In this document: one piece after another, positions 1 through 62,858 of the stretch
Position numbering within the stretch: position 1 is the first letter of the stretch
How the letters are laid out: each line of letters opens with the position of its first letter
NCBI GenBank assembly: GCA_030833905.1
Contig: JAURGG010000003.1
Location: 1-62,858, forward strand
Direction: 5' to 3'
DNA from: Schleiferiaceae bacterium
GTDB taxonomy: Bacteria > Bacteroidota > Bacteroidia > Flavobacteriales > Schleiferiaceae
Length of the DNA: 62,858 bases
The notes under the pieces: model-generated
Databases searched by the model: none
What the model saw: only the letters and a program-made list of their open reading frames with translations
What the model was told of the DNA's origin: nothing
Made by a program: the position numbers and the translations under genes

Positions 1-810
1 GGTTCGATAGGTATTGAACGGGTGCGGCACCCGAAGCATGCTGCCGGTCACACGGCGAATGGGCGCCTCCGCAAGACCTCGATCGAGCACCGCGTAGACA
101 ACGGTCGGATCAGCCTCCAAACGTTTACCCTGCTTCAAACGAGTCAAGTACACTCCGGCGATGCGCGGCCACTCTTGGGGCTCCTTTGACTCCGCCTGTA
201 CAATGCTGGCCAACACAGTAACCTCGTAGCGACTCAACCCTAATTTTTGGGCGGCCTCTGTACGGTCGGCGTTCCAAAACGCGTCAAATTCCCGAGCCAT
301 GCGCTGCGCCACCTCGCGCGGCGAAAGCGACGCATAGATTTCGTAGGTATTCGGCAGCACCGGAACAATACTGTCTCCATGGTAGAGCGCGGAATCGAGC
401 GCGTGTGCTGATTCAAAAAAAACCTCTCCCAAGCGCTGGACCACCGCAGTGCGTCCTTGGTAGCCTCGGACCATGAGTTGTCGCGGAGTTTCGTAGCCCA
501 TTTTCAACTTTCGAAGCGTCCGCCACCACGGCTCACTCGGTGAAATTTCGTAGTATCCACGCGGAACACTGAAATTTCCCTGAAGCATGGCTCCCGCCCT
601 GAGCAGGTTGAGGTGCGCTTCGGGATTCTGCTTTGCAATACTGTCCAACACGTCCAAGACAGGGGTCCCGTCCAACGGAACGGGTACTGAAACCCGTACT
701 GAAGAAAAATCCTGTGACGGCCACAAGCCTACCGCCGTGGCAGCAAGTGCAAAGACGGCGATCAACCACCACGGGCGAATTCGGCGAGCGGCACGGGACT
801 TACGACTCAT
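1..810 (-). CDS. mltG: Endolytic murein transglycosylase MltG (3' end cut by window)
   Basis: Cleaves nascent peptidoglycan glycan strands and is thought to release or terminate new chains at the inner membrane. I translated the reverse strand from the ATG at 810; it stays open to base 1, so about 270 residues of the N-terminal part are present and the C-terminus is missing. A basic N-terminus and one membrane segment (about residues 14-30) are followed by YceG/MltG features: LPNTYEIY, then the catalytic-region stretch LASIVQAESKEP with its conserved Glu, then IAGVYLTRL and DPTVVYAV. The start overlaps the stop of the upstream GNAT gene as ATGA (807-810), so it is translated as the last visible gene of dapF-GNAT-mltG. 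This gene order is common in Flavobacteriia (known) and supports the call. Confidence 0.93.
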   Translation of the reverse strand, partial: MSRKSRAARRIRPWWLIAVFALAATAVGLWPSQDFSSVRVSVPVPLDGTPVLDVLDSIAKQNPEAHLNLLRAGAMLQGNFSVPRGYYEISPSEPWWRTLRKLKMGYETPRQLMVRGYQGRTAVVQRLGEVFFESAHALDSALYHGDSIVPVLPNTYEIYASLSPREVAQRMAREFDAFWNADRTEAAQKLGLSRYEVTVLASIVQAESKEPQEWPRIAGVYLTRLKQGKRLEADPTVVYAVLDRGLAEAPIRRVTGSMLRVPHPFNTYRT

Positions 811-1307
811 GACCTTAAGCGCTGCAGAAGTTGCACGTCGCGAAACTCGCGTCCGACACGGTACCAGGCTTTGAGGACTCCCGAATGCTCGTAGCCACTG
901 GCCGCAAAAACGTTCAGCGCAGCAGCGTTGTCGGTAAACACTTCGGCATGAAGGCTCCGCAATCCCACGCGCGTAAAGGCCCAATCCTCGACCAACTTCA
1001 AGCCCTGGCGCCCGAGCCCCTGGCCACGAAACACAGGATCTACAAGCAGGGCCACTTCAGCGCGCTGGTGAACCGGCTGCGCGTTAAAGACATCAAACAA
1101 TCCGAGGGCCCGTCCGTCGGCCGTAGAGAGCACGAAGCGAACTTGCTCTGCCTCCCAAAAGTCACGGTGGGACTCGTCGAGGTAGCGCTTGAGCACAGCC
1201 CGACTGTAGGGAGCCACGCGCAGTCCCGCGTCGACGTGGTCGGCCTCCCAGCGGACAAGTTGGTCAAGGTCTTCAGGCTCGAGGGCTCGCAGTTTTAGGC
1301 CGTCCAT
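807..1307 (-). CDS. GNAT family N-acetyltransferase (RimJ/SpeG-like)
   Basis: A 166-residue acetyl-CoA dependent acetyltransferase. The GNAT core is complete: a beta strand with LGLFDVFNA, the acetyl-CoA pyrophosphate loop VFRGQGLGRQGL at about residues 93-104, and the late ASGYEHSGVLKAWYRVG typical of the RimJ/RimL/SpeG branch that acetylates protein N-termini or small amines. The substrate cannot be read from the sequence. The start lies 13 bases inside the end of dapF and the stop overlaps the start of mltG by four bases, so the three genes are translationally coupled. Its position between a lysine/diaminopimelate enzyme and a murein enzyme is conserved in the phylum, but no cell-wall role has been shown here. 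Confidence 0.85.
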   Translation of the reverse strand: MDGLKLRALEPEDLDQLVRWEADHVDAGLRVAPYSRAVLKRYLDESHRDFWEAEQVRFVLSTADGRALGLFDVFNAQPVHQRAEVALLVDPVFRGQGLGRQGLKLVEDWAFTRVGLRSLHAEVFTDNAAALNVFAASGYEHSGVLKAWYRVGREFRDVQLLQRLRS

Positions 1308-2068
1308 TCTCCGTCAAATACGCGGGCCACAGGCCCCGTGAGTACAATGTTGGTGAAGCCTTCGGAGGTTGCCGTAAAAGCCACCTCGAGCTGCCCGCCT
1401 CGAGCATCGAGGACCACCGGACTGGGCAATCCCCATTGAAGGTTGGCGACCAGTGCGGCAGCCACAGCTCCGGTTCCGCAACTCAAGGTCTCGTCCTCGA
1501 CACCACGCTCGTAGGTGCGTAGGGCGCAGCGGTCACCTTCGGCGGTAAGCCAGTTAATGTTGGCTCCACCCGACGCAGCGTACACGCCGTTGCGCAGAAA
1601 CCTCCCCTCGCCCACCGTGTCTACCGATTCGAGGTCGTCGGTTAAGGCAACATGATGCGGCGAACCCGTATTTACAAACCATCCACCGTGCTGCGCAACA
1701 GGCCGTGGTGCATCGCTAAACTGAACCGATACCCGCCCGTCTCCGAACCAATGGGCCGTATGCAAACCGTCCGCCGCCAAAAAACTGCAGTCCGACCCAG
1801 TAAACAGCCCCTGGGACCGGGCAAAGTCGACCGCGCAGCGCGAACCGTTTCCGCAGAGCGAACCCAAACCGCCGTCGGCGTTGTAGTAGTCGACGCGAAA
1901 ATCAGCTCCGTCTGACGGCCCGACCACCATCAAGCCGTCGGCGCCCACCCCGTAGCGGCGGTGGCAGATTTCAGCGACCAAAATGGCAGGCCAAAGTGCT
2001 TCAAACGAGCCGCGTACGACGACAAAGTCGTTTCCGCTACCATGGTACTTGACAAAACGTCGGAACAT
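1295..2068 (-). CDS. dapF: Diaminopimelate epimerase
   Basis: Interconverts LL- and meso-diaminopimelate, the last-but-one step to lysine and the source of the murein cross-linking residue; cytosolic. The protein from ATG 2068 has 257 residues. It shows the family opening FVKYHGSGNDF, the first catalytic Cys in GNGSRCAVDFA (about residue 75) and the second in LSCGTGAVAAAL (about residue 196). An upstream in-frame extension exists, but it is out of character with the family, and a promoter-like box sits four bases before the ATG at 2068, so I place the start there. It heads the operon dapF-GNAT-mltG and is divergent from the HtrA gene. Confidence 0.95.
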   Translation of the reverse strand: MFRRFVKYHGSGNDFVVVRGSFEALWPAILVAEICHRRYGVGADGLMVVGPSDGADFRVDYYNADGGLGSLCGNGSRCAVDFARSQGLFTGSDCSFLAADGLHTAHWFGDGRVSVQFSDAPRPVAQHGGWFVNTGSPHHVALTDDLESVDTVGEGRFLRNGVYAASGGANINWLTAEGDRCALRTYERGVEDETLSCGTGAVAAALVANLQWGLPSPVVLDARGGQLEVAFTATSEGFTNIVLTGPVARVFDGEWTA

Positions 2069-2072
2069 ACTG

Positions 2073-2080
2073 CGAATGTA
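2073..2080 (-). promoter_or_regulatory. -7 box (TACATTCG) of dapF
   Basis: TACATTCG on the reverse strand, separated from the dapF ATG by four bases (CAGT). It fits TAnnTTTG with one mismatch. The spacing would put the transcript start at or next to the ATG. Confidence 0.5.
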
Positions 2081-2141
2081 GGCCGTGGAACAGTTTTTGA
2101 ATTTCGTCCTCTCGTCATTTAACCCAAAAAATTGTGCGTTT

Positions 2142-3587
2142 ATGAATGCGAAAACTTTTGCCGCCGTCACCGGACTCGCGCTCGCAGCGGGCGTGGGCGG
2201 ATCAGCTCTGTACGATGCCGTGCGCGGACCCCAATCTACAGCTTCCTCATGGTCAGCGTCCAACGGTCGACTCGTCGCCGACCGCCCAGCGTTGGTAACC
2301 TCAACCGACTTCAGCGCGGCAGCCGAACAGGCAGTCCATGCCGTGGTGCACGTCAAAACAGCCGTAGAACAGGGTTATACGTTTAATCCGTTTCAAGAAT
2401 TTTTCTTTGGGTTTGGCCAATCACCCCAGATGCAGCCGCGCATCGTTCAGGGGTCGGGTTCCGGAGTCATTATCAGCCCCGACGGCTACATCGTGACCAA
2501 TAACCACGTGATCGACAAGGCCAAAGAAGTCAAAGTCGTGCTCAACAGCAACAAAGAGTACAGCGCCAAAGTTGTGGGCGTTGACCCCACCACTGACCTC
2601 GCGGTGCTCAAAATTGAGGGCGACAACCTCCCCACCCTCGCCTTTGCCAACAGCGACGAGGTGCGCCTTGGCGAGTGGGTGCTTGCCGTGGGCAACCCCT
2701 TCAACCTCAATTCGACGGTTACGGCCGGAATCATTAGCGCGAAGGGCCGAAGCATCAACATCATTGACAACCAGTCCGCCATCGAGGCCTTCATCCAAAC
2801 TGACGCGGCCGTCAATCCGGGCAATTCGGGCGGAGCCTTGATCAACACCCAGGGCGACCTCATCGGAATCAACACCGCCATCTCTACCCGCACTGGTAGC
2901 TACGAGGGCTACAGCTTTGCGGTTCCGGCCAACATCGTGCGCAAAGTGGTCGACGACCTCACTAAGTACGGCGTGGTACAGCGCGCCTACCTCGGCGTCA
3001 ACATAGCCGACATCTCGCCCGAGCTCGCCAAAGAGCTGAGCATCAGCGAAACCCAAGGGGTGTACATTTCTGACGTGACTGAGGGCGGAGCCGCCGCCGA
3101 CGCCGGCATCAAAAAGGGCGACATCCTCATTCAGGCGGGCGGAAGAGCAGTGAAGAAAATGTCCGAACTCCTCGAGGTCATCGGAAGCCGCCGACCCGGC
3201 GACAAAATGTCTGTGGTCGTGCTGCGCGACGGCAAAGAAAAGGTCTTTAATGTGACGCTTCGCAACCGCCAAGGCAATACCGATGTACTCAAAAAAGAAG
3301 ACGTCGCATCGCTGCAGTCGCTCGGCGCATCTTTTGAGCCGTTGAGCCCATCCGACAAAGGACGATTTGGCCTGCGCTCGGGCGTCAAGGTCACCGACGC
3401 TGGCAGCGGCAAACTGGCGGAAGCTGGGGTTCCGACAGGGTTTATCCTCGTAAAGCTGAACAACAAGTTGGTCAGCAGTTCCGACGACGTCGCTCAGATT
3501 TTGGGCGAACTCGGACCGGGCGACGGAGTGCTTCTGCAGGGCTACCGCCCAAACGGCCGCGCTGAGGTCTTCGCCTTCGCGCTTTAG
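2142..3587 (+). CDS. HtrA/DegP-type periplasmic serine protease with two PDZ domains
   Basis: Envelope protein quality-control protease of the trypsin fold. The product from ATG 2142 has 481 residues, the usual size for DegP/DegQ. A hydrophobic N-terminal segment (residues 4-25) gives export or membrane anchoring. The catalytic triad is intact: His122 in NNHVIDKA, Asp152 in DPTTDLAVL, Ser229 in NPGNSGGALI. Two PDZ domains follow (about 255-345 and 385-475). An in-frame ATG upstream at 2085 would add residues that do not look like a signal peptide, so I prefer 2142. It is divergent from dapF and followed by a strong terminator, so it appears to be a single-gene unit. DegP, DegQ and DegS cannot be told apart by eye. 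Confidence 0.93.
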   Translation: MNAKTFAAVTGLALAAGVGGSALYDAVRGPQSTASSWSASNGRLVADRPALVTSTDFSAAAEQAVHAVVHVKTAVEQGYTFNPFQEFFFGFGQSPQMQPRIVQGSGSGVIISPDGYIVTNNHVIDKAKEVKVVLNSNKEYSAKVVGVDPTTDLAVLKIEGDNLPTLAFANSDEVRLGEWVLAVGNPFNLNSTVTAGIISAKGRSINIIDNQSAIEAFIQTDAAVNPGNSGGALINTQGDLIGINTAISTRTGSYEGYSFAVPANIVRKVVDDLTKYGVVQRAYLGVNIADISPELAKELSISETQGVYISDVTEGGAAADAGIKKGDILIQAGGRAVKKMSELLEVIGSRRPGDKMSVVVLRDGKEKVFNVTLRNRQGNTDVLKKEDVASLQSLGASFEPLSPSDKGRFGLRSGVKVTDAGSGKLAEAGVPTGFILVKLNNKLVSSSDDVAQILGELGPGDGVLLQGYRPNGRAEVFAFAL

Positions 3588-3607
3588 GTCGATTCGCCGT
3601 ACTCCCC

Positions 3608-3658
3608 AGCCGGTTTTGCGTGGACTAAGTGTCCAAAATACGCAAAACCGGCTTTTTT
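3608..3658 (+). terminator. Rho-independent terminator of the HtrA gene
   Basis: A 14-base arm (3608-3621) pairs perfectly with 3640-3653, and an inner GGAC/GTCC hairpin (3622-3625 with 3631-3634) caps it. A run of six T follows (3653-3658). Confidence 0.9.
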
Positions 3659-3708
3659 AATACGCTCTATTTCGGCCACTTAGCTTAGATAAATTGCACA
3701 AAATCGTC

Positions 3709-3739
3709 TTGAGCCCACCCCCTTCAGCGGCTACCTTTG
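3709..3739 (+). promoter_or_regulatory. Promoter of gap (TTG-N20-TACCTTTG)
   Basis: TTG at 3709-3711, 20 bases, then a perfect TAnnTTTG box at 3732-3739. This is the Bacteroidota -33/-7 pattern with near ideal spacing. The start codon is 31 bases further on, so this message has a leader, unlike many others here. Confidence 0.75.
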
Positions 3740-3770
3740 CGGCACAACCCAACCCAAAAACCAAACCTTG

Positions 3771-5222
3771 ATGAATCCGTCCGCGAACGCCTACCCGTCG
3801 TCCGTCCAAGCGCGCATTGCGCTCGAAAAATCCGCCACTGACCTCGTGAAAATTGCGAGCGATTTGTACTACGACCGCAACGTCAAAGTCGTACTCTTTC
3901 GCCAAGCAATTCTCGACCAGCGCGCCTCAGAAGTGCTGCACATGCACGAGCACGCAATCGTAATGGCTGAAGAACGCATCACCGTCGACGACAGCCTGGC
4001 CATGGCCCAAGCCATCTATGAATTCGGAGTTCAAAATTCATCGCTCGACCTCGGTCGACTCGCCACCGAATGGTGCCGCGAAGCCGGATCCTTCTTAACC
4101 CGCAAAGCCTTCTTGCAGCACAAGTTGAGTGGATTCACGGCGGGATCCAACCCTGCGCCCAAACCTGTAGACGTCGTGCTTTACGGATTTGGACGGATCG
4201 GACGCCTCGTAGCCCGCGAACTCATCGCCCAAGAAGGCCGCGGCGAGCAATTGCGCTTGCGCGCAATCGTCGTGCGCGGCGGAGGTGCTGAGGACCTCGA
4301 AAAGCGCGCCTCCCTCCTGCGTGTGGATTCGATTCACGGTCCATTCCCCGGAACCGTCACGGCCGATTCCGCCAAAAATGCGCTCATCGTGAACGGACGC
4401 CCTGTGCTGATGATCAACGAGGCCAAGCCCGAAGACATTGACTACACGGCCTACGGATTCGATAATGTGCTCGTCGTCGACAACACTGGAGCCTTTCGCG
4501 ACCGCGAAGCCCTGGCCCGTCACCAGCAGTCCAAGGGCTGTACGAAGGTGCTCCTGACCGCACCGGGCAAAGGAATTCCGAATGTCGTATTCGGAGTCAA
4601 CCACGACCAAGATTGGGGCGCCGAAACCATCTTCTCAGCGGCATCGTGCACCACAAACGCGATCGTTCCCGTGCTCAACGTGATGCAGGACCAGTTCGGA
4701 ATCGAGCAAGGTCACATCGAAACAATCCACGCCTACACCAACGACCAAAATTTGGTCGACAACATGCATTCGAAGTACCGCCGTGGCCGCGCCGCAGCGC
4801 TCAACATGGTCATTACCGAGACCGGAGCAGGCAGCGCAATCGACAAGGCCATCCCGGGCCTCGGAGCCAAATTCACCAGCAATGCAATCCGAGTACCGGT
4901 TCCAAACGGTTCACTGGCCATCCTAAAGTTGAATTTAAGCCGGGCAACGGACCGAAATGCGCTGAATTCCGCCCTGAAGTCCGCCGCCTACCGCGGACCA
5001 CTTGTCGAACAAATCAAGTACTCGACCAGCCCCGAGTTGGTGTCGAGCGACATCGTCGGGGACTCATGCTGTTCGATTGTCGACAGCGAAGCTACCTTGA
5101 TGCACGCCGACGGCCACAATGCCGTACTCTACGTGTGGTACGACAACGAGTACGGATACACCCGCCAGGTGATGCGCCTCGCTAAGCACATTGCGGGGGT
5201 TCGCCGCAAAACGTACTACTAG
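3771..5222 (+). CDS. gap: Glyceraldehyde-3-phosphate dehydrogenase, long form with N-terminal extension
   Basis: NAD(P)-dependent oxidation of glyceraldehyde 3-phosphate to 1,3-bisphosphoglycerate (or the reverse). The protein has 483 residues, about 140 more than ordinary GAPDH. Residues 1-130 form an extra helical domain of unknown role; the Rossmann fold starts at VVLYGFGRIGRLVA (about 136-148), the catalytic Cys293 is in SAASCTTN and the His320 partner in IHAYTNDQN. The C-terminal YDNEYGYTRQV is typical. Extended GAPDHs of this length are known from flavobacteria and some gammaproteobacteria. The ATG at 3771 is chosen over a TTG directly before it. The gene has its own leader-bearing promoter, as expected for strong expression. 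Whether it serves glycolysis or gluconeogenesis cannot be decided here. Confidence 0.95.
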   Translation: MNPSANAYPSSVQARIALEKSATDLVKIASDLYYDRNVKVVLFRQAILDQRASEVLHMHEHAIVMAEERITVDDSLAMAQAIYEFGVQNSSLDLGRLATEWCREAGSFLTRKAFLQHKLSGFTAGSNPAPKPVDVVLYGFGRIGRLVARELIAQEGRGEQLRLRAIVVRGGGAEDLEKRASLLRVDSIHGPFPGTVTADSAKNALIVNGRPVLMINEAKPEDIDYTAYGFDNVLVVDNTGAFRDREALARHQQSKGCTKVLLTAPGKGIPNVVFGVNHDQDWGAETIFSAASCTTNAIVPVLNVMQDQFGIEQGHIETIHAYTNDQNLVDNMHSKYRRGRAAALNMVITETGAGSAIDKAIPGLGAKFTSNAIRVPVPNGSLAILKLNLSRATDRNALNSALKSAAYRGPLVEQIKYSTSPELVSSDIVGDSCCSIVDSEATLMHADGHNAVLYVWYDNEYGYTRQVMRLAKHIAGVRRKTYY

Positions 5223-5237
5223 TCGGTAGCCTCGAAC

Positions 5238-5258
5238 TACTGGTTTCTGGTTTCTTGT
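5238..5258. repeat. Inverted heptamer array, arm 1
   Basis: Three heptamers TACTGGT-TTCTGGT-TTCTTGT. They are the reverse complements of units in the array at 5335-5397; the 11 bases at 5248-5258 are exactly complementary to 5384-5394, so a stem with a loop of about 125 bases is possible. Confidence 0.7.
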
Positions 5259-5334
5259 TCAACGGAATCCAATACAACGACGCACGAAGTTCATGGCTAT
5301 GGGCATCTGACGGAAATTGGTGCTGCGCCGATTA

Positions 5335-5397
5335 ACCAGAAACCAAAAACCAGGAACCAAAAACCAGAAGCCAGTAGCTAGAAACAAGAAACCAAAA
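5335..5397. repeat. Nine-unit degenerate heptamer tandem array
   Basis: Nine consecutive 7-base units of the form [AG]C[CT]A[GA]NA: ACCAGAA, ACCAAAA, ACCAGGA, ACCAAAA, ACCAGAA, GCCAGTA, GCTAGAA, ACAAGAA, ACCAAAA. Noncoding, between gap and tcdA. With 5238-5258 it fills most of the 200-base intergenic gap (5223-5422), in which I see no gene. Confidence 0.85.
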
Positions 5398-5409
5398 GTG
5401 GTACACACG

Positions 5410-5417
5410 TACTTTTG
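5410..5417 (+). promoter_or_regulatory. -7 box (TACTTTTG) of tcdA
   Basis: Perfect TAnnTTTG match ending five bases before the ATG at 5423. No TTG is found at the expected -33 distance. Confidence 0.6.
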
Positions 5418-5422
5418 CCGCC

Positions 5423-6151
5423 ATGCTTCCAACTTGGCTCGAACGTACTGAACTTTTGGTGGGCTCCGACGCCCTTGAACGCCTTCAAAAGGCCCACGTG
5501 CTTGTGGTTGGCTTGGGGGGTGTCGGAAGCTTCGCCGCCGAATTCCTCGCCCGATCAGGAGTGGGACGCCTTACCATTGTCGACGGAGACGTAGTGGACC
5601 CGACCAACCGCAACCGCCAGCTTCAGGCACTGAGCAGTACCCACGGGCAAAAAAAGGCGTGGCTCATGCGCGACCGCATTCTTGACATCAACCCCGAATG
5701 CCAGGTGGATGCCATCGATTCGTTTCTCGACCCCGAAGCCATGCGCAACCTGCTGCGTAGCGCTCAAGTGGATTTTGCACTCGACTGCATCGACAGCGTG
5801 CAGCCTAAGCTCAACTTCATTGTAACCGCCTTAGGTGAAAAGATTCCGTTCATCAGCTCCATGGGAGCGGGTGGACGCTTGGACCCCAGCAAGATTCAAA
5901 TTGCCAAGCTCGAAAAAAGCTACAACTGCCCGTTTGCGCGGCACATCCGCAAGCGTTTGGCCGGAGAATACCGCATTCGAAAGGGGTTTCACGTCGTATT
6001 CAGCACTGAAACCGCCAACCCCGAAAGCGTACGACTGACCGACGGGAGCAACTTCAAAAAGTCGTTCTACGGAACCAGCGCATGGATTCCCGCCTCGTTT
6101 GGCATCCATGCGGCGAGCTTTGCCGTCCGTAAACTGATGGCAAGTAACTAG
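5423..6151 (+). CDS. tcdA: tRNA threonylcarbamoyladenosine dehydratase (ThiF/E1-like)
   Basis: ATP-dependent cyclisation of t6A37 to ct6A in ANN-decoding tRNAs. The 242-residue protein is an E1/ThiF-like adenylating fold: nucleotide loop VVGLGGVGSFAAEFLARSG at about 31-49, the DGDVVDPTNRNRQ stretch with the ATP-contacting Asp and Arg, DCIDSVQPK, and SSMGAGGRLDPSK. These are the hallmarks of TcdA (CsdL/YgdL) rather than MoeB or ThiF: there is no zinc CxxC pair. The start at 5423 is fixed by the promoter box five bases upstream. It ends in TAG within a short heptamer repeat and converges on the lrp gene with a 10-base gap. Confidence 0.92.
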   Translation: MLPTWLERTELLVGSDALERLQKAHVLVVGLGGVGSFAAEFLARSGVGRLTIVDGDVVDPTNRNRQLQALSSTHGQKKAWLMRDRILDINPECQVDAIDSFLDPEAMRNLLRSAQVDFALDCIDSVQPKLNFIVTALGEKIPFISSMGAGGRLDPSKIQIAKLEKSYNCPFARHIRKRLAGEYRIRKGFHVVFSTETANPESVRLTDGSNFKKSFYGTSAWIPASFGIHAASFAVRKLMASN

Positions 6152-6165
6152 TTGCTAGCTTTTAG
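6145..6165. repeat. Short heptamer repeat at convergent gene ends
   Basis: TAACTAG-TTGCTAG-CTTTTAG. The first unit contains the tcdA stop codon and the last touches the lrp stop. Same word type (RCTAGNN) as the arrays at 5335, 30065, 31471 and 59256. Confidence 0.5.
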
Positions 6166-6635
6166 TCGTTTAGATGTAAAATCTGCGTCAGTAGGGCCTT
6201 AGAGCTGTTGATGGGCTCTTCAAGGGCGATCATGGTTTCGGTGTTCGAAACACCTGGAATGTCGCTGATCTTAAAGATGATGTCTTTGGCGTGCTTGGTG
6301 TCTTGACAGCGAATTTTCGCAAAGATTCCGAAGCGACCCGTAGCGATGTGGGCGACGGTAACTTCTGGAATTGCCATAAGCGCATCAATCACCTCGTGCG
6401 TGGCTGAGGTCTTGCTCAAGTAGACGCCGACAAAGGCGATAAATCCGTAGCCGAGCTGGTCGTAGTCCACCTGAAGGCTGGCCCCCTTGATAATTCCGGC
6501 CTTTTCGAGCTTTTTCACGCGAACGTGAATGGTTCCGGGGCTGACACTGAGCTCCTTGGCAATATCCGTGTAGGTTTTGCGAGCATCTTCGAGAAGGTGG
6601 CGAAGGATTTCGCGGTCGACGTTATCGAGTTTCAT
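6162..6635 (-). CDS. Lrp/AsnC family transcriptional regulator
   Basis: A 157-residue feast/famine regulator: N-terminal winged helix-turn-helix (residues 4-60, with DREILRHLLEDARKTYTDIA and the recognition helix near SPGTIHVRVKKLE), followed by the RAM/AsnC ligand-binding domain (about 65-150, GRFGIFAKIRCQD and the oligomerisation strands). The ATG at 6635 is preferred to a TTG three codons earlier. It lies nine bases after gcvT on the same strand, so it is probably co-transcribed; a link to glycine or one-carbon control is reasonable by analogy with Lrp control of gcv in enterics, but is inference. The effector amino acid is unknown. Confidence 0.92.
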   Translation of the reverse strand: MKLDNVDREILRHLLEDARKTYTDIAKELSVSPGTIHVRVKKLEKAGIIKGASLQVDYDQLGYGFIAFVGVYLSKTSATHEVIDALMAIPEVTVAHIATGRFGIFAKIRCQDTKHAKDIIFKISDIPGVSNTETMIALEEPINSSKALLTQILHLND

Positions 6636-6644
6636 CGGAATCAA

Positions 6645-7739
6645 TTAAGCCTTGTAAAACGGAAGCGATACCACCTCAGCCTTGAGGGCCTTGCCGCGAA
6701 TTTCAACCAGCACAATGCTGCCCGGAGCCGCCGAGGCGGTCGGAACATAGGCCATTCCGATGGCCTCGTTGAGTGATGGAGCCATGGTTCCGCTCGTCAC
6801 CTCGCCCACCGCATTGCCGTCGGCGTCTACGATGGGGTACCCGTGGCGCGGAACACCGCGCTCGAGCAGCTTAATACCCACGAGTTTGCGCGCAACCCCA
6901 GCTTCTTTTTGGGACTTGAGGGCCGCGGAATTGGTGAATTCCTTGGTGAACTTGGTGATCCACCCGAGGCCAGCCTCAATCGGCGAGGTCGTGTCGTCGA
7001 TGTCGTTGCCATAGAGACAGAACCCCATTTCGAGACGCAGGGTGTCGCGGGCTCCGAGGCCGATGGGCTCGAGACCAAAGGGTGCTCCTGCGGCGATGAT
7101 CGCATCCCAGGCCGCCGCGGCGTGGGCATTGGGGATGTAGATTTCAAATCCTCCAGCCCCAGTGTAGCCAGTAGCGCTTACCACAACGTCCGAAACTCCT
7201 GCAAACGTTCCAATACCGAACGTGTAGTAGGTCATGGCTCCGAGGTCAAGATCCGTGAGGGACTGCAGCGCTTGGGCCGCCAAGGGGCCCTGAACAGCCA
7301 AGAGTGCGGTGCCCTCAGAAACGTCGGTCATGCGAACGTCAAAATTGCCCGCAAACTGCTGCAACCACGCCCAGTCCTTGGCCATGTTGCTGGCGTTGAC
7401 GACCAGCATGTACTTGGTGTCGTTCACGCAGTAGACGAGCAGATCGTCCACGATTCCGCCAGTAGCGTTTGGAAGGCAGCTGTACTGCACCTTACCTGGC
7501 GTGAGCTTGGCAACGTCGTTGCTGGTCACGGAATTCAAAAACGCGGTGGCATCTGCCCCTTCGACCCAAAATTCGCCCATGTGCGAAACGTCAAACATTC
7601 CGACTTTTTGGCGCACGACGTGGTGCTCGTGGCTCACGCCGGCGTACTGCACGGGCATTTCGTATCCGGCGAACGGAACCATTTTCGCGCCAAGCGCAAC
7701 GTGCTGGTCGTACAAGGGGGTCTTTTTGAGCTGTTCCAT
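6645..7739 (-). CDS. gcvT: Glycine cleavage system T protein (aminomethyltransferase)
   Basis: Transfers the aminomethyl-derived methylene group from lipoylated GcvH to tetrahydrofolate with release of ammonia. The 364-residue length matches the family. Clear features: KTPLYDQHVALGAKMVPFAG at the N-terminus, MFDVSHMGEFWVEG, the folate/active-site Asp in GGIVDDLLVY (about residue 98), GYTGAGGFEIY, and GLGARDTLRLEMGFCLYGND. GcvP and GcvH are not in the window. It sits downstream of the MiaE-like gene (gap about 20 bases) and upstream of the lrp-type gene, all on the reverse strand. Confidence 0.97.
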   Translation of the reverse strand: MEQLKKTPLYDQHVALGAKMVPFAGYEMPVQYAGVSHEHHVVRQKVGMFDVSHMGEFWVEGADATAFLNSVTSNDVAKLTPGKVQYSCLPNATGGIVDDLLVYCVNDTKYMLVVNASNMAKDWAWLQQFAGNFDVRMTDVSEGTALLAVQGPLAAQALQSLTDLDLGAMTYYTFGIGTFAGVSDVVVSATGYTGAGGFEIYIPNAHAAAAWDAIIAAGAPFGLEPIGLGARDTLRLEMGFCLYGNDIDDTTSPIEAGLGWITKFTKEFTNSAALKSQKEAGVARKLVGIKLLERGVPRHGYPIVDADGNAVGEVTSGTMAPSLNEAIGMAYVPTASAAPGSIVLVEIRGKALKAEVVSLPFYKA

Positions 7740-7760
7740 AGAAAGTTGGTGCGGAGCGGG

Positions 7761-8342
7761 TTAGCCGTGCACGTATTGAGGGTTGGTAAAGGTGGCAACG
7801 ACGCTCGCCTCGTAGGCAAGAAGTTCCTTCCAGAGGCGGTCTACCTCGGCGCGGTCACCGTACTGGCGCGCAAACTTCAAAAACATCGTGTAGTGGTTGG
7901 CCTCAGAGGCCATTAGTCGGCTGTAAAAGGTGGCCAATTCGGCGTCCTGCACCGATTCACTAAGCACGCGAAAGCGCTCGCAGCTTCGGGCTTCGATGAG
8001 GGCCGCTATGAGCAGTCGATGCACCAAGCGTTTCATGCGGTCTCCATGGGGTGCAAAAAACTTCGTGATTGCCGCGACGTACTCGTCTTTGCGCTCGCGA
8101 CCCAGCGTCATTCCGCGCTCCAAAATGCGCTTGTGCACCATTTCAAAATGGCTCATTTCTTCGCGGGCAAGCGCAGCCATCTCGGTGACGAGGTCGCTCA
8201 GCTCTGGGTAGGTAATCATGAGGGAAATCGCGGTGGAAGCGGCCTTCTGCTCACAGTACGCGTGGTCGGTCAAGATGTCGCTGAGGTGCATTTCAGCGGC
8301 AGAGGCCCAGCGCGGATCAGTTGGAAGTTTCAGCCCTAGCAT
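7761..8342 (-). CDS. miaE: tRNA-(ms2io6A)-hydroxylase MiaE-like diiron protein
   Basis: Non-haem diiron monooxygenase of the ferritin-like superfamily that hydroxylates the isopentenyl group of ms2i6A37 in tRNA. From ATG 8342 the protein has 193 residues, as usual for MiaE. Ligand motifs visible: a Glu-x-x-His type pair in REEMSHFEMVH (about 60-70), EARSCERF with a Glu, and a second Glu-His pair in ASEANHYTMF. A longer frame runs upstream to 8450, but the ATG at 8342 is nine bases after a perfect TACTTTTG box and starts the family-like sequence MLGLKLPTDPRW. It is divergent from the lytic transglycosylase with only 43 bases between start codons. Confidence 0.9.
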   Translation of the reverse strand: MLGLKLPTDPRWASAAEMHLSDILTDHAYCEQKAASTAISLMITYPELSDLVTEMAALAREEMSHFEMVHKRILERGMTLGRERKDEYVAAITKFFAPHGDRMKRLVHRLLIAALIEARSCERFRVLSESVQDAELATFYSRLMASEANHYTMFLKFARQYGDRAEVDRLWKELLAYEASVVATFTNPQYVHG

Positions 8343-8351
8343 AATCAAGCG

Positions 8352-8359
8352 CAAAAGTA
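8352..8359 (-). promoter_or_regulatory. -7 box (TACTTTTG) of miaE
   Basis: Reverse-strand TACTTTTG, nine bases before the ATG at 8342, leaving a leader of only a few bases. Confidence 0.6.
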
Positions 8360-8373
8360 CGCCCGAGAAGACC

Positions 8374-8381
8374 GATCTTCG
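8374..8381 (+). promoter_or_regulatory. -7 box (GATCTTCG) of the lytic transglycosylase
   Basis: GATCTTCG ends four bases before ATG 8386. Two mismatches to TAnnTTTG, so weaker than most, but at the modal spacing. Confidence 0.4.
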
Positions 8382-8385
8382 GGCC

Positions 8386-9618
8386 ATGATCAAGCACTGG
8401 AGGTGGTGGATTACCCTTGTGGTCGTGACCCTAGTGGTGGGATCACCCAACCCTGCCGTCGAACTCGAGCGTACCGCAGACTGGAATGAGGTCTGGATGG
8501 AGGGTCCCGTGCGGGCGGTGGTGGTTCCCGACTATGGCGTGATGCATGTGCGCGATGGCAAAATTGAGGGCTACGACGTGCAGATCCTGGAGATGTGGTC
8601 GCGTTCCACCGGACACCCCATTCATTGGACCTACGCGGCGAGTGTAGCAGAAGCCCTTGAGGCCGTGCGCAGTGGCCAAGCGGATGTGGCACTGGGACCG
8701 ATTCCGCCCGACGCACTGGGAGATTTGCAGCCCACTGCAGCGGTGCGAAGGTTCACCTGGGTGCGGGTCGGACCCGAGGGCCCCACGATGGTTCCCAATG
8801 GCTACCCGAAACCCCTTTGGATGCTTCAAGCCGACAGCCTGGCACTCCAAGTAGCACAGAGCCCCATGTTTCGCTTTGCGGAACCCGAATCTGTCGGCTG
8901 GTTAATGCCAAAGTACGCGGCTGAGAGCTTTGGCCAGCGGGGAATCCCCATCGCCAAGGGCAGCATGCACTGGGCCGTGCGCCCCGGAGACAGCTTGCTG
9001 ACCGCCGAGCTCAACAGCCACCTGAGAAGCCGAAAAGTAAAACGCACCATCGGCGCATGGTCGCGGCAGTCCGCGTCCCGCCGCGATACCTCGCTGTCCC
9101 GATTTGATGCCCAGCTCACGGGCCACGACGGCTGGAATCGGGCCACGCTCACCGCGCTGATTTTTACTGAAAGCCGATTCAACACGGGCATTGTCTCACC
9201 GGCCGGGGCCACGGGCCTCATGCAGCTTATTCCGTCCACCGCAGAGCGCATGAACCGCGGACCGGTGGACCTAACAGACCCCGCACAAAACATCAGAGTG
9301 GGCTTGCGCTACCTGCGCTACCTGGACTTGTTTTGGCACGACCGAGGGGTTCCGCCTGAGGAACGGCTGCCGTTTGTCATGGCTTCGTACAATACGGGGC
9401 CCTCGCCTGTAGAACGTGCACAAAAAAAGGCGGCCAAAGAGGGATACGACCCGTTGATTTGGTTCGGAAACGTCGACCAGATTGCCCGAGGACCAGGGTC
9501 GCACTACGCCCGAAAGACGGCCTACCTGAGCAGACAGTACCAAGGGTACTTGGGCGCACTGCGTCAGGCAGCCCAAGCGGCCACGCCGAACCCCGCTTCT
9601 AAAACTGAAAGTAAATAA
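8386..9618 (+). CDS. Membrane-bound lytic murein transglycosylase, MltF-like
   Basis: Cleaves peptidoglycan glycan strands to 1,6-anhydro products in the periplasm. 410 residues. After an N-terminal hydrophobic segment (residues 7-20) comes a periplasmic solute-binding-like domain (about 45-230, EGYDVQILEMWSRSTGHPIH and ADVALGPIPPD) and then a C-terminal SLT domain: ALIFTESRFNTGIVSP carries the catalytic Glu, followed by GATGLMQLIPSTAERM and VMASYNTGPS. SBP3 plus SLT is the MltF architecture, though such proteins in this phylum are often simply named transglycosylase SLT proteins. The start at 8386 is chosen for its signal-like N-terminus. The 3' end overlaps the convergent MBOAT gene by 20 bases. 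Confidence 0.9.
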   Translation: MIKHWRWWITLVVVTLVVGSPNPAVELERTADWNEVWMEGPVRAVVVPDYGVMHVRDGKIEGYDVQILEMWSRSTGHPIHWTYAASVAEALEAVRSGQADVALGPIPPDALGDLQPTAAVRRFTWVRVGPEGPTMVPNGYPKPLWMLQADSLALQVAQSPMFRFAEPESVGWLMPKYAAESFGQRGIPIAKGSMHWAVRPGDSLLTAELNSHLRSRKVKRTIGAWSRQSASRRDTSLSRFDAQLTGHDGWNRATLTALIFTESRFNTGIVSPAGATGLMQLIPSTAERMNRGPVDLTDPAQNIRVGLRYLRYLDLFWHDRGVPPEERLPFVMASYNTGPSPVERAQKKAAKEGYDPLIWFGNVDQIARGPGSHYARKTAYLSRQYQGYLGALRQAAQAATPNPASKTESK

Positions 9619-11254
9619 ACGGCTGGCTTTCGGCCGCCATAAACTGGTAGCCCACCAAGACCCCAACCACCGCCGCCGCAAGCATCCACGCGGGGTGCAG
9701 CGCCGAAAAAGCGGTCCGGTAGCGCTCTTTGAGGTGCTCGGGAATCCAGTGAATACCGAATCCGAGCAGCAGCACCAGTGCGGGACGCCACCATGCCACA
9801 AGCATTGCCAGCGATGGCGGAACCGACCAACCCGTGGTCAGCTGGTCCAGCATGGCCATAGCCGTGTCCCAGTCCGGAGCACGGAACCAAATGCGGGTGA
9901 ATGTGATGAATAGCAAGGTCACCAATACGCCGAGGACCTTGAGGGGCCATGTGCCCACCGAGTACGGACGAATTCTAGACCACTGCTTGTACGCCACCAG
10001 CCCAAGTCCATTGAGACCGCCCCACACGACAAAATTCCACGAGGCCCCGTGCCACAGGCCTCCAAGAAGCATGGTAAGCAAGAGGTTGACGTTGGTGTTA
10101 AACCCGCGGCGAAACGCCGGAATAAACTGATACAAAAGCAAAAACACCAGCACCGTCGCGGCTAGGCTGTACGAAACAACCGACGTGGGTGCCCACCATG
10201 CGAGGCCGAACAAGCCGGCAAAAATGAGAATGTAGCTCGCGACGGAACCGCTGCGGTTTCCGCCCAACGGAATGTACAGGTAGTCCTTGAGCCAACTTGA
10301 AAGGGACATGTGCCAACGCTTCCAGAATTCAGCCACGCTCTGGGCCTTGTAGGGCGAATTGAAGTTCTTGGTGAGCGTGAAGCCCATCCAAAGGGCGATT
10401 CCAATGGCAATGTCGGTGTAGCCGCTGAAGTCCGCATAGACCTGCATGGTGTAGGCGAGCAGACCGAGGGCGTTCTCCCAGCCCGTATACAGGGTCGGCT
10501 GGCTAAAAATGCGGTCAGCGAGGTGTACCGCAAGAAAGTCTGCCAAAATCACTTTTTTGAGGAATCCGTTCAGGACCCAAAACATACCGAGGCCGAACTG
10601 GCTTCGGGTCACGGTATAGGGCTGGTAGAGCTGCGGTACGAACTCGCTGGCCCGAACGATGGGTCCAGCCACAAGCTGCGGAAAAAAACTCACGTAAAAC
10701 GCGAAATCCGTGAAGCGCCGCACGGGCTCGAGGTTCCGCCGGTAAATATCTATGGTGTAGCTCAGGCACTGAAAGGTGTAAAACGATATGCCCACAGGGA
10801 GCAGAATGACGTCCTCAACGAAGTTGGTACCCAGCTGGCCGTTGGCCCAGCCCGCCCAAAACGGCGTGGGCGTCCAGGACATGCCCGTGAGGTCGTTCCA
10901 CACCTCTGCCGCAAAGTAGGCGTACTTAAAAAAGAAGAGGACGCCCAAATTGCTCACAATACTGACCGCGAGCAGCAGCTTGCGCAGAACGCTCCGCTGC
11001 GTCCGATGCAGCGCATGCCCCACCCCGTAGTCGACGGCGGTCGTAAAAATGAGCAGCACCACATACCACTGGCTGGTGTGGTAGTAAAAAAACCAGCTCG
11101 CCAGCATCAGGTAGGCGTTGCGTAGGGCCAAGCGGCGCTCGAGGCCTGCAAACCCCATGAGCACTACCGCAAAGAAGATCCAGAACCCCAGTTCCAGAAA
11201 CGTCCAGGGGCGGCTCGCCTCGGCGTAGAGCAGGGATTTTAGCGCGTCTACCAT
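9599..11254 (-). CDS. MBOAT family membrane O-acyltransferase (AlgI/DltB/PatA type)
   Basis: A 551-residue polytopic inner-membrane protein that moves an acyl group (usually acetyl) across the membrane for transfer to an extracytoplasmic glycan. It carries the AlgI/DltB landmarks: LLPVGISFYTFQCLSY (about 152-166), FPQLVAGPIVR (191-201), YADFSGYTDIAIG (273-285), EFWKRWHMSLSSWLKDYLYI with His315, and the invariant His402 in GGLWHGASW. It is the last gene of LysM-SGNH-SGNH-MBOAT, overlapping the upstream SGNH gene by seven bases. In alginate and peptidoglycan O-acetylation systems an MBOAT works with periplasmic SGNH proteins (AlgJ/AlgX, PatB), so a shared role is likely; the polymer is not identifiable. 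Confidence 0.93.
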   Translation of the reverse strand: MVDALKSLLYAEASRPWTFLELGFWIFFAVVLMGFAGLERRLALRNAYLMLASWFFYYHTSQWYVVLLIFTTAVDYGVGHALHRTQRSVLRKLLLAVSIVSNLGVLFFFKYAYFAAEVWNDLTGMSWTPTPFWAGWANGQLGTNFVEDVILLPVGISFYTFQCLSYTIDIYRRNLEPVRRFTDFAFYVSFFPQLVAGPIVRASEFVPQLYQPYTVTRSQFGLGMFWVLNGFLKKVILADFLAVHLADRIFSQPTLYTGWENALGLLAYTMQVYADFSGYTDIAIGIALWMGFTLTKNFNSPYKAQSVAEFWKRWHMSLSSWLKDYLYIPLGGNRSGSVASYILIFAGLFGLAWWAPTSVVSYSLAATVLVFLLLYQFIPAFRRGFNTNVNLLLTMLLGGLWHGASWNFVVWGGLNGLGLVAYKQWSRIRPYSVGTWPLKVLGVLVTLLFITFTRIWFRAPDWDTAMAMLDQLTTGWSVPPSLAMLVAWWRPALVLLLGFGIHWIPEHLKERYRTAFSALHPAWMLAAAVVGVLVGYQFMAAESQPFIYFQF

Positions 11255-12435
11255 GCTGTCGTTTCTTGGTGACGAAGGTAGGCCTTGGTGAACGCGATGG
11301 CGAACCAGTCCGCGTGGGCTTGATAGCCTGCTTGACTCAGGTGGATCCCGTCCGGGCGCGCCCAGTCGTTGGCCATCCAGCGACGCACTGACGTGTAGCC
11401 GCCCATTAGGGCAAAAAAGTCAAATACCGCCCCGTGGTGCTTGGCAGCCAGGCGAAGCATGGCGCGCTGAACGAGGATTCCGTGCGGGTTGTTGGCGCCC
11501 TTGTAGAGCGCGTCGTTGTTGGTCAGCCAAATAAACTGCGCGTTCGGGTTGACCCGGCGCACCGCAGCCACCAAGCTGTCGTAGCGCAGTTCGTATGCGA
11601 GCGTATCAAACTCGCCGCGGGACTTGTGGGCGTCGTTGATTCCGAGGCCGAACACCACTAAATCGGGCGGAAGCTCCCGCAGCTGCGACTCAAAGCGCAC
11701 CGCCTTGAGGTAGCTATGGGTTGCCGCACCGTTGACGCCTACTGAATGGTAGCGCACTCCGTTGGGGTCCGCGGGGCGAAACAGTACGCCCTCGAGGCTA
11801 AGCGTGTCGCGGCGCCCTTTGCGCGGAACCCAATCCACCCGCAGCGTATCGATGGGGCGGTCAAAGCGCACTTCGATTCCGTCAGAGCGGCGCAGCACCT
11901 CGGCCACCGGCCCTTTAATCGATGGTGGATTAATGCTGTCGGAATTCGGATAAAAGAGCAGTACCGACGTCGCCTGAAGCGGCAACTCTTTGTGATGCAT
12001 GCTGAACCCTGACGAATCGCCCGTGAAGGCACGAATGCCTGCAAAGCCCCAGGGTCCGCGGTGCTGCGGAACCGAACAGCGCTGCCCCGTCCAGGTTCCG
12101 TACTTAGTCACCGTGTAGCTACGCGGATTGTTCGTGCCAGCCACCGCAAAAGGGTACAGCCAGCCCACCGAACCGTGAAGGTCAGGGCTCATAGCATGCA
12201 AACCGCGGCGCACCGCGTCGGTCAGCATACCCGCCTGCACGTGCGATCCACCGATATGAATAATGTTGAGGCTGCCCCTACCCTCGTACACAAGCGTATC
12301 AAGGCGGCTCCACACGCGCTGAAATGCGGAATCACCCGCGGGAAACAGCAATTCAGGCGTGCCCACCGGAGCAATCTGTGCCCGAAGCGACGCGGCCCCG
12401 AGCAGCACGGCGACGACGAAGGCGCTAGTTCGCAT
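11248..12435 (-). CDS. Exported SGNH-fold (GDSL-like) hydrolase or O-acetyltransferase, second copy
   Basis: 395 residues with a clear N-terminal signal peptide (cleavage near ASLRAQ-IAP). SGNH blocks are present: block I as IIHIGGSHVQAG with Ser64 (Gly-Gly-Ser rather than Gly-Asp-Ser), block III as VFGLGINDAHKS with the Asn, and block V as DGIHLSQAGY with the Asp-His pair. These are the catalytic elements of esterases and of periplasmic acetyltransferases such as AlgJ and PatB. It overlaps the upstream SGNH gene by 11 bases and the downstream MBOAT gene by seven, so the three are made together. It probably hands acetyl groups from the MBOAT to a glycan, or removes them; the direction cannot be told from sequence. 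Confidence 0.85.
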   Translation of the reverse strand: MRTSAFVVAVLLGAASLRAQIAPVGTPELLFPAGDSAFQRVWSRLDTLVYEGRGSLNIIHIGGSHVQAGMLTDAVRRGLHAMSPDLHGSVGWLYPFAVAGTNNPRSYTVTKYGTWTGQRCSVPQHRGPWGFAGIRAFTGDSSGFSMHHKELPLQATSVLLFYPNSDSINPPSIKGPVAEVLRRSDGIEVRFDRPIDTLRVDWVPRKGRRDTLSLEGVLFRPADPNGVRYHSVGVNGAATHSYLKAVRFESQLRELPPDLVVFGLGINDAHKSRGEFDTLAYELRYDSLVAAVRRVNPNAQFIWLTNNDALYKGANNPHGILVQRAMLRLAAKHHGAVFDFFALMGGYTSVRRWMANDWARPDGIHLSQAGYQAHADWFAIAFTKAYLRHQETTAW

Positions 12436-13780
12436 GGCGTGCGAGTTCGTGTTCGAGTGCCGAGGCCAAGGCCTTGCCGACTTTTTGGGCTCCGTTGGGC
12501 GTAAAGTGAATGTGGTCCGAGCCCGCCAGCGGTGGATTTCGTGCCACCCAGTCGGTCATACTACCTGCTCCGCCCATGAATCCGTAGACGTCAAAAAACG
12601 CCGCTCCCTGCACGTGCGCCGCGGTGCGCAAGGCGTCGCGGACCTCGTCGACATAGGGGTAGGATTCCCATTCGGTTCCAACCTTATGGGCCATATCGCT
12701 CGGCCCAATGACGAGGACGTCCGCGTCCGGAAGCGCCTTTTGAATCACGGCAATCTGGCGCGCAAAGGCGCGGCCATAACGCTCGACTTCGGCGGCGGAT
12801 TTGAAGTACGGAACCGCGTTTCCGCCATACTGCAAAATGACCAAGCCAGGATTCGCCTGCACAAGCGACGCGCTATAGTGGCTGGCGTCAATGCGCTTAA
12901 ACCCGAGTCCGTCGGCGCCCCGCATCGACACGTTGTCTACGGCCACGCCGTTGAGGCCGTCCCAAGCTGCACCGTAGCACAGCGGACTCTCACCCTTGAA
13001 CTCAACCCGAACGCGGCTCATGGGGCGCGGAGCCTTGAATTCCATCAGGCCCGGATCCCCTTGGGCGTAGTAGCGAATGTGGGCCAAGCTGTCCTCGTAA
13101 AACACCTTGATTTCTGCAGGCCCCTCGTAGGGCCCGAGGTAGAGCGTCAGCTTTTGCCCCTGGCGCACCCGTTCGTAGCCGTAGTTTCGGTTGCGGAACT
13201 CCATACTCGCCGAGTTGCCCTCGTAGCGGTGCGCGATTCCGCGAACACCATACAGACTTCGTGGCTCACGGTCGCTGGGGCGCCCGAAGCAGGCGTAGCG
13301 GCGCCAGTTTCCGCTTGCACGGTGGTCGACACTGGCCATGGGAACAAACGGATCCATGCCCTGTAAGCCAGGGCCCATACCGCCGAAGCGGTTTTGAAGC
13401 ATCCCACGAATGTCGGCCGAGAGCCGGTCACCCTCAATTTGGGAATCACCGTAGTGAAGGACGCGAACCACACGTGAATGGGATTCGTCAAGGGCACGCG
13501 CAAACTTTTGGAATCCCAAACTGTCGCCTTCAGGAAACTCGAGCAGCCCCGCACCCTGACGAGCTGCCTTTGGAAGTTCTGCAACCTCAACGGCGTCAGC
13601 AAGCGTATCTGATTCCGGAACCACCTGAAGCCCCGCATCTTCGGATGCCCACATACTGAGGTCGACCGTCGGAAGCTTTAGCCCCGCCGGTCGCAGCGAC
13701 TCGGGAATGGCGGCAACTGACCCGAGCAGCAGCAGCCCACCCGCAACGAAGGCAAACGTGAACCATGGACTGTGCCGCAT
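12425..13780 (-). CDS. Exported SGNH-fold (GDSL-like) hydrolase or O-acetyltransferase, first copy
   Basis: 451 residues with an N-terminal membrane segment or signal anchor (residues 5-24). A region of about 80 residues without recognised motifs comes before the SGNH core: block I VLHYGDSQIEGDR with Ser113, an oxyanion element ILQYGGNAVPY, a GPSDMAHK stretch, and the C-terminal catalytic SDHIHFTPNGAQ. A beta-sandwich-like insertion (about 190-290) separates blocks I and III. The ATG at 13780 overlaps the LysM stop as TGATG; a GTG one codon earlier is an alternative. It is longer than, and clearly different in sequence from, the second SGNH gene, so the two probably do different steps on the same polymer. 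Confidence 0.85.
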   Translation of the reverse strand: MRHSPWFTFAFVAGGLLLLGSVAAIPESLRPAGLKLPTVDLSMWASEDAGLQVVPESDTLADAVEVAELPKAARQGAGLLEFPEGDSLGFQKFARALDESHSRVVRVLHYGDSQIEGDRLSADIRGMLQNRFGGMGPGLQGMDPFVPMASVDHRASGNWRRYACFGRPSDREPRSLYGVRGIAHRYEGNSASMEFRNRNYGYERVRQGQKLTLYLGPYEGPAEIKVFYEDSLAHIRYYAQGDPGLMEFKAPRPMSRVRVEFKGESPLCYGAAWDGLNGVAVDNVSMRGADGLGFKRIDASHYSASLVQANPGLVILQYGGNAVPYFKSAAEVERYGRAFARQIAVIQKALPDADVLVIGPSDMAHKVGTEWESYPYVDEVRDALRTAAHVQGAAFFDVYGFMGGAGSMTDWVARNPPLAGSDHIHFTPNGAQKVGKALASALEHELARHAN

Positions 13781-14370
13781 CACGGAATCACGAGTATTTG
13801 TCCGGGATAAATGCGGTCAGAACCCTTATTCGCCGCATAGAGTTGCTCGAGCTTAACCCCTGGGTAGCGGCTGAGAATTCGGTAAAAACTATCGCCAGGG
13901 CGCACTGTGATGCGCAACGGAGTGGCAAAATCCGCAGAAGGGGCCTTGGGCACCACTGGCGGCTTTGGCTCGGCGCTTCCCGGTGCAGCCAAAAATGGTG
14001 GAACCGCAACATCCCGTTCACCCCTAAAACGCTCAGGAATCCCTACCTCGGACCACACCGACCGCGGTGAGCGTATCAGTGCGAGGTCCGCACAAAGACT
14101 GTCTTCAAAAAGGCACAAGTAGTCCAACCAAAGTGTTTGTGCGGCAGCAAAGGCATATGCCGAGTCGCGCTGCACACGATCCCAACCAAAGCGCGCCGCA
14201 GCGGGTTGGCTCAGTCCAAATGGCCCCAAGCGGGGCGAAGCTGACTGATAGACGGATTGGGCCGCACGAAGCTTAGCTGGATTCATAAAAATGGGTTGGT
14301 AGCGAAGGCTGTCCTGCGCCCACAGCGAAGTGGCGATGAGACCAAAAAGTACCACTAAAGAGCTTCGCAT
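13780..14370 (-). CDS. Exported LysM-domain protein heading the O-acylation operon
   Basis: 196 residues. A signal peptide (MRSSLVVLFGLIATSLWAQ) leads into a segment of about 110 residues with no family I recognise (Phe, Tyr and Arg rich), a Pro/Lys-rich linker (about 128-145), and one C-terminal LysM repeat (about 150-196) with PGDSFYRILSRY and YPGQILVIP. LysM domains bind N-acetylglucosamine glycans such as peptidoglycan or chitin-like polymers. The start at 14370 is fixed by a TTG-N20-TACCTTTG promoter six bases upstream. As first gene of the operon with two SGNH proteins and an MBOAT, it probably docks the modifying complex on the cell wall; this is inference. Confidence 0.85.
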   Translation of the reverse strand: MRSSLVVLFGLIATSLWAQDSLRYQPIFMNPAKLRAAQSVYQSASPRLGPFGLSQPAAARFGWDRVQRDSAYAFAAAQTLWLDYLCLFEDSLCADLALIRSPRSVWSEVGIPERFRGERDVAVPPFLAAPGSAEPKPPVVPKAPSADFATPLRITVRPGDSFYRILSRYPGVKLEQLYAANKGSDRIYPGQILVIP

Positions 14371-14376
14371 GGACTC

Positions 14377-14407
14377 CAAAGGTACCGAACCTGCTCAGAC
14401 CGAGCAA
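14377..14407 (-). promoter_or_regulatory. Promoter of the LysM-SGNH-SGNH-MBOAT operon
   Basis: Reverse strand: TTG (14407-14405), 20 bases, then TACCTTTG (14384-14377), ending six bases before the ATG at 14370. One of the few near-start promoters here with a proper -33 TTG. A small TGCTC/GAGCA hairpin (14393-14407) overlaps the -33 part. Confidence 0.75.
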
Positions 14408-14421
14408 CGGACGATTCAGGA

Positions 14422-14982
14422 CTAGGTTCGGTTCCGAAGTACCCAGTACAAACCCTTTTGATTGGACCGCATTTCAGGGAGAAGTGCGAGAATGAACATG
14501 CCTTCAGTAAACGAAACCACGCCCCAAATCAGCGCAAACGCAAAGTAGGGCGGCCAAAATCCGAACGAAAAGAGCGAGAAAAACAAAAATCCTTGCAGGT
14601 AGCCGCCCACTTTGGTCGAATACAGGTGAAGCCGTGGGCTGGTGCCAAACTTCAAAAAAGATAGAATCAAAAAACTGACAATGAATGCCACAAACACCCA
14701 AACGAGTACAAACCAGGGCCCAATAGTCACCTTTTTGAAGACGTAGAGGCCATAAAAGGCTGCGGCATAGGTTCCGTAGTCTGCAATCGAATCTAACTGG
14801 GCGCCCAGCTCGGTTTGGAGGTTAAAGCGACGGGCAATCCAGCCGTCGGCAATGTCTGTAAGTAAGTTGATGCATATCAACCAGCTGAATAATAATTCGT
14901 TGCGAGAGAAAACCAAATAAAGGAGTACCGGAAACATGATGATTCGGTACACGCTTAATGCGTTGGGAATGTGTCGAAGCAT
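14422..14982 (-). CDS. CDP-alcohol phosphatidyltransferase family protein
   Basis: A 186-residue integral membrane enzyme that swaps CMP of a CDP-linked lipid or alcohol for a hydroxyl acceptor, making phospholipid head groups. The full metal-binding signature DG-x2-AR-x8-G-x3-D-x3-D is present (Asp46, Gly47, Ala50, Arg51, Gly60, Asp64, Asp68), so it should be active. About five membrane helices follow. PgsA, PssA or an inositol-type enzyme cannot be separated by eye. It directly follows the CarS-like gene (stop and start abut as TAAATG) and ends the patatin-CarS-CDP-alcohol operon, which suggests that the CDP-lipid it uses is made by its neighbour. Confidence 0.93.
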   Translation of the reverse strand: MLRHIPNALSVYRIIMFPVLLYLVFSRNELLFSWLICINLLTDIADGWIARRFNLQTELGAQLDSIADYGTYAAAFYGLYVFKKVTIGPWFVLVWVFVAFIVSFLILSFLKFGTSPRLHLYSTKVGGYLQGFLFFSLFSFGFWPPYFAFALIWGVVSFTEGMFILALLPEMRSNQKGLYWVLRNRT

Positions 14983-15540
14983 TTAAAAACGATGTTTAAT
15001 GTGAAGGGCGACAAGAATCCACGACAAAAGCGCATGAATTCCGCTGTTGGCTAAAAGACTTGCGAATGCTACCGTCCAAAAACCATAGGTCTGGCTAAGC
15101 CCGAATTCAGATTCATGACCTGGGATCCATGTAGCGAGGACAAGCGCTCCGAGCAGCGCGGAATCCAACTTATCAAAAGCCGCGCTCAACCATGGGAATC
15201 GTGCACTCTGGGTTCCGGAGGCGATACCGAGTCGGCGTTTTACAAACGAATTAGGTAATTCAGCAAGCACGTACAATAGTCCCAATCCGGCACCCCATGC
15301 AAAGGGGTGCACGGGCAAGGTGGGCTGCCACATAAGTCCTTGAACCCACATTGATAGTGAGGCTAACGTGGTCATAACAAGTACTCCGCGCCACGTTTTG
15401 TTGGGACCAAAACCTCTGATCCAAATGGGCTGCGCGAGGCGACTCAGGATCCCACCGCGAACCACGAGCATGTGAAGCACCCCAGCCACCGCAGTTGGAA
15501 GCAGTACCCATTGAAGGTTCCACACAAGCAACTCAACCAT
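14983..15540 (-). CDS. CDP-archaeol synthase-like (CarS/DUF46) CTP:lipid cytidylyltransferase
   Basis: A 185-residue membrane protein with about five helices. The motif FGPNKTWRG (residues 44-52), then ELPNSFVKRRLGI (about 108-120) and FDKLDSALLGAL (about 143-154) match the CarS/CdsA logic of NKTWRG, a KRR basic loop and an FDQLD-type metal site. CarS converts CTP and an unsaturated ether lipid phosphate to CDP-archaeol in archaea; homologues occur in bacteria with unknown substrates. Here it is eight bases overlapped with patatin and abuts a CDP-alcohol transferase, so an activated phospholipid or polyprenyl-type lipid is a likely product. An archaeal-lipid role is not supported by anything else in the window. 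Confidence 0.78.
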   Translation of the reverse strand: MVELLVWNLQWVLLPTAVAGVLHMLVVRGGILSRLAQPIWIRGFGPNKTWRGVLVMTTLASLSMWVQGLMWQPTLPVHPFAWGAGLGLLYVLAELPNSFVKRRLGIASGTQSARFPWLSAAFDKLDSALLGALVLATWIPGHESEFGLSQTYGFWTVAFASLLANSGIHALLSWILVALHIKHRF

Positions 15541-16507
15541 TAGCGTCAGGTTGAAGAAATTTACGGATATCAGGGTTGCTCAGCTGATTTTTCCCTTCGG
15601 TGCGGCCACAATTCGCCAAGGCTTCGAGTGCGGCAGGGTGCGTCGTATCCATGCGCACAGCGCCAATTTGATCGAGGGGAATTATCGGTGGCGGAATGCG
15701 GAGGTACGCCGTTTCAGGTGCCAGTTTGGGTAAAAACGCCGCAACGGCTTGATGGGTAAGTTCCGCCTGACCGTAGGTAGAAGCATGAAACATGCGCTGA
15801 ATCCATTGCGGCAGGTTTCGTGGAGCGCCCGTTGAATCATAGCCTTCAGGCTGCTCAACGGTTCCTATGGAAAGCAAGTCGATGCGGCGAGCACCTTGAA
15901 TGTGCTGTTCGGCGTGAACCAAGCCACTCAACGCGGGTGAGTTTGCCCACAATCCGCCATCGGCATAAAGCTGACCTTGGATTTCATGGGCGGGTAAGTA
16001 ACCCGGAGTCGCTGAAGTTGCAAGAGCCACGTCGCGAACCAAAAGATCCGGATGGGACTGGCGCGTAAACACGACAAGTGAACCGTTGCTCAGGTTCACC
16101 GAAGCTATACTCACATTGGTTTTAAGTTCGGACATGCGAAGCCCACCAAAAAGGTCGTCGAGGCCATCTCGAAGTGCATCCGGGGTATACTTTCCTTGAA
16201 GTCGAAGCTGCCTCAGAACGTGCTGTACCTGCTGCATGTGCCGTCCTATTCCCTGAGTAGGATTCGGAAAAATCGAAGGTCCTTTGGCACGCAGAAAGTG
16301 GGCGAGTTCCGCAGAAGAAATCCCCGCGGCAAGTCCGAGCGCAAGGATTCCGCCAGAGGAAGTTCCAAAAATCCAATCAACGTAGACACTCCAGCGCTGC
16401 CCGAGTTGCGCTTCGAACTCCGCGAGTACCGAAGCAGAGTACAGCCCCTTGATTCCGCCACCATCAATGGACACAATGCGCAGGTGGTCACGATCCCTAT
16501 GGTTCAT
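15533..16507 (-). CDS. Patatin-like phospholipase (CapV-like form)
   Basis: A 324-residue Ser/Asp acyl hydrolase. The oxyanion loop DGGGIKGLYSASVLAEFE (residues 15-32), the nucleophile Ser50 in GTSSGG and the catalytic Asp183 in YADGGLWANSP are all intact. There is no signal peptide, so it probably acts on the inner leaflet from the cytosol. In length and motif spacing it resembles the soluble patatins used as effectors in CBASS immunity (CapV), but no nucleotidyltransferase or other CBASS gene is adjacent. Instead it leads an operon with a CarS-like cytidylyltransferase and a CDP-alcohol transferase, which points to lipid turnover and rebuilding. The 3' end overlaps the next gene by eight bases. 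Confidence 0.9.
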   Translation of the reverse strand: MNHRDRDHLRIVSIDGGGIKGLYSASVLAEFEAQLGQRWSVYVDWIFGTSSGGILALGLAAGISSAELAHFLRAKGPSIFPNPTQGIGRHMQQVQHVLRQLRLQGKYTPDALRDGLDDLFGGLRMSELKTNVSIASVNLSNGSLVVFTRQSHPDLLVRDVALATSATPGYLPAHEIQGQLYADGGLWANSPALSGLVHAEQHIQGARRIDLLSIGTVEQPEGYDSTGAPRNLPQWIQRMFHASTYGQAELTHQAVAAFLPKLAPETAYLRIPPPIIPLDQIGAVRMDTTHPAALEALANCGRTEGKNQLSNPDIRKFLQPDANG

Positions 16508-16620
16508 CCTGCCAAATAACCTACAAAAAGTGTAATGCTGTACACACGTTTTTTACACAAGTCATGAGCTGCACAAGCAATTTTTGCAAAAACCGGGGTG
16601 CGATGGCGTCCGCGAACAAA

Positions 16621-16651
16621 GAAAAAGCCGAACACTTTAGGCGTTCGGCTT
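16621..16651 (-). terminator. Terminator after tRNA-His
   Basis: Hairpin arms 16626-16633 and 16643-16650 (AGCCGAAC/GTTCGGCT) followed on the reverse strand by TTTTTC. It lies just downstream of the tRNA. Confidence 0.8.
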
Positions 16652-16664
16652 TCTTCTCGTTTAG

Positions 16665-16739
16665 GGTGAAAGACGGGGTTCGAACCCGCGACCTCCGGAA
16701 CCACAATCCGGCGCTCTAACCAGCTGAGCTACAATCACC
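16665..16739 (-). tRNA. tRNA-His (anticodon GTG)
   Basis: The reverse strand folds as a cloverleaf: D arm GCTCAGCTGGTTAGAGC, anticodon arm CCGGA-TTGTGGT-TCCGG with anticodon GTG, T arm GCGGG-TTCGAAC-CCCGT and acceptor ending CACC. An extra 5' G (16739) opposite the discriminator fits the G-1 of tRNA-His. Two U-U mismatches appear in the acceptor stem (pairs 5-68 and 6-67). A promoter and a terminator flank it. CCA is not encoded. Confidence 0.93.
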
Positions 16740-16752
16740 ATGTTTGGGGCGG

Positions 16753-16782
16753 CAAATATAGCGTTACGGATTGGTTTTGCAA
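16753..16782 (-). promoter_or_regulatory. Promoter of tRNA-His
   Basis: Reverse strand: TTG (16782-16780), 19 bases, TATATTTG (16760-16753), then 13 bases to the tRNA 5' end. A good Bacteroidota -33/-7 promoter; it shows that the -7 box at normal distance works with a -33 element in this genome. Confidence 0.75.
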
Positions 16783-16800
16783 GCGGTTCCGCCCGCAACA

Positions 16801-18219
16801 TCACAACATCGTCGTAGGAGCGATGTAGTCGGTCGTGGCCAATTCCGTTTGATCCTTGATGGCTGAAAATCCGCCGTTTACGTTAATCAATTTGTGAAAT
16901 CCACGCGCCTTAAGTACCGAAATAAACACCATTGAGCGATAGCCTCCTGCACAGTGTACGTAGTAGGACACCGCGGGATCTACCTTCTTCACGCTTTCGT
17001 TGATGTAGTCCAGTGGCGCATTCACCGCATTCGGCAGGTGCTGACTGGCGTATTCAGACGCCCGGCGGACGTCGAGCACCGGTGTATCGGGGTTTGCCTT
17101 GAGTAGGACCTCGAGCTCATTGGCGGTTACGGTTTCGACGTAGTCGACTTCTTTGCCGGCGGCCACCCACGACGCAAATCCGCCCTCAAGGGTGCCTAAG
17201 GTGCGGTCGTAGCCGACACGAGCCAGGCGCGTCACGGCCTCTTCTTCGCGACCGGTGTCCGTGACCAGTAAAATGGGCTGCTGAATGTCGAGCACCAGCG
17301 TACCCACCCAATTCGCAAACTGTCCGTCAATGCCAATATGTACCGAATTCGGAACATGGCCAGCCGCAAAGTCGTCGGCCTTACGGGTGTCGATGACCAG
17401 GGCATCATGCTGATTGACGATTTGCTCGAATTCGCGCGGACCGTAGGCCTTGGTTCCTTGTTCCAGGATTCCGCCAATCGACGCATAGCCCTTGATGTTC
17501 ATCAGGACGTTTTGCGGAAAGTAACTGGGCGGCGGGGTGAGGCCGTCGAGCAGCGCCGCGATGAACGTTTCGCGATCCATAGGTTGCAGGGCGTAGTTGG
17601 TTGCCTTTTGGTGGCCTAGTGTGTCGGTGGTTTCGTCGGACATGTTTTTTCCGCAGGCGGAACCCGCACCGTGCCCCGGGTACACGATCAGGTCGTCGGG
17701 CAGCGGTAGGATTTTGTTCCGAAGCGAGTCGTACATGTGCGATGCCAATTTTTCTTGGGTAAGGTCCGAAATCACGTGCTGCGCCAAGTCCGGGCGACCG
17801 ACGTCACCAATGAACAGTGTGTCTCCCGTAAAAATTGAGGCCGGTTTTCCCTGCTCGTCGTACAGCAGAAAACACGTCGATTCCATAGTGTGGCCCGGAG
17901 TGTGGATCACCTCGATTTCGACGTCGCCCACTTTGAAGCGCTGGCCGTCCTCGGCAGTGATTGCATCAAAACCGGGCTTCGCCGTGGGTCCGTACACGAT
18001 CGGGGCTCCAGTTGCCTTGGCTAAATCCAAATGGCCCGACACAAAGTCGGCGTGAAAGTGGGTTTCAAAAATGTGGGTAATCTTTACCCCGTCGGCTGCA
18101 GCGCGGTCCAAGTAGGGCTTGATTTCGCGAAGGGGGTCCACAATGGCGGCCTCGCCGTTGGACACAATGTAGTAGGCGCCGTGGGCCAAACATCCGGTGT
18201 AAATCTGTTCGAGTTTCAT
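16801..18219 (-). CDS. Metallo-beta-lactamase/double rhodanese protein, CstB- or ETHE1-like persulfide dioxygenase (copy 1)
   Basis: 472 residues: an N-terminal metallo-beta-lactamase dioxygenase domain (1-230) with THFHADFVSGH (His54, His56, Asp58, His63), HTPGHT and YPGHGAGSACGKN, then two rhodanese domains. In the first (about 265-355) the expected active-site Cys is Thr (loop TDTGRE); the second (about 370-460) keeps it in HCAGGYRS. This order, with a degenerate middle rhodanese, is that of staphylococcal CstB, which oxidises low-molecular-weight thiol persulfides to thiosulfate. It is a paralogue of the product at 49661-51178. A GTGAC-N4-GTCAC site lies about 80 bases upstream, matching one before sqr. 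It stands alone, between tRNA-His and a divergent glycosyltransferase. Confidence 0.87.
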   Translation of the reverse strand: MKLEQIYTGCLAHGAYYIVSNGEAAIVDPLREIKPYLDRAAADGVKITHIFETHFHADFVSGHLDLAKATGAPIVYGPTAKPGFDAITAEDGQRFKVGDVEIEVIHTPGHTMESTCFLLYDEQGKPASIFTGDTLFIGDVGRPDLAQHVISDLTQEKLASHMYDSLRNKILPLPDDLIVYPGHGAGSACGKNMSDETTDTLGHQKATNYALQPMDRETFIAALLDGLTPPPSYFPQNVLMNIKGYASIGGILEQGTKAYGPREFEQIVNQHDALVIDTRKADDFAAGHVPNSVHIGIDGQFANWVGTLVLDIQQPILLVTDTGREEEAVTRLARVGYDRTLGTLEGGFASWVAAGKEVDYVETVTANELEVLLKANPDTPVLDVRRASEYASQHLPNAVNAPLDYINESVKKVDPAVSYYVHCAGGYRSMVFISVLKARGFHKLINVNGGFSAIKDQTELATTDYIAPTTML

Positions 18220-18299
18220 AGGGGGTTGTTTTGAAGAATTTTCATGTCAAACTTCCTGACTAAGAAGCACCTAAACCATGATTTTTATCAACCTTTGAA

Positions 18300-18313
18300 G
18301 TGACTTAGGTCAC
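18300..18313. promoter_or_regulatory. CRP/FNR-type palindrome before persulfide dioxygenase 1
   Basis: GTGAC-TTAG-GTCAC, perfect five-base arms. It lies between the divergent dioxygenase (start 18219) and glycosyltransferase (start 18352) genes, and shares its form with sites at 47410-47425 and 60791-60804. Possible -7 boxes on the reverse strand are GAAGTTTG at 18255-18248 or ATGGTTTA at 18279-18272; the second would put the site near -40. Confidence 0.55.
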
Positions 18314-18339
18314 GAATTCCTCAGGACACGGCCGCGACC

Positions 18340-18347
18340 GATCTTTG
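18340..18347 (+). promoter_or_regulatory. -7 box (GATCTTTG) of the glycosyltransferase
   Basis: GATCTTTG ends four bases before ATG 18352; one mismatch to TAnnTTTG. Confidence 0.5.
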
Positions 18348-18351
18348 CCGC

Positions 18352-19407
18352 ATGACCGTAACCCACATAGTTCGCATGTGGCCCAACGAGGGCGACCCCC
18401 AACTCGGAAGCTTTGTGCGCAGCCACATCGCGGCCCTGCGTGATGCGGGCATTAGGCAGCGGGTGGTCGTCTGGTCTGGGCGAAGCGATGCCCCCCTGCC
18501 TCTCGACGGTGTTCAGGTGGCGGCGGGTCCGTCCGTAGTCCCCGGACCCAAGGGCTGGAACGCCAAAGTCCGCAGTGTCCTGTCGCTCGGTCGTCCCGAC
18601 GTGCTTCATGTGCACGGTTCCGGCGGCGACAGCGCCTACCTCTTTGTGCGCAGCGTCATGCAGTGGGGCCAGCGCGTTCCGCGCGTGGTCAGCGAGCACC
18701 AGTACTTTGGTAGCGGAACCTTGCCCGCCGGGGTAACCTGGACCCACCGCTTGGCCAATGCCCGAACGGCCGTCTCGCCTTTTTTGGCAGAGCGTTTTGC
18801 GCAGATTGCTCCTGTTGCCACGGTGCCCAACTGCTGGGACGCCCCAAACCCGGAACAGATTCGCCAACCTCATTCGGGCGGGCGCCGCGTGCTGCACGTC
18901 GGGGATTGGGTCGACGCTACCAAGGGAATTAGCCCACTTTTGGCCGCATGGGGCATTCATTCTGCCCTAAATCCCCTGGACCAACTCACGTTGGTGGGCG
19001 ACGGAAGCGACCGGGCATTTCTTGAACCCCTGGCACAGCAAACGACCAACTGCCGTTGGTTGGGCCGCATGACGCCCGAGGAACTCGAATCAGAAATGGG
19101 TCGCCACGACATCCTCGTCGTGAATTCACCCCGCGAAACGTTCTCTATGGTCATCGGCCAGGCCCGCGAACGCGGGCTTCACGTGCTGAGCACGTTCTGC
19201 GGAGGGCCTGAGTCGGTGTACCCGTCTGAGGGCGGAATCACCTACCGCCACGGCGGCAGCGACGACGTGCCAGACTTGGCCACTGCGCTGTCGCAGCTCC
19301 CGGTTCCGTCTGGTGAGGTCGCACCGTGGACACTGGACGAAATGCGCCCAAAGGCCGTAGCTGAACAGTTTCTTGCCCTTTACCGCCGCGCAGGGGCCAA
19401 GGGCTAG
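18352..19407 (+). CDS. Glycosyltransferase family 4-like (GT-B fold)
   Basis: 351 residues with a GT-B layout: an N-terminal acceptor domain (GSFVRSHIAALRDAG near 19-33, LHVHGSGGDSAYLF near 85) and a C-terminal donor domain with VGDGSDRAFLEPLAQQ, WLGRMTPEELESEM and the E-x7-E type segment SPRETFSMVIGQARERG. That makes it a retaining GT4 enzyme, probably for surface polysaccharide or glycolipid. It is not BshA despite the neighbouring bshB1: the GGSG motif at the N-terminus of BshA is absent. The start is supported by a -7 box four bases upstream. Its stop codon directly abuts that of convergent bshB1. Confidence 0.85.
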   Translation: MTVTHIVRMWPNEGDPQLGSFVRSHIAALRDAGIRQRVVVWSGRSDAPLPLDGVQVAAGPSVVPGPKGWNAKVRSVLSLGRPDVLHVHGSGGDSAYLFVRSVMQWGQRVPRVVSEHQYFGSGTLPAGVTWTHRLANARTAVSPFLAERFAQIAPVATVPNCWDAPNPEQIRQPHSGGRRVLHVGDWVDATKGISPLLAAWGIHSALNPLDQLTLVGDGSDRAFLEPLAQQTTNCRWLGRMTPEELESEMGRHDILVVNSPRETFSMVIGQARERGLHVLSTFCGGPESVYPSEGGITYRHGGSDDVPDLATALSQLPVPSGEVAPWTLDEMRPKAVAEQFLALYRRAGAKG

Positions 19408-20127
19408 CTAGCGCAAATCGAAGAGCGAATCCACACCCAGTCGGCGCGGAGCAATAAAGCCTTCGGCGTGGGCCACGCCCATCACACGACCCCATTCGGC
19501 GGTACGGGCGGTGAGCGATTCCCAAAACCACTTTGATGAAATCACGGTTTCGGGTCCGTCGGCACCCTCTTGGTAGAACTGCGACGCGTGGGCGGCAAGC
19601 GAAGCCATTTTGGCGTCGATGTAGTCTGAAATATCGACCGTGAAATCTGCTTGAAGGTCGTAGAACTGAATGTAGTGGTAGACGTGCTCTGGGCGGAACG
19701 GATCCTGCGGCTGTCCGTCCTCACCTACCGATTCCCACTTGTGAAGACCGGCCCTGAAGCAGGCCTCGACGACCATGGCCGAGGCAACCCCGTGGTCGGG
19801 GTGGCGGTCGCGCGGAGCGTTGCACAGCACGATGCAGGGTCGGTGCGCACGAACGATTTCGATGATGCGCTGCTGGCTTTCAAAATCGTTCACGAGGCGT
19901 CCGTCGGGCATATCGAGGTTGACGCGAAACGACGCCCCAAGAATCTGGGCGGCCTTGACGGCTTCGGCGTCGCGCTCAAGCACGGTTCCGCGGCTGCCCA
20001 TTTCGCCGCGCGTTAAATCGACCAAGCCCACGGTATGGCCGAGGGCCACGTGCTTGGCTAAGGTTCCGCCGCAGCCCAACTCAATGTCGTCAGGGTGGGC
20101 GCCAATGGCGAGAATATCTACGTGCAT
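19408..20127 (-). CDS. bshB1: Bacillithiol biosynthesis deacetylase BshB1
   Basis: Zinc-dependent deacetylation of GlcNAc-malate to GlcN-malate in bacillithiol synthesis. 239 residues of the PIG-L/LmbE fold: AIGAHPDDIELGCGGTLAKH (zinc ligands His11 and Asp14), GEMGSRGT, and the second metal motif DRHPDHG (His112). The internal GTVLERDAEA and C-terminal EGFIAPRRLGVDSLF are typical of the BshB1 branch. Bacillithiol is the main low-molecular-weight thiol in many Bacteroidota and is the natural partner for persulfide dioxygenases like those in this window. It lies six bases after a glutathione peroxidase-type gene on the same strand, so the two are probably one unit. BshA and BshC are not seen. 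Confidence 0.95.
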   Translation of the reverse strand: MHVDILAIGAHPDDIELGCGGTLAKHVALGHTVGLVDLTRGEMGSRGTVLERDAEAVKAAQILGASFRVNLDMPDGRLVNDFESQQRIIEIVRAHRPCIVLCNAPRDRHPDHGVASAMVVEACFRAGLHKWESVGEDGQPQDPFRPEHVYHYIQFYDLQADFTVDISDYIDAKMASLAAHASQFYQEGADGPETVISSKWFWESLTARTAEWGRVMGVAHAEGFIAPRRLGVDSLFDLR

Positions 20128-20133
20128 GCTCGG

Positions 20134-20697
20134 TTACTTTCCGAGCGCAAAGTTCCGAATTTCGGAATTAGTTGGTGACACCGTCGACAGGTGACTGCTC
20201 ACCCACTGCCCTTTTTCGTTGATTAAGAACTTGTGAAAGTTCCAGCGAACCGTCGCATCCTTAGCGCCATTCTTGGTCTTGCTGGTCAGCCATTGGTAGA
20301 TCGGGTGAGGGTTGTCACCTTTGATCGCAACCTTTTCCATCATTAAAAAGGTGACGCCATAGTTCTTTTGGCAAAATGCGCCGATTTCCGACTCGGAACC
20401 CTTTTCTTGCCCACCAAAGTCGTTGCATGGAAAGCCGAGAATGACAAAGTTTCCGCCTTTGGCCTCGTCCCAAAGAGCCTGAAGCTCTTTGTATTGGGGG
20501 GTGAATCCGCACTCAGAAGCCGTATTGACGATGAGCACGCGCTTGCCCTTGAGCTGCGCAAAGTCGTAAGCTTCGCCGTCAAGCGTGCGCGCCTGAAGGC
20601 TGTAGAAATCGACAGGAGCATCTACGGGCTGGGCCATAGAGCGGCTGCATCCGAGCAGCGTGGTAAGTAGGGACATGGCCAATAATTTCTTCATCAT
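20134..20697 (-). CDS. Glutathione peroxidase family lipoprotein (thiol peroxidase, Cys type)
   Basis: 187 residues. The N-terminus ends in a lipobox LTTLLGC (Cys17), so the enzyme should be a lipoprotein facing the periplasm. The peroxidase core is complete: peroxidatic Cys63 in NTASECGFTPQY (Cys, not selenocysteine), GFPCNDFGGQE with the Gln, and the Trp-Asn of RWNFHKFL. Such enzymes usually work with thioredoxin or other thiols rather than glutathione. Two adjacent ATGs (20697 and 20694) are possible starts. It leads the unit with bshB1 and is divergent from ccmB; a TAACTTTG box lies 21 bases upstream. Confidence 0.92.
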   Translation of the reverse strand: MMKKLLAMSLLTTLLGCSRSMAQPVDAPVDFYSLQARTLDGEAYDFAQLKGKRVLIVNTASECGFTPQYKELQALWDEAKGGNFVILGFPCNDFGGQEKGSESEIGAFCQKNYGVTFLMMEKVAIKGDNPHPIYQWLTSKTKNGAKDATVRWNFHKFLINEKGQWVSSHLSTVSPTNSEIRNFALGK

Positions 20698-20718
20698 GAT
20701 AGGGGTATAACCGCAAAA

Positions 20719-20726
20719 CAAAGTTA
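20719..20726 (-). promoter_or_regulatory. -7 box (TAACTTTG) of the peroxidase-bshB1 unit
   Basis: Reverse-strand TAACTTTG, perfect match, 21 bases before ATG 20697; predicts a leader of about 16 bases. Confidence 0.55.
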
Positions 20727-20743
20727 GGGTTCACCACGCTGCC

Positions 20744-20751
20744 TACCTTTG
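20744..20751 (+). promoter_or_regulatory. -7 box (TACCTTTG) of the ccm operon
   Basis: Perfect TAnnTTTG ending four bases (GGGC) before the ccmB ATG at 20756. No TTG at -33. Confidence 0.65.
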
Positions 20752-20755
20752 GGGC

Positions 20756-21418
20756 ATGAAACGTTGGTGGACCCTCGGACGCTGGGCACTTCAGGCGGAC
20801 TTTCGCCACCGCGCACAGAGCGTGCAGTTCATCCTGTTCACCGCGGTCGCGACGTACTTGGTCTACAGCGTGGCTCCGTCGCCGAGTCCGACGGTGTGGC
20901 TCGCGCTGCTCTGGGTTGTCGTGCTCTTTAGTGCGATGCAGGCCGCCTTTCGGGCGTTTCACGAGCCGGAATCTTTGTGGGCCTACCTCAACCAGCTGGC
21001 GAGTCCCGCCGCAATTTTGGGAGTAAAAAGCCTCCAAGTCGCCGTGCACACCCTGCTCACCGCGGCCGCAGCGCTGCTGCTTTTTGGGTTATTTTTTGGG
21101 ATGCCGGAATCCGCACAAAGCCTTGAAGCAGTACTCAAAGTCATGGTGGCCTTAATGCTTGGTTCGCTGGCCTTTGCGGCGACCATGAGCTTTACTTCGG
21201 CCTTGGCGAGCCGTGCAGGGTCCAACCCCACGCTGATGGCCACGCTGAGCCTGCCTTTGCTGCTTCCGGCGGTGCTGGTGGCCCGACGCGCCAGCAGTCT
21301 GGCGGTGGCCAACCAAGACTGGGCTGAGCTTGCAATACCCCTATTTGGCGAGCTCGTCATGATCGGGCTCCCGCTCGCCTTGGGGAGCGTGCTTATGCCC
21401 TACCTTTGGAAGCAGTGA
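20756..21418 (+). CDS. ccmB: Haem exporter subunit CcmB
   Basis: Membrane subunit of the CcmABCD complex in system I cytochrome c maturation. 220 residues, six predicted membrane helices, with the CcmB-like opening in which a cytosolic helix (ADFRHRAQS, near residue 15) precedes the first membrane segment, and FRAFHEPESLWAYLNQLASPAAILGVK as the loop that contacts CcmA. CcmA itself is not encoded nearby, which is common in this phylum where ccmA can be apart. It heads a tight run ccmB-C-D-E-F; its stop overlaps the ccmC start. Confidence 0.9.
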   Translation: MKRWWTLGRWALQADFRHRAQSVQFILFTAVATYLVYSVAPSPSPTVWLALLWVVVLFSAMQAAFRAFHEPESLWAYLNQLASPAAILGVKSLQVAVHTLLTAAAALLLFGLFFGMPESAQSLEAVLKVMVALMLGSLAFAATMSFTSALASRAGSNPTLMATLSLPLLLPAVLVARRASSLAVANQDWAELAIPLFGELVMIGLPLALGSVLMPYLWKQ

Positions 21419-22080
21419 AAAACGGCTTTTCAATCGCATGGAAAACCGCAGCAGCAGCGCTTGTGTGCTACAGTCTGATTGCGGGTTTGGCGGCTCCTGT
21501 TCCGCGACTTTTTATTCTTAACGAAACCATTCGCAACCTCTACTTTCACGTGCCCATGTGGTTCACGATGATTGCGCTGATGGGGGTTTCGCTAGGGCAC
21601 AGCATCGGGAGCTTGCAACGCCCCGGTCAAGCCGGGCTCGAAGCGGACCAAAAGGCGCGCCTCGCCGCTGAAGTTTCGCTGGTGTTCGCATCACTCGGAC
21701 TCTTTACCGGGATGATCTGGGCTCGCTTCACCTGGGGGGCATACTGGACCAACGACCCCAAACTCAACGGCACCGCTGTAGCCATCCTGATCTACCTCGC
21801 CTATTTTGTGCTGCGCAGCAGCGTCGAGGACCCTGAAAAGCGCGCTCGCTTGGCCGGTACCTTCAACATTTTTGCGTTTGTGCTCATGATCGTCTTCATC
21901 GGGGTACTGCCACGCATGACCGACTCGCTCCACCCCGGCAATGGCGGCAACCCCGCGTTTGGCTCGTACGACCTCGACAGCGGAATGCGTGCGGTCTTTT
22001 ACCCCGCAGTGCTCGGATGGATCGGAATTGGCATTTGGATTGTTGAACTCCGAGTGCGTTTAGCACGTTTAAGCAAGTAG
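21415..22080 (+). CDS. ccmC: Haem-handling protein CcmC
   Basis: Holds haem at the outer face of the membrane and helps load it on CcmE. 221 residues from the GTG at 21415, which overlaps the ccmB stop as GTGA; a TTG three codons upstream is possible. Six membrane helices, with the WWD-type haem domain TWGAYWTNDPKLNGTA (about 113-128) and flanking His residues in YFHVPMWF (about residue 47) and SLHPGNG (about 178). A TACCTTTG sequence lies six bases before the GTG, inside ccmB, and might be an internal promoter. Confidence 0.93.
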   Translation: MKNGFSIAWKTAAAALVCYSLIAGLAAPVPRLFILNETIRNLYFHVPMWFTMIALMGVSLGHSIGSLQRPGQAGLEADQKARLAAEVSLVFASLGLFTGMIWARFTWGAYWTNDPKLNGTAVAILIYLAYFVLRSSVEDPEKRARLAGTFNIFAFVLMIVFIGVLPRMTDSLHPGNGGNPAFGSYDLDSGMRAVFYPAVLGWIGIGIWIVELRVRLARLSK

Positions 22081-22087
22081 TACCCGT

Positions 22088-22258
22088 ATGAAACGTTTTT
22101 TACAGCAAGGCCCTCCCGTTGAAATGGCCGACGCCTTTCGCGCCGACGGCAAGATTTGGGTGGTGATCACCGTCATCGGAATCATTTTTGTCGGAATCGT
22201 GGCGTACATGGCATGGTTGGACGTTCGGTTGCGCAAGGCCGAAAAATCCGCGAAGTAA
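22088..22258 (+). CDS. ccmD: CcmD-like small membrane protein
   Basis: A 56-residue frame beginning MKRFLQQGPPVEMADAF, with one membrane helix (about 24-43, VVITVIGIIFVGIVAYMAW) and a basic cytosolic tail RLRKAEKSAK. Size, topology and position between ccmC and ccmE are those of CcmD, which stabilises the CcmABC complex and helps release haem-loaded CcmE. It starts seven bases after ccmC and its TAA abuts the ccmE ATG. Sequence conservation in this family is low, so the call rests mostly on context. Confidence 0.85.
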   Translation: MKRFLQQGPPVEMADAFRADGKIWVVITVIGIIFVGIVAYMAWLDVRLRKAEKSAK

Positions 22259-22645
22259 ATGAAGCGCAACCACATCATTGCCCTTGTCGTCATCGCCCTT
22301 TTGGTGGGAGCGCTGATGGTGACCATTCAGGACGCCAGCACCTATGCCACGTTTGAAATGGCTGAAAAAAAGAGTCCCGAAACGGTGACCGTAGTGGGGC
22401 AACTCGATCTGGACCAACCGATTACGTTTAATGCCCAAACGTCCATGCTCCGGTTTACGGCTGTCGACAAAGACGGCGAGCGCAGCGTGGTGTACTTCAA
22501 TCAGCCCAAACCGACAGACTTTGAGCGATCTGAAGAGATTACGCTGACCGGCCTAAGCTCAGGGGACACCGCATTTTTTGCGCAAGATATTTTGATGAAA
22601 TGCCCGTCCAAGTACGCCGACGAGGCCAAGCTTAGCGCGGAATGA
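22259..22645 (+). CDS. ccmE: Haem chaperone CcmE, Cys type (CxxxY)
   Basis: Periplasmic haem carrier anchored by one N-terminal helix (residues 5-22); 128 residues. The OB-fold core (VTVVGQLDLDQ to ITLTGLSSGDTAF) is typical. The haem-binding motif, HxxxY in most bacteria, reads KCPSKY here: Cys115 replaces His and Tyr119 is kept. CxxxY CcmE proteins are known from Desulfovibrio and some archaea, where haem attaches through Cys. The replacement is clean, with no frameshift, so this is a functional variant rather than decay. Its stop overlaps the ccmF start as ATGA. Confidence 0.92.
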   Translation: MKRNHIIALVVIALLVGALMVTIQDASTYATFEMAEKKSPETVTVVGQLDLDQPITFNAQTSMLRFTAVDKDGERSVVYFNQPKPTDFERSEEITLTGLSSGDTAFFAQDILMKCPSKYADEAKLSAE

Positions 22646-25131
22646 ACTACATCGGGGAACACACTTTTTGGGCCTTAGCAGGCCGCTTTTTTACCTACCT
22701 CGCCTTTACGGGTGCCCTCGGAACCGCGCTGTTCTACGGACTCAACTGGTTCCGGCCCGGAGCCTGCAGCGGTCCCGACGAACTAGGCCGACCCCGCCCT
22801 GCCCACGGCCCCTTTTTAAGCGCCGGCCGAGCCTCATTCGTGCTGCACAGCATCGGAATCCTCGGGGTGGTCAGCATCCTAATGACCGCCATTCTCAGCC
22901 ACTGGTTTGAATTTGACTACGTGTGGCGTCACTCGTCGCGCGACCTACCCATCGAATATGTCTTTAGCGCACTGTGGGAAGGTCAAGAGGGAAGCTTCAT
23001 CATCTGGATGTTCTGGCACATGGTCCTGGGCTGGTTCTTGGTTCGCGGCGCCCGCTCGTGGGAGCACGGCACCATGGCCGTCGTCGGTCTCGCTCAGCTG
23101 CTCCTCACCAGCATGATTTTGGGCGTCTATGTCTTCGGAACCAAAATTGGCTCCAGCCCCTTCGTGCTCATACGCGAACTTCCTGAAAACCTTGGGCTTC
23201 CGTGGACCACCATCAAGGACTACTTGATCCGAATTCCGGCGTTTCGCGACGGCCAGGGACTGAACCCCTTGCTTCAAAACTACTGGATGGTCATTCACCC
23301 TCCGACCCTGTTTTTGGGCTTTGCCGCGACGCTGATTCCCTTCGCCTATGTGGTGGCTGGCTGGATTGAACGCCGCCCCTTGGACTGGGTCACTCCCGCC
23401 CTACCATGGGTGTTTTTCGGCGTGGGCGTCCTCGGAACCGGCATCCTCATGGGCGGAGCCTGGGCCTACGAAGCTCTCAGCTTCGGCGGCTTTTGGGCCT
23501 GGGATCCGGTTGAAAACGCGTCGCTCGTTCCGTGGATCACACTGGTGGCCGCGGGCCATTTGATGTTTATTGTCAAAAAGAAAAAGACTTCGGGCGGACT
23601 CACCGCCTTGATGGTGATGCTCACCTTTGTCCTCATTCTCTACTCGACCTTTTTGACGCGCAGTGGCGTGCTGGGCGACAGTTCGGTACACTCCTTTGTC
23701 GACCTTGGCCTCAACGGCCAGTTGATGCTGCTCCTAGGATTTTTTGCCCTCGGAAGCCTCGTACTACTCGTCGCTCGCTGGCGCGCCCTGCCCAAGAACA
23801 CGGCCGACGAGGCGTTCTCGTCGCGTGAATTCTGGTTGGTGATTGGCAGCTTGGTGCTGCTGCTTAGCGCCGTGCAAATCAGCTTCAGCACGAGTATTCC
23901 GGTGCTCAACAAAATCATTGGCCCCGAAGGCCTGATTCCATTGCTGGGCGAGGCTATGGCTCCGCCGGCCGACGTATTCAGGCACTACCACTCGATCCAG
24001 ATTCCGGTTGCGATCGTGGTGTCGCTATTCATGGCGACCGTGCCTTTTTTGCGCTGGGATTCGACTCCAGGGGCGATGATGCGCCGCATGCTACCGTCTC
24101 TGGTCGCTTCGCTCGTTTTAGGTGGTTTGGCCGCCTGGGGGCTTAAGTTCGACCAGCCGATGTACACGGTGCTGCTGATCACCGGCATGTTTGCCGCGTT
24201 CGCCAACTTGGACTACTGGCTGCGCTTTTTGCGCGGAAACTGGCGCAGCGGTGGCCTCGCCCTCGCCCACTTTGGATTTGCCCTGATTTTGCTCGGCGCC
24301 TTGATCAGCAACGGTAAAAAGCAGGCAATTAGTCAGAATCCGGTGTTTTTGCACAAGGACTTCCCCGCCAACGAACACATTCTGATTCCGGCAGGAGACA
24401 CCGTCTCGATGCACCCCTACTGGGTCGAGTGGACCGGCGAACGCCGCGAAGGGCATTTTCAGATTTACGACGTCAATTTTTACGGAACCAATCCGGACCA
24501 AACGCCCGGCGAAAAGCTGTTTGCGCTGGCTCCTTACATCCAGATCAACCCGAGAATGGGCAACGTGCGCGAGCCGTCGACCAAGCACTACTGGGACCGC
24601 GACATCTACACCTACGTGAGCTTTGCCGACATGCGCAGCCCCGAAGAAAAGGAGAGCGGTTGGACCGAAGAAATGGAGGCCACCATGGGCCGTGGCGAAG
24701 AAGTGTTTGTGTTCGACGAGTTCATGATGCGCTGCGACAGCATCATCGTCAACGACGCCCAGATGGTGCAAGAAACGGGCGACCTTGCGGCGCTCGACAT
24801 GGCGGCACGACTGACGCTCAAGCACATGGACGGCCGGAGTGAAACCATCGACGTTCCGTACCAAGTGCGCGGTAACCAGGCGACTCCAGGTGAAGCCGAA
24901 TTCGCGGCCCTGGGCGTCAAAGCCCGATTTGACGGAGTCTCTGATGAGCCCGGTCGCTTTACCATGAAGTTTTGGCGCAAGTCGCCCGAAGATGATGAGT
25001 TTATTCTGCTCCAGGCATTCATATTCCCGTACATCAACCTGCTTTGGTTGGGCGTGGTGCTCTTGGCGATTGGCTCAGGGCTTGCGGTGGCCAAGCGCAT
25101 CGTCGGCCCCAAACCCGCGCCCAAGGCATGA
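22642..25131 (+). CDS. ccmF: Cytochrome c haem lyase subunit CcmF (CcsA family)
   Basis: 829-residue polytopic membrane protein that joins haem from CcmE to apocytochrome c. About 14-15 membrane helices; the WWD haem motif GGFWAWDPVENASLVPW lies near residues 281-297, with conserved His residues in NYWMVIHPPTLFLG (about 213-226) and HYHSIQIP (about 449-456). A large periplasmic domain (about 565-790) precedes a final helix. It is longer than E. coli CcmF (about 650), mainly in that soluble domain, as often seen in Bacteroidota. Its stop overlaps the next gene start as ATGA, tying cytochrome maturation to the DUF2520-kdsC-maf genes. Confidence 0.93.
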   Translation: MNYIGEHTFWALAGRFFTYLAFTGALGTALFYGLNWFRPGACSGPDELGRPRPAHGPFLSAGRASFVLHSIGILGVVSILMTAILSHWFEFDYVWRHSSRDLPIEYVFSALWEGQEGSFIIWMFWHMVLGWFLVRGARSWEHGTMAVVGLAQLLLTSMILGVYVFGTKIGSSPFVLIRELPENLGLPWTTIKDYLIRIPAFRDGQGLNPLLQNYWMVIHPPTLFLGFAATLIPFAYVVAGWIERRPLDWVTPALPWVFFGVGVLGTGILMGGAWAYEALSFGGFWAWDPVENASLVPWITLVAAGHLMFIVKKKKTSGGLTALMVMLTFVLILYSTFLTRSGVLGDSSVHSFVDLGLNGQLMLLLGFFALGSLVLLVARWRALPKNTADEAFSSREFWLVIGSLVLLLSAVQISFSTSIPVLNKIIGPEGLIPLLGEAMAPPADVFRHYHSIQIPVAIVVSLFMATVPFLRWDSTPGAMMRRMLPSLVASLVLGGLAAWGLKFDQPMYTVLLITGMFAAFANLDYWLRFLRGNWRSGGLALAHFGFALILLGALISNGKKQAISQNPVFLHKDFPANEHILIPAGDTVSMHPYWVEWTGERREGHFQIYDVNFYGTNPDQTPGEKLFALAPYIQINPRMGNVREPSTKHYWDRDIYTYVSFADMRSPEEKESGWTEEMEATMGRGEEVFVFDEFMMRCDSIIVNDAQMVQETGDLAALDMAARLTLKHMDGRSETIDVPYQVRGNQATPGEAEFAALGVKARFDGVSDEPGRFTMKFWRKSPEDDEFILLQAFIFPYINLLWLGVVLLAIGSGLAVAKRIVGPKPAPKA

Positions 25132-25814
25132 TCTACGTGGTGGGCCGTGGCCGTGTGGGCTCGGCGCTCACCAAGGCGCTTCCCGAGGCGATTGCCGTCG
25201 CAGGTCGCGGATTTTCGGGCATTAGTGCCTTAACGGCTGACGATGTGGTGGTGCTGAGCGTTCCGGACGCTGCAGTGGCCCAATGTGCGGCGGTACTGGC
25301 CGAAACGCCTGCTGTGGTGCTGCACTGCGCCGGGGCTGTTCCCCTATCTGCACTCGGACAGGGGTCCCGGGGGGTGTTTTATCCGATGGTTTCGTTTCGG
25401 TCGAGCGTGGCGTGGAGTCAAATTCCAGTCTTTGCCGAATCCACCGAGGAGCGCGCCGCGCATGCGGTGCGCGACCTGGCCCAACAGCTGGGCTGCCCTG
25501 AGCCCCGTTCCGCCAGCAGCGAAGATCGGGCGCGCTACCACCTTGGGGCCGTATTTGCTAACAATTTTAGCAACCACGTGGTGGCATTGCTTCAGGCCTA
25601 CTGCGCCGAGGTCGGACTCGACCCTAGCGTCTACCGCGAAATGCTAGTGGACACCGTTCGCGATGCCGTGGATGGCGACGCACGAGCCCTCCAAACCGGA
25701 CCCGCGGCACGAGGTGACCGGGGCACCCTCGCGCTGCACCTTGAGGGGTTACCCGAAGGGTTCCGCGCCGTATACCAAGCTTTGAGTGAATCTATTGAAC
25801 GCCATGCCCAATGA
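25128..25814 (+). CDS. Rossmann-like and DUF2520 domain protein
   Basis: 228 residues. An N-terminal NAD(P)-binding fold starts at once (VVGRGRVGSALTKALP, residues 4-19) and includes VVVLSVPDAAVAQCA; a helical DUF2520 domain follows (about 115-225, YHLGAVFANNFSNHVVALLQ). The layout resembles F420-dependent NADP reductase or pyrroline-5-carboxylate reductase, but no substrate is known for the family. It is coupled by ATGA overlaps both to ccmF before it and to kdsC after it. DUF2520-KdsC-Maf is a recurring order in flavobacteria (known), so an envelope or nucleotide-sugar role may be guessed, not shown. Confidence 0.87.
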   Translation: MIYVVGRGRVGSALTKALPEAIAVAGRGFSGISALTADDVVVLSVPDAAVAQCAAVLAETPAVVLHCAGAVPLSALGQGSRGVFYPMVSFRSSVAWSQIPVFAESTEERAAHAVRDLAQQLGCPEPRSASSEDRARYHLGAVFANNFSNHVVALLQAYCAEVGLDPSVYREMLVDTVRDAVDGDARALQTGPAARGDRGTLALHLEGLPEGFRAVYQALSESIERHAQ

Positions 25815-26329
25815 ACTACAAAACCAAGCTCAAAAACATTAAAGCCATGGCGTTTGACGTCGACGGCGTGTTTACCGACGGAAGCGTTCAGCTTTGGCCG
25901 GGCCAAGAACCCATTCGCAATTTTCACAGCAAGGACGGATACGCGGTACAAGTAGCTGCGCGCCAAGGATTTATTTTGGCGGCAATCACTGGGGGTAAAT
26001 CCGAAACGGTGAAAGAGCGAATGAAGGGCCTCGGAGTGCAGGACGTGTGGCTGGGCGCACGGCACAAGATCGAGGCCTACGAAGAGTGGCTGGCGATGTA
26101 CGATTTGCGCGACGAAGAGGTGCTGTACATGGGCGACGACTTGCCCGACATGGAGGTTTTACTGCGCGTGGGGCTGTCGTGCTGCCCGCAGGATTCGGCT
26201 CCTGAAGTCCGAGCCATTGTGGACTACATTTCGCCGATTGAGGGTGGCCGCGGATGCGTACGCGAGGTCATCGAGCAGGTGCTGCGCGCCCAAGGAACCT
26301 GGAACCTTCCAGAACACCGAAACTGGTGA
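25811..26329 (+). CDS. kdsC: KdsC-type HAD phosphatase (KDO 8-phosphate phosphatase)
   Basis: Removes phosphate from 3-deoxy-D-manno-octulosonate 8-phosphate on the way to lipopolysaccharide. 172 residues, cap-less HAD fold: motif I FDVDGVFTDGSV (Asp16 and Asp18), motif II ITGGKSE, Lys in RHKIEAYEEW, and the acidic motif GDDLPDMEV. The C-terminal GRGCVREVIEQVL tail, which closes the active site of the neighbouring subunit in KdsC tetramers, is present. It overlaps both neighbours by four bases (ATGA and GTGA). Confidence 0.93.
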   Translation: MNYKTKLKNIKAMAFDVDGVFTDGSVQLWPGQEPIRNFHSKDGYAVQVAARQGFILAAITGGKSETVKERMKGLGVQDVWLGARHKIEAYEEWLAMYDLRDEEVLYMGDDLPDMEVLLRVGLSCCPQDSAPEVRAIVDYISPIEGGRGCVREVIEQVLRAQGTWNLPEHRNW

Positions 26330-26922
26330 AAAAGCTTCCGTATGTCCTGCGCGGCCAGCTGGTGCTGGGTAGTGCCTCTCCCCGCCGGCGCGAACTACTT
26401 GCTGTTTTAGGGATTCCCTACTCCGTGCGAACCAGCGATGCCGACGAATCGGCTCCTGCGGTACTGAGCGACGTAGAGACGGTGCGCTACGTGGCGCGCC
26501 TCAAGGCTGAGGCCCTCGTGCCGGAGCTCTCCCATGGCGAAGTACTACTCACCGCCGACACCGAAGTCTGGTTTGAGGGACGTCGCTTTGGCAAGCCCCG
26601 CGACCTGGATCACGCGGTTGAAATGCTTCAAACGCTTCGCGGGCAAACGCATAAAGTGATTACCGCAGTGTGCGCCACCGACGGGCACCAATGGTCGCAG
26701 GCTGAATCCATCGCAGAAGTCACGTTTCACCGGGTGGACGACGCATTTATTCGCTACTACGTTGAAACGTTTCAACCGCTTGACAAAGCGGGAGCCTACG
26801 GAGCCCAAGAATGGTTTGGCCAATTGGCCATTAAGCGCATCCACGGTACGTTTGACAACGTGAAAGGCCTTCCGTTGGACACCGTCGTCGAGGTCCTTGG
26901 GCCGTGGCTTGAAAACGCCTAA
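26326..26922 (+). CDS. maf: Maf family nucleoside triphosphate pyrophosphatase
   Basis: Hydrolyses non-standard or excess NTPs (dTTP/UTP type in the YhdE branch) to NMP and pyrophosphate. 198 residues from the GTG at 26326, chosen because it overlaps the kdsC stop as GTGA and gives a family-like N-terminus. Motifs: LGSASPRRRELL (about 15-26), the catalytic ADTEVWFEG (canonical ADTxV), KPRDLDHAVEML, LRGQTHKVITAV, and DKAGAYGAQEW. Last gene of the run that begins at ccmB. Confidence 0.94.
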   Translation: MKKLPYVLRGQLVLGSASPRRRELLAVLGIPYSVRTSDADESAPAVLSDVETVRYVARLKAEALVPELSHGEVLLTADTEVWFEGRRFGKPRDLDHAVEMLQTLRGQTHKVITAVCATDGHQWSQAESIAEVTFHRVDDAFIRYYVETFQPLDKAGAYGAQEWFGQLAIKRIHGTFDNVKGLPLDTVVEVLGPWLENA

Positions 26923-26955
26923 CGCGTTTCGCGCTTATTCCCGATATTGCGGCCC

Positions 26956-28374
26956 ATGCTTCGCGCCCTGACTCCCCTCCTCGTTCTGATTGTTGCCCTC
27001 GTCTTCAACGTTCAGATTTACGGCGACCGAAGTCTTGAAGGCAGCAACCAGCTCATTCTGCTCGCTTCAGCCGGTGTGGCCGCGCTGCTGGCCCCCAAGG
27101 ACCGCAAATCGCTCATTTGGCACGGAATCCAGGGCACCGTATCGGATTCCGCCAAAGCCCTGCTCATTCTGCTGATGGTCGGCGCCCTCGCTGGCACGTG
27201 GATGGCGAGCGGAATCATCCCCACCCTGATCGTCTATGGCCTCAAAATGCTGACGCCGCAGACCTTTCTCGTCGCGGCAACGGTGCTGAGCGCCGGCGTA
27301 AGTCTGGCAACCGGCTCGTCGTGGTCCACCGCTGCGACCGTCGGAATCGCTCTGATGGGCATCGGCCAGAGTTTGGGACTGCCCGCCGGATGGATCGCCG
27401 GGGCCGTCATATCTGGAGCCTACTTTGGAGACAAAATGTCACCGGTCAGCGACACCACCAACATCGCGGCCACCATGGCCGGAGCCGAACTCACCGACCA
27501 CATTCGCCACATGATCTGGACCTCAGGACCTGCAATCCTAGTGGCCCTTGCCGTATTTGGAATCAAAGGCCTCTCGGCCAACGAATCTGGCGACCTGAGC
27601 GAAGTGGCCGTCATCACAGACCTTCTAGAATCCAAGTTTACCATTAGCCCATGGCTTCTGCTGGTTCCGATTGCCAGCATTGCGCTCATCGCGCTCAAAA
27701 TCGACGCCCTCGCTGCAATGGGCCTCGGAACCCTTGCCGGAGCCATCGCCGCCAACATCCTTCAGCCCCACATTATCGCCGAAATCGCTGGCCACAGTGG
27801 CCCAAGCGCTTGGTATGAGGGCAGCATGCAGGCCATGTACGGCAGCACGCAAATTGCCATCGACCACCCCATGCTGAGCGACTTGCTCAAAGGCAAGGGC
27901 ATGTACGGAATGCTGGGCACCGTGTGGCTCATTCTGTGCGCGCTCACCTTTGGCGGAGTCATGGACGCCGCCGGCTTTCTCGCCACCCTCACCCAGGGCT
28001 TGCTGCGCATCGCGCGCGGAACCTTCGGCCTCATCTCGTCAACCTTAGCTTCAGGCTTGATGCTCAACGTCACCGCTTCAGACCAATATTTGGCTATTGT
28101 GGTCCCTGGACGAATGTTTAAAAAGGCCTACGAAGAGCGTGGTCTCAAACCCGAAAACCTCTCGCGGGCGCTTGAAGATTCCGGCACGGTAACCTCAGCA
28201 CTGGTTCCGTGGAACACCTGCGGAGCCTACCAGTCCAGCGTGCTCGGCGTGGCCACCGGCGAGTACTTCATGTACGCGATATTCAACTGGATGAGTCCGC
28301 TCGTGAGCCTGTTGCTCGCCGCTACGGGGTGGAAGGTTACCAAAACCGCTTCTGCTTCATCCACGCAATCATAG
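26956..28374 (+). CDS. nhaC: NhaC-type Na+/H+ antiporter
   Basis: 472-residue inner-membrane antiporter with about 12 helices. Recognised by GSSWSTAATVGIALMGIG, SGAYFGDKMSPVSDTTNIAA (the ion-path segment with Asp residues) and TCGAYQSSVLG near the C-terminus. The ATG at 26956 is used; a TTG three codons earlier is less likely. No good -7 box is seen (GATATTGC six bases upstream is poor). Its 3' end overlaps the convergent corA by 38 bases. A role in sodium export or pH balance is expected; NhaC-like proteins can also exchange malate for lactate (MleN), which cannot be excluded. Confidence 0.9.
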   Translation: MLRALTPLLVLIVALVFNVQIYGDRSLEGSNQLILLASAGVAALLAPKDRKSLIWHGIQGTVSDSAKALLILLMVGALAGTWMASGIIPTLIVYGLKMLTPQTFLVAATVLSAGVSLATGSSWSTAATVGIALMGIGQSLGLPAGWIAGAVISGAYFGDKMSPVSDTTNIAATMAGAELTDHIRHMIWTSGPAILVALAVFGIKGLSANESGDLSEVAVITDLLESKFTISPWLLLVPIASIALIALKIDALAAMGLGTLAGAIAANILQPHIIAEIAGHSGPSAWYEGSMQAMYGSTQIAIDHPMLSDLLKGKGMYGMLGTVWLILCALTFGGVMDAAGFLATLTQGLLRIARGTFGLISSTLASGLMLNVTASDQYLAIVVPGRMFKKAYEERGLKPENLSRALEDSGTVTSALVPWNTCGAYQSSVLGVATGEYFMYAIFNWMSPLVSLLLAATGWKVTKTASASSTQS

Positions 28375-29296
28375 AAATTGCGACTGCTGCCATCACGAGC
28401 AGCACCACAGGATAGCCCCAGCTCCACTCGAGTTCGGGCATCCACGCAAAGTTCATTCCGTACACACCGGCAATGAACGTAAGGGGCATGAACACCGCCG
28501 AAAAGACCGTGAGGATGCGCATCACCTCATTGGTGCGCTGGCTCACCGACGACACGTACAGGCTTTCGAGCGACTCGAGAAGGCTGCGCTGTGCCTCCAA
28601 TCGTTCATAGAGCGACTGAACCTTGCCCTTCACGTCGCGCACATAGGGTCGGTTTTCGCGCTTCACGATTCCGTGGGTCGAGGTTTCGAGCGAATTCACC
28701 ACTTCTCTCAACGGAGCCACATGGCGCCGTAGTGCACTGATCTGACGCTTTACCTTCAAAATATTCACGATAATCCGCTGGCTGGGGCGGTGCACCACCT
28801 CGGTTTCGAGGCGCTCGAGCACCCCTTCAAGGTGGTCAAGCTGCAGTTCGTAGGGTTTGAGCGCGGCATCGATGAGGCGAATAAAGAGGTAGTCTGAACC
28901 CTTGCTTCGCACCAATCCGCGCTGCGCCTCAATGCGCTCTTCGACTGCGTTAAAAAGCCCCGGGCGGCACAGCGTGAGTACGCCGTGGGCGTGTAGTACG
29001 AGCCCAACCTGCTCAAATTTGAGCGCACCGAGATCACTCGGAACCACCACGTCCAAATCCATGTACAGGTGGTCGGGGTACTCCTCAAGGTTGGCACGTG
29101 CTTCGGTGTCTAGCAAATCGGTGGCAATGTGCGGATGCAGTCCCCACGCCGCAACTGCAGCGCGCAGCATGGACTCTTGTGCGGGTGCATCCCACAAAAT
29201 CCAGCGCACCGCCTCGGTTCCGACCAGTTCAGGCACGTTTGTGCCCAAGGTTTCGCGCGCGAAGCGTTCCGTCCCGTAATCGATTAATTCGCTCAT
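28337..29296 (-). CDS. corA: CorA family Mg2+/Co2+ transporter
   Basis: 319-residue divalent cation channel. A long cytosolic alpha/beta and helical domain (1-250) leads to two C-terminal helices with the diagnostic YGMNFAWMPELEW loop (GMN at about residue 280) and a basic end (KQKRF). The start is put at 29296, giving MSELIDYGTERF, because a TACCTTCA box lies four bases before it; a longer frame upstream would run into the divergent gene's promoter. Start codons of the divergent pair corA/glycosyltransferase are 37 bases apart. Confidence 0.94.
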   Translation of the reverse strand: MSELIDYGTERFARETLGTNVPELVGTEAVRWILWDAPAQESMLRAAVAAWGLHPHIATDLLDTEARANLEEYPDHLYMDLDVVVPSDLGALKFEQVGLVLHAHGVLTLCRPGLFNAVEERIEAQRGLVRSKGSDYLFIRLIDAALKPYELQLDHLEGVLERLETEVVHRPSQRIIVNILKVKRQISALRRHVAPLREVVNSLETSTHGIVKRENRPYVRDVKGKVQSLYERLEAQRSLLESLESLYVSSVSQRTNEVMRILTVFSAVFMPLTFIAGVYGMNFAWMPELEWSWGYPVVLLVMAAVAISMIAWMKQKRFW

Positions 29297-29300
29297 ACGA

Positions 29301-29308
29301 TGAAGGTA
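29301..29308 (-). promoter_or_regulatory. -7 box (TACCTTCA) of corA
   Basis: Reverse-strand TACCTTCA, four bases (TCGT) before the corA ATG at 29296. Two mismatches at the 3' end of TAnnTTTG. Confidence 0.45.
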
Positions 29309-29320
29309 GTGCGCAGTCCG

Positions 29321-29328
29321 TACTTTTG
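29321..29328 (+). promoter_or_regulatory. -7 box (TACTTTTG) of the GT2 gene
   Basis: Perfect TAnnTTTG, five bases (CGGCT) before ATG 29334. Only 12 bases separate it from the corA box on the other strand. Confidence 0.6.
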
Positions 29329-29333
29329 CGGCT

Positions 29334-30053
29334 ATGCCCGTACTCAGCATCGTCATGCCGGCCTACAACGAAGCCGCGACCATACACCTCATCTTAGACA
29401 AAGTCCGCGACTGCCGCCTGCCTGACGGATGGACCAAAGAGCTCATCGTCGTCAACGACTGCAGCAAGGACGGCACTGAAGAGGCCATCGAGCGCTACGC
29501 GTCGGCCAACCCCGCGCTGCCCCTCACCTACCGCAAGCACGAAGTCAACAAGGGCAAGGGTGCCGCACTGCACACCGGAATCGCCATGGCCACCGGCGAC
29601 TACGTCATCATTCAGGACGCCGACCTCGAGTACGACCCCAAAGAGTACGTAGCCCTGCTTCAGCCCGTCATTGACGGCCACGCCGACGTGGTCTTTGGAT
29701 CTCGTTTTATGGGCGGAAACGCACACCGCATCCTCTTCTTTTGGCACTCCATCGGCAACAAGTTTTTGACCTTCCTGTCAAACATGTTCACGAACCTGAA
29801 CCTGACCGACATGGAAACCTGCTACAAGCTCTTTCGCCGCGACCTGATTCAGTCAATCAATCTTCGCGAAAACCGCTTCGGATTTGAGCCCGAAGTCACC
29901 GCCAAGATCGCCCGGGTGCCCAAAGTCCGCATCTATGAGGTCGGAATCAGCTACTACGGCCGCACCTTCGAGGAAGGCAAGAAAATCGGCTGGAAGGACG
30001 GCGTGCGCGCCATTTACTGCATCCTGAAGTACGGGGCGTTTAAGGCGAAGTAG
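29334..30053 (+). CDS. Family 2 glycosyltransferase, dolichyl-phosphate mannose synthase-like
   Basis: 239-residue GT-A enzyme. [13 protein letters not shown] (residues 5-17), [26 protein letters not shown], and the metal site [10 protein letters not shown] (DXD-like DAD) are those of the DPM1 branch that loads sugars on polyprenyl phosphate; [10 protein letters not shown] and [12 protein letters not shown] are typical of this subgroup. It lacks membrane helices, so it is the short cytosolic form. Likely role: making a lipid-linked sugar for surface glycan or protein glycosylation. Confidence 0.92.
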
Positions 30054-30064
30054 CCGATTAGCAC

Positions 30065-30126
30065 GGTTGGCGAGGTTAGCTCGTTGGCTAAATGGCTGCC
30101 GGTTTCTGGCTGCTGGCTACTTGTTT
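30065..30126. repeat. Heptamer array, left flank of the RhuM-Fic insert
   Basis: On the reverse strand the units are GCCAGCA, GCCAGAA, ACCGGCA, GCCATTT, GCCAACG, GCTAACC, GCCAACC, some with one or two bases between. Bases 30065-30089 match 31488-31512 in inverse orientation at 23 of 25 positions. Noncoding (30054-30142). Confidence 0.75.
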
Positions 30127-30142
30127 TGGTGCTGCGTTAAGC

Positions 30143-31120
30143 TTAGGCGGATTTGCGAAACTCGCGGTTAAGATTTCGATTCAATACACTAACCAGCAAC
30201 CGGCGCACGGTTTCCATTTCATTCGCCTTACTTGCTGCGACAAATAAGGTCAGGCTTGCAAGAGCATCGTTGCTGATCACGAGCTGTCCAGACCCCTTGT
30301 ATAGTAGTCCATTTCGCTCCAAAAACAACAAGAAACAAGCAGCTGCTATGCGCTTGTTACCATCGACAAATGCATGGTTCTTGACCACCAAATAAAGCAG
30401 CATCGCGGCTTTTTCTTCAATTGATGGATACACTTCTTGGTCGCCAAACCCCTGCCTAATTTGATGTACGGCGCTATCAAAACCGCCATCTTTTTCTTTG
30501 CCAAAGACATCTGAATCAAATTCTGCACGCATTTTTTCGACAAGCACCATGTATTCAGCCATGCTTGGGTAATCCGCTCCAGTCGTGTGTGTTCCTTGTT
30601 CATCCAACGACTCATGGTCGTAGTCGTCCAGAAGCTGAAGGCCCACACTAAATTGATGCAACCAGGCATAATTTTCATTATCGATGGCCTGAACTTCAAT
30701 TGCCCTACTAAGGATACGTATCCCGTCGTGAAGCACTTGTACTTCCTTGTTTTTTTGTGCGAGGCGCTGTTCATTGATAGCCACCCCTTCAATCAGGTAG
30801 TCTTTCAATCGTTTCGTGGCCCATTGGCGGAATTGGGTGCCTCGAATTGATTTAACCCTATATCCTACTGAAATGATCACATCCAAACTATAGAGGGCCA
30901 CAGGTCTATCAGAATGAGCAATATGCACTTTTTGCATATTGCCCTCTTTCACTAACTCTCTCTCCTTAAACACATTAGACAAGTGCCGAGAAATAACTGA
31001 CTGATCCCTGTCAAACAAAACAGCTAATTGATCCTGACTCAACCAAACCGTTTCATTCGAAAGTTGGACATTCAGAACAATGCCATCTTGACTTTGATAT
31101 ATTTCTATCTGTTGTTCCAT
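30143..31120 (-). CDS. RhuM family protein with C-terminal Fic/Doc domain
   Basis: 325 residues in two parts. Residues 1-150 are the RhuM virulence-protein domain (VWLSQDQLAVLFDRDQSVIS near 25-44, with helix-turn-helix character; SVGYRVKSIRGTQFRQWA near 84-101). Residues about 185-325 are Fic/Doc-like, with the core motif HAFVDGNKR at 249-257, close to the Doc form HxFx[D/N]xNKR. Fic proteins transfer AMP or phosphate to target proteins; Doc phosphorylates EF-Tu. This gene is visibly AT-richer than its neighbours in codon use, lacks a near-start TAnnTTTG box, and is enclosed by inverted heptamer repeats, all signs of acquisition. No separate antitoxin is seen, so it may be self-controlled. 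Confidence 0.9.
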   Translation of the reverse strand: MEQQIEIYQSQDGIVLNVQLSNETVWLSQDQLAVLFDRDQSVISRHLSNVFKERELVKEGNMQKVHIAHSDRPVALYSLDVIISVGYRVKSIRGTQFRQWATKRLKDYLIEGVAINEQRLAQKNKEVQVLHDGIRILSRAIEVQAIDNENYAWLHQFSVGLQLLDDYDHESLDEQGTHTTGADYPSMAEYMVLVEKMRAEFDSDVFGKEKDGGFDSAVHQIRQGFGDQEVYPSIEEKAAMLLYLVVKNHAFVDGNKRIAAACFLLFLERNGLLYKGSGQLVISNDALASLTLFVAASKANEMETVRRLLVSVLNRNLNREFRKSA

Positions 31121-31470
31121 TATTTTTCATTCATTACCAATTTTTACCAACTCCATGCGAGCGAAGCCATTCACTCCAATGTGACCCCACCTAAACGCTC
31201 GAAAATCATCTGCTAGCCTGCGGTGCATCAGTCAACAGCACACGTAGGACAAACCCAAATCACATCTCACAGCGATCCGCGTACTGAATTTACTTCAACC
31301 CCGTCACCGAACAGCCACTGTAGTTGATAAGTTCGAAATTCACACAATTCAATAGCCACCTCACTGCGATCGATTGACTAAATGCATAGTTTATAAGGAG
31401 TTGTAAACCGTAAAGCTCACCCGAGGGCCGGATTTTTCCATTCTAAGCATATGGGTTCATGGTGACCTCG
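31121..31470. other. AT-richer intergenic stretch of the RhuM-Fic insert
   Basis: No gene or RNA recognised. Base composition drifts from AT-rich next to RhuM-Fic toward the local norm. A weak repeat CTCAC[A/T]GCGATC occurs twice (near 31267 and 31362). It could be the remains of a former partner gene. Confidence 0.4.
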
Positions 31471-31525
31471 AGCAACGAGAAACTAGCAGCCAACGAGCCA
31501 ACCTGGCCAACCAGCCAACCTCGCA
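31471..31525. repeat. Heptamer array, right flank of the RhuM-Fic insert
   Basis: Units ACGAGAA, ACTAGCA, GCCAACG, then GCCAACC three times with 1-2 base spacers. Bases 31488-31512 are the inverted partner of 30065-30089. Confidence 0.75.
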
Positions 31526-31526
31526 A

Positions 31527-31560
31527 AAAAAAAGCCGCCCCGAAGGGCGGCCTTTTTTTT
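31527..31560 (-). terminator. Terminator of dnaK (works on both strands)
   Basis: Arms GCCGCCC (31534-31540) and GGGCGGC (31545-31551). On the reverse strand the loop is TTCG and is followed by a run of T; on the forward strand eight T (31553-31560) follow. Confidence 0.9.
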
Positions 31561-31570
31561 GATCCAAGGC

Positions 31571-33466
31571 TTACTTCACCTCTTCAAAGTCGACGTCGGT
31601 CACGTCGTCGGCCGCATTGGCCGAACCTGCACCCGGTCCGCCGGCGCTTCCGCCGTCGGCGCCCTCTTGCTGGGCCTTGTACATCTCTTCAGAAGCGTTC
31701 TTCCAGGCCTCGTTGATCTGCTCCATCGCGGCGTCGATGGCGCTGATTTCTTGGCTGGCGTGGGCCTTCTTGAGGTTTTCGAGTGAAGCCTCAATGGCGC
31801 CCTTCTTGTCGCCGAGCTTGTCGCCAAACTCGCTGAGCTGCTTCTCGGTCTGAAAGATCATTTGGTCGGCGGCGTTTAGCTTGTCGACGCGCTCCTTGGC
31901 GAGCTTGTCGGAATCAGCATTGGCCTCGGCCTCCTTCTTCATCTTTTCGATTTCTTCTTGGCTTAGGCCTGAAGAAGCCTCGATGCGGATCTTCTGCTCC
32001 TTGCCAGTGGCCTTGTCCTTGGCGCTCACGTGCAGGATTCCGTTGGCGTCAATGTCGAACGTCACCTCGACCTGGGGTACGCCGCGGGGTGCAGGCGGAA
32101 TTCCGTCCAGGTGAAAACGTCCAATCGTCTTGTTGTCCTTGGCCATCGGGCGCTCGCCCTGCAGAATGTGAATTTCTACGCTGGGCTGGTTGTCGCTGGC
32201 CGTGCTGAACACCTCTGACTTCTTGGTCGGAATGGTCGTGTTCGACTCGATCAAGCGGGTCATGACGCCGCCCATCGTCTCGATTCCGAGCGAAAGCGGA
32301 GTAACGTCAAGCAGCAGTACGTCCTTGACGTCGCCGGCCAAAACACCACCCTGGATGGCGGCACCGATGGCTACGACTTCGTCGGGGTTGACGCCCTTGT
32401 TGGGCTCCTTGCCGAAGAACTTCTTGACGGCCTCTTGAATCGCGGGAATGCGGGTTGAACCGCCCACCATGATTACCTCGTCGATGTCGCTGGTGCTGAG
32501 GCCCGCGTTCTTGAGGGCGCTCTTGCAGGGATCGATCGTGCGGTCGACTAGGTCAGCCACAAGGCGCTCAAACTCCGCGCGGCTGAGGTTGCGCACGATG
32601 TGCTTGGGTCCGCTGGCCGTGGCCGTGATGTACGGAAGGTTGATTTCGGTTGCATTGGTGCTCGAAAGCTCAATCTTAGCCTTCTCGGCAGCCTCTTTCA
32701 AGCGCTGAAGGGCCATCGCATCTTGGCGCAGGTCGATGCCTTCTTCGGACTTGAATCCGTCGGCCAACCAGTTGATGATGCGGTCGTCGAAGTCGTCACC
32801 ACCAAGGTGGGTATCGCCGTCGGTTGACTTCACTTCAAAGACGCCGTCGCCGAGCTCGAGGACCGACACGTCGTGGGTTCCGCCACCGCAGTCAAACACG
32901 ACAATCTTCATGTCGCGGTTCATCTTGTCGATGCCGTAGGCCAAAGCGGCTGCGGTGGGCTCGTTGATGATGCGGCGCACCTTGAGTCCGGCGATTTCGC
33001 CTGCTTCTTTGGTAGCCTGACGCTGGGCGTCGTTAAAGTATGCCGGAACCGTGATGACGGCCTCGTCAACCGTGGTTCCGAGGTAGTCCTCAGCAGTCTT
33101 CTTCATTTTCTGAAGAATCATGGCCGAAATCTCTTGCGGAGTGTAGGCGCGGTCGTCAATCTGAACGCGGGGCGTATTGTTGTCGCCCTTCACTACTTTG
33201 TACGGAACACGACCCACTTCCTTCTCACTGTTGGAGTAGGACTCGCCCATAAAGCGCTTGATCGAAAAGATCGTTTTAGTAGGGTTGGTGATCGCCTGGC
33301 GCTTCGCGGGGTCGCCCACTTTGCGCTCGCCTCCGTCCACAAATCCGACTACCGAGGGCGTCGTGCGCTTGCCTTCTGAGTTCGGAATAACAACGGGCTC
33401 ATTGCCCTCCATAACGGCGACACAGGAGTTGGTTGTTCCGAGGTCGATACCGATAATTTTTCCCAT
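31571..33466 (-). CDS. dnaK: Chaperone DnaK (Hsp70)
   Basis: ATP-driven folding chaperone. 631 residues: nucleotide-binding domain from [18 protein letters not shown] (residues 3-20) through [13 protein letters not shown] and [18 protein letters not shown], linker [15 protein letters not shown], substrate-binding domain and a C-terminal lid ending in a Gly-rich tail and the acidic TDVDFEEVK. Complete. The start is placed at ATG 33466, where the family begins. It is a single-gene unit with its own terminator; DnaJ and GrpE are not adjacent. A perfect ten-base inverted repeat at 33542-33566, some 76 bases before the start, may be its heat-shock control element. Confidence 0.99.
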
Positions 33467-33541
33467 GATTTGGAGTTCTTTGGTGTTGATTTGACCAAGA
33501 TTGGGCAAGCACTGTACCACTGGCTGCACGGGGGCGGAACC

Positions 33542-33566
33542 CTGCCAAATTCAGACAATTTGGCAG
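33542..33566. promoter_or_regulatory. Perfect inverted repeat upstream of dnaK
   Basis: CTGCCAAATT-CAGAC-AATTTGGCAG: ten-base perfect arms around five bases. It is unlike CIRCE (TTAGCACTC-N9-GAGTGCTAA). No T-run follows on either strand, so an operator is more likely than a terminator. Confidence 0.6.
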
Positions 33567-33572
33567 TGGCGC

Positions 33573-33601
33573 ACAAAAAAACCGCGCCGAATTGGCGCGG
33601 T
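33573..33601 (-). terminator. Terminator of the lipoprotein gene at 33629-34702
   Basis: Arms ACCGCGCC (33581-33588) and GGCGCGGT (33594-33601), followed on the reverse strand by a run of T (complement of the A-run at 33575-33581). Confidence 0.85.
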
Positions 33602-33628
33602 TCATGGCTTTAACTGGTTTGTACCGCG

Positions 33629-34702
33629 TCAGAAGCAGCGGTCCCAGAGGCGCTGGGGGCCGCAGGCGCAGGTGTCTCCACCTGAGGCGCGGGCAAACTG
33701 AAGGGCGCAGGTCAGCTTCGAATTGCCCAAGCTGTCAAGCGAAGGGTTCGATAGACCCAAGTACGGGCGGTAAATCGACGATTTGCTTCCGAAAATTCCG
33801 GCTCCGCCCTGAATGTTGGTGTAGAAAGGCGGGTCCTGGTTGATCGAATTCGAGGGCTGCGAGACTGAGATGTAGGTGGCGAGGTCGTCGCTGCCGGCGT
33901 TGAGGTAGAGCGCCATTCCGCGAAAGAAGCGCACGTTGCCGGTGGCGGGCGCGGGGATGCGCTCCTTCAAAAACGTATAGAACGTTTGGTAGTCGATGGT
34001 GTTGCTGATGAGTACGTTACCCGAAAGGGTTCCGCCCGTGATGTACGGAAGTGGGTAGCGCAGCGTGCGGCGCACCGAGTCGGCCTGGCGGCCCACCGGC
34101 ATCTCCATGTAGTGAAAGTCCACATAACCTTGATAGACACGGGCATTCTTGGCCTGGTACCACTCGAGCTTGTAGCCGTTTTTGGACGCAATCGCCAGCT
34201 TGAACGTACCGAAGTACCCTGGCGACTTGAGCTTGATGCTGTCGACACAGGGAGTGGTCGCCGAGGCCAGCACCGCCGCACCAGGAGCCTCACGCAAGGT
34301 CAGCTCGTAGCGGTAGTCGGTGCGGTTGGGCAGCTTTGAGAACCCTGGACGAATAAAACGGTAGACTTTGTGGCCCACCCCGGTAAAAAGGCCCGAGTCC
34401 TTGGGAATGTCGGTGGTCTCGGTGAAGTTCTCGGTAAAAATGAGGGCTCCGTTCGGGCCGAAGGCCTTGAGTTCGGCGACCAAGCTTGGGTAGTAGAGTG
34501 AGTCGGGGTGGTCAAATCCGCCCGCCGGCCCATTCTCGCCCAAGTAGCTGCGGCCGATGCGCACGTACTGCGTGTCGCTCTTGGGGTTGATGACGCCGTA
34601 GACCACCGGCACGCGCTCAAAGTCGGCGGTGACGTCAAGGGTGTTGTCGCAGCTGGCGAACACTAGGATTCCGAATAAAAAGAGGAGGGCGTGTCGAAAC
34701 AT
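33629..34702 (-). CDS. DUF4249-like lipoprotein
   Basis: 357 residues with signal peptide and lipobox VFASC (Cys about 17). The body is beta-rich, and near the C-terminus it has FYTNIQGGAGIFGS, matching the TNVVGGVGLVG element of the DUF4249 protein at 51258-52112, and the N-terminal VVYGVINPKSDTQYVRIGRSY fits the family opening. The C-terminus has a short Cys-rich end (DTCACGPQRLWDRC). DUF4249 lipoproteins normally pair with a TonB receptor; this one has none beside it. The ATG at 34702 is preferred since a TATCTTTG box lies six bases upstream. Function unknown. Confidence 0.75.
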   Translation of the reverse strand: MFRHALLFLFGILVFASCDNTLDVTADFERVPVVYGVINPKSDTQYVRIGRSYLGENGPAGGFDHPDSLYYPSLVAELKAFGPNGALIFTENFTETTDIPKDSGLFTGVGHKVYRFIRPGFSKLPNRTDYRYELTLREAPGAAVLASATTPCVDSIKLKSPGYFGTFKLAIASKNGYKLEWYQAKNARVYQGYVDFHYMEMPVGRQADSVRRTLRYPLPYITGGTLSGNVLISNTIDYQTFYTFLKERIPAPATGNVRFFRGMALYLNAGSDDLATYISVSQPSNSINQDPPFYTNIQGGAGIFGSKSSIYRPYLGLSNPSLDSLGNSKLTCALQFARASGGDTCACGPQRLWDRCF

Positions 34703-34708
34703 AGACGT

Positions 34709-34716
34709 CAAAGATA
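34709..34716 (-). promoter_or_regulatory. -7 box (TATCTTTG) of the lipoprotein gene
   Basis: Reverse-strand perfect TAnnTTTG, six bases before ATG 34702. Confidence 0.6.
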
Positions 34717-34735
34717 GCGAAGCAGGGCCCTCGCC

Positions 34736-34743
34736 TACCTTTG
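34736..34743 (+). promoter_or_regulatory. -7 box (TACCTTTG) of panB
   Basis: Perfect TAnnTTTG, four bases (CCCC) before ATG 34748. No TTG at -33. Confidence 0.65.
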
Positions 34744-34747
34744 CCCC

Positions 34748-35578
34748 ATGTCGACGCAAAAAAAGACCGGTCCAGAGTCCTTTAAGAAGGTGACCACGCA
34801 TTCACTTGCTGAATTGAAGCACAGCGGAATCAAAATTTCAATGCTCACCGCCTACGACTACACGTTCGCCAAGCTGGTGGATTCCGCGGGCGTTGACGTC
34901 ATTCTCGTCGGCGACTCTGCGAGCAACGTCATGGCCGGCCACGAGACGACCCTACCCATCACGCTCGACCAAATGATTTACCACGCGTCCAGCGTGGTGC
35001 GCGGCGTCGACCGCGCCCTAGTGGTGGTGGATTTGCCCTTCGGAAGCTACCAAGGCAACCCCAAAGAGGCGCTGAGTTCCGCGATTCGCATCATGAAGGA
35101 GTCGGGTGGCCATTCGGTGAAGCTCGAGGGAGGCAGCGAGGTTGCCGCCACCGTACTGCGTTTGGTTCAGTCGGGGATTCCGGTGATGGGCCACTTGGGG
35201 CTTACCCCCCAAAGCATTTACCAGTTCGGAACCTACGCGGTGCGCGCCAAAGAAGATGCCGAAGCCACCAAGCTTATCGAAGACGCCCTTGCCCTGCAAG
35301 AGGCCGGTTGCTTTGCCCTGGTTTTAGAAAAAATCCCGGCGGCCCTTGCTGCCAAGGTCACCAAGGCGCTGCGGATTCCGACCATCGGAATCGGCGCAGG
35401 TGCCGACGTCGACGGCCAAGTTTTGGTGCTTCACGACATGCTGGGTATGAACACCGAGTTCAATCCGCGCTTTTTGCGCCGCTACGCACAGTTGGGCGAA
35501 GTAATCCCGGCAGCGATTCGCCAGTACGTCGCCGATGTACGCGCCCACGACTTCCCGAACGACCAAGAACGCTACTGA
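34748..35578 (+). CDS. panB: 3-methyl-2-oxobutanoate hydroxymethyltransferase
   Basis: First committed step of pantothenate and coenzyme A synthesis: adds a hydroxymethyl group from methylene-tetrahydrofolate to alpha-ketoisovalerate. 276 residues, standard length. TIM-barrel signatures: [40 protein letters not shown] with the metal-binding Asp, [18 protein letters not shown], and [21 protein letters not shown]. It starts a two-gene unit with the pseudouridine synthase (TGATG overlap). Confidence 0.98.
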
Positions 35579-36234
35579 TGGCGAGCCCCCGCGTTCTCTG
35601 GGAAGACAACCATCTTCTGATTGTGTTCAAGCCCGCCGGCCTGCTGGTTCAGGGCGACGAAACGGGTGACCCCACCCTACTCGACTGGGCCGCCGAAGAC
35701 GTGGCGCGCCGCTTTGGCAAGCCGGGCAAGGCGTTTATTGGGCTTCCGCACCGCCTTGACCGCCCGACCAGCGGAATCGTCGTGCTCTGCAAAACGTCCA
35801 AGTCACTGGCCCGCATGAACGCGCTGTTTGCCGACCGCGGAATCAAAAAAACCTACCAGTGCCTCGTCGAGGGCCACCCCGCCGAGCCCGAAGCCCGACT
35901 CGAGCACATGCTCTGGCGCGACGGAGTGAAAAAGAAGTCGTTTGTCTCGACCCGCAAGGACGCCCAGCGCGCCGTGCTGCACTACAAGGTTCTTGCCGCA
36001 GGCGACCGCTACACCCGCGTCGAAGTTGACCTTGAGACCGGTCGCCACCACCAGATCCGCTGCCAGATGCAAGCCATCGGCCACCCGATCAAGGGCGACC
36101 TGAAGTACGGCGGCAAACGGCCGAACCCCGACGGCGGAATCGACCTTTGCGCCCAGCGCATCCAGTTCGAGCATCCGGTCAGCAAAGCCCCGATCGACGT
36201 GTCGGTCGAGCCGGAGTTTTCGATCTCGTTCTAG
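35578..36234 (+). CDS. RluA family pseudouridine synthase
   Basis: 218-residue RNA uridine isomerase. Starts VLWEDNHLLIVFKPAGLLVQ; the catalytic Asp is in HRLDRPTSGIVVLCKT (about residue 62), followed by KTYQCLVEGH and LETGRHHQIRCQM, the typical RluA-family trio. There is no N-terminal S4 domain, so it is nearer to TruC/RluA than to RluC or RluD; the target RNA is unknown. The ATG at 35578 overlaps the panB stop as TGATG. Stops of this gene and the convergent mazF-like gene overlap by four bases. Confidence 0.9.
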   Translation: MASPRVLWEDNHLLIVFKPAGLLVQGDETGDPTLLDWAAEDVARRFGKPGKAFIGLPHRLDRPTSGIVVLCKTSKSLARMNALFADRGIKKTYQCLVEGHPAEPEARLEHMLWRDGVKKKSFVSTRKDAQRAVLHYKVLAAGDRYTRVEVDLETGRHHQIRCQMQAIGHPIKGDLKYGGKRPNPDGGIDLCAQRIQFEHPVSKAPIDVSVEPEFSISF

Positions 36235-36566
36235 TACTTTAAGATTTTAGCGACGGTTTGGTGGACGACGTCCATCACTTCGGGATCTACGCACCCGAGT
36301 CGCTGCACCAGGCGCGACCGATCCAAGCTGCGCAGATGAACGACCAGCACTTCGCTGGTCACCGCCAATCCATTTTCGGTCGAAGGCTGAAGCTGCGGAT
36401 TGCCCGCATAACCGTGCAGTTTCGACGTCAGGGGGCATACCCAAACCACATTGAGGTGGGCGTTCATTAAGTTGCCGCTCACCACCAGCACGGGGCGAAA
36501 GCCTGCTTGCTCACTGCCGCGCACGGGATTGAGGTCTGCCGTCCAAAGCTCACCCTGGACGGCCAT
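36231..36566 (-). CDS. MazF/PemK-family endoribonuclease toxin
   Basis: 111 residues from ATG 36566. The MazF fold is visible in QGELWTADLNPVRGSEQAG, FRPVLVVSGNLMN (RPVLVVS core), WVCPLTSKLHG and VLVVHLRSLDRSRL. Such toxins cut mRNA at short motifs when freed from the antitoxin. It lies downstream of an RHH-type antitoxin gene and overlaps its end by 17 bases, the usual antitoxin-first order. All core residues look intact, so I regard it as active. Convergent with the pseudouridine synthase gene. Confidence 0.92.
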   Translation of the reverse strand: MAVQGELWTADLNPVRGSEQAGFRPVLVVSGNLMNAHLNVVWVCPLTSKLHGYAGNPQLQPSTENGLAVTSEVLVVHLRSLDRSRLVQRLGCVDPEVMDVVHQTVAKILKY

Positions 36567-36795
36567 CACCGAGCTGCTCAAGGTAGGCGACCATTCCCTC
36601 TTCGGCGACCTGCAGCGTGTCGGGATCTTGTGCCATTCGCTGGTACGACGCCCGAAATTCGGCCTTGTCTAACTGTTCGAGGTAAATGCGCAGGGCCCGC
36701 TCAATGAAGCGGTTGCGCGGAAGCCCGTACGCCTCAGCCCGCTGAGCGAGGTCGCGCAGCAGGTCGTCGGGCAAGCTGGTAGTGAAGGCTGGCAT
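36550..36795 (-). CDS. Ribbon-helix-helix antitoxin partner of the MazF-type toxin
   Basis: 81 residues. MPAFTTSLPDDLLRDLAQRA and YGLPRNRFIERALRIYLEQL form a ribbon-helix-helix DNA-binding domain (residues 3-45); the charged C-terminal part (about 50-81) would mask the toxin. This is the RHH-MazF pairing, not an AbrB-type MazE. A TACTTTTG box lies four bases before the ATG and two palindromes lie 27-49 bases upstream, fitting autoregulation by the complex. Confidence 0.88.
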   Translation of the reverse strand: MPAFTTSLPDDLLRDLAQRAEAYGLPRNRFIERALRIYLEQLDKAEFRASYQRMAQDPDTLQVAEEGMVAYLEQLGDGRPG

Positions 36796-36799
36796 AGGC

Positions 36800-36807
36800 C
36801 AAAAGTA
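36800..36807 (-). promoter_or_regulatory. -7 box (TACTTTTG) of the toxin-antitoxin operon
   Basis: Reverse-strand perfect TAnnTTTG, four bases (GCCT) before ATG 36795. Confidence 0.6.
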
Positions 36808-36821
36808 CAGTGAATTGTATT

Positions 36822-36844
36822 CGTACGTACGTTTTATACGTATA
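36822..36844. promoter_or_regulatory. Two palindromes, candidate operator of the toxin-antitoxin operon
   Basis: CGTACGTACG (36822-36831) and TATACGTATA (36835-36844), 13 bases centre to centre. They fall in the -25 to -50 region of the antitoxin gene, where an RHH antitoxin would bind. Confidence 0.5.
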
Positions 36845-36880
36845 CAAATGCTTCAACGAGTACCGAAGCCCGAACCTGCG

Positions 36881-36888
36881 TATCTTCG
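36881..36888 (+). promoter_or_regulatory. -7 box (TATCTTCG) of the NlpC/P60 gene
   Basis: One mismatch to TAnnTTTG; ends four bases (GGGC) before ATG 36893. Confidence 0.5.
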
Positions 36889-36892
36889 GGGC

Positions 36893-37663
36893 ATGTTCGG
36901 CAGCTTTCCGTTCAGCCTCACCCCGATGCGCCGCGAACCCGCGCACCGCAGCGAAATGGTCAATCAAGGCCTATTCGGTGAAGTGTTTGAAATCCTAGGC
37001 CACGAGCGCGAATGGAGCCACATTCGCCTCGGACACGACGGCTATGAGGGCTGGGTCCTCACCCAGCAAACGGCTGAACTCAGTCGCGAATCCTACCGCA
37101 GCCAACTCGACCGACCCCAACCCGTGGTCGCCAGTGCCGTCGACCTCGTCGACCACTTGCAGCCCATGAAGAGCCGCACCGTGGTCGCGGGATCCTTTCT
37201 GCCCTACCTCGATGGCGACCAGCTCGAACTCGCCGATGAGTCCTACGCCTACCAAGGCCCGTTGGCCGACCTAAACCCTTCGCGCGACGGAATCGTTCGC
37301 CACGCGTTCACATTTTTGAACGCCCCCTACCTCTGGGGTGGCCGCAGCGCCTTTGGGATCGACTGCAGCGGACTTACCCAAGTTTCCTTCCGCATGTCGG
37401 GAATCAACCTTTTGCGCGACGCCCACCAGCAGGCCAACCAGGGCCAGGCCGTCGACTTTCTCGAAGAGGCGCTCGAGGGGGACCTTGCCTTTTTTGACAA
37501 CGAAGAGGGCCGAATCACCCACGTCGGAATTGTGCTAAGTGAGCACCGAATTCTGCACGCCAGCGGTTCTGTGCGCGTCGATGCCCTCGACCCCAGCGGA
37601 ATCTACAACGCCGACCTCGGACGCCACACCCACCGGCTCCGCATTATTAAACGTTTTATTTAG
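36893..37663 (+). CDS. NlpC/P60 family peptidoglycan endopeptidase with SH3-like region
   Basis: 256 residues. The N-terminal part (1-125) contains a bacterial SH3-like segment (GEVFEILGHEREWSHIRL, DGYEGWVLTQQ), and the C-terminal part (about 130-256) is a C40 cysteine peptidase: YLWGGRSAFGIDCSGLTQ with the catalytic Cys (about 161), ITHVGIVL with His (about 209), and RILHASG with the third residue. This is the dipeptidyl-peptidase VI/YkfC layout that cleaves gamma-D-Glu-diamino acid bonds in murein peptides. No signal peptide is seen, so it may recycle cytosolic muropeptides. The ATG at 36893 is favoured by the box four bases upstream. One base separates it from the MFS gene. Confidence 0.9.
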   Translation: MFGSFPFSLTPMRREPAHRSEMVNQGLFGEVFEILGHEREWSHIRLGHDGYEGWVLTQQTAELSRESYRSQLDRPQPVVASAVDLVDHLQPMKSRTVVAGSFLPYLDGDQLELADESYAYQGPLADLNPSRDGIVRHAFTFLNAPYLWGGRSAFGIDCSGLTQVSFRMSGINLLRDAHQQANQGQAVDFLEEALEGDLAFFDNEEGRITHVGIVLSEHRILHASGSVRVDALDPSGIYNADLGRHTHRLRIIKRFI

Positions 37664-37664
37664 G

Positions 37665-38876
37665 ATGCCGACCCAAAGCGTGTGGCGCAGCGCCGCCGTC
37701 TGGGTCGCCGCCTTGGGCTACTTCGTCGACATTTACGACTTGCTGCTGTTCAGCATTGTTCGGGTTCCGTCGCTCGACGACCTCGGCGTCGCAAATTCGT
37801 TTGAAAGCGGCCTACTCATCATCAACGTCCAAATGTTTGGGCTGATGCTTGGCGGAATCCTTTGGGGCGTCCTCGGCGACCGCCTGGGCCGCACCCGCGT
37901 GCTCTTCATGTCGATTTTGATTTATTCCGCGGGAAACCTCGCCAACGGCTTCGTTCAAAACGAACTGCAGTACGCCATCGTGCGGTTTTTGGCCGGAATT
38001 GGCCTAGCCGGCGAGCTCGGCGCGGGCATCACCTTGGTCAGCGAACTGCTCCCAGCCGCTAAGCGCGGAATCGGCACCTCACTCGTCGCGGGAATCGGGC
38101 TTCTGGGTGCTGTCGCTGCGTTTTTTGTTGCCCAAGCCGTGGAATGGCGCACCGCCTACTTCATCGGTGGTGGAATGGGCCTAAGCCTGCTGCTGCTGCG
38201 GCTTAAAGTGCTGGATTCCGGACTCTTTCACCAAACCGTAGCGCGCACCGACGTGGTGCGGGGAAGCCTATTTCAGCTGTTTCGCACCCGTGAACGCAGC
38301 ATGCGCTACCTGCGCAGCGTCCTGATCGGCCTCCCGACCTGGTTTGTCATCGGAATCCTCGTGAGCTTCAGCCGCGAATTCGCCGTGCACCTTGGCATCA
38401 CCGAGGCAATTGATCCGGGCCGCGGAATCCTTTACGCCTACGCCGCGATTTCTGCGGGCGACATCCTCATTGGTTTACTGAGTCAAGCGCTTAAGTCGCG
38501 CAAAAAAGCGCTGTATGTGTTTTACGCGATTACGGCGTTGGGCATGCTTCGCTTTTTCACGGCGTCTTCGGCTGAGCAGCTGTACTGGGCCTGTGGAATC
38601 ATGGGCTTTGGCACCGGATTCTGGGCGCTTTTTGTAACGGTGGGCGCCGAAAACTTTGGCACCAACCTGCGGGCCACTGCCGCCACGACGATTCCCAACA
38701 TGGTTCGCGGATCGCTGAACCTTATCTCAGCGCTGTTTTTGTGGCTTACTGCCAAGGCCGGCTACCTCGAGGGCGGAATCCTGACCGCCGTGATCGTCTT
38801 TGCCGTCACCCTTTGGGCTGCAGCAGGCTTGACCGAGACCTTTGGACGTGATCTTGATTTTGTCGAAAAGGACTGA
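37665..38876 (+). CDS. Major facilitator superfamily transporter
   Basis: 403 residues, 12 predicted membrane helices. MFS marks: WGVLGDRLGRTRVLFMS (the loop 2-3 motif A, about 65-81) and RFLAGIGLAGELGAGITLVSE on helices 4-5, which resembles the metabolite:H+ symporter (sugar or aromatic acid) branch. The start is taken as ATG 37665, one base after the peptidase stop; co-transcription with a murein-peptide hydrolase makes a peptide or amino-sugar substrate conceivable, but no specific substrate can be read. Confidence 0.85.
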   Translation: MPTQSVWRSAAVWVAALGYFVDIYDLLLFSIVRVPSLDDLGVANSFESGLLIINVQMFGLMLGGILWGVLGDRLGRTRVLFMSILIYSAGNLANGFVQNELQYAIVRFLAGIGLAGELGAGITLVSELLPAAKRGIGTSLVAGIGLLGAVAAFFVAQAVEWRTAYFIGGGMGLSLLLLRLKVLDSGLFHQTVARTDVVRGSLFQLFRTRERSMRYLRSVLIGLPTWFVIGILVSFSREFAVHLGITEAIDPGRGILYAYAAISAGDILIGLLSQALKSRKKALYVFYAITALGMLRFFTASSAEQLYWACGIMGFGTGFWALFVTVGAENFGTNLRATAATTIPNMVRGSLNLISALFLWLTAKAGYLEGGILTAVIVFAVTLWAAAGLTETFGRDLDFVEKD

Positions 38877-38887
38877 GTTCCGCCCGG

Positions 38888-39307
38888 TTAACGCCGCTTT
38901 TTAGGCGTCTGAAGCTGAATCACCACCTCTTGGAGCGAGTCCGCGCGGCGCTGGGCCTTGAGCATTTTGCGCTCTGCGGCTAAGCGTTCGAGGCGCCACA
39001 CGTCGCGCTGGGTGGCGTTCTTGAGCACGCGCTCCTGAAGCGAATCCGCGCGCAGCTGGGCCAACTGAAGCTCGTCAGCCTTGCGTTCAAGCTCGCGGGC
39101 GAGTTCTACCGACGCTTTTTCAGACTGTTCGCCCCAGTTTTCAATGGCATAAAGGCTGTCGCGCACGGCGAGCACGCGCACATGGGCTGAAGCGCTGTCC
39201 GCCCGAAGGCGATCCACCACTGCCACCTGGCGTTCAACGGCCTGCTTCGGCACGACACACGACGCGACCGCTACCGCGGCCAAACTGAGAAGAATTACGC
39301 TTCGCAC
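38888..39307 (-). CDS. Small coiled-coil lipoprotein, unknown function
   Basis: 139 residues starting with GTG. Signal peptide with lipobox AVASC (Cys17), then an almost unbroken helical region of heptad character rich in Arg, Glu, Ala and Leu, with a repeated LRADS or RRADS word at about 34, 83 and 120 (spacing 37-49). Ends in a basic KKRR. Probably a periplasm-facing lipid-anchored coiled coil; no family recognised. The GTG start is supported by a TACCTTTA box exactly four bases before it, the same spacing as ATG genes nearby. Confidence 0.75.
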   Translation of the reverse strand: MRSVILLSLAAVAVASCVVPKQAVERQVAVVDRLRADSASAHVRVLAVRDSLYAIENWGEQSEKASVELARELERKADELQLAQLRADSLQERVLKNATQRDVWRLERLAAERKMLKAQRRADSLQEVVIQLQTPKKRR

Positions 39308-39311
39308 GGCC

Positions 39312-39319
39312 TAAAGGTA
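39312..39319 (-). promoter_or_regulatory. -7 box (TACCTTTA) of the coiled-coil lipoprotein
   Basis: Reverse strand; one mismatch; four bases (GGCC) before the GTG start at 39307. Confidence 0.5.
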
Positions 39320-39329
39320 GGGCGCATCG

Positions 39330-39337
39330 TACCTTCG
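39330..39337 (+). promoter_or_regulatory. -7 box (TACCTTCG) of mnmH-selD
   Basis: One mismatch to TAnnTTTG; four bases (CTCA) before ATG 39342. Ten bases separate it from the divergent box. Confidence 0.5.
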
Positions 39338-39341
39338 CTCA

Positions 39342-40316
39342 ATGCCCCTATTCGACGTTCGAAGCCCTTCAGAATTTGCCAACGGCCACGCGCCGGGAGC
39401 CATTTCGCTGCCCTTGTTCAGCGACGACGAGCGGGCTGAAGTCGGAACCGTCTACAAGCAGAAGTCCCCCGCCAAAGCGGTGCGGCTGGGCCTGAAGTAC
39501 GCAGGACTGCGCATGGCCGACTTGGTGGCTGAAGTGGACGCCCGAGTCAAGCGCGACGCCACCCCCGTCGAAGTCTACTGCTGGCGCGGAGGCCAACGCA
39601 GCGGATCCGTAGCTTGGTTGCTCGGTACGGCCGGATACGACGTGCACCGCTGGGAAGGCGGCTACAAAGCATACCGCGGGCGGGTGCTCGAATCTTGGGG
39701 TTCGGAACGACCCTACGTCGTGCTCGCAGGCCTCACCGGATCGGGTAAAACTGAGGTACTTCGCGCCATGCTCGAACTGGGTGGACCAGTTTTGGACCTT
39801 GAGGGGTTGGCGAACCACAAGGGTTCCGCATTTGGTCAGATTGGCGAGCTGCCGCAGCCCACCAACGAACAGTTTGAGAACGACGGAGCCGTGCGCCTAG
39901 CCGAGCTCGACGGGCAGCCACGGATTTGGATTGAGGACGAATCGCGGTCCATTGGGCGTATTTGGCTGCAGCAGAGCTTTTTTGCGCACAAAAAATCGGC
40001 TCCGGTGGTGCTGCTTGAACGGAGTCTTGACGAACGGATTGAGCGACTGGTGGCAGCCTACGGCCAAGCTTCCCGCGAAGAGCTTGCCGAAACGTTTGTA
40101 CGCATCTCTAAGCGCTTGGGCGACCAAAATGCTCGGGCCGCCGTGGACCACGTCCATCAAGGCAACCTAGCTGACGCCGCCCGAATTGCGCTGCACTACT
40201 ACGACCGAACCTATGCCGAGAGCGTAGCCGCCCGGACCGAAACCATCACCGCCCGCCTGGACGGCACCGGCAAGAGCGACACCGAAGTCGCCCGCGAACT
40301 CCAAACACTTGTATGA
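39342..40316 (+). CDS. mnmH: tRNA 2-selenouridine synthase
   Basis: Converts 2-thiouridine at tRNA position 34 to 2-selenouridine via a geranylated intermediate, using selenophosphate. 324 residues: an N-terminal rhodanese domain with active-site Cys80 in YCWRGGQRS, and a P-loop domain with GLTGSGKTEVL (about 130-140). Both halves are complete. It lies directly before selD with an ATGA overlap, so enzyme and selenium donor supply are made together. No selenocysteine machinery is visible, so the selenium here is probably for tRNA. Confidence 0.95.
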   Translation: MPLFDVRSPSEFANGHAPGAISLPLFSDDERAEVGTVYKQKSPAKAVRLGLKYAGLRMADLVAEVDARVKRDATPVEVYCWRGGQRSGSVAWLLGTAGYDVHRWEGGYKAYRGRVLESWGSERPYVVLAGLTGSGKTEVLRAMLELGGPVLDLEGLANHKGSAFGQIGELPQPTNEQFENDGAVRLAELDGQPRIWIEDESRSIGRIWLQQSFFAHKKSAPVVLLERSLDERIERLVAAYGQASREELAETFVRISKRLGDQNARAAVDHVHQGNLADAARIALHYYDRTYAESVAARTETITARLDGTGKSDTEVARELQTLV

Positions 40317-41356
40317 AACTCACTGAATTCAACCCTGGATCCGGATGCGGATGCAAACTCGGCCCCGAAGCGCTGCAGTGCATACTCGGCGCCAGTGGAG
40401 TCCGATCCAGCGATGACTGGCCCCAGCTTTGGGTGGGCCACGAACACGCCGACGACGCCGCAGTGGTTGACCTCGGCGACGGCCGCGGACTCGTGCAAAC
40501 CGTCGACTTTTTTACCCCAATTGTCGACGACCCCTATGACTTTGGTCGGATTGCGGCCACCAACGCGCTTAGCGACGTCTACGCGATGGGCGGAACACCC
40601 ATTTCGGCATTGGCACTGCTCGCGTGGCCGATCGAGCGACTGCCTGCAGAGTTGGCGGGCCGCGTAATTGAAGGCGCTCGGGACGTTTGCCGCGAAGCCG
40701 GAATTCCGCTCGCCGGCGGCCACAGCATCGACATTCCCGAACCTCTTTTTGGCCTCAGCGTCAGTGGCATCGTCGACAAGCCTCACCTCAAAACTAACAG
40801 CCAAGCCCAGACCGGCGACGTGCTCTTTTTGACCAAACCCCTAGGCTTGGGCATTTTGGCCACCGCCACCAAGCGCGGAACCGCCACCGATTCCGACCGA
40901 GAATGGGCGCTCGCCACCATGCTCACCCGCAACGACATCGGGCCCAAATTGGCCGAAATACCGGGAGTCCACAGCATGACAGACGTAACCGGGTTCGGTC
41001 TTGCAGGGCACCTGCTCGAAGTGGCCAGCGCCAGTGGCTTAAGGGCAGAGCTCGACATGGCCAAGGTGGCGACTTACGACCCCGAACGCCTGCGGGCACT
41101 CTACCTGCAGTTCTGCCTGCCGAACTTGACGACGACAAACTACCGCGCTATTCAACCCGACTCGAGTCCGATGGACGGATACACGATGGCTGTACTTTGC
41201 GACCCCCAAACCAGTGGCGGACTGCTCGTGTTTGCGAGTGCCGACGCGGCGGCGCAGGTGCGCGAAGCCTTAGCGGCCAAAGGACTAAACGCTGAGCCCA
41301 TTGGGCGAATGGCGGACTTTGACGCGAGAATTCCGCGGCTTTCGTTCACAGAATAA
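40313..41356 (+). CDS. selD: Selenide, water dikinase (selenophosphate synthetase)
   Basis: Makes selenophosphate from selenide and ATP. 347 residues of the PurM/AIRS fold. The catalytic N-terminal loop reads SGCGCKLGP with Cys12 (Cys, not selenocysteine) and Lys15; then HADDAAVV, QTVDFFTPIVDDPYDFGRIA, DVYAMGG and LAGGHSIDIPEPLFGLSVSG, all standard. Second gene of mnmH-selD. Its end is followed by an ArsR operator and an arsenic cassette. Confidence 0.97.
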   Translation: MKLTEFNPGSGCGCKLGPEALQCILGASGVRSSDDWPQLWVGHEHADDAAVVDLGDGRGLVQTVDFFTPIVDDPYDFGRIAATNALSDVYAMGGTPISALALLAWPIERLPAELAGRVIEGARDVCREAGIPLAGGHSIDIPEPLFGLSVSGIVDKPHLKTNSQAQTGDVLFLTKPLGLGILATATKRGTATDSDREWALATMLTRNDIGPKLAEIPGVHSMTDVTGFGLAGHLLEVASASGLRAELDMAKVATYDPERLRALYLQFCLPNLTTTNYRAIQPDSSPMDGYTMAVLCDPQTSGGLLVFASADAAAQVREALAAKGLNAEPIGRMADFDARIPRLSFTE

Positions 41357-41379
41357 AAAGATCCGTCGGCGTATCGTAA

Positions 41380-41397
41380 TATTGCAATGTAGCAATA
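41380..41397. promoter_or_regulatory. ArsR-type operator
   Basis: TATTGC-AATGTA-GCAATA, perfect six-base arms, 10 bases before the arsR start. A near -7 box TAATATTG (41377-41384) overlaps its left arm, so bound ArsR would block transcription. Confidence 0.7.
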
Positions 41398-41407
41398 AAG
41401 CGAACCC

Positions 41408-41728
41408 ATGGGAACCAGCCATACCGAATCGTTCACCCCAGAGCACCTTGCGCTCGCCGAACTCTTTAAGGCATTGGGCCATCCGGCCCGGCTCGCCATC
41501 GTCAATGCCATCGCGGCACAGCAGGCCTGCGTCTGCGGAGAATTCGTAGCGATTACGGGACTTTCGCAAGCGACGGTGAGCCAGCACCTCAAAGAGCTCA
41601 AGTCGGCCGGTATCATTCACGGAAGCATTCAGGGACCAAAAACCTGCTACTGTCTTTCGCCGAGCGCGTTAGGGCTCCTCAAGGATAGTGTTGCGCAGCT
41701 TCAAACTCCGTCAGATTCATGCTGCTAG
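41408..41728 (+). CDS. arsR: ArsR/SmtB family arsenic-responsive repressor
   Basis: 106 residues, winged helix: FKALGHPARLAIVNAI, then ACVCGEF with the Cys41/Cys43 pair in the position of the classic ELCVCDL arsenite site, and LSQATVSQHLKELKSAG as recognition helix. More Cys residues in CYCLSP and the terminal SDSCC could complete a trivalent arsenic site. First gene of arsR-arsC-acr3, and the palindrome just upstream is its probable operator. Confidence 0.92.
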   Translation: MGTSHTESFTPEHLALAELFKALGHPARLAIVNAIAAQQACVCGEFVAITGLSQATVSQHLKELKSAGIIHGSIQGPKTCYCLSPSALGLLKDSVAQLQTPSDSCC

Positions 41729-42261
41729 GTGCCGCCAAAGACGTGCGGCCCGCAGCCGAGGCCATCTCGGCGGCACTGGCTCAGGGGCCCATTCAGTTGC
41801 TCTTTGTGTGCACCCACAATTCGCGGCGCAGTCAGCTTTCTGAGGCCATCGCTGCCCACCGGTTGAGGAATGATGCTCGAATAACCGTTCGAAGCTGCGG
41901 TACCGAACAGACCGCCTGCCATCCCTCTACTGCTCAAGCGCTTGAGGATTTGGGCTGGGAGGTCCGCGACTTAGGCCAGGGGCGCTTTCACGTGCACATG
42001 GATGAAACCAACTGTACGCTCCATTCAAAAACGCTCGATGAAGTTCCGCGCGACCTTCCCATCGTGGCGATGATGACCTGCGCCGAGGCCGACGAGGCCT
42101 GCCCGGCCATTGTGGGGGCGGTGGCGCGGATTCCGTGGCGCTACCCCGACCCCAAAACCGCAGACGGCACCCCCGATTCCCGCGCAACCTACCGCACTGT
42201 GGCCGAAGCCATTGCCCGCGACCTCGACGCCCTTTATCTCGAACTCAAGCTGACCCCGTGA
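41719..42261 (+). CDS. arsC: Low-molecular-weight phosphatase-fold arsenate reductase
   Basis: 180 residues of the LMW-PTPase fold. The anion loop is LLFVCTHNSRRSQLSEA with Cys31 (Cx5R); further Cys residues (SCGTEQTACHP, MMTCAEADEACP) could carry the disulfide relay used by thioredoxin-linked arsenate reductases; the Asp of PDPK near the C-terminus matches the general acid. An N-terminal extension of about 25 residues precedes the core. It overlaps arsR by ten bases and acr3 by four. A tyrosine-phosphatase role is possible in the fold but unlikely in this operon. Confidence 0.85.
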   Translation: MLLGAAKDVRPAAEAISAALAQGPIQLLFVCTHNSRRSQLSEAIAAHRLRNDARITVRSCGTEQTACHPSTAQALEDLGWEVRDLGQGRFHVHMDETNCTLHSKTLDEVPRDLPIVAMMTCAEADEACPAIVGAVARIPWRYPDPKTADGTPDSRATYRTVAEAIARDLDALYLELKLTP

Positions 42262-43271
42262 AGTTTCTCGACAAGTACCTGACCCTTTGGATTTTTGCGG
42301 CCATGGCGGCCGGAGTCTCGCTCGGCGCATTCACCGACGTGGAATCCTACCTCGACACGGCGCCCGGGAGCATGCACCCCGGTCTTGCGCTGGGATTGAT
42401 TGCGATGATGCTTCCGCCCTTGGCCAAAGTGAATCTGCGCGAACTCCCCCACGTGTTTGCACGCACGAAGCTGTTGACCACCTCGCTCCTGCTCAATTGG
42501 GTCGTCGGACCAATCTTTATGTTTGCCCTGGCGTGGATTTTTGTGCGCGACCAGCCGGCCTACTTCAACGGACTCATTCTCATCGGATTGGCGCGATGCA
42601 TCGCCATGGTCGTGGTGTGGAACGACCTCGCCTGCGGCAACCGCGAATACGCCGCCGGACTCGTGGGCCTCAACAGCATCTTTCAAATGCTCTTTTATGC
42701 CGCATATGCGGGCTTCTTTCTCAATGTGGTTCCGGCGTGGCTCGGAATGGCTGAACAGACCGTGAGCATTGACGCCCGGTTGGTGGCCGAAAGCGTGCTG
42801 GTCTACCTCGGAATCCCCTTCGCACTCGGCCAACTGCTGCGTTGGGTCAGCATTCGGGCGCGCGGCGAACAGTGGTTCAGCGAAGTCCTCGCTCCGCGGA
42901 TTTCGCCCGTGACCCTCGTCGCGTTGCTGGCCACCATTGTACTCATGTTTTCGCTCAAGGGCGACCAGGTACTCGCTTTGCCATGGGACGTGCTTCGGCT
43001 CGCCGTTCCACTGGCAATCTACTTTGTGGGCATGTTTGGATTCACCTTTTGGCTTGCCAAGCGCCAGGGCGCCGACTACCCGACGACGGCCGCGCTTTCG
43101 TTTACTTCTGCCGGAAACAACTTCGAGCTGGCCATCGCCGTCGCCATTGCGAGCTTCGGACTCGGATCCGGCGAAGCGTTTGCGGGAGTGATTGGGCCGT
43201 TAATTGAGGTTCCGGCACTCATTCTGCTGGTCCAGGTAGCACTAAAGGCACGTGCTCGCTTTGTAGCTTAG
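42258..43271 (+). CDS. acr3: Arsenite efflux transporter Acr3
   Basis: 337-residue carrier with about 10 membrane helices that exports arsenite by proton exchange. Family marks: ARCIAMVVVWNDLACGNREYAAG holding the conserved Cys of helix 4, LAWIFVRDQPAYFNGLILIG before it, and TSAGNNFELAIAVAI near the C-terminus. The GTG at 42258 overlaps the arsC stop as GTGA; longer in-frame sequence upstream belongs to arsC in another frame. End of the arsenic cassette. Confidence 0.95.
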   Translation: MKFLDKYLTLWIFAAMAAGVSLGAFTDVESYLDTAPGSMHPGLALGLIAMMLPPLAKVNLRELPHVFARTKLLTTSLLLNWVVGPIFMFALAWIFVRDQPAYFNGLILIGLARCIAMVVVWNDLACGNREYAAGLVGLNSIFQMLFYAAYAGFFLNVVPAWLGMAEQTVSIDARLVAESVLVYLGIPFALGQLLRWVSIRARGEQWFSEVLAPRISPVTLVALLATIVLMFSLKGDQVLALPWDVLRLAVPLAIYFVGMFGFTFWLAKRQGADYPTTAALSFTSAGNNFELAIAVAIASFGLGSGEAFAGVIGPLIEVPALILLVQVALKARARFVA

Positions 43272-43275
43272 CCCC

Positions 43276-43698
43276 ATGGGAGCCTTCACCACCACCTACC
43301 TCGGCAGCCTGCGCTGCGAGAACCTTCACGAGCAATCCGGAACCCGCATCCTCACCGATGCACCTACCGACAACCAGGGTCAAGGTTCCGCCTTTTCGCC
43401 CACCGACCTGTGCGCACTTAGTCTGACGACGTGTATTGTCACCACGATGGGGATTTATGCACACATGAAGGAGTTTTCAATCCTCGCCGCCGAGGCAACG
43501 ACCCACAAGCACATGGCCAACGATCCGCGGCGCATTGCCCGAATCGAGGTGCACCTCACCTTAACCCTTGCGGCAGACGGGACCGAGCGACAAGAGGAAG
43601 GGCTTCGCCGCATTGCGAACACGTGTCCGGTTTCGCGCAGCCTGCATCCCGAGATTGACCAGGACGTGCACCTGACGTTTCTGAGGGCCGAAGCCTAA
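43276..43698 (+). CDS. OsmC family peroxiredoxin-like protein
   Basis: 140 residues. The two reactive Cys of OsmC/Ohr proteins are in place: Cys53 in SLTTCIVTTMG and Cys117 in NTCPVSRSLHP. The family reduces organic hydroperoxides with lipoyl or other thiol partners; which branch (OsmC or YhfA-like) is uncertain. It starts four bases after acr3; a weak box TAGCTTAG (43264-43271) ends exactly four bases before the ATG, so it may have its own start as well as read-through from the ars operon. Its stop codon abuts that of the convergent PLP decarboxylase-like gene. Confidence 0.9.
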   Translation: MGAFTTTYLGSLRCENLHEQSGTRILTDAPTDNQGQGSAFSPTDLCALSLTTCIVTTMGIYAHMKEFSILAAEATTHKHMANDPRRIARIEVHLTLTLAADGTERQEEGLRRIANTCPVSRSLHPEIDQDVHLTFLRAEA

Positions 43699-44943
43699 CT
43701 AAAACCCTTCGGGTATGAACGGATTGACGCGCGGACTGAGTTCCGTGATCGTTTGGCGCGCGTAGTCCACGCCGTAGACAGCCGGAATGGTGCGCGAAGT
43801 GTGACGCGACCAGAGGGCGTATGCGTTGGAACCGGTTCCGAGGTAGAGCATTTGGTCGCCCGCCTTGAGTGCGGGTTGCTGCACGCTCTTCTCGAGGTAG
43901 TCGCCCGCAAAGCAGAGCGGACCGGCGAGGTCGGTGAGCACGCGTTCACCTTCTAGGGTTTGGCCGTCGCGCACCGGAAGCCAGTGAATTCCGCGCGGCT
44001 TGACGTACGCGTCGCGCAGCAAAAAGTCCGCACCGAGGTGCAGGTAGGCCACTTGGCGGTCGCCGCGCTGCAGCACCCATTCCACGTCACTCAGGGCATA
44101 ACCCGTGTGAAAATGGGTCCACTGGCCAAACTCCGTCACGAGCGCGTAGTCGGTCCAAAGCTCGGGCAGCAACTCGCGAAGCCGCGAGGCGTATGCGGTC
44201 ATTTGCTCCGCCGTCCCGCCGACAAGGTGTTCGGGGAGCAGGCCTCCGCCGACGTCAAGCGTGTGAATTCGTCGTTCGGAACCGGCCAAAGTGAGCGCTT
44301 CGTTGCAGCGCGCCGCCAGGTCCCGAAGCCGGGTGAGGGCGCGCACGGCTCCGTCAAAATTCCGCATCGACGAACCCGAATGCACGTGAAGCGCTTCAAC
44401 CGGGTACTGAAGGACGGCCTGAACAATGGCGTCAGTGTTCGCGATGGGTTCGCCAAATTTGGACTCGTCGCCGCTCACATGGTAGACGCTGGGCGCGTCC
44501 GTCTCGACCATGGGATTGATGCGAAGGCCGACCGTGAGGCGGTTGGCATGCGGCCCGATGCGCTCCAGCTCTTCGATGCTGTTGGCGTTAAGGAGCATTC
44601 CGGGGCTGTGGGCCGCGCAGTCGGCGATTTCGTGCGGACGCTTCACGGGCGAGTCAAAGACGATGCGCTCTGGGGGGCAGCCCGCGGCGCGTGCGAGGCG
44701 CACCTCTTCCCAAGTTGCGGCTTCGAGTCCGAACCCGCGCTGCACGATGTGCTTGAGCACTTCAACGTGGGGTTGGGACTTTACCGCCACCGCATGGTTG
44801 CAGCGGGAGTGTGCCCATGCCGACGCCAACGCGTTCAACTGGGCGTCTAGGGCGTTCAGTGACACAAAGAGCACGGCCGAGTCCTCAGGGGCTCGCGGAA
44901 CCTGGCGTGCCGCCCAAAGGGCTTCTTCGTGCAGCGGATGCAT
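43699..44943 (-). CDS. Fold-type III PLP enzyme, Orn/DAP decarboxylase-like, unknown substrate
   Basis: 414 residues with an alanine racemase-like TIM barrel and a C-terminal beta domain. The PLP lysine is Lys55 in HAVAVKSQPH; further family marks are ALHVHSGSS (about 187-195), HTLDVGGGLL (phosphate loop, about 224) and the C-terminal GPLCFAGDYLE, which corresponds to the GPxC...D active-site element of decarboxylases. It differs in sequence from LysA and SpeC, and no lysine or polyamine gene is near. Third gene of an operon with a fold-type I PLP protein (two-base gap) and a papain-like protein. Decarboxylase, racemase or epimerase activity on an amino acid or amino-acyl conjugate is possible. 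Confidence 0.8.
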   Translation of the reverse strand: MHPLHEEALWAARQVPRAPEDSAVLFVSLNALDAQLNALASAWAHSRCNHAVAVKSQPHVEVLKHIVQRGFGLEAATWEEVRLARAAGCPPERIVFDSPVKRPHEIADCAAHSPGMLLNANSIEELERIGPHANRLTVGLRINPMVETDAPSVYHVSGDESKFGEPIANTDAIVQAVLQYPVEALHVHSGSSMRNFDGAVRALTRLRDLAARCNEALTLAGSERRIHTLDVGGGLLPEHLVGGTAEQMTAYASRLRELLPELWTDYALVTEFGQWTHFHTGYALSDVEWVLQRGDRQVAYLHLGADFLLRDAYVKPRGIHWLPVRDGQTLEGERVLTDLAGPLCFAGDYLEKSVQQPALKAGDQMLYLGTGSNAYALWSRHTSRTIPAVYGVDYARQTITELSPRVNPFIPEGF

Positions 44944-44945
44944 GT

Positions 44946-46331
44946 CTAGGACTCAAAAAGTTCGATGGCGGTGCGCTCGATCAAGTCCACCACGTGCAGG
45001 TCGTTGTAGGGATCAAATCCGTTGGGCTCCATCAGCTTGCGGATTGAGTACGACCCAAGGGCAAGGCGAATGAACGAGCGCTTACCATAGCGCACGGGCT
45101 GGCACAAAAAGATTCGTTTGCATCCGTTTAAACTCGGGTGTTCACGAAGCACCAACGTATCAAAAAGCTTTTTTAGGTCGTCGTAGTCCAGCTCGCGTCC
45201 ACCGGCCGAAACCGTAAACGAAATAATGCTGTCGTTGGTCAGCTCCATGTCAGGCATCATGCCGAAGCGGTCGCTCAGTGCAAGGCGGCCAATCACCACA
45301 CGGCTCCAACGGCGAATCAGCGCGTCGGTTTCTTCTTGCGGAATCCCCAGGTAGGCCTCCATCTCGTCAAGGGCAATCTCCCAACGAAGGCGTAGGCCGG
45401 CGTTGGCGTGGCCGGGCCAAATTGCGCGAATTTGGGGCAGGTCGGGTGGCGCATCCGCTGCGGTAAACAGGCGGCCGTAGTCGCGCAAATGCTCGGCAGG
45501 CTGCCCCATGAGCAGCTCGGTCCAAAACTTCGGAACCAGCAGCGCCCCGCAAAACGGCGGAGCCTGGTAGAACTTCGATCCAGTCACCATGAGCATGACG
45601 CCCTTGGACAGCAGCTGGTGCACTAGAGTACGGTGCGTGCGGAACTGGCACATGTCCACAACCCACATGACCCCCTCGCGGAACTCGTCGATGATGTCGA
45701 GGTCGTCCTTGATTCCTGACTTGGACCCGAACACCAGATTGCCCACAATGGGCTGACCGGGGCGCGCCGCGATGATGTCGCGAATGGCCTGCTTGCGGTC
45801 GGCAATGTGGCCACTCACCTCGCGGGCTGGCAAAAACTGAACGTCGACCTGAAACGAGTCCGTGACGAGCTCGCCCTTAGGCACGGCGTCGCCGTACTGG
45901 TTGGTGTTCGCATAGTACTTGCCTTCGGCGGCCAAAATCGAACCTGAACCGAGCTCTTCGGGGCAGCTCACTATGTTGGTAATCGTTTGACCCGGGTGCA
46001 GCATGGACTGCATCAGAAGCGGCCAGTACATCATGTCGCTGCCCGACGGGCCATAGTAAATGTGGAACTCGTCGCCGCGTCCGCCGTCGAATAACGTTTG
46101 CATACGTTTCGTCTGCTCGCGAATCCACGACGCGTCGTCAGCCGTCCGGTAGTCCCGCACAAATCGCTCGGCGCTGAGGTGGCCGTCGGGGGTAAGGGTT
46201 CCGCACGTGCAGGAACCTCGCATCAGAAGCCCCTCATACTTCGTGGGGTGCAGGTGGTACTGGTTGGCGCCGGTTTCGGAGCGAATGGCGATGCGCTCGT
46301 CGCAGCCCGAAAGCAATAGTTCTTCAATCAT
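44946..46331 (-). CDS. Fold-type I PLP-dependent enzyme, aminotransferase-like, unknown substrate
   Basis: 461 residues. An N-terminal segment with two Cys (RGSCTCGTLTPDG) precedes an aminotransferase-type core: cofactor loop YYGPSGSDMMYW (about 92-103), VVDMCQFRTHR with Asp226 that would contact the PLP nitrogen, and the Schiff-base Lys253 in MVTGSKFYQAPPF. The layout resembles class V enzymes (cysteine desulfurase or kynureninase branch), but the desulfurase Cys loop is not evident and I know no close family by name. It starts in an ATGA overlap with the papain-like gene and is two bases before the fold-type III gene, so three products are made in fixed ratio. Confidence 0.78.
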   Translation of the reverse strand: MIEELLLSGCDERIAIRSETGANQYHLHPTKYEGLLMRGSCTCGTLTPDGHLSAERFVRDYRTADDASWIREQTKRMQTLFDGGRGDEFHIYYGPSGSDMMYWPLLMQSMLHPGQTITNIVSCPEELGSGSILAAEGKYYANTNQYGDAVPKGELVTDSFQVDVQFLPAREVSGHIADRKQAIRDIIAARPGQPIVGNLVFGSKSGIKDDLDIIDEFREGVMWVVDMCQFRTHRTLVHQLLSKGVMLMVTGSKFYQAPPFCGALLVPKFWTELLMGQPAEHLRDYGRLFTAADAPPDLPQIRAIWPGHANAGLRLRWEIALDEMEAYLGIPQEETDALIRRWSRVVIGRLALSDRFGMMPDMELTNDSIISFTVSAGGRELDYDDLKKLFDTLVLREHPSLNGCKRIFLCQPVRYGKRSFIRLALGSYSIRKLMEPNGFDPYNDLHVVDLIERTAIELFES

Positions 46332-47371
46332 TCTTTAATGCGGTAGGCCCGATGCTTCAGGCCGTTACTCTGTTCAATGGTGAGCCAACCAAAGTGGCTG
46401 TCGTGCACGAGGCGCGCCTCAGACTGACCGAGCTGGCGCACCAGCGCCTCTTCGGCCTCAAAATGGCCGGTAAAGTCGTGTTCGCCCGAATAGGCGTGGC
46501 GTTCACCCACAAGGATGCGGTCTGCAGATGCCTGCGTGCGGTACCAGGCCCCCTCGCCGATTCCGCCTAAGTACACGAAGTCCCCCGGAACCACTTCGGG
46601 ACGTACCGAAGGCTCGTCGAGCTTGCCCACCACTTCGTCGCGGTGCAAATGCCCCGTTTTGCTGCGGCTTACCGAGGCAAAAATGTTAGCGGTGACATCC
46701 CACCAGGCTTTAATCAGAGGGGCCTGCTTCCATTCGGCATGACCGTTGCGCCATTCGAGGTAGCGCTCGCCGTCTTGGGCCGCGGCCAGTACATTAAAGT
46801 ACGGAGTCGGAGCCGTGTAGGTCACAGGACGCTTGTAGCGCGAATAGTGGGCGGGTTCGTGGTCAATGCCTGCAAGCAGGGATGTTTGCACAAACCGCGC
46901 ACAGTTGGTTTGCTTGGGGTCCAACCCGTGGTAGCCAATCAGGCCGCCAAACTGCAGGTCGCGCGCTTTGGTTTCGACCTTGTGCACGTCCGGAGTGTAG
47001 TATGCGCTTAACTGAAGCAAGCCTTCACCATGCGTCGTTGCCGACTTGGCGTCGAGCTCGCGGCAGACCGCATCAATGTTGGTCAGTCGGCCCTGCTCGT
47101 CCCACTGCGGAACCGTCGCAAACGACAGCGCGGGATCGGTCTCGGCGGACCGAATTCGCCCCATGCGACGCGGAGTAATGTAGCGGCCAAAATCGTAGTA
47201 CCGAAGCGAAGAGCCCTCAGCAATCATCATGGCTGCATGGCCCACCATCATGTTGACGTTTTTAACCACACCGATTGTGCGCAGAAACTTCACAATTCCC
47301 TCTTCGCCTCGAGCAGTCACCTCAGGCCATGCCAGCACCAAAACAGCGGAGTTCCGCGGCAAATTCGCCAT
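46328..47371 (-). CDS. Papain-like (permuted NlpC/LRAT-type) protein heading the PLP operon, probably DUF6695 family
   Basis: 347 residues from ATG 47371. I see the marks of a circularly permuted papain-like fold: an early His45 in MMVGHAAMMI followed by RYYDFGRYI, and a late Cys157 in TNCARFVQTSLL, i.e. the GHA ... NCxxFV pattern of LRAT/NlpC relatives. The rest (YTAPTPYFNVLAAAQDG, VPGDFVYLGGIGEG) is unfamiliar. I believe it belongs to a flavobacterial family called DUF6695, from memory only. It may be a peptidase, amidase or acyltransferase. A CACCTTTG box lies six bases before the start. It is divergent from the sulfide operon. Confidence 0.7.
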   Translation of the reverse strand: MANLPRNSAVLVLAWPEVTARGEEGIVKFLRTIGVVKNVNMMVGHAAMMIAEGSSLRYYDFGRYITPRRMGRIRSAETDPALSFATVPQWDEQGRLTNIDAVCRELDAKSATTHGEGLLQLSAYYTPDVHKVETKARDLQFGGLIGYHGLDPKQTNCARFVQTSLLAGIDHEPAHYSRYKRPVTYTAPTPYFNVLAAAQDGERYLEWRNGHAEWKQAPLIKAWWDVTANIFASVSRSKTGHLHRDEVVGKLDEPSVRPEVVPGDFVYLGGIGEGAWYRTQASADRILVGERHAYSGEHDFTGHFEAEEALVRQLGQSEARLVHDSHFGWLTIEQSNGLKHRAYRIKE

Positions 47372-47377
47372 AGAATG

Positions 47378-47385
47378 CAAAGGTG
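47378..47385 (-). promoter_or_regulatory. -7 box (CACCTTTG) of the PLP operon
   Basis: Reverse strand; one mismatch; six bases (CATTCT) before ATG 47371. Confidence 0.5.
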
Positions 47386-47409
47386 GGGTTAAAACTGCAT
47401 TGCCACAAA

Positions 47410-47425
47410 TGTGATCCAGGTCACA
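47410..47425. promoter_or_regulatory. CRP/FNR-type site before sqr
   Basis: TGTGA-TCCAGG-TCACA, a perfect match to the CRP half-site consensus, also readable as GTGAT-CCAG-GTCAC like the sites at 18300 and 60791. Its centre (47417.5) is 41.5 bases before the start predicted from the TACGTTTA box at 47447-47454, the classic class II activator position. Confidence 0.7.
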
Positions 47426-47446
47426 CATAGTTCACACAGAAAGGCA

Positions 47447-47454
47447 TACGTTTA
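47447..47454 (+). promoter_or_regulatory. -7 box (TACGTTTA) of the sulfide operon
   Basis: One mismatch to TAnnTTTG. 23 bases before ATG 47478, so this message has a leader of about 19 bases. No TTG at -33; activator help from the site at 47410 would fit. Confidence 0.5.
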
Positions 47455-47477
47455 TCAAACCCTTACATCCAATTACC

Positions 47478-48740
47478 ATGAACACATTTGACGTACTTAT
47501 TGTCGGCGGCGGAACCGGCGGAATCATGACCGCAGCGCAAATTCGCCGCAAACTTCCGAAGCTAAGCGTGGCCGTTTTTGAGCCCAGCGAAGACCACTGG
47601 TACCAGCCCGCCTGGACGCTTGTGGGCGCCGGGACCTTTAACATGGCCGCGACCAAGCGCAAAACCGCGACCTACATGCCCAAGGGCGCCACGTGGATCA
47701 AAGAGCGCATCGGCAGCCTTCAACCCGAACACAACCAAGTCACCACCGAAGGCGGGACCGCCTACGGATACCGCTACCTCATCCTTAGTCCTGGTTTGAT
47801 CTACGACATGAGCTTGCTCCCTGGCCTGGCTGAAGCACTTGAGACACCGTTTGTCTGCTCCAACTACATCGATCCCGAAAAGACGTGGGAAATTCTCAAG
47901 AATTTCAAAGGCGGAAACGCCGTATTCACGCAGCCCAGTACCCCCATAAAGTGCGGAGGTGCGCCGCAAAAGATCATGTACTTAGCCGAACACTACTTCA
48001 GAAAGCACGAAATTCGCGAGAAGACGAATGTTGTCTATGCGGCGCCCGGCGGCGTCATATTTGGCGTCAAAGAATTCGCCAAAACGCTCAACCACATTAT
48101 CTCAAGTCGCAACATCATTTTTAAGCCTTTCTACGCTCCAGTCCGTATCGACAGTGCGGCCAAGACCATCACCTTTCGCTACAACACCGCGATGGCTGGC
48201 AACGATTGCTTGACTCAGAAAAATGTCAAGCTTCACGAAGAAGTCAGCGGCGACACCGAAATGGTGATGCCGTACGACATGCTGCACTTGGCTCCGCCCC
48301 AGACGGCCCCGAAGTTCATCCAGCACAGCCCCTTGGCCGTAGCCGAAGGCCCAAACAAGGGTTGGCTCGAGGTAGACATCCACAAGTTGAACAGCCCCAA
48401 GTTTCCGAATGTCTTCGGAATCGGCGACAGCGCCGCGCTTCCGACCGCCAAAACCGGAGCGGCAATTCGCAAGCAGGCCCCGGTCGTGGTGGAGCAGATT
48501 CGCGCCGCCGAAGCCCACACCACCTCGCCCATCAGGTACGAAGGCTACTCGAGCTGTCCGTTGGTAACCGGCTACGGCAAAATGCTCTTAGCGGAATTCA
48601 AGTACGACAACGTGCGCGACAGCGATCCGTTAATCAGCACCTTTGTCGACACCACCAAAGAGTCATGGCTCATGTGGATCCTCAAGAAGTACGGCCTGCC
48701 CTACCTCTACTGGAACCAAATGCTTCGCGGAAAGATGTAA
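47478..48740 (+). CDS. sqr: Sulfide:quinone oxidoreductase (type II-like)
   Basis: Flavoprotein at the membrane surface that oxidises sulfide and passes electrons to quinone, giving a thiol persulfide or polysulfide. 420 residues. FAD-binding VLIVGGGTGGIMTAAQIRR (residues 6-24), the two redox Cys: Cys159 in PIKCGGAPQKIMYL and Cys360 in YSSCPLVTGYGKM, and the second FAD stretch FPNVFGIGDSAALPTAKTGAA. A third Cys of type I enzymes is not evident. This is the human SQOR-like branch. It heads sqr-tauE-persulfide dioxygenase, and a CRP/FNR-type site lies upstream. Confidence 0.95.
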   Translation: MNTFDVLIVGGGTGGIMTAAQIRRKLPKLSVAVFEPSEDHWYQPAWTLVGAGTFNMAATKRKTATYMPKGATWIKERIGSLQPEHNQVTTEGGTAYGYRYLILSPGLIYDMSLLPGLAEALETPFVCSNYIDPEKTWEILKNFKGGNAVFTQPSTPIKCGGAPQKIMYLAEHYFRKHEIREKTNVVYAAPGGVIFGVKEFAKTLNHIISSRNIIFKPFYAPVRIDSAAKTITFRYNTAMAGNDCLTQKNVKLHEEVSGDTEMVMPYDMLHLAPPQTAPKFIQHSPLAVAEGPNKGWLEVDIHKLNSPKFPNVFGIGDSAALPTAKTGAAIRKQAPVVVEQIRAAEAHTTSPIRYEGYSSCPLVTGYGKMLLAEFKYDNVRDSDPLISTFVDTTKESWLMWILKKYGLPYLYWNQMLRGKM

Positions 48741-48761
48741 ATCAAGTGAACGGTCTTCAGA

Positions 48762-48788
48762 ACTTCGGTCGCCGTGTGCGACCGAAGT
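48762..48788 (+). terminator. Strong hairpin between sqr and tauE
   Basis: Perfect 11-base arms (48762-48772 and 48778-48788) with a five-base loop. Only CACTTT follows, so termination may be partial; it could instead protect the sqr message end. Confidence 0.55.
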
Positions 48789-48813
48789 CACTTTAGACCT
48801 GTTCTAAAAAGTT

Positions 48814-48821
48814 CAATTTTG
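48814..48821 (+). promoter_or_regulatory. -7 box (CAATTTTG) of tauE
   Basis: One mismatch to TAnnTTTG; five bases (CGGTC) before ATG 48827. Together with the hairpin upstream it suggests a second promoter within the operon. Confidence 0.45.
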
Positions 48822-48826
48822 CGGTC

Positions 48827-49630
48827 ATGATCATCATTGCCTACCTCGCTTCACTACTCATTGGCCTATCGCTTGGACTTCTCGGCGGAGGCGGATCAAT
48901 TCTGACCCTGCCGGTACTTGTGTACCTCTTTGGGATTGACACAGTAGATGCTACCGCCTACTCGCTCTTTATTGTGGGGGCAACAGCACTGGCGAGTATA
49001 GTGCCCAAAGCGCGCGCTGGAGAAGTAGACTTTAAAACGGCCCTCTGGTTTGGCCTACCATCTGTTGCGGCGGTCTACTTCACCCGGTCGGTCATCATGC
49101 CCGCAATTCCGGACCCCATTTGGACCTCTGGCGATTTCGCCTTTGGCAAGGGAACCACCCTCATGCTGCTCTTTGCCGTGCTCATGGTGTGGGCAGCCCG
49201 CGGAATGATCAAGGGACGCAAACCTGCCGACGCGAATGCACCCAAAAAAGAACTCAGTCCGGCCGCCAAGGTGGGCTTAGTTCTCGCTGAAGGCGCAGGC
49301 GTCGGAATCCTCACCGGGCTCGTGGGCGCCGGCGGCGGATTTTTGATCATTCCAGCCCTCGTGCTCGTAACCGGTCTCGAAATGAAGGTAGCCGTGGGTA
49401 CTTCGCTTACCATCATCGCATTCAAATCGCTTATCGGATTCACCGGCGACCTCGACCACATGGACGCCGACTGGACGCTGCTTTTGAGCGTGACCGCAAT
49501 CGCCATCGTCGGAATGGTTGTTGGAACCATCCTGTCCAAGCGCATTGCCTCTGGGCCCCTTCAAAAGGCTTTTGGCTGGTTTGTGCTGGTTATGGGCATC
49601 TTTATTTTGACCAAAGAATTTTTATCGTAA
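48827..49630 (+). CDS. TauE/SafE family sulfite or sulfur-anion exporter
   Basis: 267-residue membrane protein with about eight helices in two related halves. The repeated Gly-rich family motif appears as GLSLGLLGGGGSILTLPVLV (residues 14-33) and GILTGLVGAGGGFLIIPALV (about 160-179). Members export sulfite, sulfoacetate or related anions, and one is part of the staphylococcal cst operon. Between sqr and a persulfide dioxygenase it should remove sulfite or thiosulfate formed from sulfide. The dioxygenase gene starts 30 bases downstream. Confidence 0.92.
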   Translation: MIIIAYLASLLIGLSLGLLGGGGSILTLPVLVYLFGIDTVDATAYSLFIVGATALASIVPKARAGEVDFKTALWFGLPSVAAVYFTRSVIMPAIPDPIWTSGDFAFGKGTTLMLLFAVLMVWAARGMIKGRKPADANAPKKELSPAAKVGLVLAEGAGVGILTGLVGAGGGFLIIPALVLVTGLEMKVAVGTSLTIIAFKSLIGFTGDLDHMDADWTLLLSVTAIAIVGMVVGTILSKRIASGPLQKAFGWFVLVMGIFILTKEFLS

Positions 49631-49660
49631 ACCTACCCTTGACGTAACTTGAAACCCACT

Positions 49661-51178
49661 ATGAACGTAGAACAGATTTACACCGGATGCTTGGCTCAAG
49701 GAGCCTACTTTATCTCGTCAAACGGCGAAGCCGTGGTCATTGACCCCTTGCGCGAAACCAAGCCCTACCTCGATCGTGCTGAGACTTTGGGGGTAAAAAT
49801 CAAGTACATCCTTGAGACCCACTTTCACGCAGATTTCGTGTCGGGCCACGTCGCACTTTCAAAAGCTACGGGTGCCCCGATTGTCTACGGTCCCAACGCC
49901 AACCCTGAATTTGAGGCCCACATCGCCACAGACAGAGAGGTATTAAATGTGGGTAACGTGACCATTGAGGTCTTGCACACCCCCGGCCACACCATGGAAT
50001 CTACATGCTACGTGCTTCGAAACGAGGCCGGCGAGCAAGTGGCCATCTTCTCGGGCGACACCCTCTTTTTGGGTGACGTAGGCCGTCCTGATCTGGCGCA
50101 AAAGGCTGCGAGCATGACCCAAGAGGATCTCGCGAGCATCCTCTTTGACTCGCTGCGCACCAAGATCATGACCCTTCCGCCGTCCATCACCGTGTACCCA
50201 GGCCACGGAGCCGGTTCAGCCTGCGGCAAAAACATGAGCAAAGAGACCGTCGGAACCCTCGCCGAGCAGCTCGAAACCAACTACGCGCTTCGCGCCGACA
50301 TGACCCGCGAAGAGTTCATCAAAGAAGTGACCGACGGACTGGGCGTGCCCCCCGCCTACTTCCCGATGAACGTGGCTATGAACAAAAAAGCGATTCCTGG
50401 TGCCGAAGAAGTTCTTGCCGAATCATCCAAAGCATTTGAGCCCGTTGCCTTCAAGGCTATGGTGGGCGAAATGGACGCACTTGTGCTCGACACGCGCAAG
50501 CCAGACGATTTTGCGGCCGGTCACGTTCCCGGATCGATCAACATCGGCATCGACGGCCAATTCGCTCCGTGGGTAGGTGCATTGATTCCGACCGACCAAA
50601 CCTTGATGATCGTGTGCGAGCCCGGTCGCGAAGACGAGGTCATTACGCGTTTGACCCGTGTGGGATACGACCGTGTACTGGGCTACCTCGAGGGCGGAAT
50701 CGCCACGTGGACCCAAGCCGGAATGGAGACCGACACCGTGACCCGGATTACCGCAACCGAACTGGCTGAGCGCCTCGCGGCCAAGCCTGAGCTGAACATC
50801 ATCGACGCACGCAAAGAGGGCGAATGGACGGCCCAAAACCTTCCGCAAGCCAAAAACATTGCGCTTGACGATCTGAATGCGAAGTTCAACGAGCTTCCTA
50901 CCGGCAGCACCATGCACATTCACTGTGCGGGCGGCTACCGTTCAATGATCTATGCTTCCATCCTCAAGAGCCGCGGAATCCACGACCTCGTGGACGTCAT
51001 CGGCGGTTTTGGTGCCATCAAGGACACTCCAGGCCTCGAAACGAGCGCCTACGTGTGCCCAAGCACGCTCAAGAAGCTTGAAGAAGAAAAGGCAGCAGCT
51101 TCTGCAGCCGCCGAGCCCGTGGTTGCGGGGGACGCACCCAAAGGCTTCATGGGCTGGCTGAAGAGCTTGCTCGGTTAA
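49661..51178 (+). CDS. Metallo-beta-lactamase/double rhodanese protein, CstB- or ETHE1-like persulfide dioxygenase (copy 2)
   Basis: 505 residues, paralogue of the product at 16801-18219. The dioxygenase domain shows THFHADFVSGH, HTPGHT and YPGHGAGSACGKNMS. The first rhodanese keeps a Cys in the active loop (VCEPGRED) where copy 1 has Thr; the second has HCAGGYRS in both. Extra here is a C-terminal tail of about 40 residues, Ala/Glu rich and ending in an amphipathic PKGFMGWLKSLLG that may touch the membrane, where SQR sits. ATG 49661 is chosen over a TTG four codons upstream because copy 1 starts at the same point. Last gene of the sulfide operon, followed by a good terminator. Confidence 0.88.
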   Translation: MNVEQIYTGCLAQGAYFISSNGEAVVIDPLRETKPYLDRAETLGVKIKYILETHFHADFVSGHVALSKATGAPIVYGPNANPEFEAHIATDREVLNVGNVTIEVLHTPGHTMESTCYVLRNEAGEQVAIFSGDTLFLGDVGRPDLAQKAASMTQEDLASILFDSLRTKIMTLPPSITVYPGHGAGSACGKNMSKETVGTLAEQLETNYALRADMTREEFIKEVTDGLGVPPAYFPMNVAMNKKAIPGAEEVLAESSKAFEPVAFKAMVGEMDALVLDTRKPDDFAAGHVPGSINIGIDGQFAPWVGALIPTDQTLMIVCEPGREDEVITRLTRVGYDRVLGYLEGGIATWTQAGMETDTVTRITATELAERLAAKPELNIIDARKEGEWTAQNLPQAKNIALDDLNAKFNELPTGSTMHIHCAGGYRSMIYASILKSRGIHDLVDVIGGFGAIKDTPGLETSAYVCPSTLKKLEEEKAAASAAAEPVVAGDAPKGFMGWLKSLLG

Positions 51179-51202
51179 CCCTCGGCAGCACACTCCATTA
51201 AA

Positions 51203-51233
51203 AAAGCCGACCCTGTTTGGGGTCGGCTTTTTC
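51203..51233 (+). terminator. Terminator of the sulfide operon (probably both strands)
   Basis: Arms AGCCGACCC (51205-51213) and GGGTCGGCT (51220-51228), then TTTTT; an A-run on the left also gives T's for the convergent DUF4249 gene. Confidence 0.9.
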
Positions 51234-51257
51234 TTTGGGTATTGCACCGTAGCGGAT

Positions 51258-52112
51258 CTACTCGCGGATCCAGCGGTGGCCTCGGCCGCCGACTAATCCG
51301 ACTCCGCCCACGACGTTGGTGAAAATGGGCACGGGCTGCGTGAATGGGCCACCGCCGTTTTGCGCGGCCTGAAGCGACCGCTCGTACTTGACGGTAGCCT
51401 CGTCGAGCTTTGAAATTTTGAGCTTCGTGGGCGTCTCTGAAACCCACTTGAACACTTTGACCTCAATGCTGCGGGTTTGGCCCAAAAAGAGCGCGTTGTC
51501 GAAGTCGATTCGGTCGCCAAAGTCACCACCAAACGCCGGCTGCAGCACGAGCGGATCGTCAGAATCAGAGTAAATCGGGTACTGACCCCAGGTCGTGTCG
51601 GCGATGTCTTCGTAGAATTCAAGGCGGTAAATGCCAGGGACTCCGTCGTCCTGCAGCGTCACTTGCATGAGAACATAGGGCATTCCGAACATGCCGTTCC
51701 CCGGGTTGTACCCAATGGAATCCATGCTAAAGCTTCCTCCCAGGGCAAAGCCCTTCGCTGAACCCTGAACCTGAGGTAGCCCACCCCATTCGGCCTTGAT
51801 CGTGACCTTTTGGGCGGCCGCGGGCTTCAGCGGGCTGTAGTAAAAGCCGTCGGGGTTTCCGTCGGAGCGCAGTGTATCAAGGACGTTGCCCAGAGAGTCT
51901 TCGGCCCACACGAGGGCGTCGGCGATTCGCTGGGGCTCGCCTTGGTCGAGGATTCCGACGGTGCGGCTCAAGTGAGCCTTAAGCAACTGGCTCGGGTTGA
52001 TGTCGGCGTAGAGCACGAGTATGGGATCCACCTGCTCGGCGTCAAACGGAATAATGCGTTCGCATGAGGTTCCGAGGAGTACGGCAGCTGCCGCAAGAGC
52101 AAACTTTTTCAT
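51258..52112 (-). CDS. DUF4249 lipoprotein paired with a TonB receptor
   Basis: 284 residues from ATG 52112. Signal peptide and lipobox LLGTSCER (Cys about 17), then the DUF4249 features FDAEQVDPILVLYADI and a C-terminal TNVVGGVGLVGGRG. Members sit on the outer membrane next to a TonB-dependent receptor, in the manner of SusD beside SusC, and probably help capture the ligand. Here the gene starts four bases after the receptor stop, so both are made together. The ligand is unknown. Confidence 0.88.
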   Translation of the reverse strand: MKKFALAAAAVLLGTSCERIIPFDAEQVDPILVLYADINPSQLLKAHLSRTVGILDQGEPQRIADALVWAEDSLGNVLDTLRSDGNPDGFYYSPLKPAAAQKVTIKAEWGGLPQVQGSAKGFALGGSFSMDSIGYNPGNGMFGMPYVLMQVTLQDDGVPGIYRLEFYEDIADTTWGQYPIYSDSDDPLVLQPAFGGDFGDRIDFDNALFLGQTRSIEVKVFKWVSETPTKLKISKLDEATVKYERSLQAAQNGGGPFTQPVPIFTNVVGGVGLVGGRGHRWIRE

Positions 52113-52116
52113 TGAT

Positions 52117-54489
52117 CTAGAATTCAAATGAGTACGAAATAGACGGAATCAACGGAAAGAGTCCGTAGCCCTTGAGCACCCGGTTGTTGCGGTCGTCGTA
52201 GCCAAAGTCCATGTAAAATATATTGATGCGGTTGTAGGCGTTGTATACGCCCAACTGCCATGCGCCATCTCCCCATTTGGTGGGGCGCTTCCAGGTGAGT
52301 GAAATGTCGGCGCGATGGTAGGCGGGCTCGCGGAACGAGTTGCGTCCGTCGATGGATTCCACGGTCTGAAGCCAGGTTCCGTCAAAGGCGTCTTCGGGCC
52401 GCGCAAACATTTTTCGGGTGGCGAGGGTCACGGCGCGGCCGGTTCCGTACACAAATACGGCGCCCATCGAGAGGTTCTCGCTGAAGCTGTGGTTGAACAC
52501 CACGCTGAGGTCGTGGCGGCGGTCGTAGGTGTAGGGAAACGGGTTGCCGAAGTTGAGCTCGTCAAACTGCCGCGTGGTCTTGGCCAGCGTGTAGCCGATC
52601 CAACCCGTGGATTTGCCGGTCTTTTTCTCGAGCAAAAATTCGCCACCGTAGGCCCATCCGCGCCCGGTGGTGACTTTGGTTTGCCAGTCGCTGAATCCGA
52701 GAAAGAAGGTCGCGCCCTCTTTGTACTCGATCAGGTTGCGCATGTCTTTGTAGTAGCCCTCGATGCTGAGTTCCCAGCCCTTACCGAGGTTGTGGGCGTA
52801 GCCGATGGCAGATTGCCAGGCCTCCTGGGGGCGGACGTTTTCGGTGACCGGAACCCACAAATCCGTCGGCAAGCCGATGGTCTGGTTGGCAAGCAGGTGC
52901 AGGAACTGCGCCATTTGCACGTAGCTCCACTTAATCGATCCGCGCTCGCTGACGAGGTAGCGCGCCGAGAAGCGGGGCTGGACGCTGAGGTAGTTTTTGG
53001 TTCCGACATTAAAGCCATTGGCGTGAAAGCCCGCATTGACGCGCAGGCGATCGTTCAGCGCGATGTCGACAAGGCCGTAGGCGACTTGGTCCAGGGCGCG
53101 CTGCGTCGTCGACCCAAACGACGTGTCGAGGTTGGTGCCTCCGTCGCTCCAGTTCCAGCTGCTGACGCCGGGCTCAAAGGTGTGCTGGGTGACGCTGGCG
53201 CCCCACTTAAAGGCGGTTTTTGAGTCCCAACGGTACTCAAAGTCCCACTTGCCCCCGATGTCCTCGATCGAGCTGAGGTAGGCGATCGCGTACTTGCTCG
53301 TGAAGGCGCCGGTGGGCGACTCTTCGCGGTCCTCGCCCTTGATGTCGGTGATGAACCGGTAGCGGCTGTAGGTTGCCGTGGCGTTCGAGAACAGCTTGGG
53401 GCTCATCACCCACGACCAGCGCGCCGTGGCGATTTGGTTACCCCAGTTGAGCGAGTTGTCAAGTGAATTGGTATAGCGCGTCCCGTTGAATTCGTAGGAG
53501 TCGCTCGTGCGGGCATAAGCCTCGTCCAAACCTTGGTAGTAGCTCAGGTAGATTTGGTGGTTGCGGTTGATCTGGTGGTTGATCTTGCCGTTGAGGTCGT
53601 AGAAGTAGTATCCGCCGCGGGTATTCGGATCTTGGGCGGCGATCAACGGCTGGGCCAGCACGTCGAGGTAGGTGCGGCGGGCGCTCAGCAGCACTGAAGT
53701 GCGGTCCTTCCACAGCGGACCTTCGACCGTGAGCTTGCTCGAAATCAGTCCGATGGCTCCGGTGGCCTTCCACTCTTTGCGGTTGCCCTCTTTCATGCGG
53801 ACGTCGAGGACGCTCGACAGGCGGCCGCCGTAGTTGGCAGGGAATCCGCCCTTAATCAGGTCCACCGAGTTGATGGCGTCTGCGTTGAATACGCTAAAAA
53901 ATCCGAAGAGGTGGTTGACGTTGTACACAGGGACCCCGTCGATCAGCATCAGATTTTGGTCGGGACCGCCGCCGCGGACGTAGAATCCTGAGGTACCCTC
54001 GGTTCCGCTCTGTACGCCTGGCATGAGCTGAATAATTTTCAAAATGTCGGTCTCACCGAGCAGCACGGGCAAGTTTTTCACGGACTTCATACTGAGCGAA
54101 ACCGTGCTCATCTGCACCTCTTCTTGAATGGGGCGGTCGGCTACCACCTCTACTTCATTGAGTTGCACGTCAAGTGGCGTGAGCAGTAAATCCGCCTTTG
54201 CAGCCCCCGATCCCGGCCGCACGGTGCGCAACGCAGGGTTGAACGTGGGGTAGCTCGCCTGAAGCCGGGCGGAGTCGCCCTGCACGGTCAAGCTGTAGAA
54301 TCCATAGGCATTGGTCTGTGTCGAACGGCCGGTAACCGCGTCGTAGACGTAGGCACTGATGAGCACCTCACCTGTAGAGGCATCTCGAACAAAACCACTT
54401 GCGGTCCACGTGCGCTGGGCCCACGCGCTGCTGCCCAATGCAACTGCAAGAACTGCGAACAGCGCAGACTTCTTTAGTAAAAACTGCAT
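52117..54489 (-). CDS. TonB-dependent outer-membrane receptor with carboxypeptidase-like N-terminal domain
   Basis: 790 residues: signal peptide (1-24), a CarboxypepD-reg-like beta-sandwich domain (about 28-115, GFVRDASTGEVLISAYVYD), plug domain (about 130-240, LPVLLGETDILKIIQLMPG, FYVRGGGPDQNLMLIDG) and a 22-strand barrel ending in aromatic SISYSFEF. It takes up an unidentified ligand with energy from TonB-ExbB-ExbD. Operon with the DUF4249 lipoprotein, divergent from a second receptor. A CATCTTTG box lies 19 bases before the ATG. Confidence 0.95.
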   Translation of the reverse strand: MQFLLKKSALFAVLAVALGSSAWAQRTWTASGFVRDASTGEVLISAYVYDAVTGRSTQTNAYGFYSLTVQGDSARLQASYPTFNPALRTVRPGSGAAKADLLLTPLDVQLNEVEVVADRPIQEEVQMSTVSLSMKSVKNLPVLLGETDILKIIQLMPGVQSGTEGTSGFYVRGGGPDQNLMLIDGVPVYNVNHLFGFFSVFNADAINSVDLIKGGFPANYGGRLSSVLDVRMKEGNRKEWKATGAIGLISSKLTVEGPLWKDRTSVLLSARRTYLDVLAQPLIAAQDPNTRGGYYFYDLNGKINHQINRNHQIYLSYYQGLDEAYARTSDSYEFNGTRYTNSLDNSLNWGNQIATARWSWVMSPKLFSNATATYSRYRFITDIKGEDREESPTGAFTSKYAIAYLSSIEDIGGKWDFEYRWDSKTAFKWGASVTQHTFEPGVSSWNWSDGGTNLDTSFGSTTQRALDQVAYGLVDIALNDRLRVNAGFHANGFNVGTKNYLSVQPRFSARYLVSERGSIKWSYVQMAQFLHLLANQTIGLPTDLWVPVTENVRPQEAWQSAIGYAHNLGKGWELSIEGYYKDMRNLIEYKEGATFFLGFSDWQTKVTTGRGWAYGGEFLLEKKTGKSTGWIGYTLAKTTRQFDELNFGNPFPYTYDRRHDLSVVFNHSFSENLSMGAVFVYGTGRAVTLATRKMFARPEDAFDGTWLQTVESIDGRNSFREPAYHRADISLTWKRPTKWGDGAWQLGVYNAYNRINIFYMDFGYDDRNNRVLKGYGLFPLIPSISYSFEF

Positions 54490-54508
54490 GAATTCAGAAA
54501 TTTAAGTA

Positions 54509-54516
54509 CAAAGATG
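54509..54516 (-). promoter_or_regulatory. -7 box (CATCTTTG) of the receptor-DUF4249 operon
   Basis: Reverse strand; one mismatch; 19 bases before ATG 54489, predicting a leader of about 15 bases. Confidence 0.45.
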
Positions 54517-54538
54517 CGGCCTTGACCGCGGCTTTAAC

Positions 54539-54546
54539 TATGTTTG
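54539..54546 (+). promoter_or_regulatory. -7 box (TATGTTTG) of the second receptor gene
   Basis: Perfect TAnnTTTG. It ends one base before an in-frame ATG at 54548 and 28 bases before the ATG at 54575; transcription would start downstream of the first ATG, which argues for the second. Confidence 0.55.
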
Positions 54547-54574
54547 GATGCACAAAATCACCCCAACGTTGCAT

Positions 54575-57025
54575 ATGCAATTCAACAAACTACTCCTTTT
54601 TGCGGGCGCAGCCTTGCTCAGTCTGCAACTCAGTGCCCAAACGCTGACTCAAACCGTTCGCGGAACTGTCGTGGACGTCGACTCCAAGTACCCCCTACCC
54701 GGAGCCGTGGTGCGCGTCGGCGATCAAACGGTTCAAACCGATGAAAACGGGCAGTTCACCCTGCGCAACATCCCAATTGGACGCCAAACCGTGGTCGTCA
54801 ACTTGTTCGGATACGAGCCGCGCAACCAAGCGATTGAACTGAATTCTGCCAAAGAGGCCGTACTGCAGTTTGCCCTGCTCGAGTCGGCGGTCAGCCTTGA
54901 AGAAGTCAGCGTCACCGCGACCGCTTCGGGCCAAGCTAAAAACGAAATGGCTACGGTGAGCTCGCGCCAATTCAGCGTTGAAGAGACGAACCTCTACGCC
55001 GGCAGCCGCGGCGAACCCGCACGCATGGCGACCAACTTTGCGGGCGTTCAGGGATCCGACGACCAGCGCAACGACCTCGTCGTGCGCGGCAACACTCCGT
55101 CGGGCGTGCTCTACCGCATGGAGGGCATCAACATCCCGAACCCCAACCACTTCAGCATTCCGGGCACCGGCGGCGGCCCCGTGACCATTTTGAATAACAA
55201 GTTCCTCGCGAACTCTGACTTTTTCACGGGAGCCTGGCCCGCCGAATACGGCAACGCCATCGCCGGTGTCTTTGACCTGCAAATGCGCGACGGAAACAAC
55301 CAAAAGTTTGAAGGCAGCGCCCAGCTCGGCCTGCTCGGCACCGAGCTCATGCTCGAAGGCCCGCTCGGCAAGGGCGCCAAGGCTCCCAGCTTTTTGGCCG
55401 TCTACCGCTATTCGACGCTCAGCCTCTTTGAGTCGCTGAACATTAACCTCGGAACCAATGCGATTCCGCGCTACCAAGACGGAGCGTTTCGCCTGACGTT
55501 TCCGCAGAAAAACGGAGGCAAAATCGCCGCCTGGGGTATGTTTGGCGTGAGCGACATCGACATCCTGATCAGCGAGCAGACCGACACCTCGGGATTTGAA
55601 AGCTACGGTTCAACCGACCGCGACCAGTACTTCGGCAGCGACATGTTTGTGGGCGGCGTCAACTACAGCAAACCGATCAACAAGACGAGCTTCGTCAAAG
55701 TGGGAGTGGCCGCCTCGACGGCCGTGATTCGCGCCGTCAACACCAAGCTCCAGCGCGAAATTGGTGACTTGGGCGACGGCAGCTACGGCTGGCTCGTGAC
55801 CGCGAACGACACCATGCTCAACTACACCTTTCGCGAGAACAAGCTGCACGGATTCCTTTCGTACAACAAAAAACTCAGCACCCGCAGCACGCTGCAGGCC
55901 GGAATCAACGTGGACCTCTACATGCTCGACTACCAAGATTCCGTGCGGCAATTCGACGGCGTGACCGGAATCCTGCCCCCGTGGCGTAAGCAGTGGAACA
56001 CCCAAGCCGCTTGGCCAGTGGTTCAGCCCTACGTTAGCTACAAAAACCGACTGAACGAAAAAACCACCTTCACCGCTGGTGCCACGGCGCTTTACCTCGG
56101 AGTGAACAAAAAATCATTTATGCCCCTGGAGCCACGCGTCGGCCTGAGCTACCAGGCTACGGCAAACGACCGCTTCTTTATCGGTAGCGGACTTCACGCT
56201 CAGGGCCAAGCGCCCTACCTCTACTACTACGCGATGACGACCCAGAACTTCGACCCCTTGGAGCACAACGTCGAGCGCATTGGGCTGATGAAGTCGGCGC
56301 AAATCGCGGGCGGATGGGAACGCTCCTACAAGGGCCTGCCCGTGCGCACCAAAATCGAGGCCTACTACCAGCATTTGTACGACATCCCCGTCGAGGTTCG
56401 CCCGAGCGCGTTCAGCATGCTCAATGCAGGCAGCGGATTTGGACGCATCTGGCCCGACACCCTGCAAAACACAGGAGTTGGCCGCAACTACGGGCTTGAA
56501 TTCACCGCCGAGCGCTTCTTTGCGGGCGGATTCTACTTCTTGGCCACCGGTTCACTGTTTGACGCCAAGTACAAGGGTTCGGACGAAGTATGGCGCAATA
56601 CCATTTTTAACGGCCGCTATGCCTTCAACCTGCTCGCGGCCAAGGAATTCAAGCTCGGCCCCAACAACCGGTTCACCCTGGGCGGCAAGTTCACCACGGT
56701 GGGCGGACGCTGGTTTGGCGATAAGGTCGACCAAAATGCAACGCTGCGCGCGGGCGAGATCATTTTTGAGCAAGACGGATTCAACACCGTGCAGTACCGC
56801 GCCTACCAGCGCCTGGACCTCAAGTTGGGCTACAAGTGGAACTACCCCAACCTCGCATGGGAATTCGGCCTCGACATATCCAACTTGACCGGCGCCCAAA
56901 ACATTTTGACGTTGACGTACGTACCTGGTCTTGACAATCCCGCCACGAGCGACCGGGACGAAGGCATTCGCGAAGAATACCAGCTCGGACTCTTTCCCGT
57001 ATTCTACTTGCGCTGCGACTTTTAA
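54575..57025 (+). CDS. TonB-dependent outer-membrane receptor with carboxypeptidase-like N-terminal domain (second)
   Basis: 816 residues from ATG 54575, which opens a clean signal peptide (MQFNKLLLFAGAALLSLQLSAQ); an ATG nine codons earlier is probably outside the transcript. Next a CarboxypepD-reg-like domain (about 24-105, VRGTVVDVDSKYPLPGAVVR), the plug (about 120-230, RMATNFAGVQGSDDQRNDLV) and barrel, ending YLRCDF. It differs from the receptor at 52117 in the plug, so the ligands likely differ. Followed by a DUF5916 gene with its own promoter box. No SusD or DUF4249 partner on this side. Confidence 0.93.
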   Translation: MQFNKLLLFAGAALLSLQLSAQTLTQTVRGTVVDVDSKYPLPGAVVRVGDQTVQTDENGQFTLRNIPIGRQTVVVNLFGYEPRNQAIELNSAKEAVLQFALLESAVSLEEVSVTATASGQAKNEMATVSSRQFSVEETNLYAGSRGEPARMATNFAGVQGSDDQRNDLVVRGNTPSGVLYRMEGINIPNPNHFSIPGTGGGPVTILNNKFLANSDFFTGAWPAEYGNAIAGVFDLQMRDGNNQKFEGSAQLGLLGTELMLEGPLGKGAKAPSFLAVYRYSTLSLFESLNINLGTNAIPRYQDGAFRLTFPQKNGGKIAAWGMFGVSDIDILISEQTDTSGFESYGSTDRDQYFGSDMFVGGVNYSKPINKTSFVKVGVAASTAVIRAVNTKLQREIGDLGDGSYGWLVTANDTMLNYTFRENKLHGFLSYNKKLSTRSTLQAGINVDLYMLDYQDSVRQFDGVTGILPPWRKQWNTQAAWPVVQPYVSYKNRLNEKTTFTAGATALYLGVNKKSFMPLEPRVGLSYQATANDRFFIGSGLHAQGQAPYLYYYAMTTQNFDPLEHNVERIGLMKSAQIAGGWERSYKGLPVRTKIEAYYQHLYDIPVEVRPSAFSMLNAGSGFGRIWPDTLQNTGVGRNYGLEFTAERFFAGGFYFLATGSLFDAKYKGSDEVWRNTIFNGRYAFNLLAAKEFKLGPNNRFTLGGKFTTVGGRWFGDKVDQNATLRAGEIIFEQDGFNTVQYRAYQRLDLKLGYKWNYPNLAWEFGLDISNLTGAQNILTLTYVPGLDNPATSDRDEGIREEYQLGLFPVFYLRCDF

Positions 57026-57067
57026 CCCGCTAACGCAACGGGGCTGAGGCCCAAACGGCAAAAGGCC

Positions 57068-57075
57068 TAGTTTTG
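57068..57075 (+). promoter_or_regulatory. -7 box (TAGTTTTG) of the DUF5916 gene
   Basis: Perfect TAnnTTTG, seven bases (CAGCTTC) before ATG 57083. Confidence 0.55.
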
Positions 57076-57082
57076 CAGCTTC

Positions 57083-59254
57083 ATGCGCAAACTGGGCCTT
57101 CTTTTATTTATCGCGGGGTGCTCCGCAAGCTTTGGTCAGACCATCTCGGTGACCGAGCATGAAGTACCGACCAAACCCGACCGACTCGAACTCGACGGCA
57201 GCATGGCCGACGGTGAATGGACGGGAGCGCTGAGTTTGCCGCTGAGCTGGGAAATCAATCCGGGCTACAACAGCCCCGCACCTTTGGCCACCGAAGGCTA
57301 CATTTTTAAAGACGACCAGGCCCTGTACGTGGCCTTTCGCTGCAGCGTCGACCCCAGCGACTTCAGGGCCAACCTCAACCGCCGCGACGCCGCGTGGGAC
57401 GACGACTTTGTCGGAATCGCCCTCGACGTCTACGGCGACACGCGCAACATGGTGTTCTTGGGATCGAATGCCTACGGCGTGCAGCTCGACGTGCGCAAGA
57501 ACGACCCGGCTAACCACATGGACGACCAAATGGACGTGTCGTACGACGTCGAATTTGAAGCCCAAGCCGCCCGCAACGGCGACTACTACACGGTGGAGCT
57601 CCGGATCCCCTTCAACACGCTTCAGTTCGGCAGCAGCAACCGCCAGCGCTGGAAGTTCACCTTCTTTCGCCAAACCTACTTCAAAGGCGTGCAGGTCAAC
57701 ACCCAGGCCAACCCCCAGTACCGCGAAATCTTTTGTGCCGACTGCCAGTTCGCGCACTCCCTCATTTTGGACGGAATTAAGCCCAAACTGCGCCGCCAGA
57801 TCATTCCCTATGCGTTTGCAAGTGCCTTGGGCCAGCCGGGCGAGGCACCCAAGCCCGGAGCTAAAGTTGGCGGATCTGCCTTTGTCGGCCTTAACGCCGC
57901 CACATCGGTAGAAGTCGCCCTCAATCCGGACTTCAGCAACGTCGAGGCCGACGTGGCCCAGGTCGCCGTGAACTCGTCGTTTGCGCTTTTTTACCCCGAA
58001 CGGCGCCCCTTCTTCATTGAAGGCAGCGACCAGTTTGCTACGCGCCAGACCTATGTCTACACGCGGAGCATTGCCAATCCCTTGGGCTTGACCAAGTTCA
58101 CCAACCAAGGCCAGAAGTACCGCAGCTACGTGCTCACGGGCTACGACGCGGCGTCGCCGTACTTGGTTCCGGGCCGGAATTTCTCGGCCTACGGAACCTC
58201 GGGCGCCAACTGGTCCACCATCGCGCGGATTCAGCGCCGCCTGCCCTACTCGTCGGGCATCGGGTTGCTGGCCACCCAGCGCACCTACTTTGAGGGCGGA
58301 AGCGGATCCCTTGCCGCCGCCGACGTCAACCTTCGGATCAGCGACGCCCTGCGTTTTAAGGCAGAATTGGCCTTCAGCGACACCCGCGAAGCCGTGGCCG
58401 ATTGGATCACGGGCGGCGAAGACTTCAAAGGCCGCACCGCGGCCCTGGACGGCGAGCGCTACCGCGGAATGGCCATGTACGCAGGCCTCATCCGCCAAAG
58501 CAAGCACTGGACCCTGCGGGCGGACGTAATGGGCCAAAGCCCGACGTTCCGCGCTGAAATGGGCTTTGAGCCTCAAAACGATTGGATGCGCTACGAGCTG
58601 GGCGGCAGCTACAACGCCTTCCCCAATAAAAAGGTGGTTAAAACCTGGGGGTTGTACAACGAGGCCACTCAGTTTCGCTACTTTGACGGAGGCGTGCGCC
58701 AAACGCACCACCTGGCGTGGGGCTGGATCCAATGGGGCGGCAACCTGCGCACAAGTTTTTTCAACCGTTTCAAACTTGAAGAATCGTTTAAAGGTCAGCG
58801 CTTTACCAACTTCGGGCGGCGCGGAATCACCACCAACTGGCGACCCAGCCAAAGCTTTACGCTGGGCGTAGAATGGAACTTTGGCCAGTCCATCGCCTAC
58901 AACGAGGCAGACCTTCGCCTCGGCCGCGACCAAAACGTTTCGGTTACCGCGCAATTCCAATTTGCCGGCCAACTCCGCTGGAACCACATGCTGACCCACG
59001 CCACCATGCACGAAGTGGACGGTTCGGCGCTCATTTACCGAGGCTACATCTACCGCAGCGGACTTGAATGGTCGATGACCCGAGCGACGGAATTGCGCCT
59101 GGTGGCCCAATGGGACGATTTCTCGTCGCAGCTGCTGCTTCAGCCGGTCGTCACCTACCGACCCAACGCATTCACCCTTGTGTATGCGGGCGGACAATCG
59201 GTGGGCGGAACCTGGCAAGGATTCGTGAAAGGCCAGTGGGCGCTGGGCTCGTAG
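57083..59254 (+). CDS. DUF5916 domain protein with CBM9-like N-terminal domain
   Basis: 723 residues. Signal peptide (1-19, LLLFIAGCSASFG; the Cys may also be a lipobox), then a CBM9/DOMON-like beta domain (about 25-215) with DGEWTGALSLPLSWEINPGY, LYVAFRCS and RIPFNTLQF. The rest (about 220-723) is beta-rich and contains NPDFSNVEADVAQVAVN and FYPERRPFFIEGSDQF, diagnostic of DUF5916, and looks like an outer-membrane barrel. Its function is unknown; a carbohydrate link is suggested by the first domain. It ends in a short heptamer repeat. Confidence 0.88.
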   Translation: MRKLGLLLFIAGCSASFGQTISVTEHEVPTKPDRLELDGSMADGEWTGALSLPLSWEINPGYNSPAPLATEGYIFKDDQALYVAFRCSVDPSDFRANLNRRDAAWDDDFVGIALDVYGDTRNMVFLGSNAYGVQLDVRKNDPANHMDDQMDVSYDVEFEAQAARNGDYYTVELRIPFNTLQFGSSNRQRWKFTFFRQTYFKGVQVNTQANPQYREIFCADCQFAHSLILDGIKPKLRRQIIPYAFASALGQPGEAPKPGAKVGGSAFVGLNAATSVEVALNPDFSNVEADVAQVAVNSSFALFYPERRPFFIEGSDQFATRQTYVYTRSIANPLGLTKFTNQGQKYRSYVLTGYDAASPYLVPGRNFSAYGTSGANWSTIARIQRRLPYSSGIGLLATQRTYFEGGSGSLAAADVNLRISDALRFKAELAFSDTREAVADWITGGEDFKGRTAALDGERYRGMAMYAGLIRQSKHWTLRADVMGQSPTFRAEMGFEPQNDWMRYELGGSYNAFPNKKVVKTWGLYNEATQFRYFDGGVRQTHHLAWGWIQWGGNLRTSFFNRFKLEESFKGQRFTNFGRRGITTNWRPSQSFTLGVEWNFGQSIAYNEADLRLGRDQNVSVTAQFQFAGQLRWNHMLTHATMHEVDGSALIYRGYIYRSGLEWSMTRATELRLVAQWDDFSSQLLLQPVVTYRPNAFTLVYAGGQSVGGTWQGFVKGQWALGS

Positions 59255-59255
59255 C

Positions 59256-59283
59256 GAGTTACTCGTTGGGAGTTACTGGTTTT
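59256..59283. repeat. Short heptamer array
   Basis: GAGTTAC-TCGTTGG-GAGTTAC-TGGTTTT; on the reverse strand it reads as ACCAGTA-ACTCCCA-ACGAGTA-ACTC, the same word type as the arrays at 5335 and 31471. Directly after the DUF5916 stop. Confidence 0.55.
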
Positions 59284-59285
59284 AC

Positions 59286-59297
59286 ATGTTTAAACAT
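59286..59297. promoter_or_regulatory. Perfect 12-base palindrome before the DsbA/FrnE gene
   Basis: ATGTTTAAACAT, centred about 25 bases before the predicted transcript start, where a repressor would block RNA polymerase. Confidence 0.45.
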
Positions 59298-59304
59298 TTA
59301 CCCA

Positions 59305-59312
59305 TACCTTTA
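59305..59312 (+). promoter_or_regulatory. -7 box (TACCTTTA) of the DsbA/FrnE gene
   Basis: One mismatch; four bases (GCGT) before ATG 59317. Confidence 0.55.
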
Positions 59313-59316
59313 GCGT

Positions 59317-59967
59317 ATGGAAGTAGATGTATTTAGCGACGTGGTTTGCCCCTTTTGCTACATTGGCAAACGGCATTTGGAATCCGCCCTACGGGAACTC
59401 GGCGTCGCGGATGCACAAATTCGGTTCCGCAGTTTTGAACTGGATCCCCATGTGGCGGATTCCGACCTGGGCACGTCGAGCATAGCCAGTTTGGCGTCCA
59501 AGAAAGGGATGAGCCTCGCCGACGCCGAACGCATGACCCAGGCCGTGGCCTACCGGGCCAGTCAGGTCGGAATTCCGATGGATTTTAGCCAAACTAAAGT
59601 GCTGCGCACGCGCGACGCCCACCGCCTGCTGCAGTGGGCGCGCACGCATTCGCTTGAAGGCGCCGCTGCACTCAAAGAGGAACTGATGCGCGACTACTTC
59701 TGCGAGGGGATAAACTTGAATGAGTCTGAGGCCCTTTTGGCCGCCGCCGGTCGCGCGGGACTTCCTGCCGACGAAGCCCGTGCGGTTCTGGCCGACCCGA
59801 GCGCGTTCGCTGCTGCGGTCGAAGCCGACATCTCCTATGCCCAAAAGCTCAACGTACGCGGGGTTCCGTTTTTTGTGTTCAACCAACGCATCGGATTGAG
59901 CGGTGCGCAGTCGGTTGAAACGTTTGTCGCGGCCATGAAGGAATCCCTGCAAGCGCCCACAGCGTGA
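59317..59967 (+). CDS. DsbA family oxidoreductase, FrnE-like
   Basis: 216-residue cytosolic thioredoxin-fold protein without signal peptide. The redox motif CPFC (Cys11, Cys14) sits at the start (DVVCPFCYIGKRHLE), a helical insertion fills the middle (about 60-165), and the cis-Pro loop is NVRGVPFFVFNQR (about 183-195). FrnE-like proteins act as disulfide isomerases or HCCA isomerase relatives and are often linked to oxidative stress. It overlaps the next gene (dioxygenase-like) as GTGA, so the two form one unit. Confidence 0.92.
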   Translation: MEVDVFSDVVCPFCYIGKRHLESALRELGVADAQIRFRSFELDPHVADSDLGTSSIASLASKKGMSLADAERMTQAVAYRASQVGIPMDFSQTKVLRTRDAHRLLQWARTHSLEGAAALKEELMRDYFCEGINLNESEALLAAAGRAGLPADEARAVLADPSAFAAAVEADISYAQKLNVRGVPFFVFNQRIGLSGAQSVETFVAAMKESLQAPTA

Positions 59968-60785
59968 CCGCACAAGAGCTCGACGGCTGGTTAGGCGGCG
60001 TGCGCACCCAGCGCATGCCCTTGCTGTTTTTGGGCCACGGTAGCCCCATGAATGCCATCGAGGACAATCATTTTACGCGCGAATTCCGCAAGTACGGCCA
60101 AGCCCTACCCAAGCCGCGGGCGATTTTGTGCATTTCAGCCCACTGGGAAACTCGAGGAACATTGTTCACGGCGATGCAACAGCCCCGCACCATCCACGAT
60201 TTTGGAGGGTTTCCTGAACGCCTATACAAAGTTCAGTACCCAGCACCAGGATTGCCTGAACTTGCGGCCACCGGAGCCGCGCTAACCCAAGGCGATATCG
60301 ACACCGAACACTGGGGACTGGATCATGGAGCATGGAGTGTGCTTATTCACCTCTACCCCAACGCAGACGTACCCGTGGTACAGATGAGTTTGGACCGCGC
60401 ACGCACGCCGAGCGAGCACGTGGCACTCGCAAAGCAGCTTTCAGACCTGCGCTACCGCGGAGTGCTGATCGTAGGCAGCGGAAACATGGTACACAACCTC
60501 GGCCGCGTGGCGTGGAACCGCCTCAACGAAGTTGGCTACGCCTACGACTGGGCCGCCGAGGCCCGTGAGCTGCTGATGGACCGGATTCGAGACGGTCGCC
60601 TCGACGAGCTCGCCAAGTACAGCACCTTGGGCTCGGCGGTCCAGCAAGCGATTCCAACCCCCGAGCACTACCTGCCCCTGCTGTACACCCTCGCGCTGAG
60701 GGATTCCGACGAAGACCTGGACGTGTTCAACGACTATGCGCTGGCGGGGTCCCTAACGATGACGTCCGTCGCAATGGGCCTTTGA
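59964..60785 (+). CDS. ygiD: Class III extradiol ring-cleavage dioxygenase, YgiD/4,5-DOPA dioxygenase family
   Basis: 273 residues from the GTG at 59964 overlapping the previous stop. Zinc or iron ligands expected of the LigB-like fold are visible: His25 in LFLGHGSPMNA, His in ISAHWETRG (about 54), HDFGGFP, and HWGLDHGAWSVL (about 112-123). SGNMVHNL is another family mark. Members cleave catechols such as DOPA in vitro; the natural substrate in bacteria is unclear. Partner of the FrnE-like protein. Confidence 0.93.
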   Translation: MTAQELDGWLGGVRTQRMPLLFLGHGSPMNAIEDNHFTREFRKYGQALPKPRAILCISAHWETRGTLFTAMQQPRTIHDFGGFPERLYKVQYPAPGLPELAATGAALTQGDIDTEHWGLDHGAWSVLIHLYPNADVPVVQMSLDRARTPSEHVALAKQLSDLRYRGVLIVGSGNMVHNLGRVAWNRLNEVGYAYDWAAEARELLMDRIRDGRLDELAKYSTLGSAVQQAIPTPEHYLPLLYTLALRDSDEDLDVFNDYALAGSLTMTSVAMGL

Positions 60786-60790
60786 AGCGC

Positions 60791-60804
60791 GTGACCCATG
60801 TCAC
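60791..60804. promoter_or_regulatory. CRP/FNR-type palindrome before the outer-membrane protein gene
   Basis: GTGAC-CCAT-GTCAC, perfect arms. A GTGATTTG sequence at 60827-60834 could be the -7 box; it would put the site centre 41.5 bases before the start, as for sqr. AATCACC/GGTGATT words repeat between 60808 and 60850. Confidence 0.55.
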
Positions 60805-60854
60805 CTTAATCACCTTGGGCATTTCGGTGATTTGCATACCTAAATCACCGCGTT

Positions 60855-61391
60855 ATGAAGTATTTACCGCTGCTCTTCTGGCTCCTTACTCGGGCGGCCG
60901 TGGGCCAAACTCAGGATAACTCTAGCACCCCGACTGCTGACCCGCACCACCACCGGCACCCCTTTCGGGTATCGCTCTTATTAGGACACGGTGTGGTCCC
61001 CGAAATTGGGGGCTCTGAAATCCTCTTTGTGCCTACCTACAGCCTTGACGTGGACTACCACCTAAGCGATCGATGGTCTCTTGGGATTCGCAACGACATC
61101 GAATTTGAGCACTACATCGTGTACACCAACAACCATGAATCCATGGCCTTCAAGACGCCGTTGGTAACTACGGCGGACGTGTTTTACCGACTCACCCACA
61201 ATTTAATGGTCGGCATGGGTCCGGGACTTGAACTTGAAGCCGGACACCTCAAACCAGTCCTACGGATGGGCTTTGAGGCTGAAGTCCCGATGAACGACCG
61301 CTGGGAGTGGACGCCCAATATTTACTACTACCAGCGCGCCGACAACAAGCACGTCTTCAACCTAGCCGTCGGCGTCGCCCACTACCTCTAG
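60855..61391 (+). CDS. Small outer-membrane beta-barrel protein, unknown function
   Basis: 178 residues. Signal peptide (MKYLPLLFWLLTRAAVGQ), then a short His-rich segment (DPHHHRHPF, about 31-38) and an eight-strand-like barrel with alternating residues (SLLLGHGVVPEIGG, YSLDVDYHLSDRWSLGIRN, NLMVGMGPGLELEAG, FNLAVGVAHYL). No family recognised. The His cluster near the mature N-terminus could bind metal. A CRP/FNR-type site and possible class II promoter lie upstream, linking it to the sulfide genes at 16801 and 47478. Confidence 0.8.
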   Translation: MKYLPLLFWLLTRAAVGQTQDNSSTPTADPHHHRHPFRVSLLLGHGVVPEIGGSEILFVPTYSLDVDYHLSDRWSLGIRNDIEFEHYIVYTNNHESMAFKTPLVTTADVFYRLTHNLMVGMGPGLELEAGHLKPVLRMGFEAEVPMNDRWEWTPNIYYYQRADNKHVFNLAVGVAHYL

Positions 61392-61397
61392 GGCCCG

Positions 61398-61405
61398 TAC
61401 TTTTG
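61398..61405 (+). promoter_or_regulatory. -7 box (TACTTTTG) of the AHSA1-family gene
   Basis: Perfect TAnnTTTG, four bases (GGGC) before ATG 61410. Confidence 0.6.
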
Positions 61406-61409
61406 GGGC

Positions 61410-61814
61410 ATGATTGAAGTAACTGCCCTCACTTCAGCCAGCCGCAGCACGGCGTGGCGCGCATTCACGGACCCGACCCACGTGGTGAATTGGAACTTTG
61501 CCGGCGACGACTGGTGCTGCCCGAGCTGCACGAACGACGTGCGCGTGGGCGGAACCTTGACCTCGCGCATGGAAGCCCGCGACGGCTCGTTTGGATTTGA
61601 CTTTGAATCCACGTACACCGAGGTGGTCGAGGGTGAACAAATCCACCTCATGATGGCCGACGGCCGCCGTTGGGAGGTCCACTTTGCCGACGCCGGCGAG
61701 GGCACCCGCATCACCGAGCGCTTTGACCCTGAGGCAGAAAACCCCGAAGACATGCAGCGCATGGGCTGGCAGATGATTTTAGACCGATTCGCGGCCTACG
61801 CGTCGGGACTTTAG
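61410..61814 (+). CDS. SRPBCC/AHSA1 domain protein
   Basis: 134 residues of the START-like AHSA1 fold: SRSTAWRAFTDPTHVVNW near the N-terminus, VGGTLTSRMEARDGSFGFDF, and a C-terminal long helix GWQMILDRFAAYAS. This is the common 'activator of Hsp90 ATPase-like' family, in bacteria a small ligand-binding or stress protein, with no evidence of Hsp90 contact. A CCPSC motif (about residues 31-35), if real, could bind a metal or form a disulfide; it is not typical. Stop overlaps the convergent T9SS gene by three bases. Confidence 0.88.
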   Translation: MIEVTALTSASRSTAWRAFTDPTHVVNWNFAGDDWCCPSCTNDVRVGGTLTSRMEARDGSFGFDFESTYTEVVEGEQIHLMMADGRRWEVHFADAGEGTRITERFDPEAENPEDMQRMGWQMILDRFAAYASGL

Positions 61815-62858
61815 CGCGAAATCTTTACCACGCGGCCGTACCTCGCACCCTGGCGGTCGCTGCACTGCACCACGTACACGCCCTCGGCCAAACCGGCCAG
61901 CGAGAGCGCCACTCGGGCTTCGTTCGCGGCGACCTGGCGCACTATGTGGCCTGATGCCGCAATCACCTGTAGTTCGCTCGGCCCGTCTAGGCCTTCGACC
62001 ACCACCCAGTCTGAGGCCGGATTGGGCACCAGGCGCAGGCCTTGGCGGTCGGACTCGTTCAGGCCGATGTTGACGCAGCTTCCGACCACATAGCTGTCCT
62101 TGTGGGCGGCATTGTTCTTCTCGACGGCCCCGGGGAACGAGTACGTGTAGTAGAAGTAAATCGTCGTTCCCTTGGCCGCATTCAGTGTGAACGGCACGTT
62201 GGGCGTCACCGGGTAGCCGGGCATTGAACCGGGGTCGGTTCCGTAGTACAAAATGCACGTGGGCACCCCTACCCCCGGCCCGCTCGGGATAAACGTGAGC
62301 GTCGGGTTGTTGTCGTCTGGCGAAAAGCGGTACGAGAAATCGCCGTTCCATGAGGTTCCTTCGCAGGGCGGAGCCGGATCCACCACCACTTGGCGGGGCG
62401 CCGAAACGCTCGAATCGCCCAGGCCGTCGAAGGCGATGGCGACCAAGGTGTAGGTTCCGGCCGGGGGCGTCCACGTGACTGACCACGGGGCTTGCTGGGC
62501 GGTGCCCACCGCCTGGCCGTTGGCGTACCATTCCACGCGGACGACCGAATCGTTCAAGTCCGAAGCCATCGCCGTCGGCTGAATCGGGTCGTACTCTAAA
62601 AAGGCGTCGCCGGCGCGCGGACTCACGATGCTCACCGTGGGCTCGAGGTTGGCGCTGCTGCTTGAGATGACGTAGACCTCGTCAAAATCCGACGCGGTGC
62701 CGTCGGTGACGTCGAGGCGAACCAAGTAGACTCCGGACTGCAGGCCAGATACCGACGGTTGGGCCGTCTGGGCGCCAGTCCACTGAAGTACCGAGGGGCC
62801 GTAGACCTGGGTCCAGGCGTACTGCAGGGCGCCGAGGGACGTGCCTTGGCTGGCGGTT
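61811..62858 (-). CDS. Secreted multidomain protein with T9SS C-terminal sorting domain (5' end outside window)
   Basis: The reverse-strand frame is open to the window edge at 62858, so the N-terminus lies outside; about 348 residues are visible. A PKD/REJ-like segment (upstream of VRLDVTDGTASDFDEVYV), an Ig-like domain (about TVSIVSPRAGDAF to APRQVVVDP, with VRVEWYANGQAVG and GTYTLVAIAFDG), a beta-rich domain with two Cys (FSPDDNNPTLTFIPSG to SYVVGSCVNIG) and a C-terminal type A sorting domain (LRLVPNPASDWVVVEG, LAGLAEGVYVVQCSD, GRVVKISR). Such C-termini direct secretion through the type IX system and surface attachment. The catalytic part, if any, is beyond the window. Confidence 0.88.
   Translation of the reverse strand, partial: TASQGTSLGALQYAWTQVYGPSVLQWTGAQTAQPSVSGLQSGVYLVRLDVTDGTASDFDEVYVISSSSANLEPTVSIVSPRAGDAFLEYDPIQPTAMASDLNDSVVRVEWYANGQAVGTAQQAPWSVTWTPPAGTYTLVAIAFDGLGDSSVSAPRQVVVDPAPPCEGTSWNGDFSYRFSPDDNNPTLTFIPSGPGVGVPTCILYYGTDPGSMPGYPVTPNVPFTLNAAKGTTIYFYYTYSFPGAVEKNNAAHKDSYVVGSCVNIGLNESDRQGLRLVPNPASDWVVVEGLDGPSELQVIAASGHIVRQVAANEARVALSLAGLAEGVYVVQCSDRQGARYGRVVKISR

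Follow-up and report, generated by a model that had tools for sequence, protein, structure and literature searches.

What does a promoter-like box do when it stands almost against the start codon of gene after gene? The window analyzed here, meaning the whole stretch of 62,858 nt, raises this question, as a sequence-only reading had listed 20 boxes of the TAnnTTTG type directly before start codons, most often at a gap of four bases, and all 20 are found where it had placed them. In our view they are very probably ordinary sigma-A −7 elements located directly in front of the start codons, which would make the mRNAs leaderless or nearly so.

Near-start boxes in the window

The exact motif TANNTTTG is present in 10 of the 20 boxes, and the other 10 show one or two differences by eye (e.g., GATCTTCG at 8374 and CACCTTTG at 47385). 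A gap of 4 is indeed the most common, being found 12 times next to gaps of 5 (three), 6 (three), 7 (one), and 9 (one). On the forward strand, it separates the degenerate box GATCTTCG (8374–8381) from an SLT-domain protein (start 8386), box GATCTTTG (18340–18347) from a glycosyltransferase (18352), −7 box TACCTTTG from both a CcmB-like protein (box 20744–20751, start 20756) and PanB (34736–34743, 34748), box TATCTTCG (36881–36888) from an NlpC/P60 protein (36893), box TACCTTCG (39330–39337) from a rhodanese-domain protein (39342), box TACCTTTA (59305–59312) from a DsbA-like protein (59317), and −7 box TACTTTTG (61398–61405) from an AHSA1 protein (61410). On the reverse strand, the same gap is found between −7 box TACATTCG (2073–2080) and DapF (start 2068), degenerate box TACCTTCA (29301–29308) and CorA (29296), −7 box TACTTTTG (36800–36807) and a ribbon-helix-helix protein (36795), and box TACCTTTA (39312–39319), back to back with 39330–39337, and a GTG at 39307. 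The last gene has no Pfam match, and its start was moved to a position 54 nt farther upstream than the one that coding score favors.

Gaps of 5 occur on the forward strand, where −7 box TACTTTTG precedes a ThiF-family gene (box 5410–5417, start 5423) and a second glycosyltransferase (29321–29328, 29334), and box CAATTTTG (48814–48821) precedes TauE (48827). The gaps of 6 are on the reverse strand: −7 box TACCTTTG (14377–14384) before a LysM protein (14370), −7 box TATCTTTG (34709–34716) before a gene without a Pfam match (34702), and box CACCTTTG (47378–47385) before a start at 47371, which was likewise shifted upstream, by 33 nt relative to the coding-score start. Box TAGTTTTG (57068–57075, forward) lies 7 bases from a DUF5916 protein (57083). 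The lone gap of 9, between −7 box TACTTTTG (8352–8359, reverse) and the ATG of MiaE at 8342, shrinks to 3 with the TTG at 8348 taken as start. For comparison, a leadered promoter with TACCTTTG (3732–3739, forward) lies 31 nt before the GAPDH start at 3771, and the tRNA-His promoter TATATTTG (16753–16782, reverse) lies 14 nt upstream of the mature 5′ end, with a TTG a further 19 nt upstream.

Gene calls made without motif information, their starts unmoved, place a box scoring at least 6 at a gap of 3–7 before 15 of the 56 genes in the window for which a start was called, where chance would give about 0.75 (such scores having a genomic frequency of 0.0027 per position). The gene finder missed some window genes, including the one starting at 14370 (reverse), and picked shorter forms of those at 34748 and 59317 (both forward). 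One of the 15, the gene at 21415 with a GTG start within its upstream gene, may be a coincidence of coding sequence.

Motif position and start-codon assignment

The same box emerges in the wider genome. A de novo motif search over 320 upstream regions in a 420-kb sample of the organism's own genome recovered TAnnTTTG, with G avoided at positions 3–4 and a peak 4 bases before start codons. The box lies 3–7 bases before 63 of 328 starts in this sample, vs 8 for the reversed and 4 for the complemented matrix, and of ten column-shuffled matrices, two gave as many as 16 and 20 matches. The peak spans gaps 4–6; the exact-motif controls stay close to zero, and most of the matrix controls are low. Genome-wide, TANNTTTG four bases before an ATG occurs 66 times vs 11 for the reversed pattern, so the positional peak that the earlier reading had proposed as a check is present. 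Over gaps of 0–30, we counted 355 matches vs 161 for the reversed pattern, or about 9.6 per gap excluding gap 4; among the 100 listed of the 355 matches, gap 4 accounts for 17, and gaps 8–30 average 2.5. Overall, among recognizable mRNA boxes no more than 40 nt from a start in the own-genome sample, about half sit 3–7 nt away. The spacers are also GC-rich, as had been proposed (70% of 236 spacer bases vs 52% in noncoding DNA). At gaps 5–6, 24 of the 29 bases where transcription could otherwise start are pyrimidines, so that the A of the start codon is usually the first purine, a bias that is only modest because the spacers are 60% pyrimidine overall.

The start codons themselves are predicted, and 27 of the 76 leaderless calls involve moved starts or weaker boxes. 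If the box-adjacent ATG were unused and translation began downstream, the mRNAs would be normally leadered. The choice of starts by coding score is indeed imprecise, and for 21 of 84 near boxes the start had to be moved; the other 63, however, lie at starts chosen without the motif. In 41 of 49 strict cases no in-frame ATG lies between the preceding stop and the start. Moreover, the Pfam domains of DsbA, GT2, and DapF begin at residue 2–5 from the box-adjacent start (for the DsbA-like protein at residue 2, so that its start at 59317 cannot lie downstream, where the gene finder chose 59509), and the glycosyltransferase aligns from residue 1 across 20 genomes. We thus regard misassigned starts as distinctly unlikely.

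Promoter identity and proposed mechanism

Some near boxes also precede tandem genes, and of the closely packed ones 13 of 108 have such a box, as would be expected if they were secondary promoters, with the main transcripts beginning farther upstream. We consider this improbable, since near boxes are found more often at genes that require a promoter (35 of 96 divergent genes), and where divergent spacers are very short, a promoter farther upstream would fall within the opposite gene. In divergent pairs with both genes leaderless (n = 9), the starts lie a median of 37 bp apart, vs 98 and 98.5 bp for pairs with one or no leaderless gene (p 0.003). The six double-leaderless pairs at 34–46 bp all contain at least one degenerate box, some with moved starts, and only one of six exact back-to-back box pairs in the sample has a start codon 3–7 nt away on both sides. 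Symmetric bidirectional bacterial promoters produce two divergent starts from one short segment with one shared −10 region; here, in contrast, two separate boxes face apart and each start codon lies near the other gene's −33 region.

The box is also found upstream of 42 of 53 tRNA genes examined in genomes G000 and G012. As tRNA genes are not translated, it must be a promoter signal there rather than a ribosome-binding site. Judged by its consensus, recovered de novo, and its use at tRNA genes, the near-start box is most probably the Bacteroidota sigma-A −7 element, as the earlier reading had supposed. A translation signal inside a longer mRNA would likewise show a fixed distance to start codons, yet this explanation is highly improbable in view of the tRNA genes, the fit of the box to the sigma-A consensus, including the avoidance of G (passages cited from PMC6847099), and rpsU, where a strong Shine–Dalgarno is located downstream of a separate box.

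The earlier reading was correct that a TTG at −33 is missing from most near-start boxes (TTG at spacing 18–20 in 5 of 75). The accompanying claim that boxes at normal distance carry this element holds for tRNA promoters (16 of 42, tRNA-His included) and fails for leadered mRNA promoters (3 of 47; p 1.0 vs near-start boxes). A loss of −33 specific to leaderless genes is therefore rejected, and the separate promoter class deduced from it falls away too. A distinct class read by an alternative sigma factor, to which the few TTGs at near-start boxes would point, can hardly be right, since leadered boxes lack TTG equally, TTG belongs to tRNA promoters, and the −7 consensus is nearly identical in both groups and not distinct from that of sigma-A. 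We did not treat the TTG of the classical consensus as required because it is reported to be weak in mRNA promoters of Flavobacterium johnsoniae.

Returning to sigma-A promoters directly before start codons, RNA polymerase would melt the DNA at TAnnTTTG and initiate 4–6 nt downstream, placing the first transcribed base at the start-codon A or at most about 3 nt from it and giving a leaderless mRNA. With published start sites 4–5 nt past the box, these mRNAs are expected to start at the initiation codon or no more than about 3 nt away. The earlier expectation that transcripts begin at or beside the start codon stands as a prediction from the fixed box distance. Leaderless mRNAs are translated by recognition of a 5′-terminal AUG, and if these transcripts are leaderless, they must be translated in this way. 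Two modes would exist side by side, the leaderless one and one with short A-rich leaders, the box often lying about 20 nt upstream, and the former may allow some divergent genes to share about 28–46 bp with two boxes facing apart. The actual 5′ ends, the translation mode, and the mutual exclusion of polymerases at back-to-back pairs are what we infer from this arrangement.

The ribosome offers further context. Of 22 genus genomes, 21 have protein bS21, and the rpsU leader has a clear Shine–Dalgarno in G000 and G021 and none in G016. Loss of the anti-Shine–Dalgarno was considered as a cause; 16S matches, found in 3 of the 22 genomes, end short of the 3′ end. Codon adaptation is slightly lower in leaderless than in leadered genes (median 0.733 vs 0.764, p 0.009 uncorrected, the reference set comprising just 9 genes) and does not differ between leaderless and other genes (p 0.53 and 0.55, same 9-gene reference). 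Such a difference is too weak to claim leaderless genes as a low-expression class.

A wider reading is tentative, and we lean slightly against it: in this small-genome branch of the Bacteroidota, leaderless mRNA could have become a principal mode of expression, to an extent unmapped before in the phylum, with bS21 and a strong rpsU Shine–Dalgarno kept and the mode switching within the genus. Divergent modules of about 28–46 bp without −33 would then hold only one polymerase at a time, thereby coupling the two genes.

Conservation and comparison with known systems

In orthologues, the near box is kept in 11 of 14 gene–genome pairs, vs 6 of 50 for genes not called leaderless. By genome, it is kept in 7 of 10 leaderless genes in G012, the other three being without a near box, and in 4 of 4 in G171. 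DapF (2068) has a near box in G012 too, the ThiF-family gene (5423) one at gap 7, and MiaE one at gap 5, and the G171 orthologue of CorA (29296) has a weak box (score 6.4) at gap 4. The doubtful gene at 21415 is one of the 11 kept pairs.

All 21 other genus genomes searched have an excess of the box four bases before ATG (42–75 vs 6–28). Upstream of the glycosyltransferase at 29334, 19 of 20 sequences from the genus, with protein identity as low as 71%, have an exact or one-off box at gap 5–6 (gap 5 in 11, 6 in 8, and 8 in one). Beside panB, the gene starting at 34702 has a box at gap 4–6 in all 20 same-genus genomes with panB (by eye), and panB itself is predicted to be leaderless (gap 4) in 8 and leadered in 12 of them. 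In a PanB scan of named genomes, the best 80 of 561 are relatives at 68–74% identity; after dropping 5 without a start, the box lies 13–40 nt upstream in 43 of the remaining 75 and near the start in 5, one of which also has a leadered box. Going by such box positions, this genus and a sister genus show an enrichment of the leaderless mode, a lineage contrast seen in samples. Raw pattern ratios alone proved misleading as a gauge across the phylum because G526 and G435, with high ratios, show only 3 of 68 and 2 of 50 near boxes, respectively, at gene level.

The −7 element matches that of Bacteroidota sigma-A (sigma-ABfr; −33 TTG, −7 TAnnTTTG), with G avoided at positions 3–4. The cited sections of PMC6847099 give a revised F. 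johnsoniae consensus of TAHHTTTG, 4–5 nt from the start site, and, as here, mRNA promoters with a −33 element that is slight or missing; however, 87% of predicted leaders there exceed 10 nt, against roughly half of boxes at 3–7 nt here. Elsewhere in the phylum, mapped or predicted short leaders make up 3.7–13%. In Bacteroides thetaiotaomicron, 3.7% of leaders are <10 nt (cited part of PMC7366714), and in Flavobacterium psychrophilum 5.5% of 890 are leaderless (cited part of PMC9723704). Both have a promoter type alike by consensus, and their leaderless mRNAs are mapped experimentally whereas ours are predicted; their shares are far lower than predicted here, although the denominators differ.

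Leaderless genes of Actinobacteria and Deinococcus–Thermus follow the same principle, a promoter element fixed close to the start in a sizeable share of genes (excerpts of PMC3160421), with a −10 box directly before the start codon; promoter sequence and phylum differ. Among 37 Bacteroidetes/Chlorobi genomes, that 2011 survey, in the same excerpts, detected leaderless genes in just 1 (2.4% of genes) and judged many missed ones unlikely; by its own account it sought only Pribnow-like promoters and would thus miss a TAnnTTTG box. According to the portions of PMC5397173 cited here, leaderless mRNAs are one possible cause of an AT-rich bias at −20 to −10 in non-Shine–Dalgarno Bacteroidetes genes, reports of a high leaderless fraction are cited, S1 binding is offered as well, and the bias is not simply attributable to leaderless signals; unlike here, that prediction involves neither a specific box nor a fixed 4-base gap. 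AT-rich noncanonical ribosome-binding sites have been described in the FCB group (PMC9581028).

A lineage in which about half of the recognizable mRNA boxes predict leaderless transcripts is unusual for the phylum. With panB leaderless in some and leadered in other genomes of one genus, it offers a natural comparison for the start of translation in Bacteroidota. The box-to-start rule could be used by gene finders for setting start codons in these genomes, and the organism may serve as a test case for how ribosomes of small-genome Bacteroidota find their starting point.

Near-start boxes in the window and across the genome

The sequence-only reading had placed a TAnnTTTG-like box directly before the start codons of 20 window genes, and all 20 boxes are present where it put them in this contig (C127; 58% GC). 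Ten match TANNTTTG exactly and the other 10 carry one or two mismatches; the gap between box and start codon is 4 in 12 cases, 5 and 6 in three cases each, and 7 and 9 in one case each. The window belongs to an assembly of 1.64 Mb (94% complete, 193 contigs; here G000), from which we sampled the window and 20 further stretches, 419,849 bp in total. A gene finder using only coding score and start-codon type as inputs called 339 genes in this sample.

For the 320 starts preceded by 60 nt of sequence, an exact TANNTTTG occurs 12, 8, and 6 times at gaps 4, 5, and 6, respectively, with a second, smaller hump around gap 20–22, whereas four control motifs gave 0–1 matches at gap 3–7. De novo search by expectation maximization, free to place a motif anywhere within 60 nt, returned TAnnTTTG as the top motif; its expected counts at the same three gaps are 31, 13, and 10. 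With starts left unmoved, its matrix finds a box at gap 3–7 (a near box) in 63 of 328 genes, compared with 8 for the reversed matrix, 4 for the complemented one, and 1–7 for eight of ten column-shuffled matrices (16 and 20 for the other two). If the start may move, near boxes rise to 84 (reversed 17, complemented 12). Genome-wide, TANNTTTG at gap 4 from an ATG is found 66 times versus 11 for the reversed pattern, and pooling gaps 0–30 yields 355 versus 161. Considering these counts and the gap-specific excess over controls, the positional peak that the earlier reading had proposed to look for, and whose absence would have spoken against it, is thus present; the near-start boxes are genuine and genome-wide.

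Several other features of the window deserve mention. Upstream of dnaK (33466, minus strand), no -7 box of score at least 8 was found within 100 nt, and a short inverted repeat (CCAAATT...AATTTGG) about 80–95 nt upstream is possibly a heat-shock control site. Repeated ACGTA-type sequences at 36796–36892, where a putatively leaderless ribbon-helix-helix gene faces a divergent NlpC/P60 gene, are a possible operator of this small regulator. On the minus strand, a 704-residue open frame with a TTG start (57104–59218) runs antisense to nearly the whole 723-residue DUF5916 gene. Two metallo-hydrolase/rhodanese-like genes (16801–18219 and 47478–51178), the latter close to genes for TauE and a sulfide:quinone reductase-like protein (NCBIfam matches below curated cut-offs), may play a part in sulfur metabolism.

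The box as a promoter element and the leaderless reading

When 75 near-start promoters are lined up by their boxes, the consensus is about (C)(C/G)TAYCTTTGC, and 47 leadered promoters, with the box further upstream, give a nearly identical one; C at box position 7 is found in 4% of leadered versus 21% of near-start promoters. G is avoided at both variable positions, matching the revised consensus for Flavobacterium johnsoniae, TAHHTTTG, for which many start sites are reported 4 or 5 nt past the box (PMC6847099; this and all papers below are cited from partial text). The tRNA genes served to distinguish a transcription signal from a translation signal. Of the 53 upstream regions examined from 67 tRNA matches in G000 and G012 (a genome of the same genus), 42 contain the box, in 30 of them 9–17 nt before the mature 5' end. 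The box is therefore a promoter element, and the sequence strongly supports its recognition by sigma-A.

The sequence-only reading had also suggested that near-start boxes, most of which lack a TTG at -33, might represent a different promoter class. tRNA promoters often carry a TTG 18–20 bp upstream of the -7 box (16/42 in G000 and G012, including window 16753–16782), compared with 5/75 near-start and 3/47 leadered mRNA promoters (p 7e-5 and 5e-4, respectively, versus tRNA), whereas the two mRNA groups are alike (p 1.0). Since leadered promoters equally go without it, the absence of TTG is usual for protein genes and no hallmark of leaderless ones; with a near-identical consensus as well, a distinct class is not supported. 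The scarcity of TTG agrees with the weak -33 signal of F. johnsoniae mRNAs (PMC6847099). A few near-start boxes read TAnnTTG with a different next base (upstream of the glycosyltransferase in the congeners G014, G009, G021, and others, and also in the G000 set), partly resembling the alternative-sigma motif TAnnTTGY of F. psychrophilum (PMC9723704).

As for the start codons themselves, Pfam domains begin at residue 2 of the DsbA-like product (start at 59317) and at residue 5 of both DapF and the glycosyltransferase at 29334, so translation cannot start much further downstream. In 41 of 49 strict cases, the stretch from the preceding stop to the start beside the box contains no in-frame ATG (GTG and TTG left uncounted). 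Leaderless mRNAs, as first proposed, are the best explanation of the near-start boxes: sigma-A would read the box, transcription would begin with the A of the start codon or a base next to it, as the box spacing suggests, and translation would proceed from a 5'-terminal AUG. This predicted transcription start is backed by pyrimidines at 24 of the 29 spacer positions where it could otherwise fall at gaps 5–6 (the spacer being 60% pyrimidine overall).

The ribosome seems to be of the usual Bacteroidota type, because bS21 is found in 21 of the 22 genus genomes and, in G000 and G021, a sigma-A box precedes a short leader of its gene, rpsU, that contains a strong Shine-Dalgarno sequence (AGGAGGTG) (G000 contig C116, minus strand of sampled stretch L011 near 18589; also stretch L271). 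The rpsU leader of the congener G016 was found to lack a strong Shine-Dalgarno sequence, in contrast to these two.

Divergent genes and conservation among relatives

In the G000 sample, near boxes precede 35/96 divergent genes, 14/41 tandem genes 10–49 nt apart, 12/68 at 50 nt or more, 13/108 closely packed genes, and 2/15 at stretch ends. The nine double-leaderless divergent pairs have start-to-start distances of 34, 34, 35, 37, 37, 46, 67, 78, and 97 bp, compared with medians of 98 and 98.5 bp for pairs with one or no leaderless gene (48 pairs in all; p 0.003), distances that are biased downward as some starts had been shifted toward the box. All six pairs at 34–46 bp have at least one degenerate box each. 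Independently of start calls, exact back-to-back boxes 2–18 bp apart number 21 in G000 versus 1 reversed, and 11–22 versus 0–16 across the genus. G022 (same family; 9 versus 9) and G026 (62 versus 67) have no excess, and some other families also exceed the control (G031 36 versus 10, G032 21 versus 5). Among the six exact pairs in the sample, one (L018, 9074–9092) has a start codon 3–7 nt away on both sides and five on one side only, so most exact pairs place a leaderless gene next to a leadered promoter or one of another kind. Divergent starts less than 60 bp apart make up 14/49 in G000, 6/23 in G012, and 4/10 in the sister-genus genome G171, versus 1/57 in seven other genomes. GC within the genus spans about 36% (G016) to 57% (G000) in the samples; G016 retains near-start boxes, and 0/11 of its sampled divergent pairs lie within 60 bp.

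Conservation was scored by eye at two loci. The glycosyltransferase 5' end, examined in 20 of 22 genus genomes, has its box 5 nt from the start codon in 11, 6 nt in eight, and 8 nt in one; 14 boxes are exact TAnnTTTG and six have one mismatch. PanB was found in 20/22 genomes; in eight the panB box is at gap 4, and in the other 12 it stands 16–19 nt upstream of the gene, which has an A-rich leader; opposite panB, TATCTTT(G/A) stands at gap 4–6 of the divergent start in 20/20. In G171, panB and its neighbor are separated by 28 nt that contain two exact boxes. In a set of panB genes from named Bacteroidota (75 with a start, from the best 80 of 561), 43 have the box 13–40 nt upstream and 5 have a near box, so a leader is the usual arrangement in this set. 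Where a gene called leaderless has an orthologue in the sampled stretches, the near box is retained in 7/10 cases in G012 and 4/4 in G171, versus 6/50 gene-genome pairs for other genes (11/14 versus 6/50, p 4e-6; some genes enter the tally twice, once per genome, and the 11 include the doubtful gene at 21415).

Spread within the phylum

With one relaxed motif, and samples that are small outside G000, near boxes occur at 46/331 starts in G000 (control 4), 16/144 in G012 (0), 7/95 in the 36%-GC G016 (0), and 8/77 in G171 (0). Elsewhere in the family, the counts are 0/57 in G022 (control 2), 1/27 in G145 (0), and 5/58 in G261 (0); further genomes gave 4/69 (G034, control 0), 3/55 (G026, 2), 2/50 (G435, 0), and 3/68 (G526, 1). 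Pooled, genus and sister genus reach 77/647 versus 18/384 (p 8e-5; grouping set after the data were seen). As G261 shows, the trait extends beyond these two genera. Whole-genome gap-4 counts are patchy over 393 genomes of the order and 394 of the phylum: they are high in the sister genus (88/16, 82/11, and 85/23, pattern/control) and also in other families (G034 137/42, G435 128/33, G526 56/8), and therefore are no gauge of leaderless use by themselves.

Of the recognizable boxes that lie no more than 40 nt from a start in G000, the control-corrected near-box share is 0.49, about half (boxless genes uncounted). Published figures use different denominators: in B. thetaiotaomicron, 3.7% of leaders are shorter than 10 nt (PMC7366714); in F. 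psychrophilum, the leaderless share is 5.5% (PMC9723704); and in F. johnsoniae, 13% of the predicted leaders measure 10 nt or less (PMC6847099). Titles and abstract openings of the open-licence literature yielded no report of a leaderless-rich Bacteroidota lineage or of leaderless divergent paired promoters. Two papers bear against full novelty: an AT-rich bias ahead of Bacteroidetes starts was considered a possible sign of leaderless promoters, though not simply attributable to them (PMC5397173), and leaderless mRNA is mentioned as reported in some Flavobacteriia without anti-Shine-Dalgarno (PMC10783764). The promoter type and the leaderless phenomenon are already known; what is unexpected for this phylum is the extent.

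What the first reader, a model, noticed from the sequence alone, without database searches (positions are those of the whole stretch)
43699..47371. Undescribed operon: papain-like protein plus two PLP enzymes of different folds
A permuted NlpC/LRAT-like protein (His45, Cys157), a fold-type I PLP enzyme (Lys253) and a fold-type III PLP enzyme (Lys55) are coupled by a four-base overlap and a two-base gap. I know no pathway with this trio. Possible chemistry: the papain-like protein forms or cuts an amide, and the PLP enzymes transaminate, racemise or decarboxylate the amino acid part, giving a modified amino lipid, siderophore piece or cell-wall amino acid. This is my best candidate for a new system in the window.
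Basis: inference. Interest (0 to 1): 0.7.

Follow-up and report, generated by a model that had tools for sequence, protein, structure and literature searches.

The report
Conserved amine-making operon with papain-like enzyme
Three neighbouring genes in a tiny-genomed water bacterium form a real, conserved and undescribed team, most likely two vitamin-B6 enzymes that make and decarboxylate an acidic amino acid and a papain-like enzyme that attaches the resulting amine to a lipid, which would be a new way to build a membrane or surface molecule.

Summary
A (46328-47371, permuted papain-like, His45/Cys157 kept in every homologue aligned), B (44946-46331, fold-type I PLP, Lys253, in no Pfam/NCBIfam family) and C (43699-44943, fold-type III PLP, Lys55) overlap by 4 bases and are 2 bases apart.

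B-C is the core. C follows B in 72 of 76 testable loci, in several families and phyla; A is a recruited third part. C is not LysA: its invariant Phe345 replaces the Glu that reads DAP, and true lysA coexists with it elsewhere.

New clue: A's relatives sit next to unrelated decarboxylases: a second PanD (often with a cysteine/cysteate-synthase-like enzyme) in the sister clade, and a CSAD/GADL1-like enzyme in others. B homologues pair with a group-II decarboxylase in Rhizobium, or follow NRPS genes.

Best explanation: B makes an acidic amino acid, C decarboxylates it to a taurine/beta-alanine-type amine, and A transfers an acyl group to it. Substrate identities and A's direction are inferred. 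Undescribed pathway built from known folds.

The parts
46328..47371 (-). Gene A: permuted papain-like (TseH/YiiX/LRAT-type) domain + DUF6695 C-terminal domain; His45, Cys157; no signal peptide seen by eye
   Evidence: PF25218, PF20405; model pLDDT 86; TseH 6v98 Z 16.4, YiiX 2if6 Z 7.9; His/Cys kept in all 58 homologues aligned
44946..46331 (-). Gene B: fold-type I PLP enzyme of a family in no library searched; SG(S/T)D, E126, S203-K204, D226xxQ229xR231, TGSK253, R316-W317, R422 conserved
   Evidence: no family, no PDB match; NifS/AGT fold; 85 homologues
43699..44943 (-). Gene C: fold-type III PLP decarboxylase, relative of DapDC/ODC; Lys55, His188, Glu271, Cys344 kept; Phe345 at the substrate-reading position
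   Evidence: (56 homologues: GPLCF[AGS]GD invariant)
46328..46331 (-). Four-base overlap, stop of A and start of B
44944..44945 (-). Two-base gap between B and C (a four-base overlap in most homologous loci)
47478..51178 (+). Divergent neighbours: sulfide:quinone reductase-like, TauE/SafE sulfite-exporter family, persulfide-dioxygenase/rhodanese-like; syntenic with the trio in genera g1 and g12 only, possible sulfite source, not shown to belong

Best explanation
A small biosynthetic operon. B, a PLP enzyme of the class V (NifS/AGT) fold, forms or modifies an acidic amino acid, most likely by beta-substitution on a serine derivative. C decarboxylates that amino acid to an amine that keeps a negatively charged end: a taurine/beta-alanine-type amine (cysteate to taurine is the favoured guess, aspartate to beta-alanine the alternative). 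A, a permuted papain-like enzyme using Cys157/His45, then transfers an acyl group, probably a fatty acyl from a phospholipid, to the amine, giving an N-acyl amino lipid. Shown here: the genes, folds, conserved catalytic residues, conserved linkage, and the repeated pairing of A and of B with non-homologous decarboxylases. Inferred: order of steps, substrate, and that A acylates the amine rather than cleaving an amide or ester. In relatives without A the same B-C pair often lies in capsule/LPS loci, where the amine would be put on a polysaccharide.
For: (1) The trio is a unit: A-B-C in 27 of 80 loci, in at least five different genomic contexts; 19 of 22 genomes of the genus have A and B, 3 lack both; A is also present in 3 of 4 g6 genomes where it lies elsewhere in the genome. 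(2) C follows B in 72 of 76 testable loci (L135). (3) A's nearest relatives outside the trio (sister clade, 100/99 support) lie beside PanD, in f17 genera and in G315, often as PALP-A-PanD; that PanD is a second copy, the housekeeping panD being next to panC elsewhere. In f11, A lies directly beside a decarboxylase whose best PDB matches are CSAD and GADL1. (4) B's own partner is swapped too: a group-II decarboxylase with a 1-base overlap in Rhizobium. (5) C keeps catalytic Cys344 and R310/Y313 but has invariant Phe345 for the amine-reading Glu/Asp of DapDC/ODC. (6) Sulfonate hints: PALP's best NCBIfam match in f17 is cysteate synthase, below cut-off; a 690-aa B relative lies beside true CapA in one Flavobacterium-type genus, another in a cluster with CysH; sulfur-oxidation genes flank the trio in g1 and g12. 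(7) Permuted NlpC/P60 enzymes, TseH included, act on lipid acyl groups, and Bacteroides Lnb is an N-acyltransferase (PMC12994826).
Against: No substrate was tested. Many A homologues have no decarboxylase neighbour (G158, G251, G196, G140, G204, G064, G035, G056, the Lrp-linked paralogue, Aureibacter). The sulfur-gene neighbours do not travel with the trio into Crocinitomicaceae or g6. The CapA adjacency is convergent and confined to one genus. PALP is far below the CapA cut-off (288 vs 600). A could equally be a hydrolase. B could be an aminotransferase or lyase acting on C's product. In f11 panD is missing, so the CSAD-like enzyme there may simply make beta-alanine for CoA.
Confidence: 0.36

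Rival explanations
1. B-C makes an amine that decorates a surface polysaccharide, joined by an amide bond by an Asn-synthase-like enzyme where one is present; A in the Schleiferiaceae clade replaces that enzyme or trims the product.
For: B-C lies among capsule/LPS genes in Saprospiraceae incl. Portibacter and others; an Asn-synthase-like gene follows B-C directly in f14 and in L156; C has weak similarity to the exosortase-A-associated decarboxylase TIGR03099.
Against: In the trio-bearing genomes the surroundings are not polysaccharide genes; the Asn-synthase partner occurs in only a few lineages; A's other relatives are not in polysaccharide loci.
Confidence: 0.25
2. B is an aminotransferase or lyase acting after C, and the operon degrades an acidic amino acid or amine (taurine-type catabolism), with A releasing it from a conjugate.
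For: B's fold neighbours include AEP:pyruvate transaminase and alanine:glyoxylate transaminase (Z about 25); A could hydrolyse an amide or ester.
Against: B homologues sit beside NRPS genes, where a supplied building block is expected; B-C sits in capsule biosynthesis loci; no catabolic genes or transporters travel with the trio.
Confidence: 0.15
3. C supplies lysine in place of LysA in these reduced genomes.
For: No lysA over cut-off in any of 22 genomes of the genus; C is a DapDC relative.
Against: C scores 127 bits against a cut-off of 298; five other genomes carry both C and a true lysA; three genomes of the genus lack C as well; the DAP-reading Glu is an invariant Phe.
Confidence: 0.04
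4. A is an effector-like or peptidoglycan-cutting enzyme next to an unrelated B-C pair by chance.
For: A's best structural match is an effector, TseH; B-C exists without A.
Against: No defence or secretion genes recognised in the loci read; A-B-C order kept across at least five contexts; A and B co-occur even when unlinked; A's relatives repeatedly have decarboxylase neighbours.
Confidence: 0.08

Closest known systems
TseH / permuted NlpC/P60 (YiiX, LRAT, DUF4105/Lnb) superfamily
   Same: A's N-terminal domain has the fold (Z 16.4 to TseH), the His-before-Cys order and both residues; Pfam TseH-like over cut-off
   Different: A carries a DUF6695 domain, is linked to amino-acid enzymes, has no effector context in the loci read; activity unknown
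Diaminopimelate decarboxylase LysA and ODC (fold-type III)
   Same: Both Pfam domains, Lys55, His188, Glu271, Cys344
   Different: Far below the LysA cut-off, Phe345 for Glu/Asp, coexists with true LysA
Class V aminotransferase / NifS cysteine desulfurase fold
   Same: B's predicted fold, DxxQ and TGSK motifs
   Different: 10-13% identity, no Pfam/NCBIfam match, own set of conserved residues (R170, S203-K204, R231, R316)
Cysteate synthase CapA and sulfonolipid (capnine) pathway
   Same: A B-family relative lies beside CapA in a Flavobacterium-type genus; the PALP beside A in f17 is nearest to CapA
   Different: The trio has no fold-type II enzyme and no CapB/CapC seen; the proposed product is an N-acyl amine, not a capnoid
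PanD / CSAD / GADL1 acidic amino-acid decarboxylases
   Same: Occupy the place of C beside A homologues
   Different: Pyruvoyl or fold-type I group II enzymes, not homologous to C

Membership tests
LysA (TIGR01048) | Score over the curated cut-off | tested here: not met
   127 bits vs 297.9
LysA (TIGR01048) | Glu after the catalytic Cys (CE motif) reading the distal amine of DAP | tested here: not met
   Invariant Phe345 in 56 homologues; CE in the aligned DapDCs; the role of Glu is from my knowledge of the literature
Fold-type III PLP decarboxylases (PF02784/PF00278) | Both domains, PLP lysine, catalytic Cys | tested here: met
Exosortase-A-associated decarboxylase (TIGR03099) | Score over the curated cut-off | tested here: not met
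   70.6 vs 478 bits
Class V aminotransferase/desulfurase | Fold | tested here: met
   Z 26.7, 334 residues, 3.3 A to a NifS-like protein
Class V aminotransferase/desulfurase | Recognised by a family profile | tested here: not met
   No Pfam or NCBIfam family at E 0.1
Cysteine desulfurase | Catalytic persulfide Cys in the C-terminal loop | tested here: inconclusive
   C228 and C261 are not kept across the family; C41 is kept in the B-C group only; geometry not examined
Permuted NlpC/P60 (TseH-like, PF25218) | Profile over cut-off, fold, His before Cys | tested here: met
TseH as T6SS effector | Secretion-system association | tested here: inconclusive
   No such genes recognised by eye in the neighbourhoods read; whole genomes not searched for them
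N-acyltransferase (LRAT/Lnb type) | Acyl transfer from phospholipid | not testable with these tools
   needs an enzyme assay
Defence systems (PADLOC) | Profile match | tested here: not met
   no match for A, B or C

The most novel reading that the evidence does not exclude
A family of interchangeable modules, unrecognised so far, in which a DUF6695 papain-like acyltransferase works with an acidic amino-acid decarboxylase that evolution has drawn from at least three unrelated folds (fold-type III, pyruvoyl PanD, group-II PLP) and often with an amino-acid-forming PLP enzyme (B or a cysteate-synthase-like one), to make an unknown class of N-acyl taurine/beta-alanine-type lipids in Bacteroidota.
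Probability: 0.3. Interest if true: 0.75.

Novelty: new variant of a known kind. Interest (0 to 1): 0.58.

Why it matters
It gives a function lead for two uncharacterised families (DUF6695/TseH-like proteins and a PLP family absent from Pfam and NCBIfam) that are kept even in 1.6-Mb genomes of the Schleiferiaceae, a family whose public records here are largely aquatic MAGs. If right, it predicts an undescribed amine-containing lipid or surface molecule of Bacteroidota and a route to taurine-type amines that needs neither cysteine dioxygenase nor the known cysteate synthase. The clues make it directly testable with three genes in E. coli.

Tried and rejected
LysA replacement: rejected. Beta-alanine for CoA in the trio genomes: rejected, a housekeeping panD lies next to panC in G000, G012, G016, G020, G026 and G032. 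Defence system: no PADLOC match. A fused extra domain on C in g6 seemed present but is a run of N, withheld sequence, not pursued. B against PDB by profile: chance matches only. C homologues on Streptomyces/Arthrobacter plasmids: lone DapDC-like genes, no B annotated nearby. Literature on Y4yA, on cysteate synthase plus decarboxylase in Bacteroidetes, and on taurine lipids of marine bacteria: no paper held; DUF6695 occurs in one paper only.
Full report
What is there. A is a TseH-like permuted papain-like domain plus DUF6695; its model matches TseH (Z 16.4, 171 residues, 2.7 A) and then YiiX and a Bacillus relative. B matches no Pfam or NCBIfam family and no PDB chain by sequence, but its model (pLDDT 90.6) is a NifS/AGT-type class V fold. 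C has both domains of the DapDC/ODC fold-type III decarboxylases. The window comes from a 1.64-Mb genome; the nearest named record is a Cryomorphaceae MAG, UBA9924, 95% identical in B; other records of the same group are named Schleiferiaceae.

Is it a unit? Yes. In 22 genomes of the genus A and B are both present in 19 and both absent in 3, adjacent in all where contigs allow. A scan of one genome per species found 309 relatives of B; of the 80 best loci, 27 have A-B-C in order, and C follows B in 72 of 76 that have sequence to show it (71, plus L135, the same locus as L023, where one search finds C); the four exceptions carry a FemAB/GNAT-like gene instead. The trio keeps together in at least five different surroundings: the SelD/sulfur island of g1, the g12 version, a PiT-phosphate-transporter context (L119, L121, L123, L124), and L122, L126, L127. 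In g6, A is unlinked but still present in three of four genomes; among 39 non-g1 family members A (full-length) occurs in 6 of 8 with B and 0 of 31 without (Fisher 9e-6, not corrected for kinship).

B-C is the older core. It occurs without A in Saprospiraceae, Portibacter, Calditrichota and other MAGs, often among capsule genes: UDP-sugar dehydrogenases, DegT aminotransferases, NeuA/NeuB, Wzx (recognised by eye), and with an Asn-synthase-like gene directly behind it in f14 and L156. MAG labels of distant groups may be unreliable.

C is a decarboxylase of something other than DAP. All 56 aligned copies keep Lys55, His188, Glu271 and Cys344 and have GPLCF(A/G/S)GD: Phe345 where DapDC has Glu; R310 and Y313 are invariant. 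That Glu and the Arg/Tyr pair read the distal amine and carboxylate of DAP in solved enzymes (my knowledge, not tested here). True lysA is present beside C in the genomes G028, G073, G158, G251 and G412, so C is a different enzyme; lysA is missing from the whole genus g1. Together this points to a substrate with a distal anion but no distal amine.

The decisive context clue lies outside the window. A's nearest relatives (sister clade, 100/99 support) are in family f17 and in G315. There A lies beside PanD, in many cases as PALP-A-PanD with overlapping or nearly touching genes. This PanD is a second, divergent copy (124-134 bits); the pantothenate copy (163-177 bits) is next to panC elsewhere in each genome. 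In f11 (G070, G082, G093) a group-II PLP decarboxylase precedes A; for the one searched (G070) the best PDB matches are CSAD and GADL1, both acidic-amino-acid decarboxylases; in G318 such a gene lies one gene away. So three non-homologous decarboxylases, which for PanD, CSAD and GADL1 use aspartate, cysteate or cysteine sulfinate (established knowledge), take the same place. By rough estimate a random gene has a decarboxylase neighbour well under 1% of the time, so several separate pairings are unlikely by chance; a genome-wide count was not done, and at least eight other A lineages have no such neighbour.

B tells the same story. In Rhizobium tumorigenes and R. rhododendri the B homologue overlaps by one base a group-II PLP decarboxylase; in Sinorhizobium, R. 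jaguaris and Rhizobium sp. 007 it directly follows NRPS or large NRPS-like genes. An enzyme that makes or prepares an amino acid fits both. A 690-aa relative lies beside a true cysteate synthase (657 bits, cut-off 600) in one Flavobacteriaceae genus, and another is in a cluster with a PAPS reductase. The PALP beside A is nearest to cysteate synthase in f17 but below its cut-off. In g1 and g12 the trio is flanked by genes of the sulfide-to-sulfite type. Each sulfonate hint is weak alone; together they favour cysteate/taurine over aspartate/beta-alanine, modestly.

What A does. Permuted NlpC/P60 enzymes act on lipid acyl groups: LRAT-type acyltransferases, Tox-Act1 phospholipase, weak lipase activity of TseH, and Lnb, a lipoprotein N-acyltransferase of Bacteroides (PMC12994826). 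His45 and Cys157 are present in all 58 A homologues aligned. I therefore favour N-acylation of the amine made by C; hydrolysis cannot be excluded.

Verdict. Shown: genes, folds, conserved residues, linkage, non-homologous replacement of the decarboxylase. Inferred: acidic amino-acid substrate (about 0.55), taurine rather than beta-alanine (about 0.3 overall), N-acylation by A (about 0.45). No known pathway with this trio was found in the library searched.

Noticed in passing
39342-43698: Rhodanese-domain protein (selU/mnmH-like), SelD-like AIRS protein, ArsR regulator, low-MW phosphatase-like (arsenate-reductase-like) protein, SBF-family permease and OsmC beside the trio: a selenium/arsenic-type island (selU/selD names by motif, by eye).
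   Followed up: partly
47478-51178: Sulfide:quinone reductase-like, TauE/SafE and metallo-beta-lactamase/rhodanese (persulfide dioxygenase-like) genes, divergent from A; the last of these is in 24 of the loci examined.
   Followed up: partly
genus of the window (22 genomes): No lysA over the curated cut-off in any genome, while sister genera of the family have it: probable lysine auxotrophy or an unknown lysine route.
   Followed up: partly
L036, L039 and other g6 loci, directly after C: Run of N (withheld or masked stretch) that mimics a fused domain on C; not pursued.
   Followed up: no
L064, L065, L066, L068: 690-aa B-family protein convergent with a cysteate synthase CapA in one Flavobacteriaceae genus (for two of the four).
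   Followed up: partly
L172, L180, L182, L183: B followed by a FemAB/GNAT-like gene instead of C in Crocinitomicaceae and MED-G20-type MAGs.
   Followed up: partly
L204-L206, L202, L263: A split into a TseH-like gene and a separate DUF6695 gene; NRDE-family gene overlapping upstream in L202, L199 and Emticicia.
   Followed up: no
L216, L223, L249, L250, L252, L253: Second A paralogue of f17 next to an Lrp/AsnC-like regulator instead of PanD (regulator by eye).
   Followed up: no
L257, L259, L268, L269: Rhizobial plasmid NRPS(/PKS) clusters with a B homologue directly after the NRPS, plus PPTase and SagB-type or nitroreductase genes in some: possible unusual amino-acid supply.
   Followed up: no
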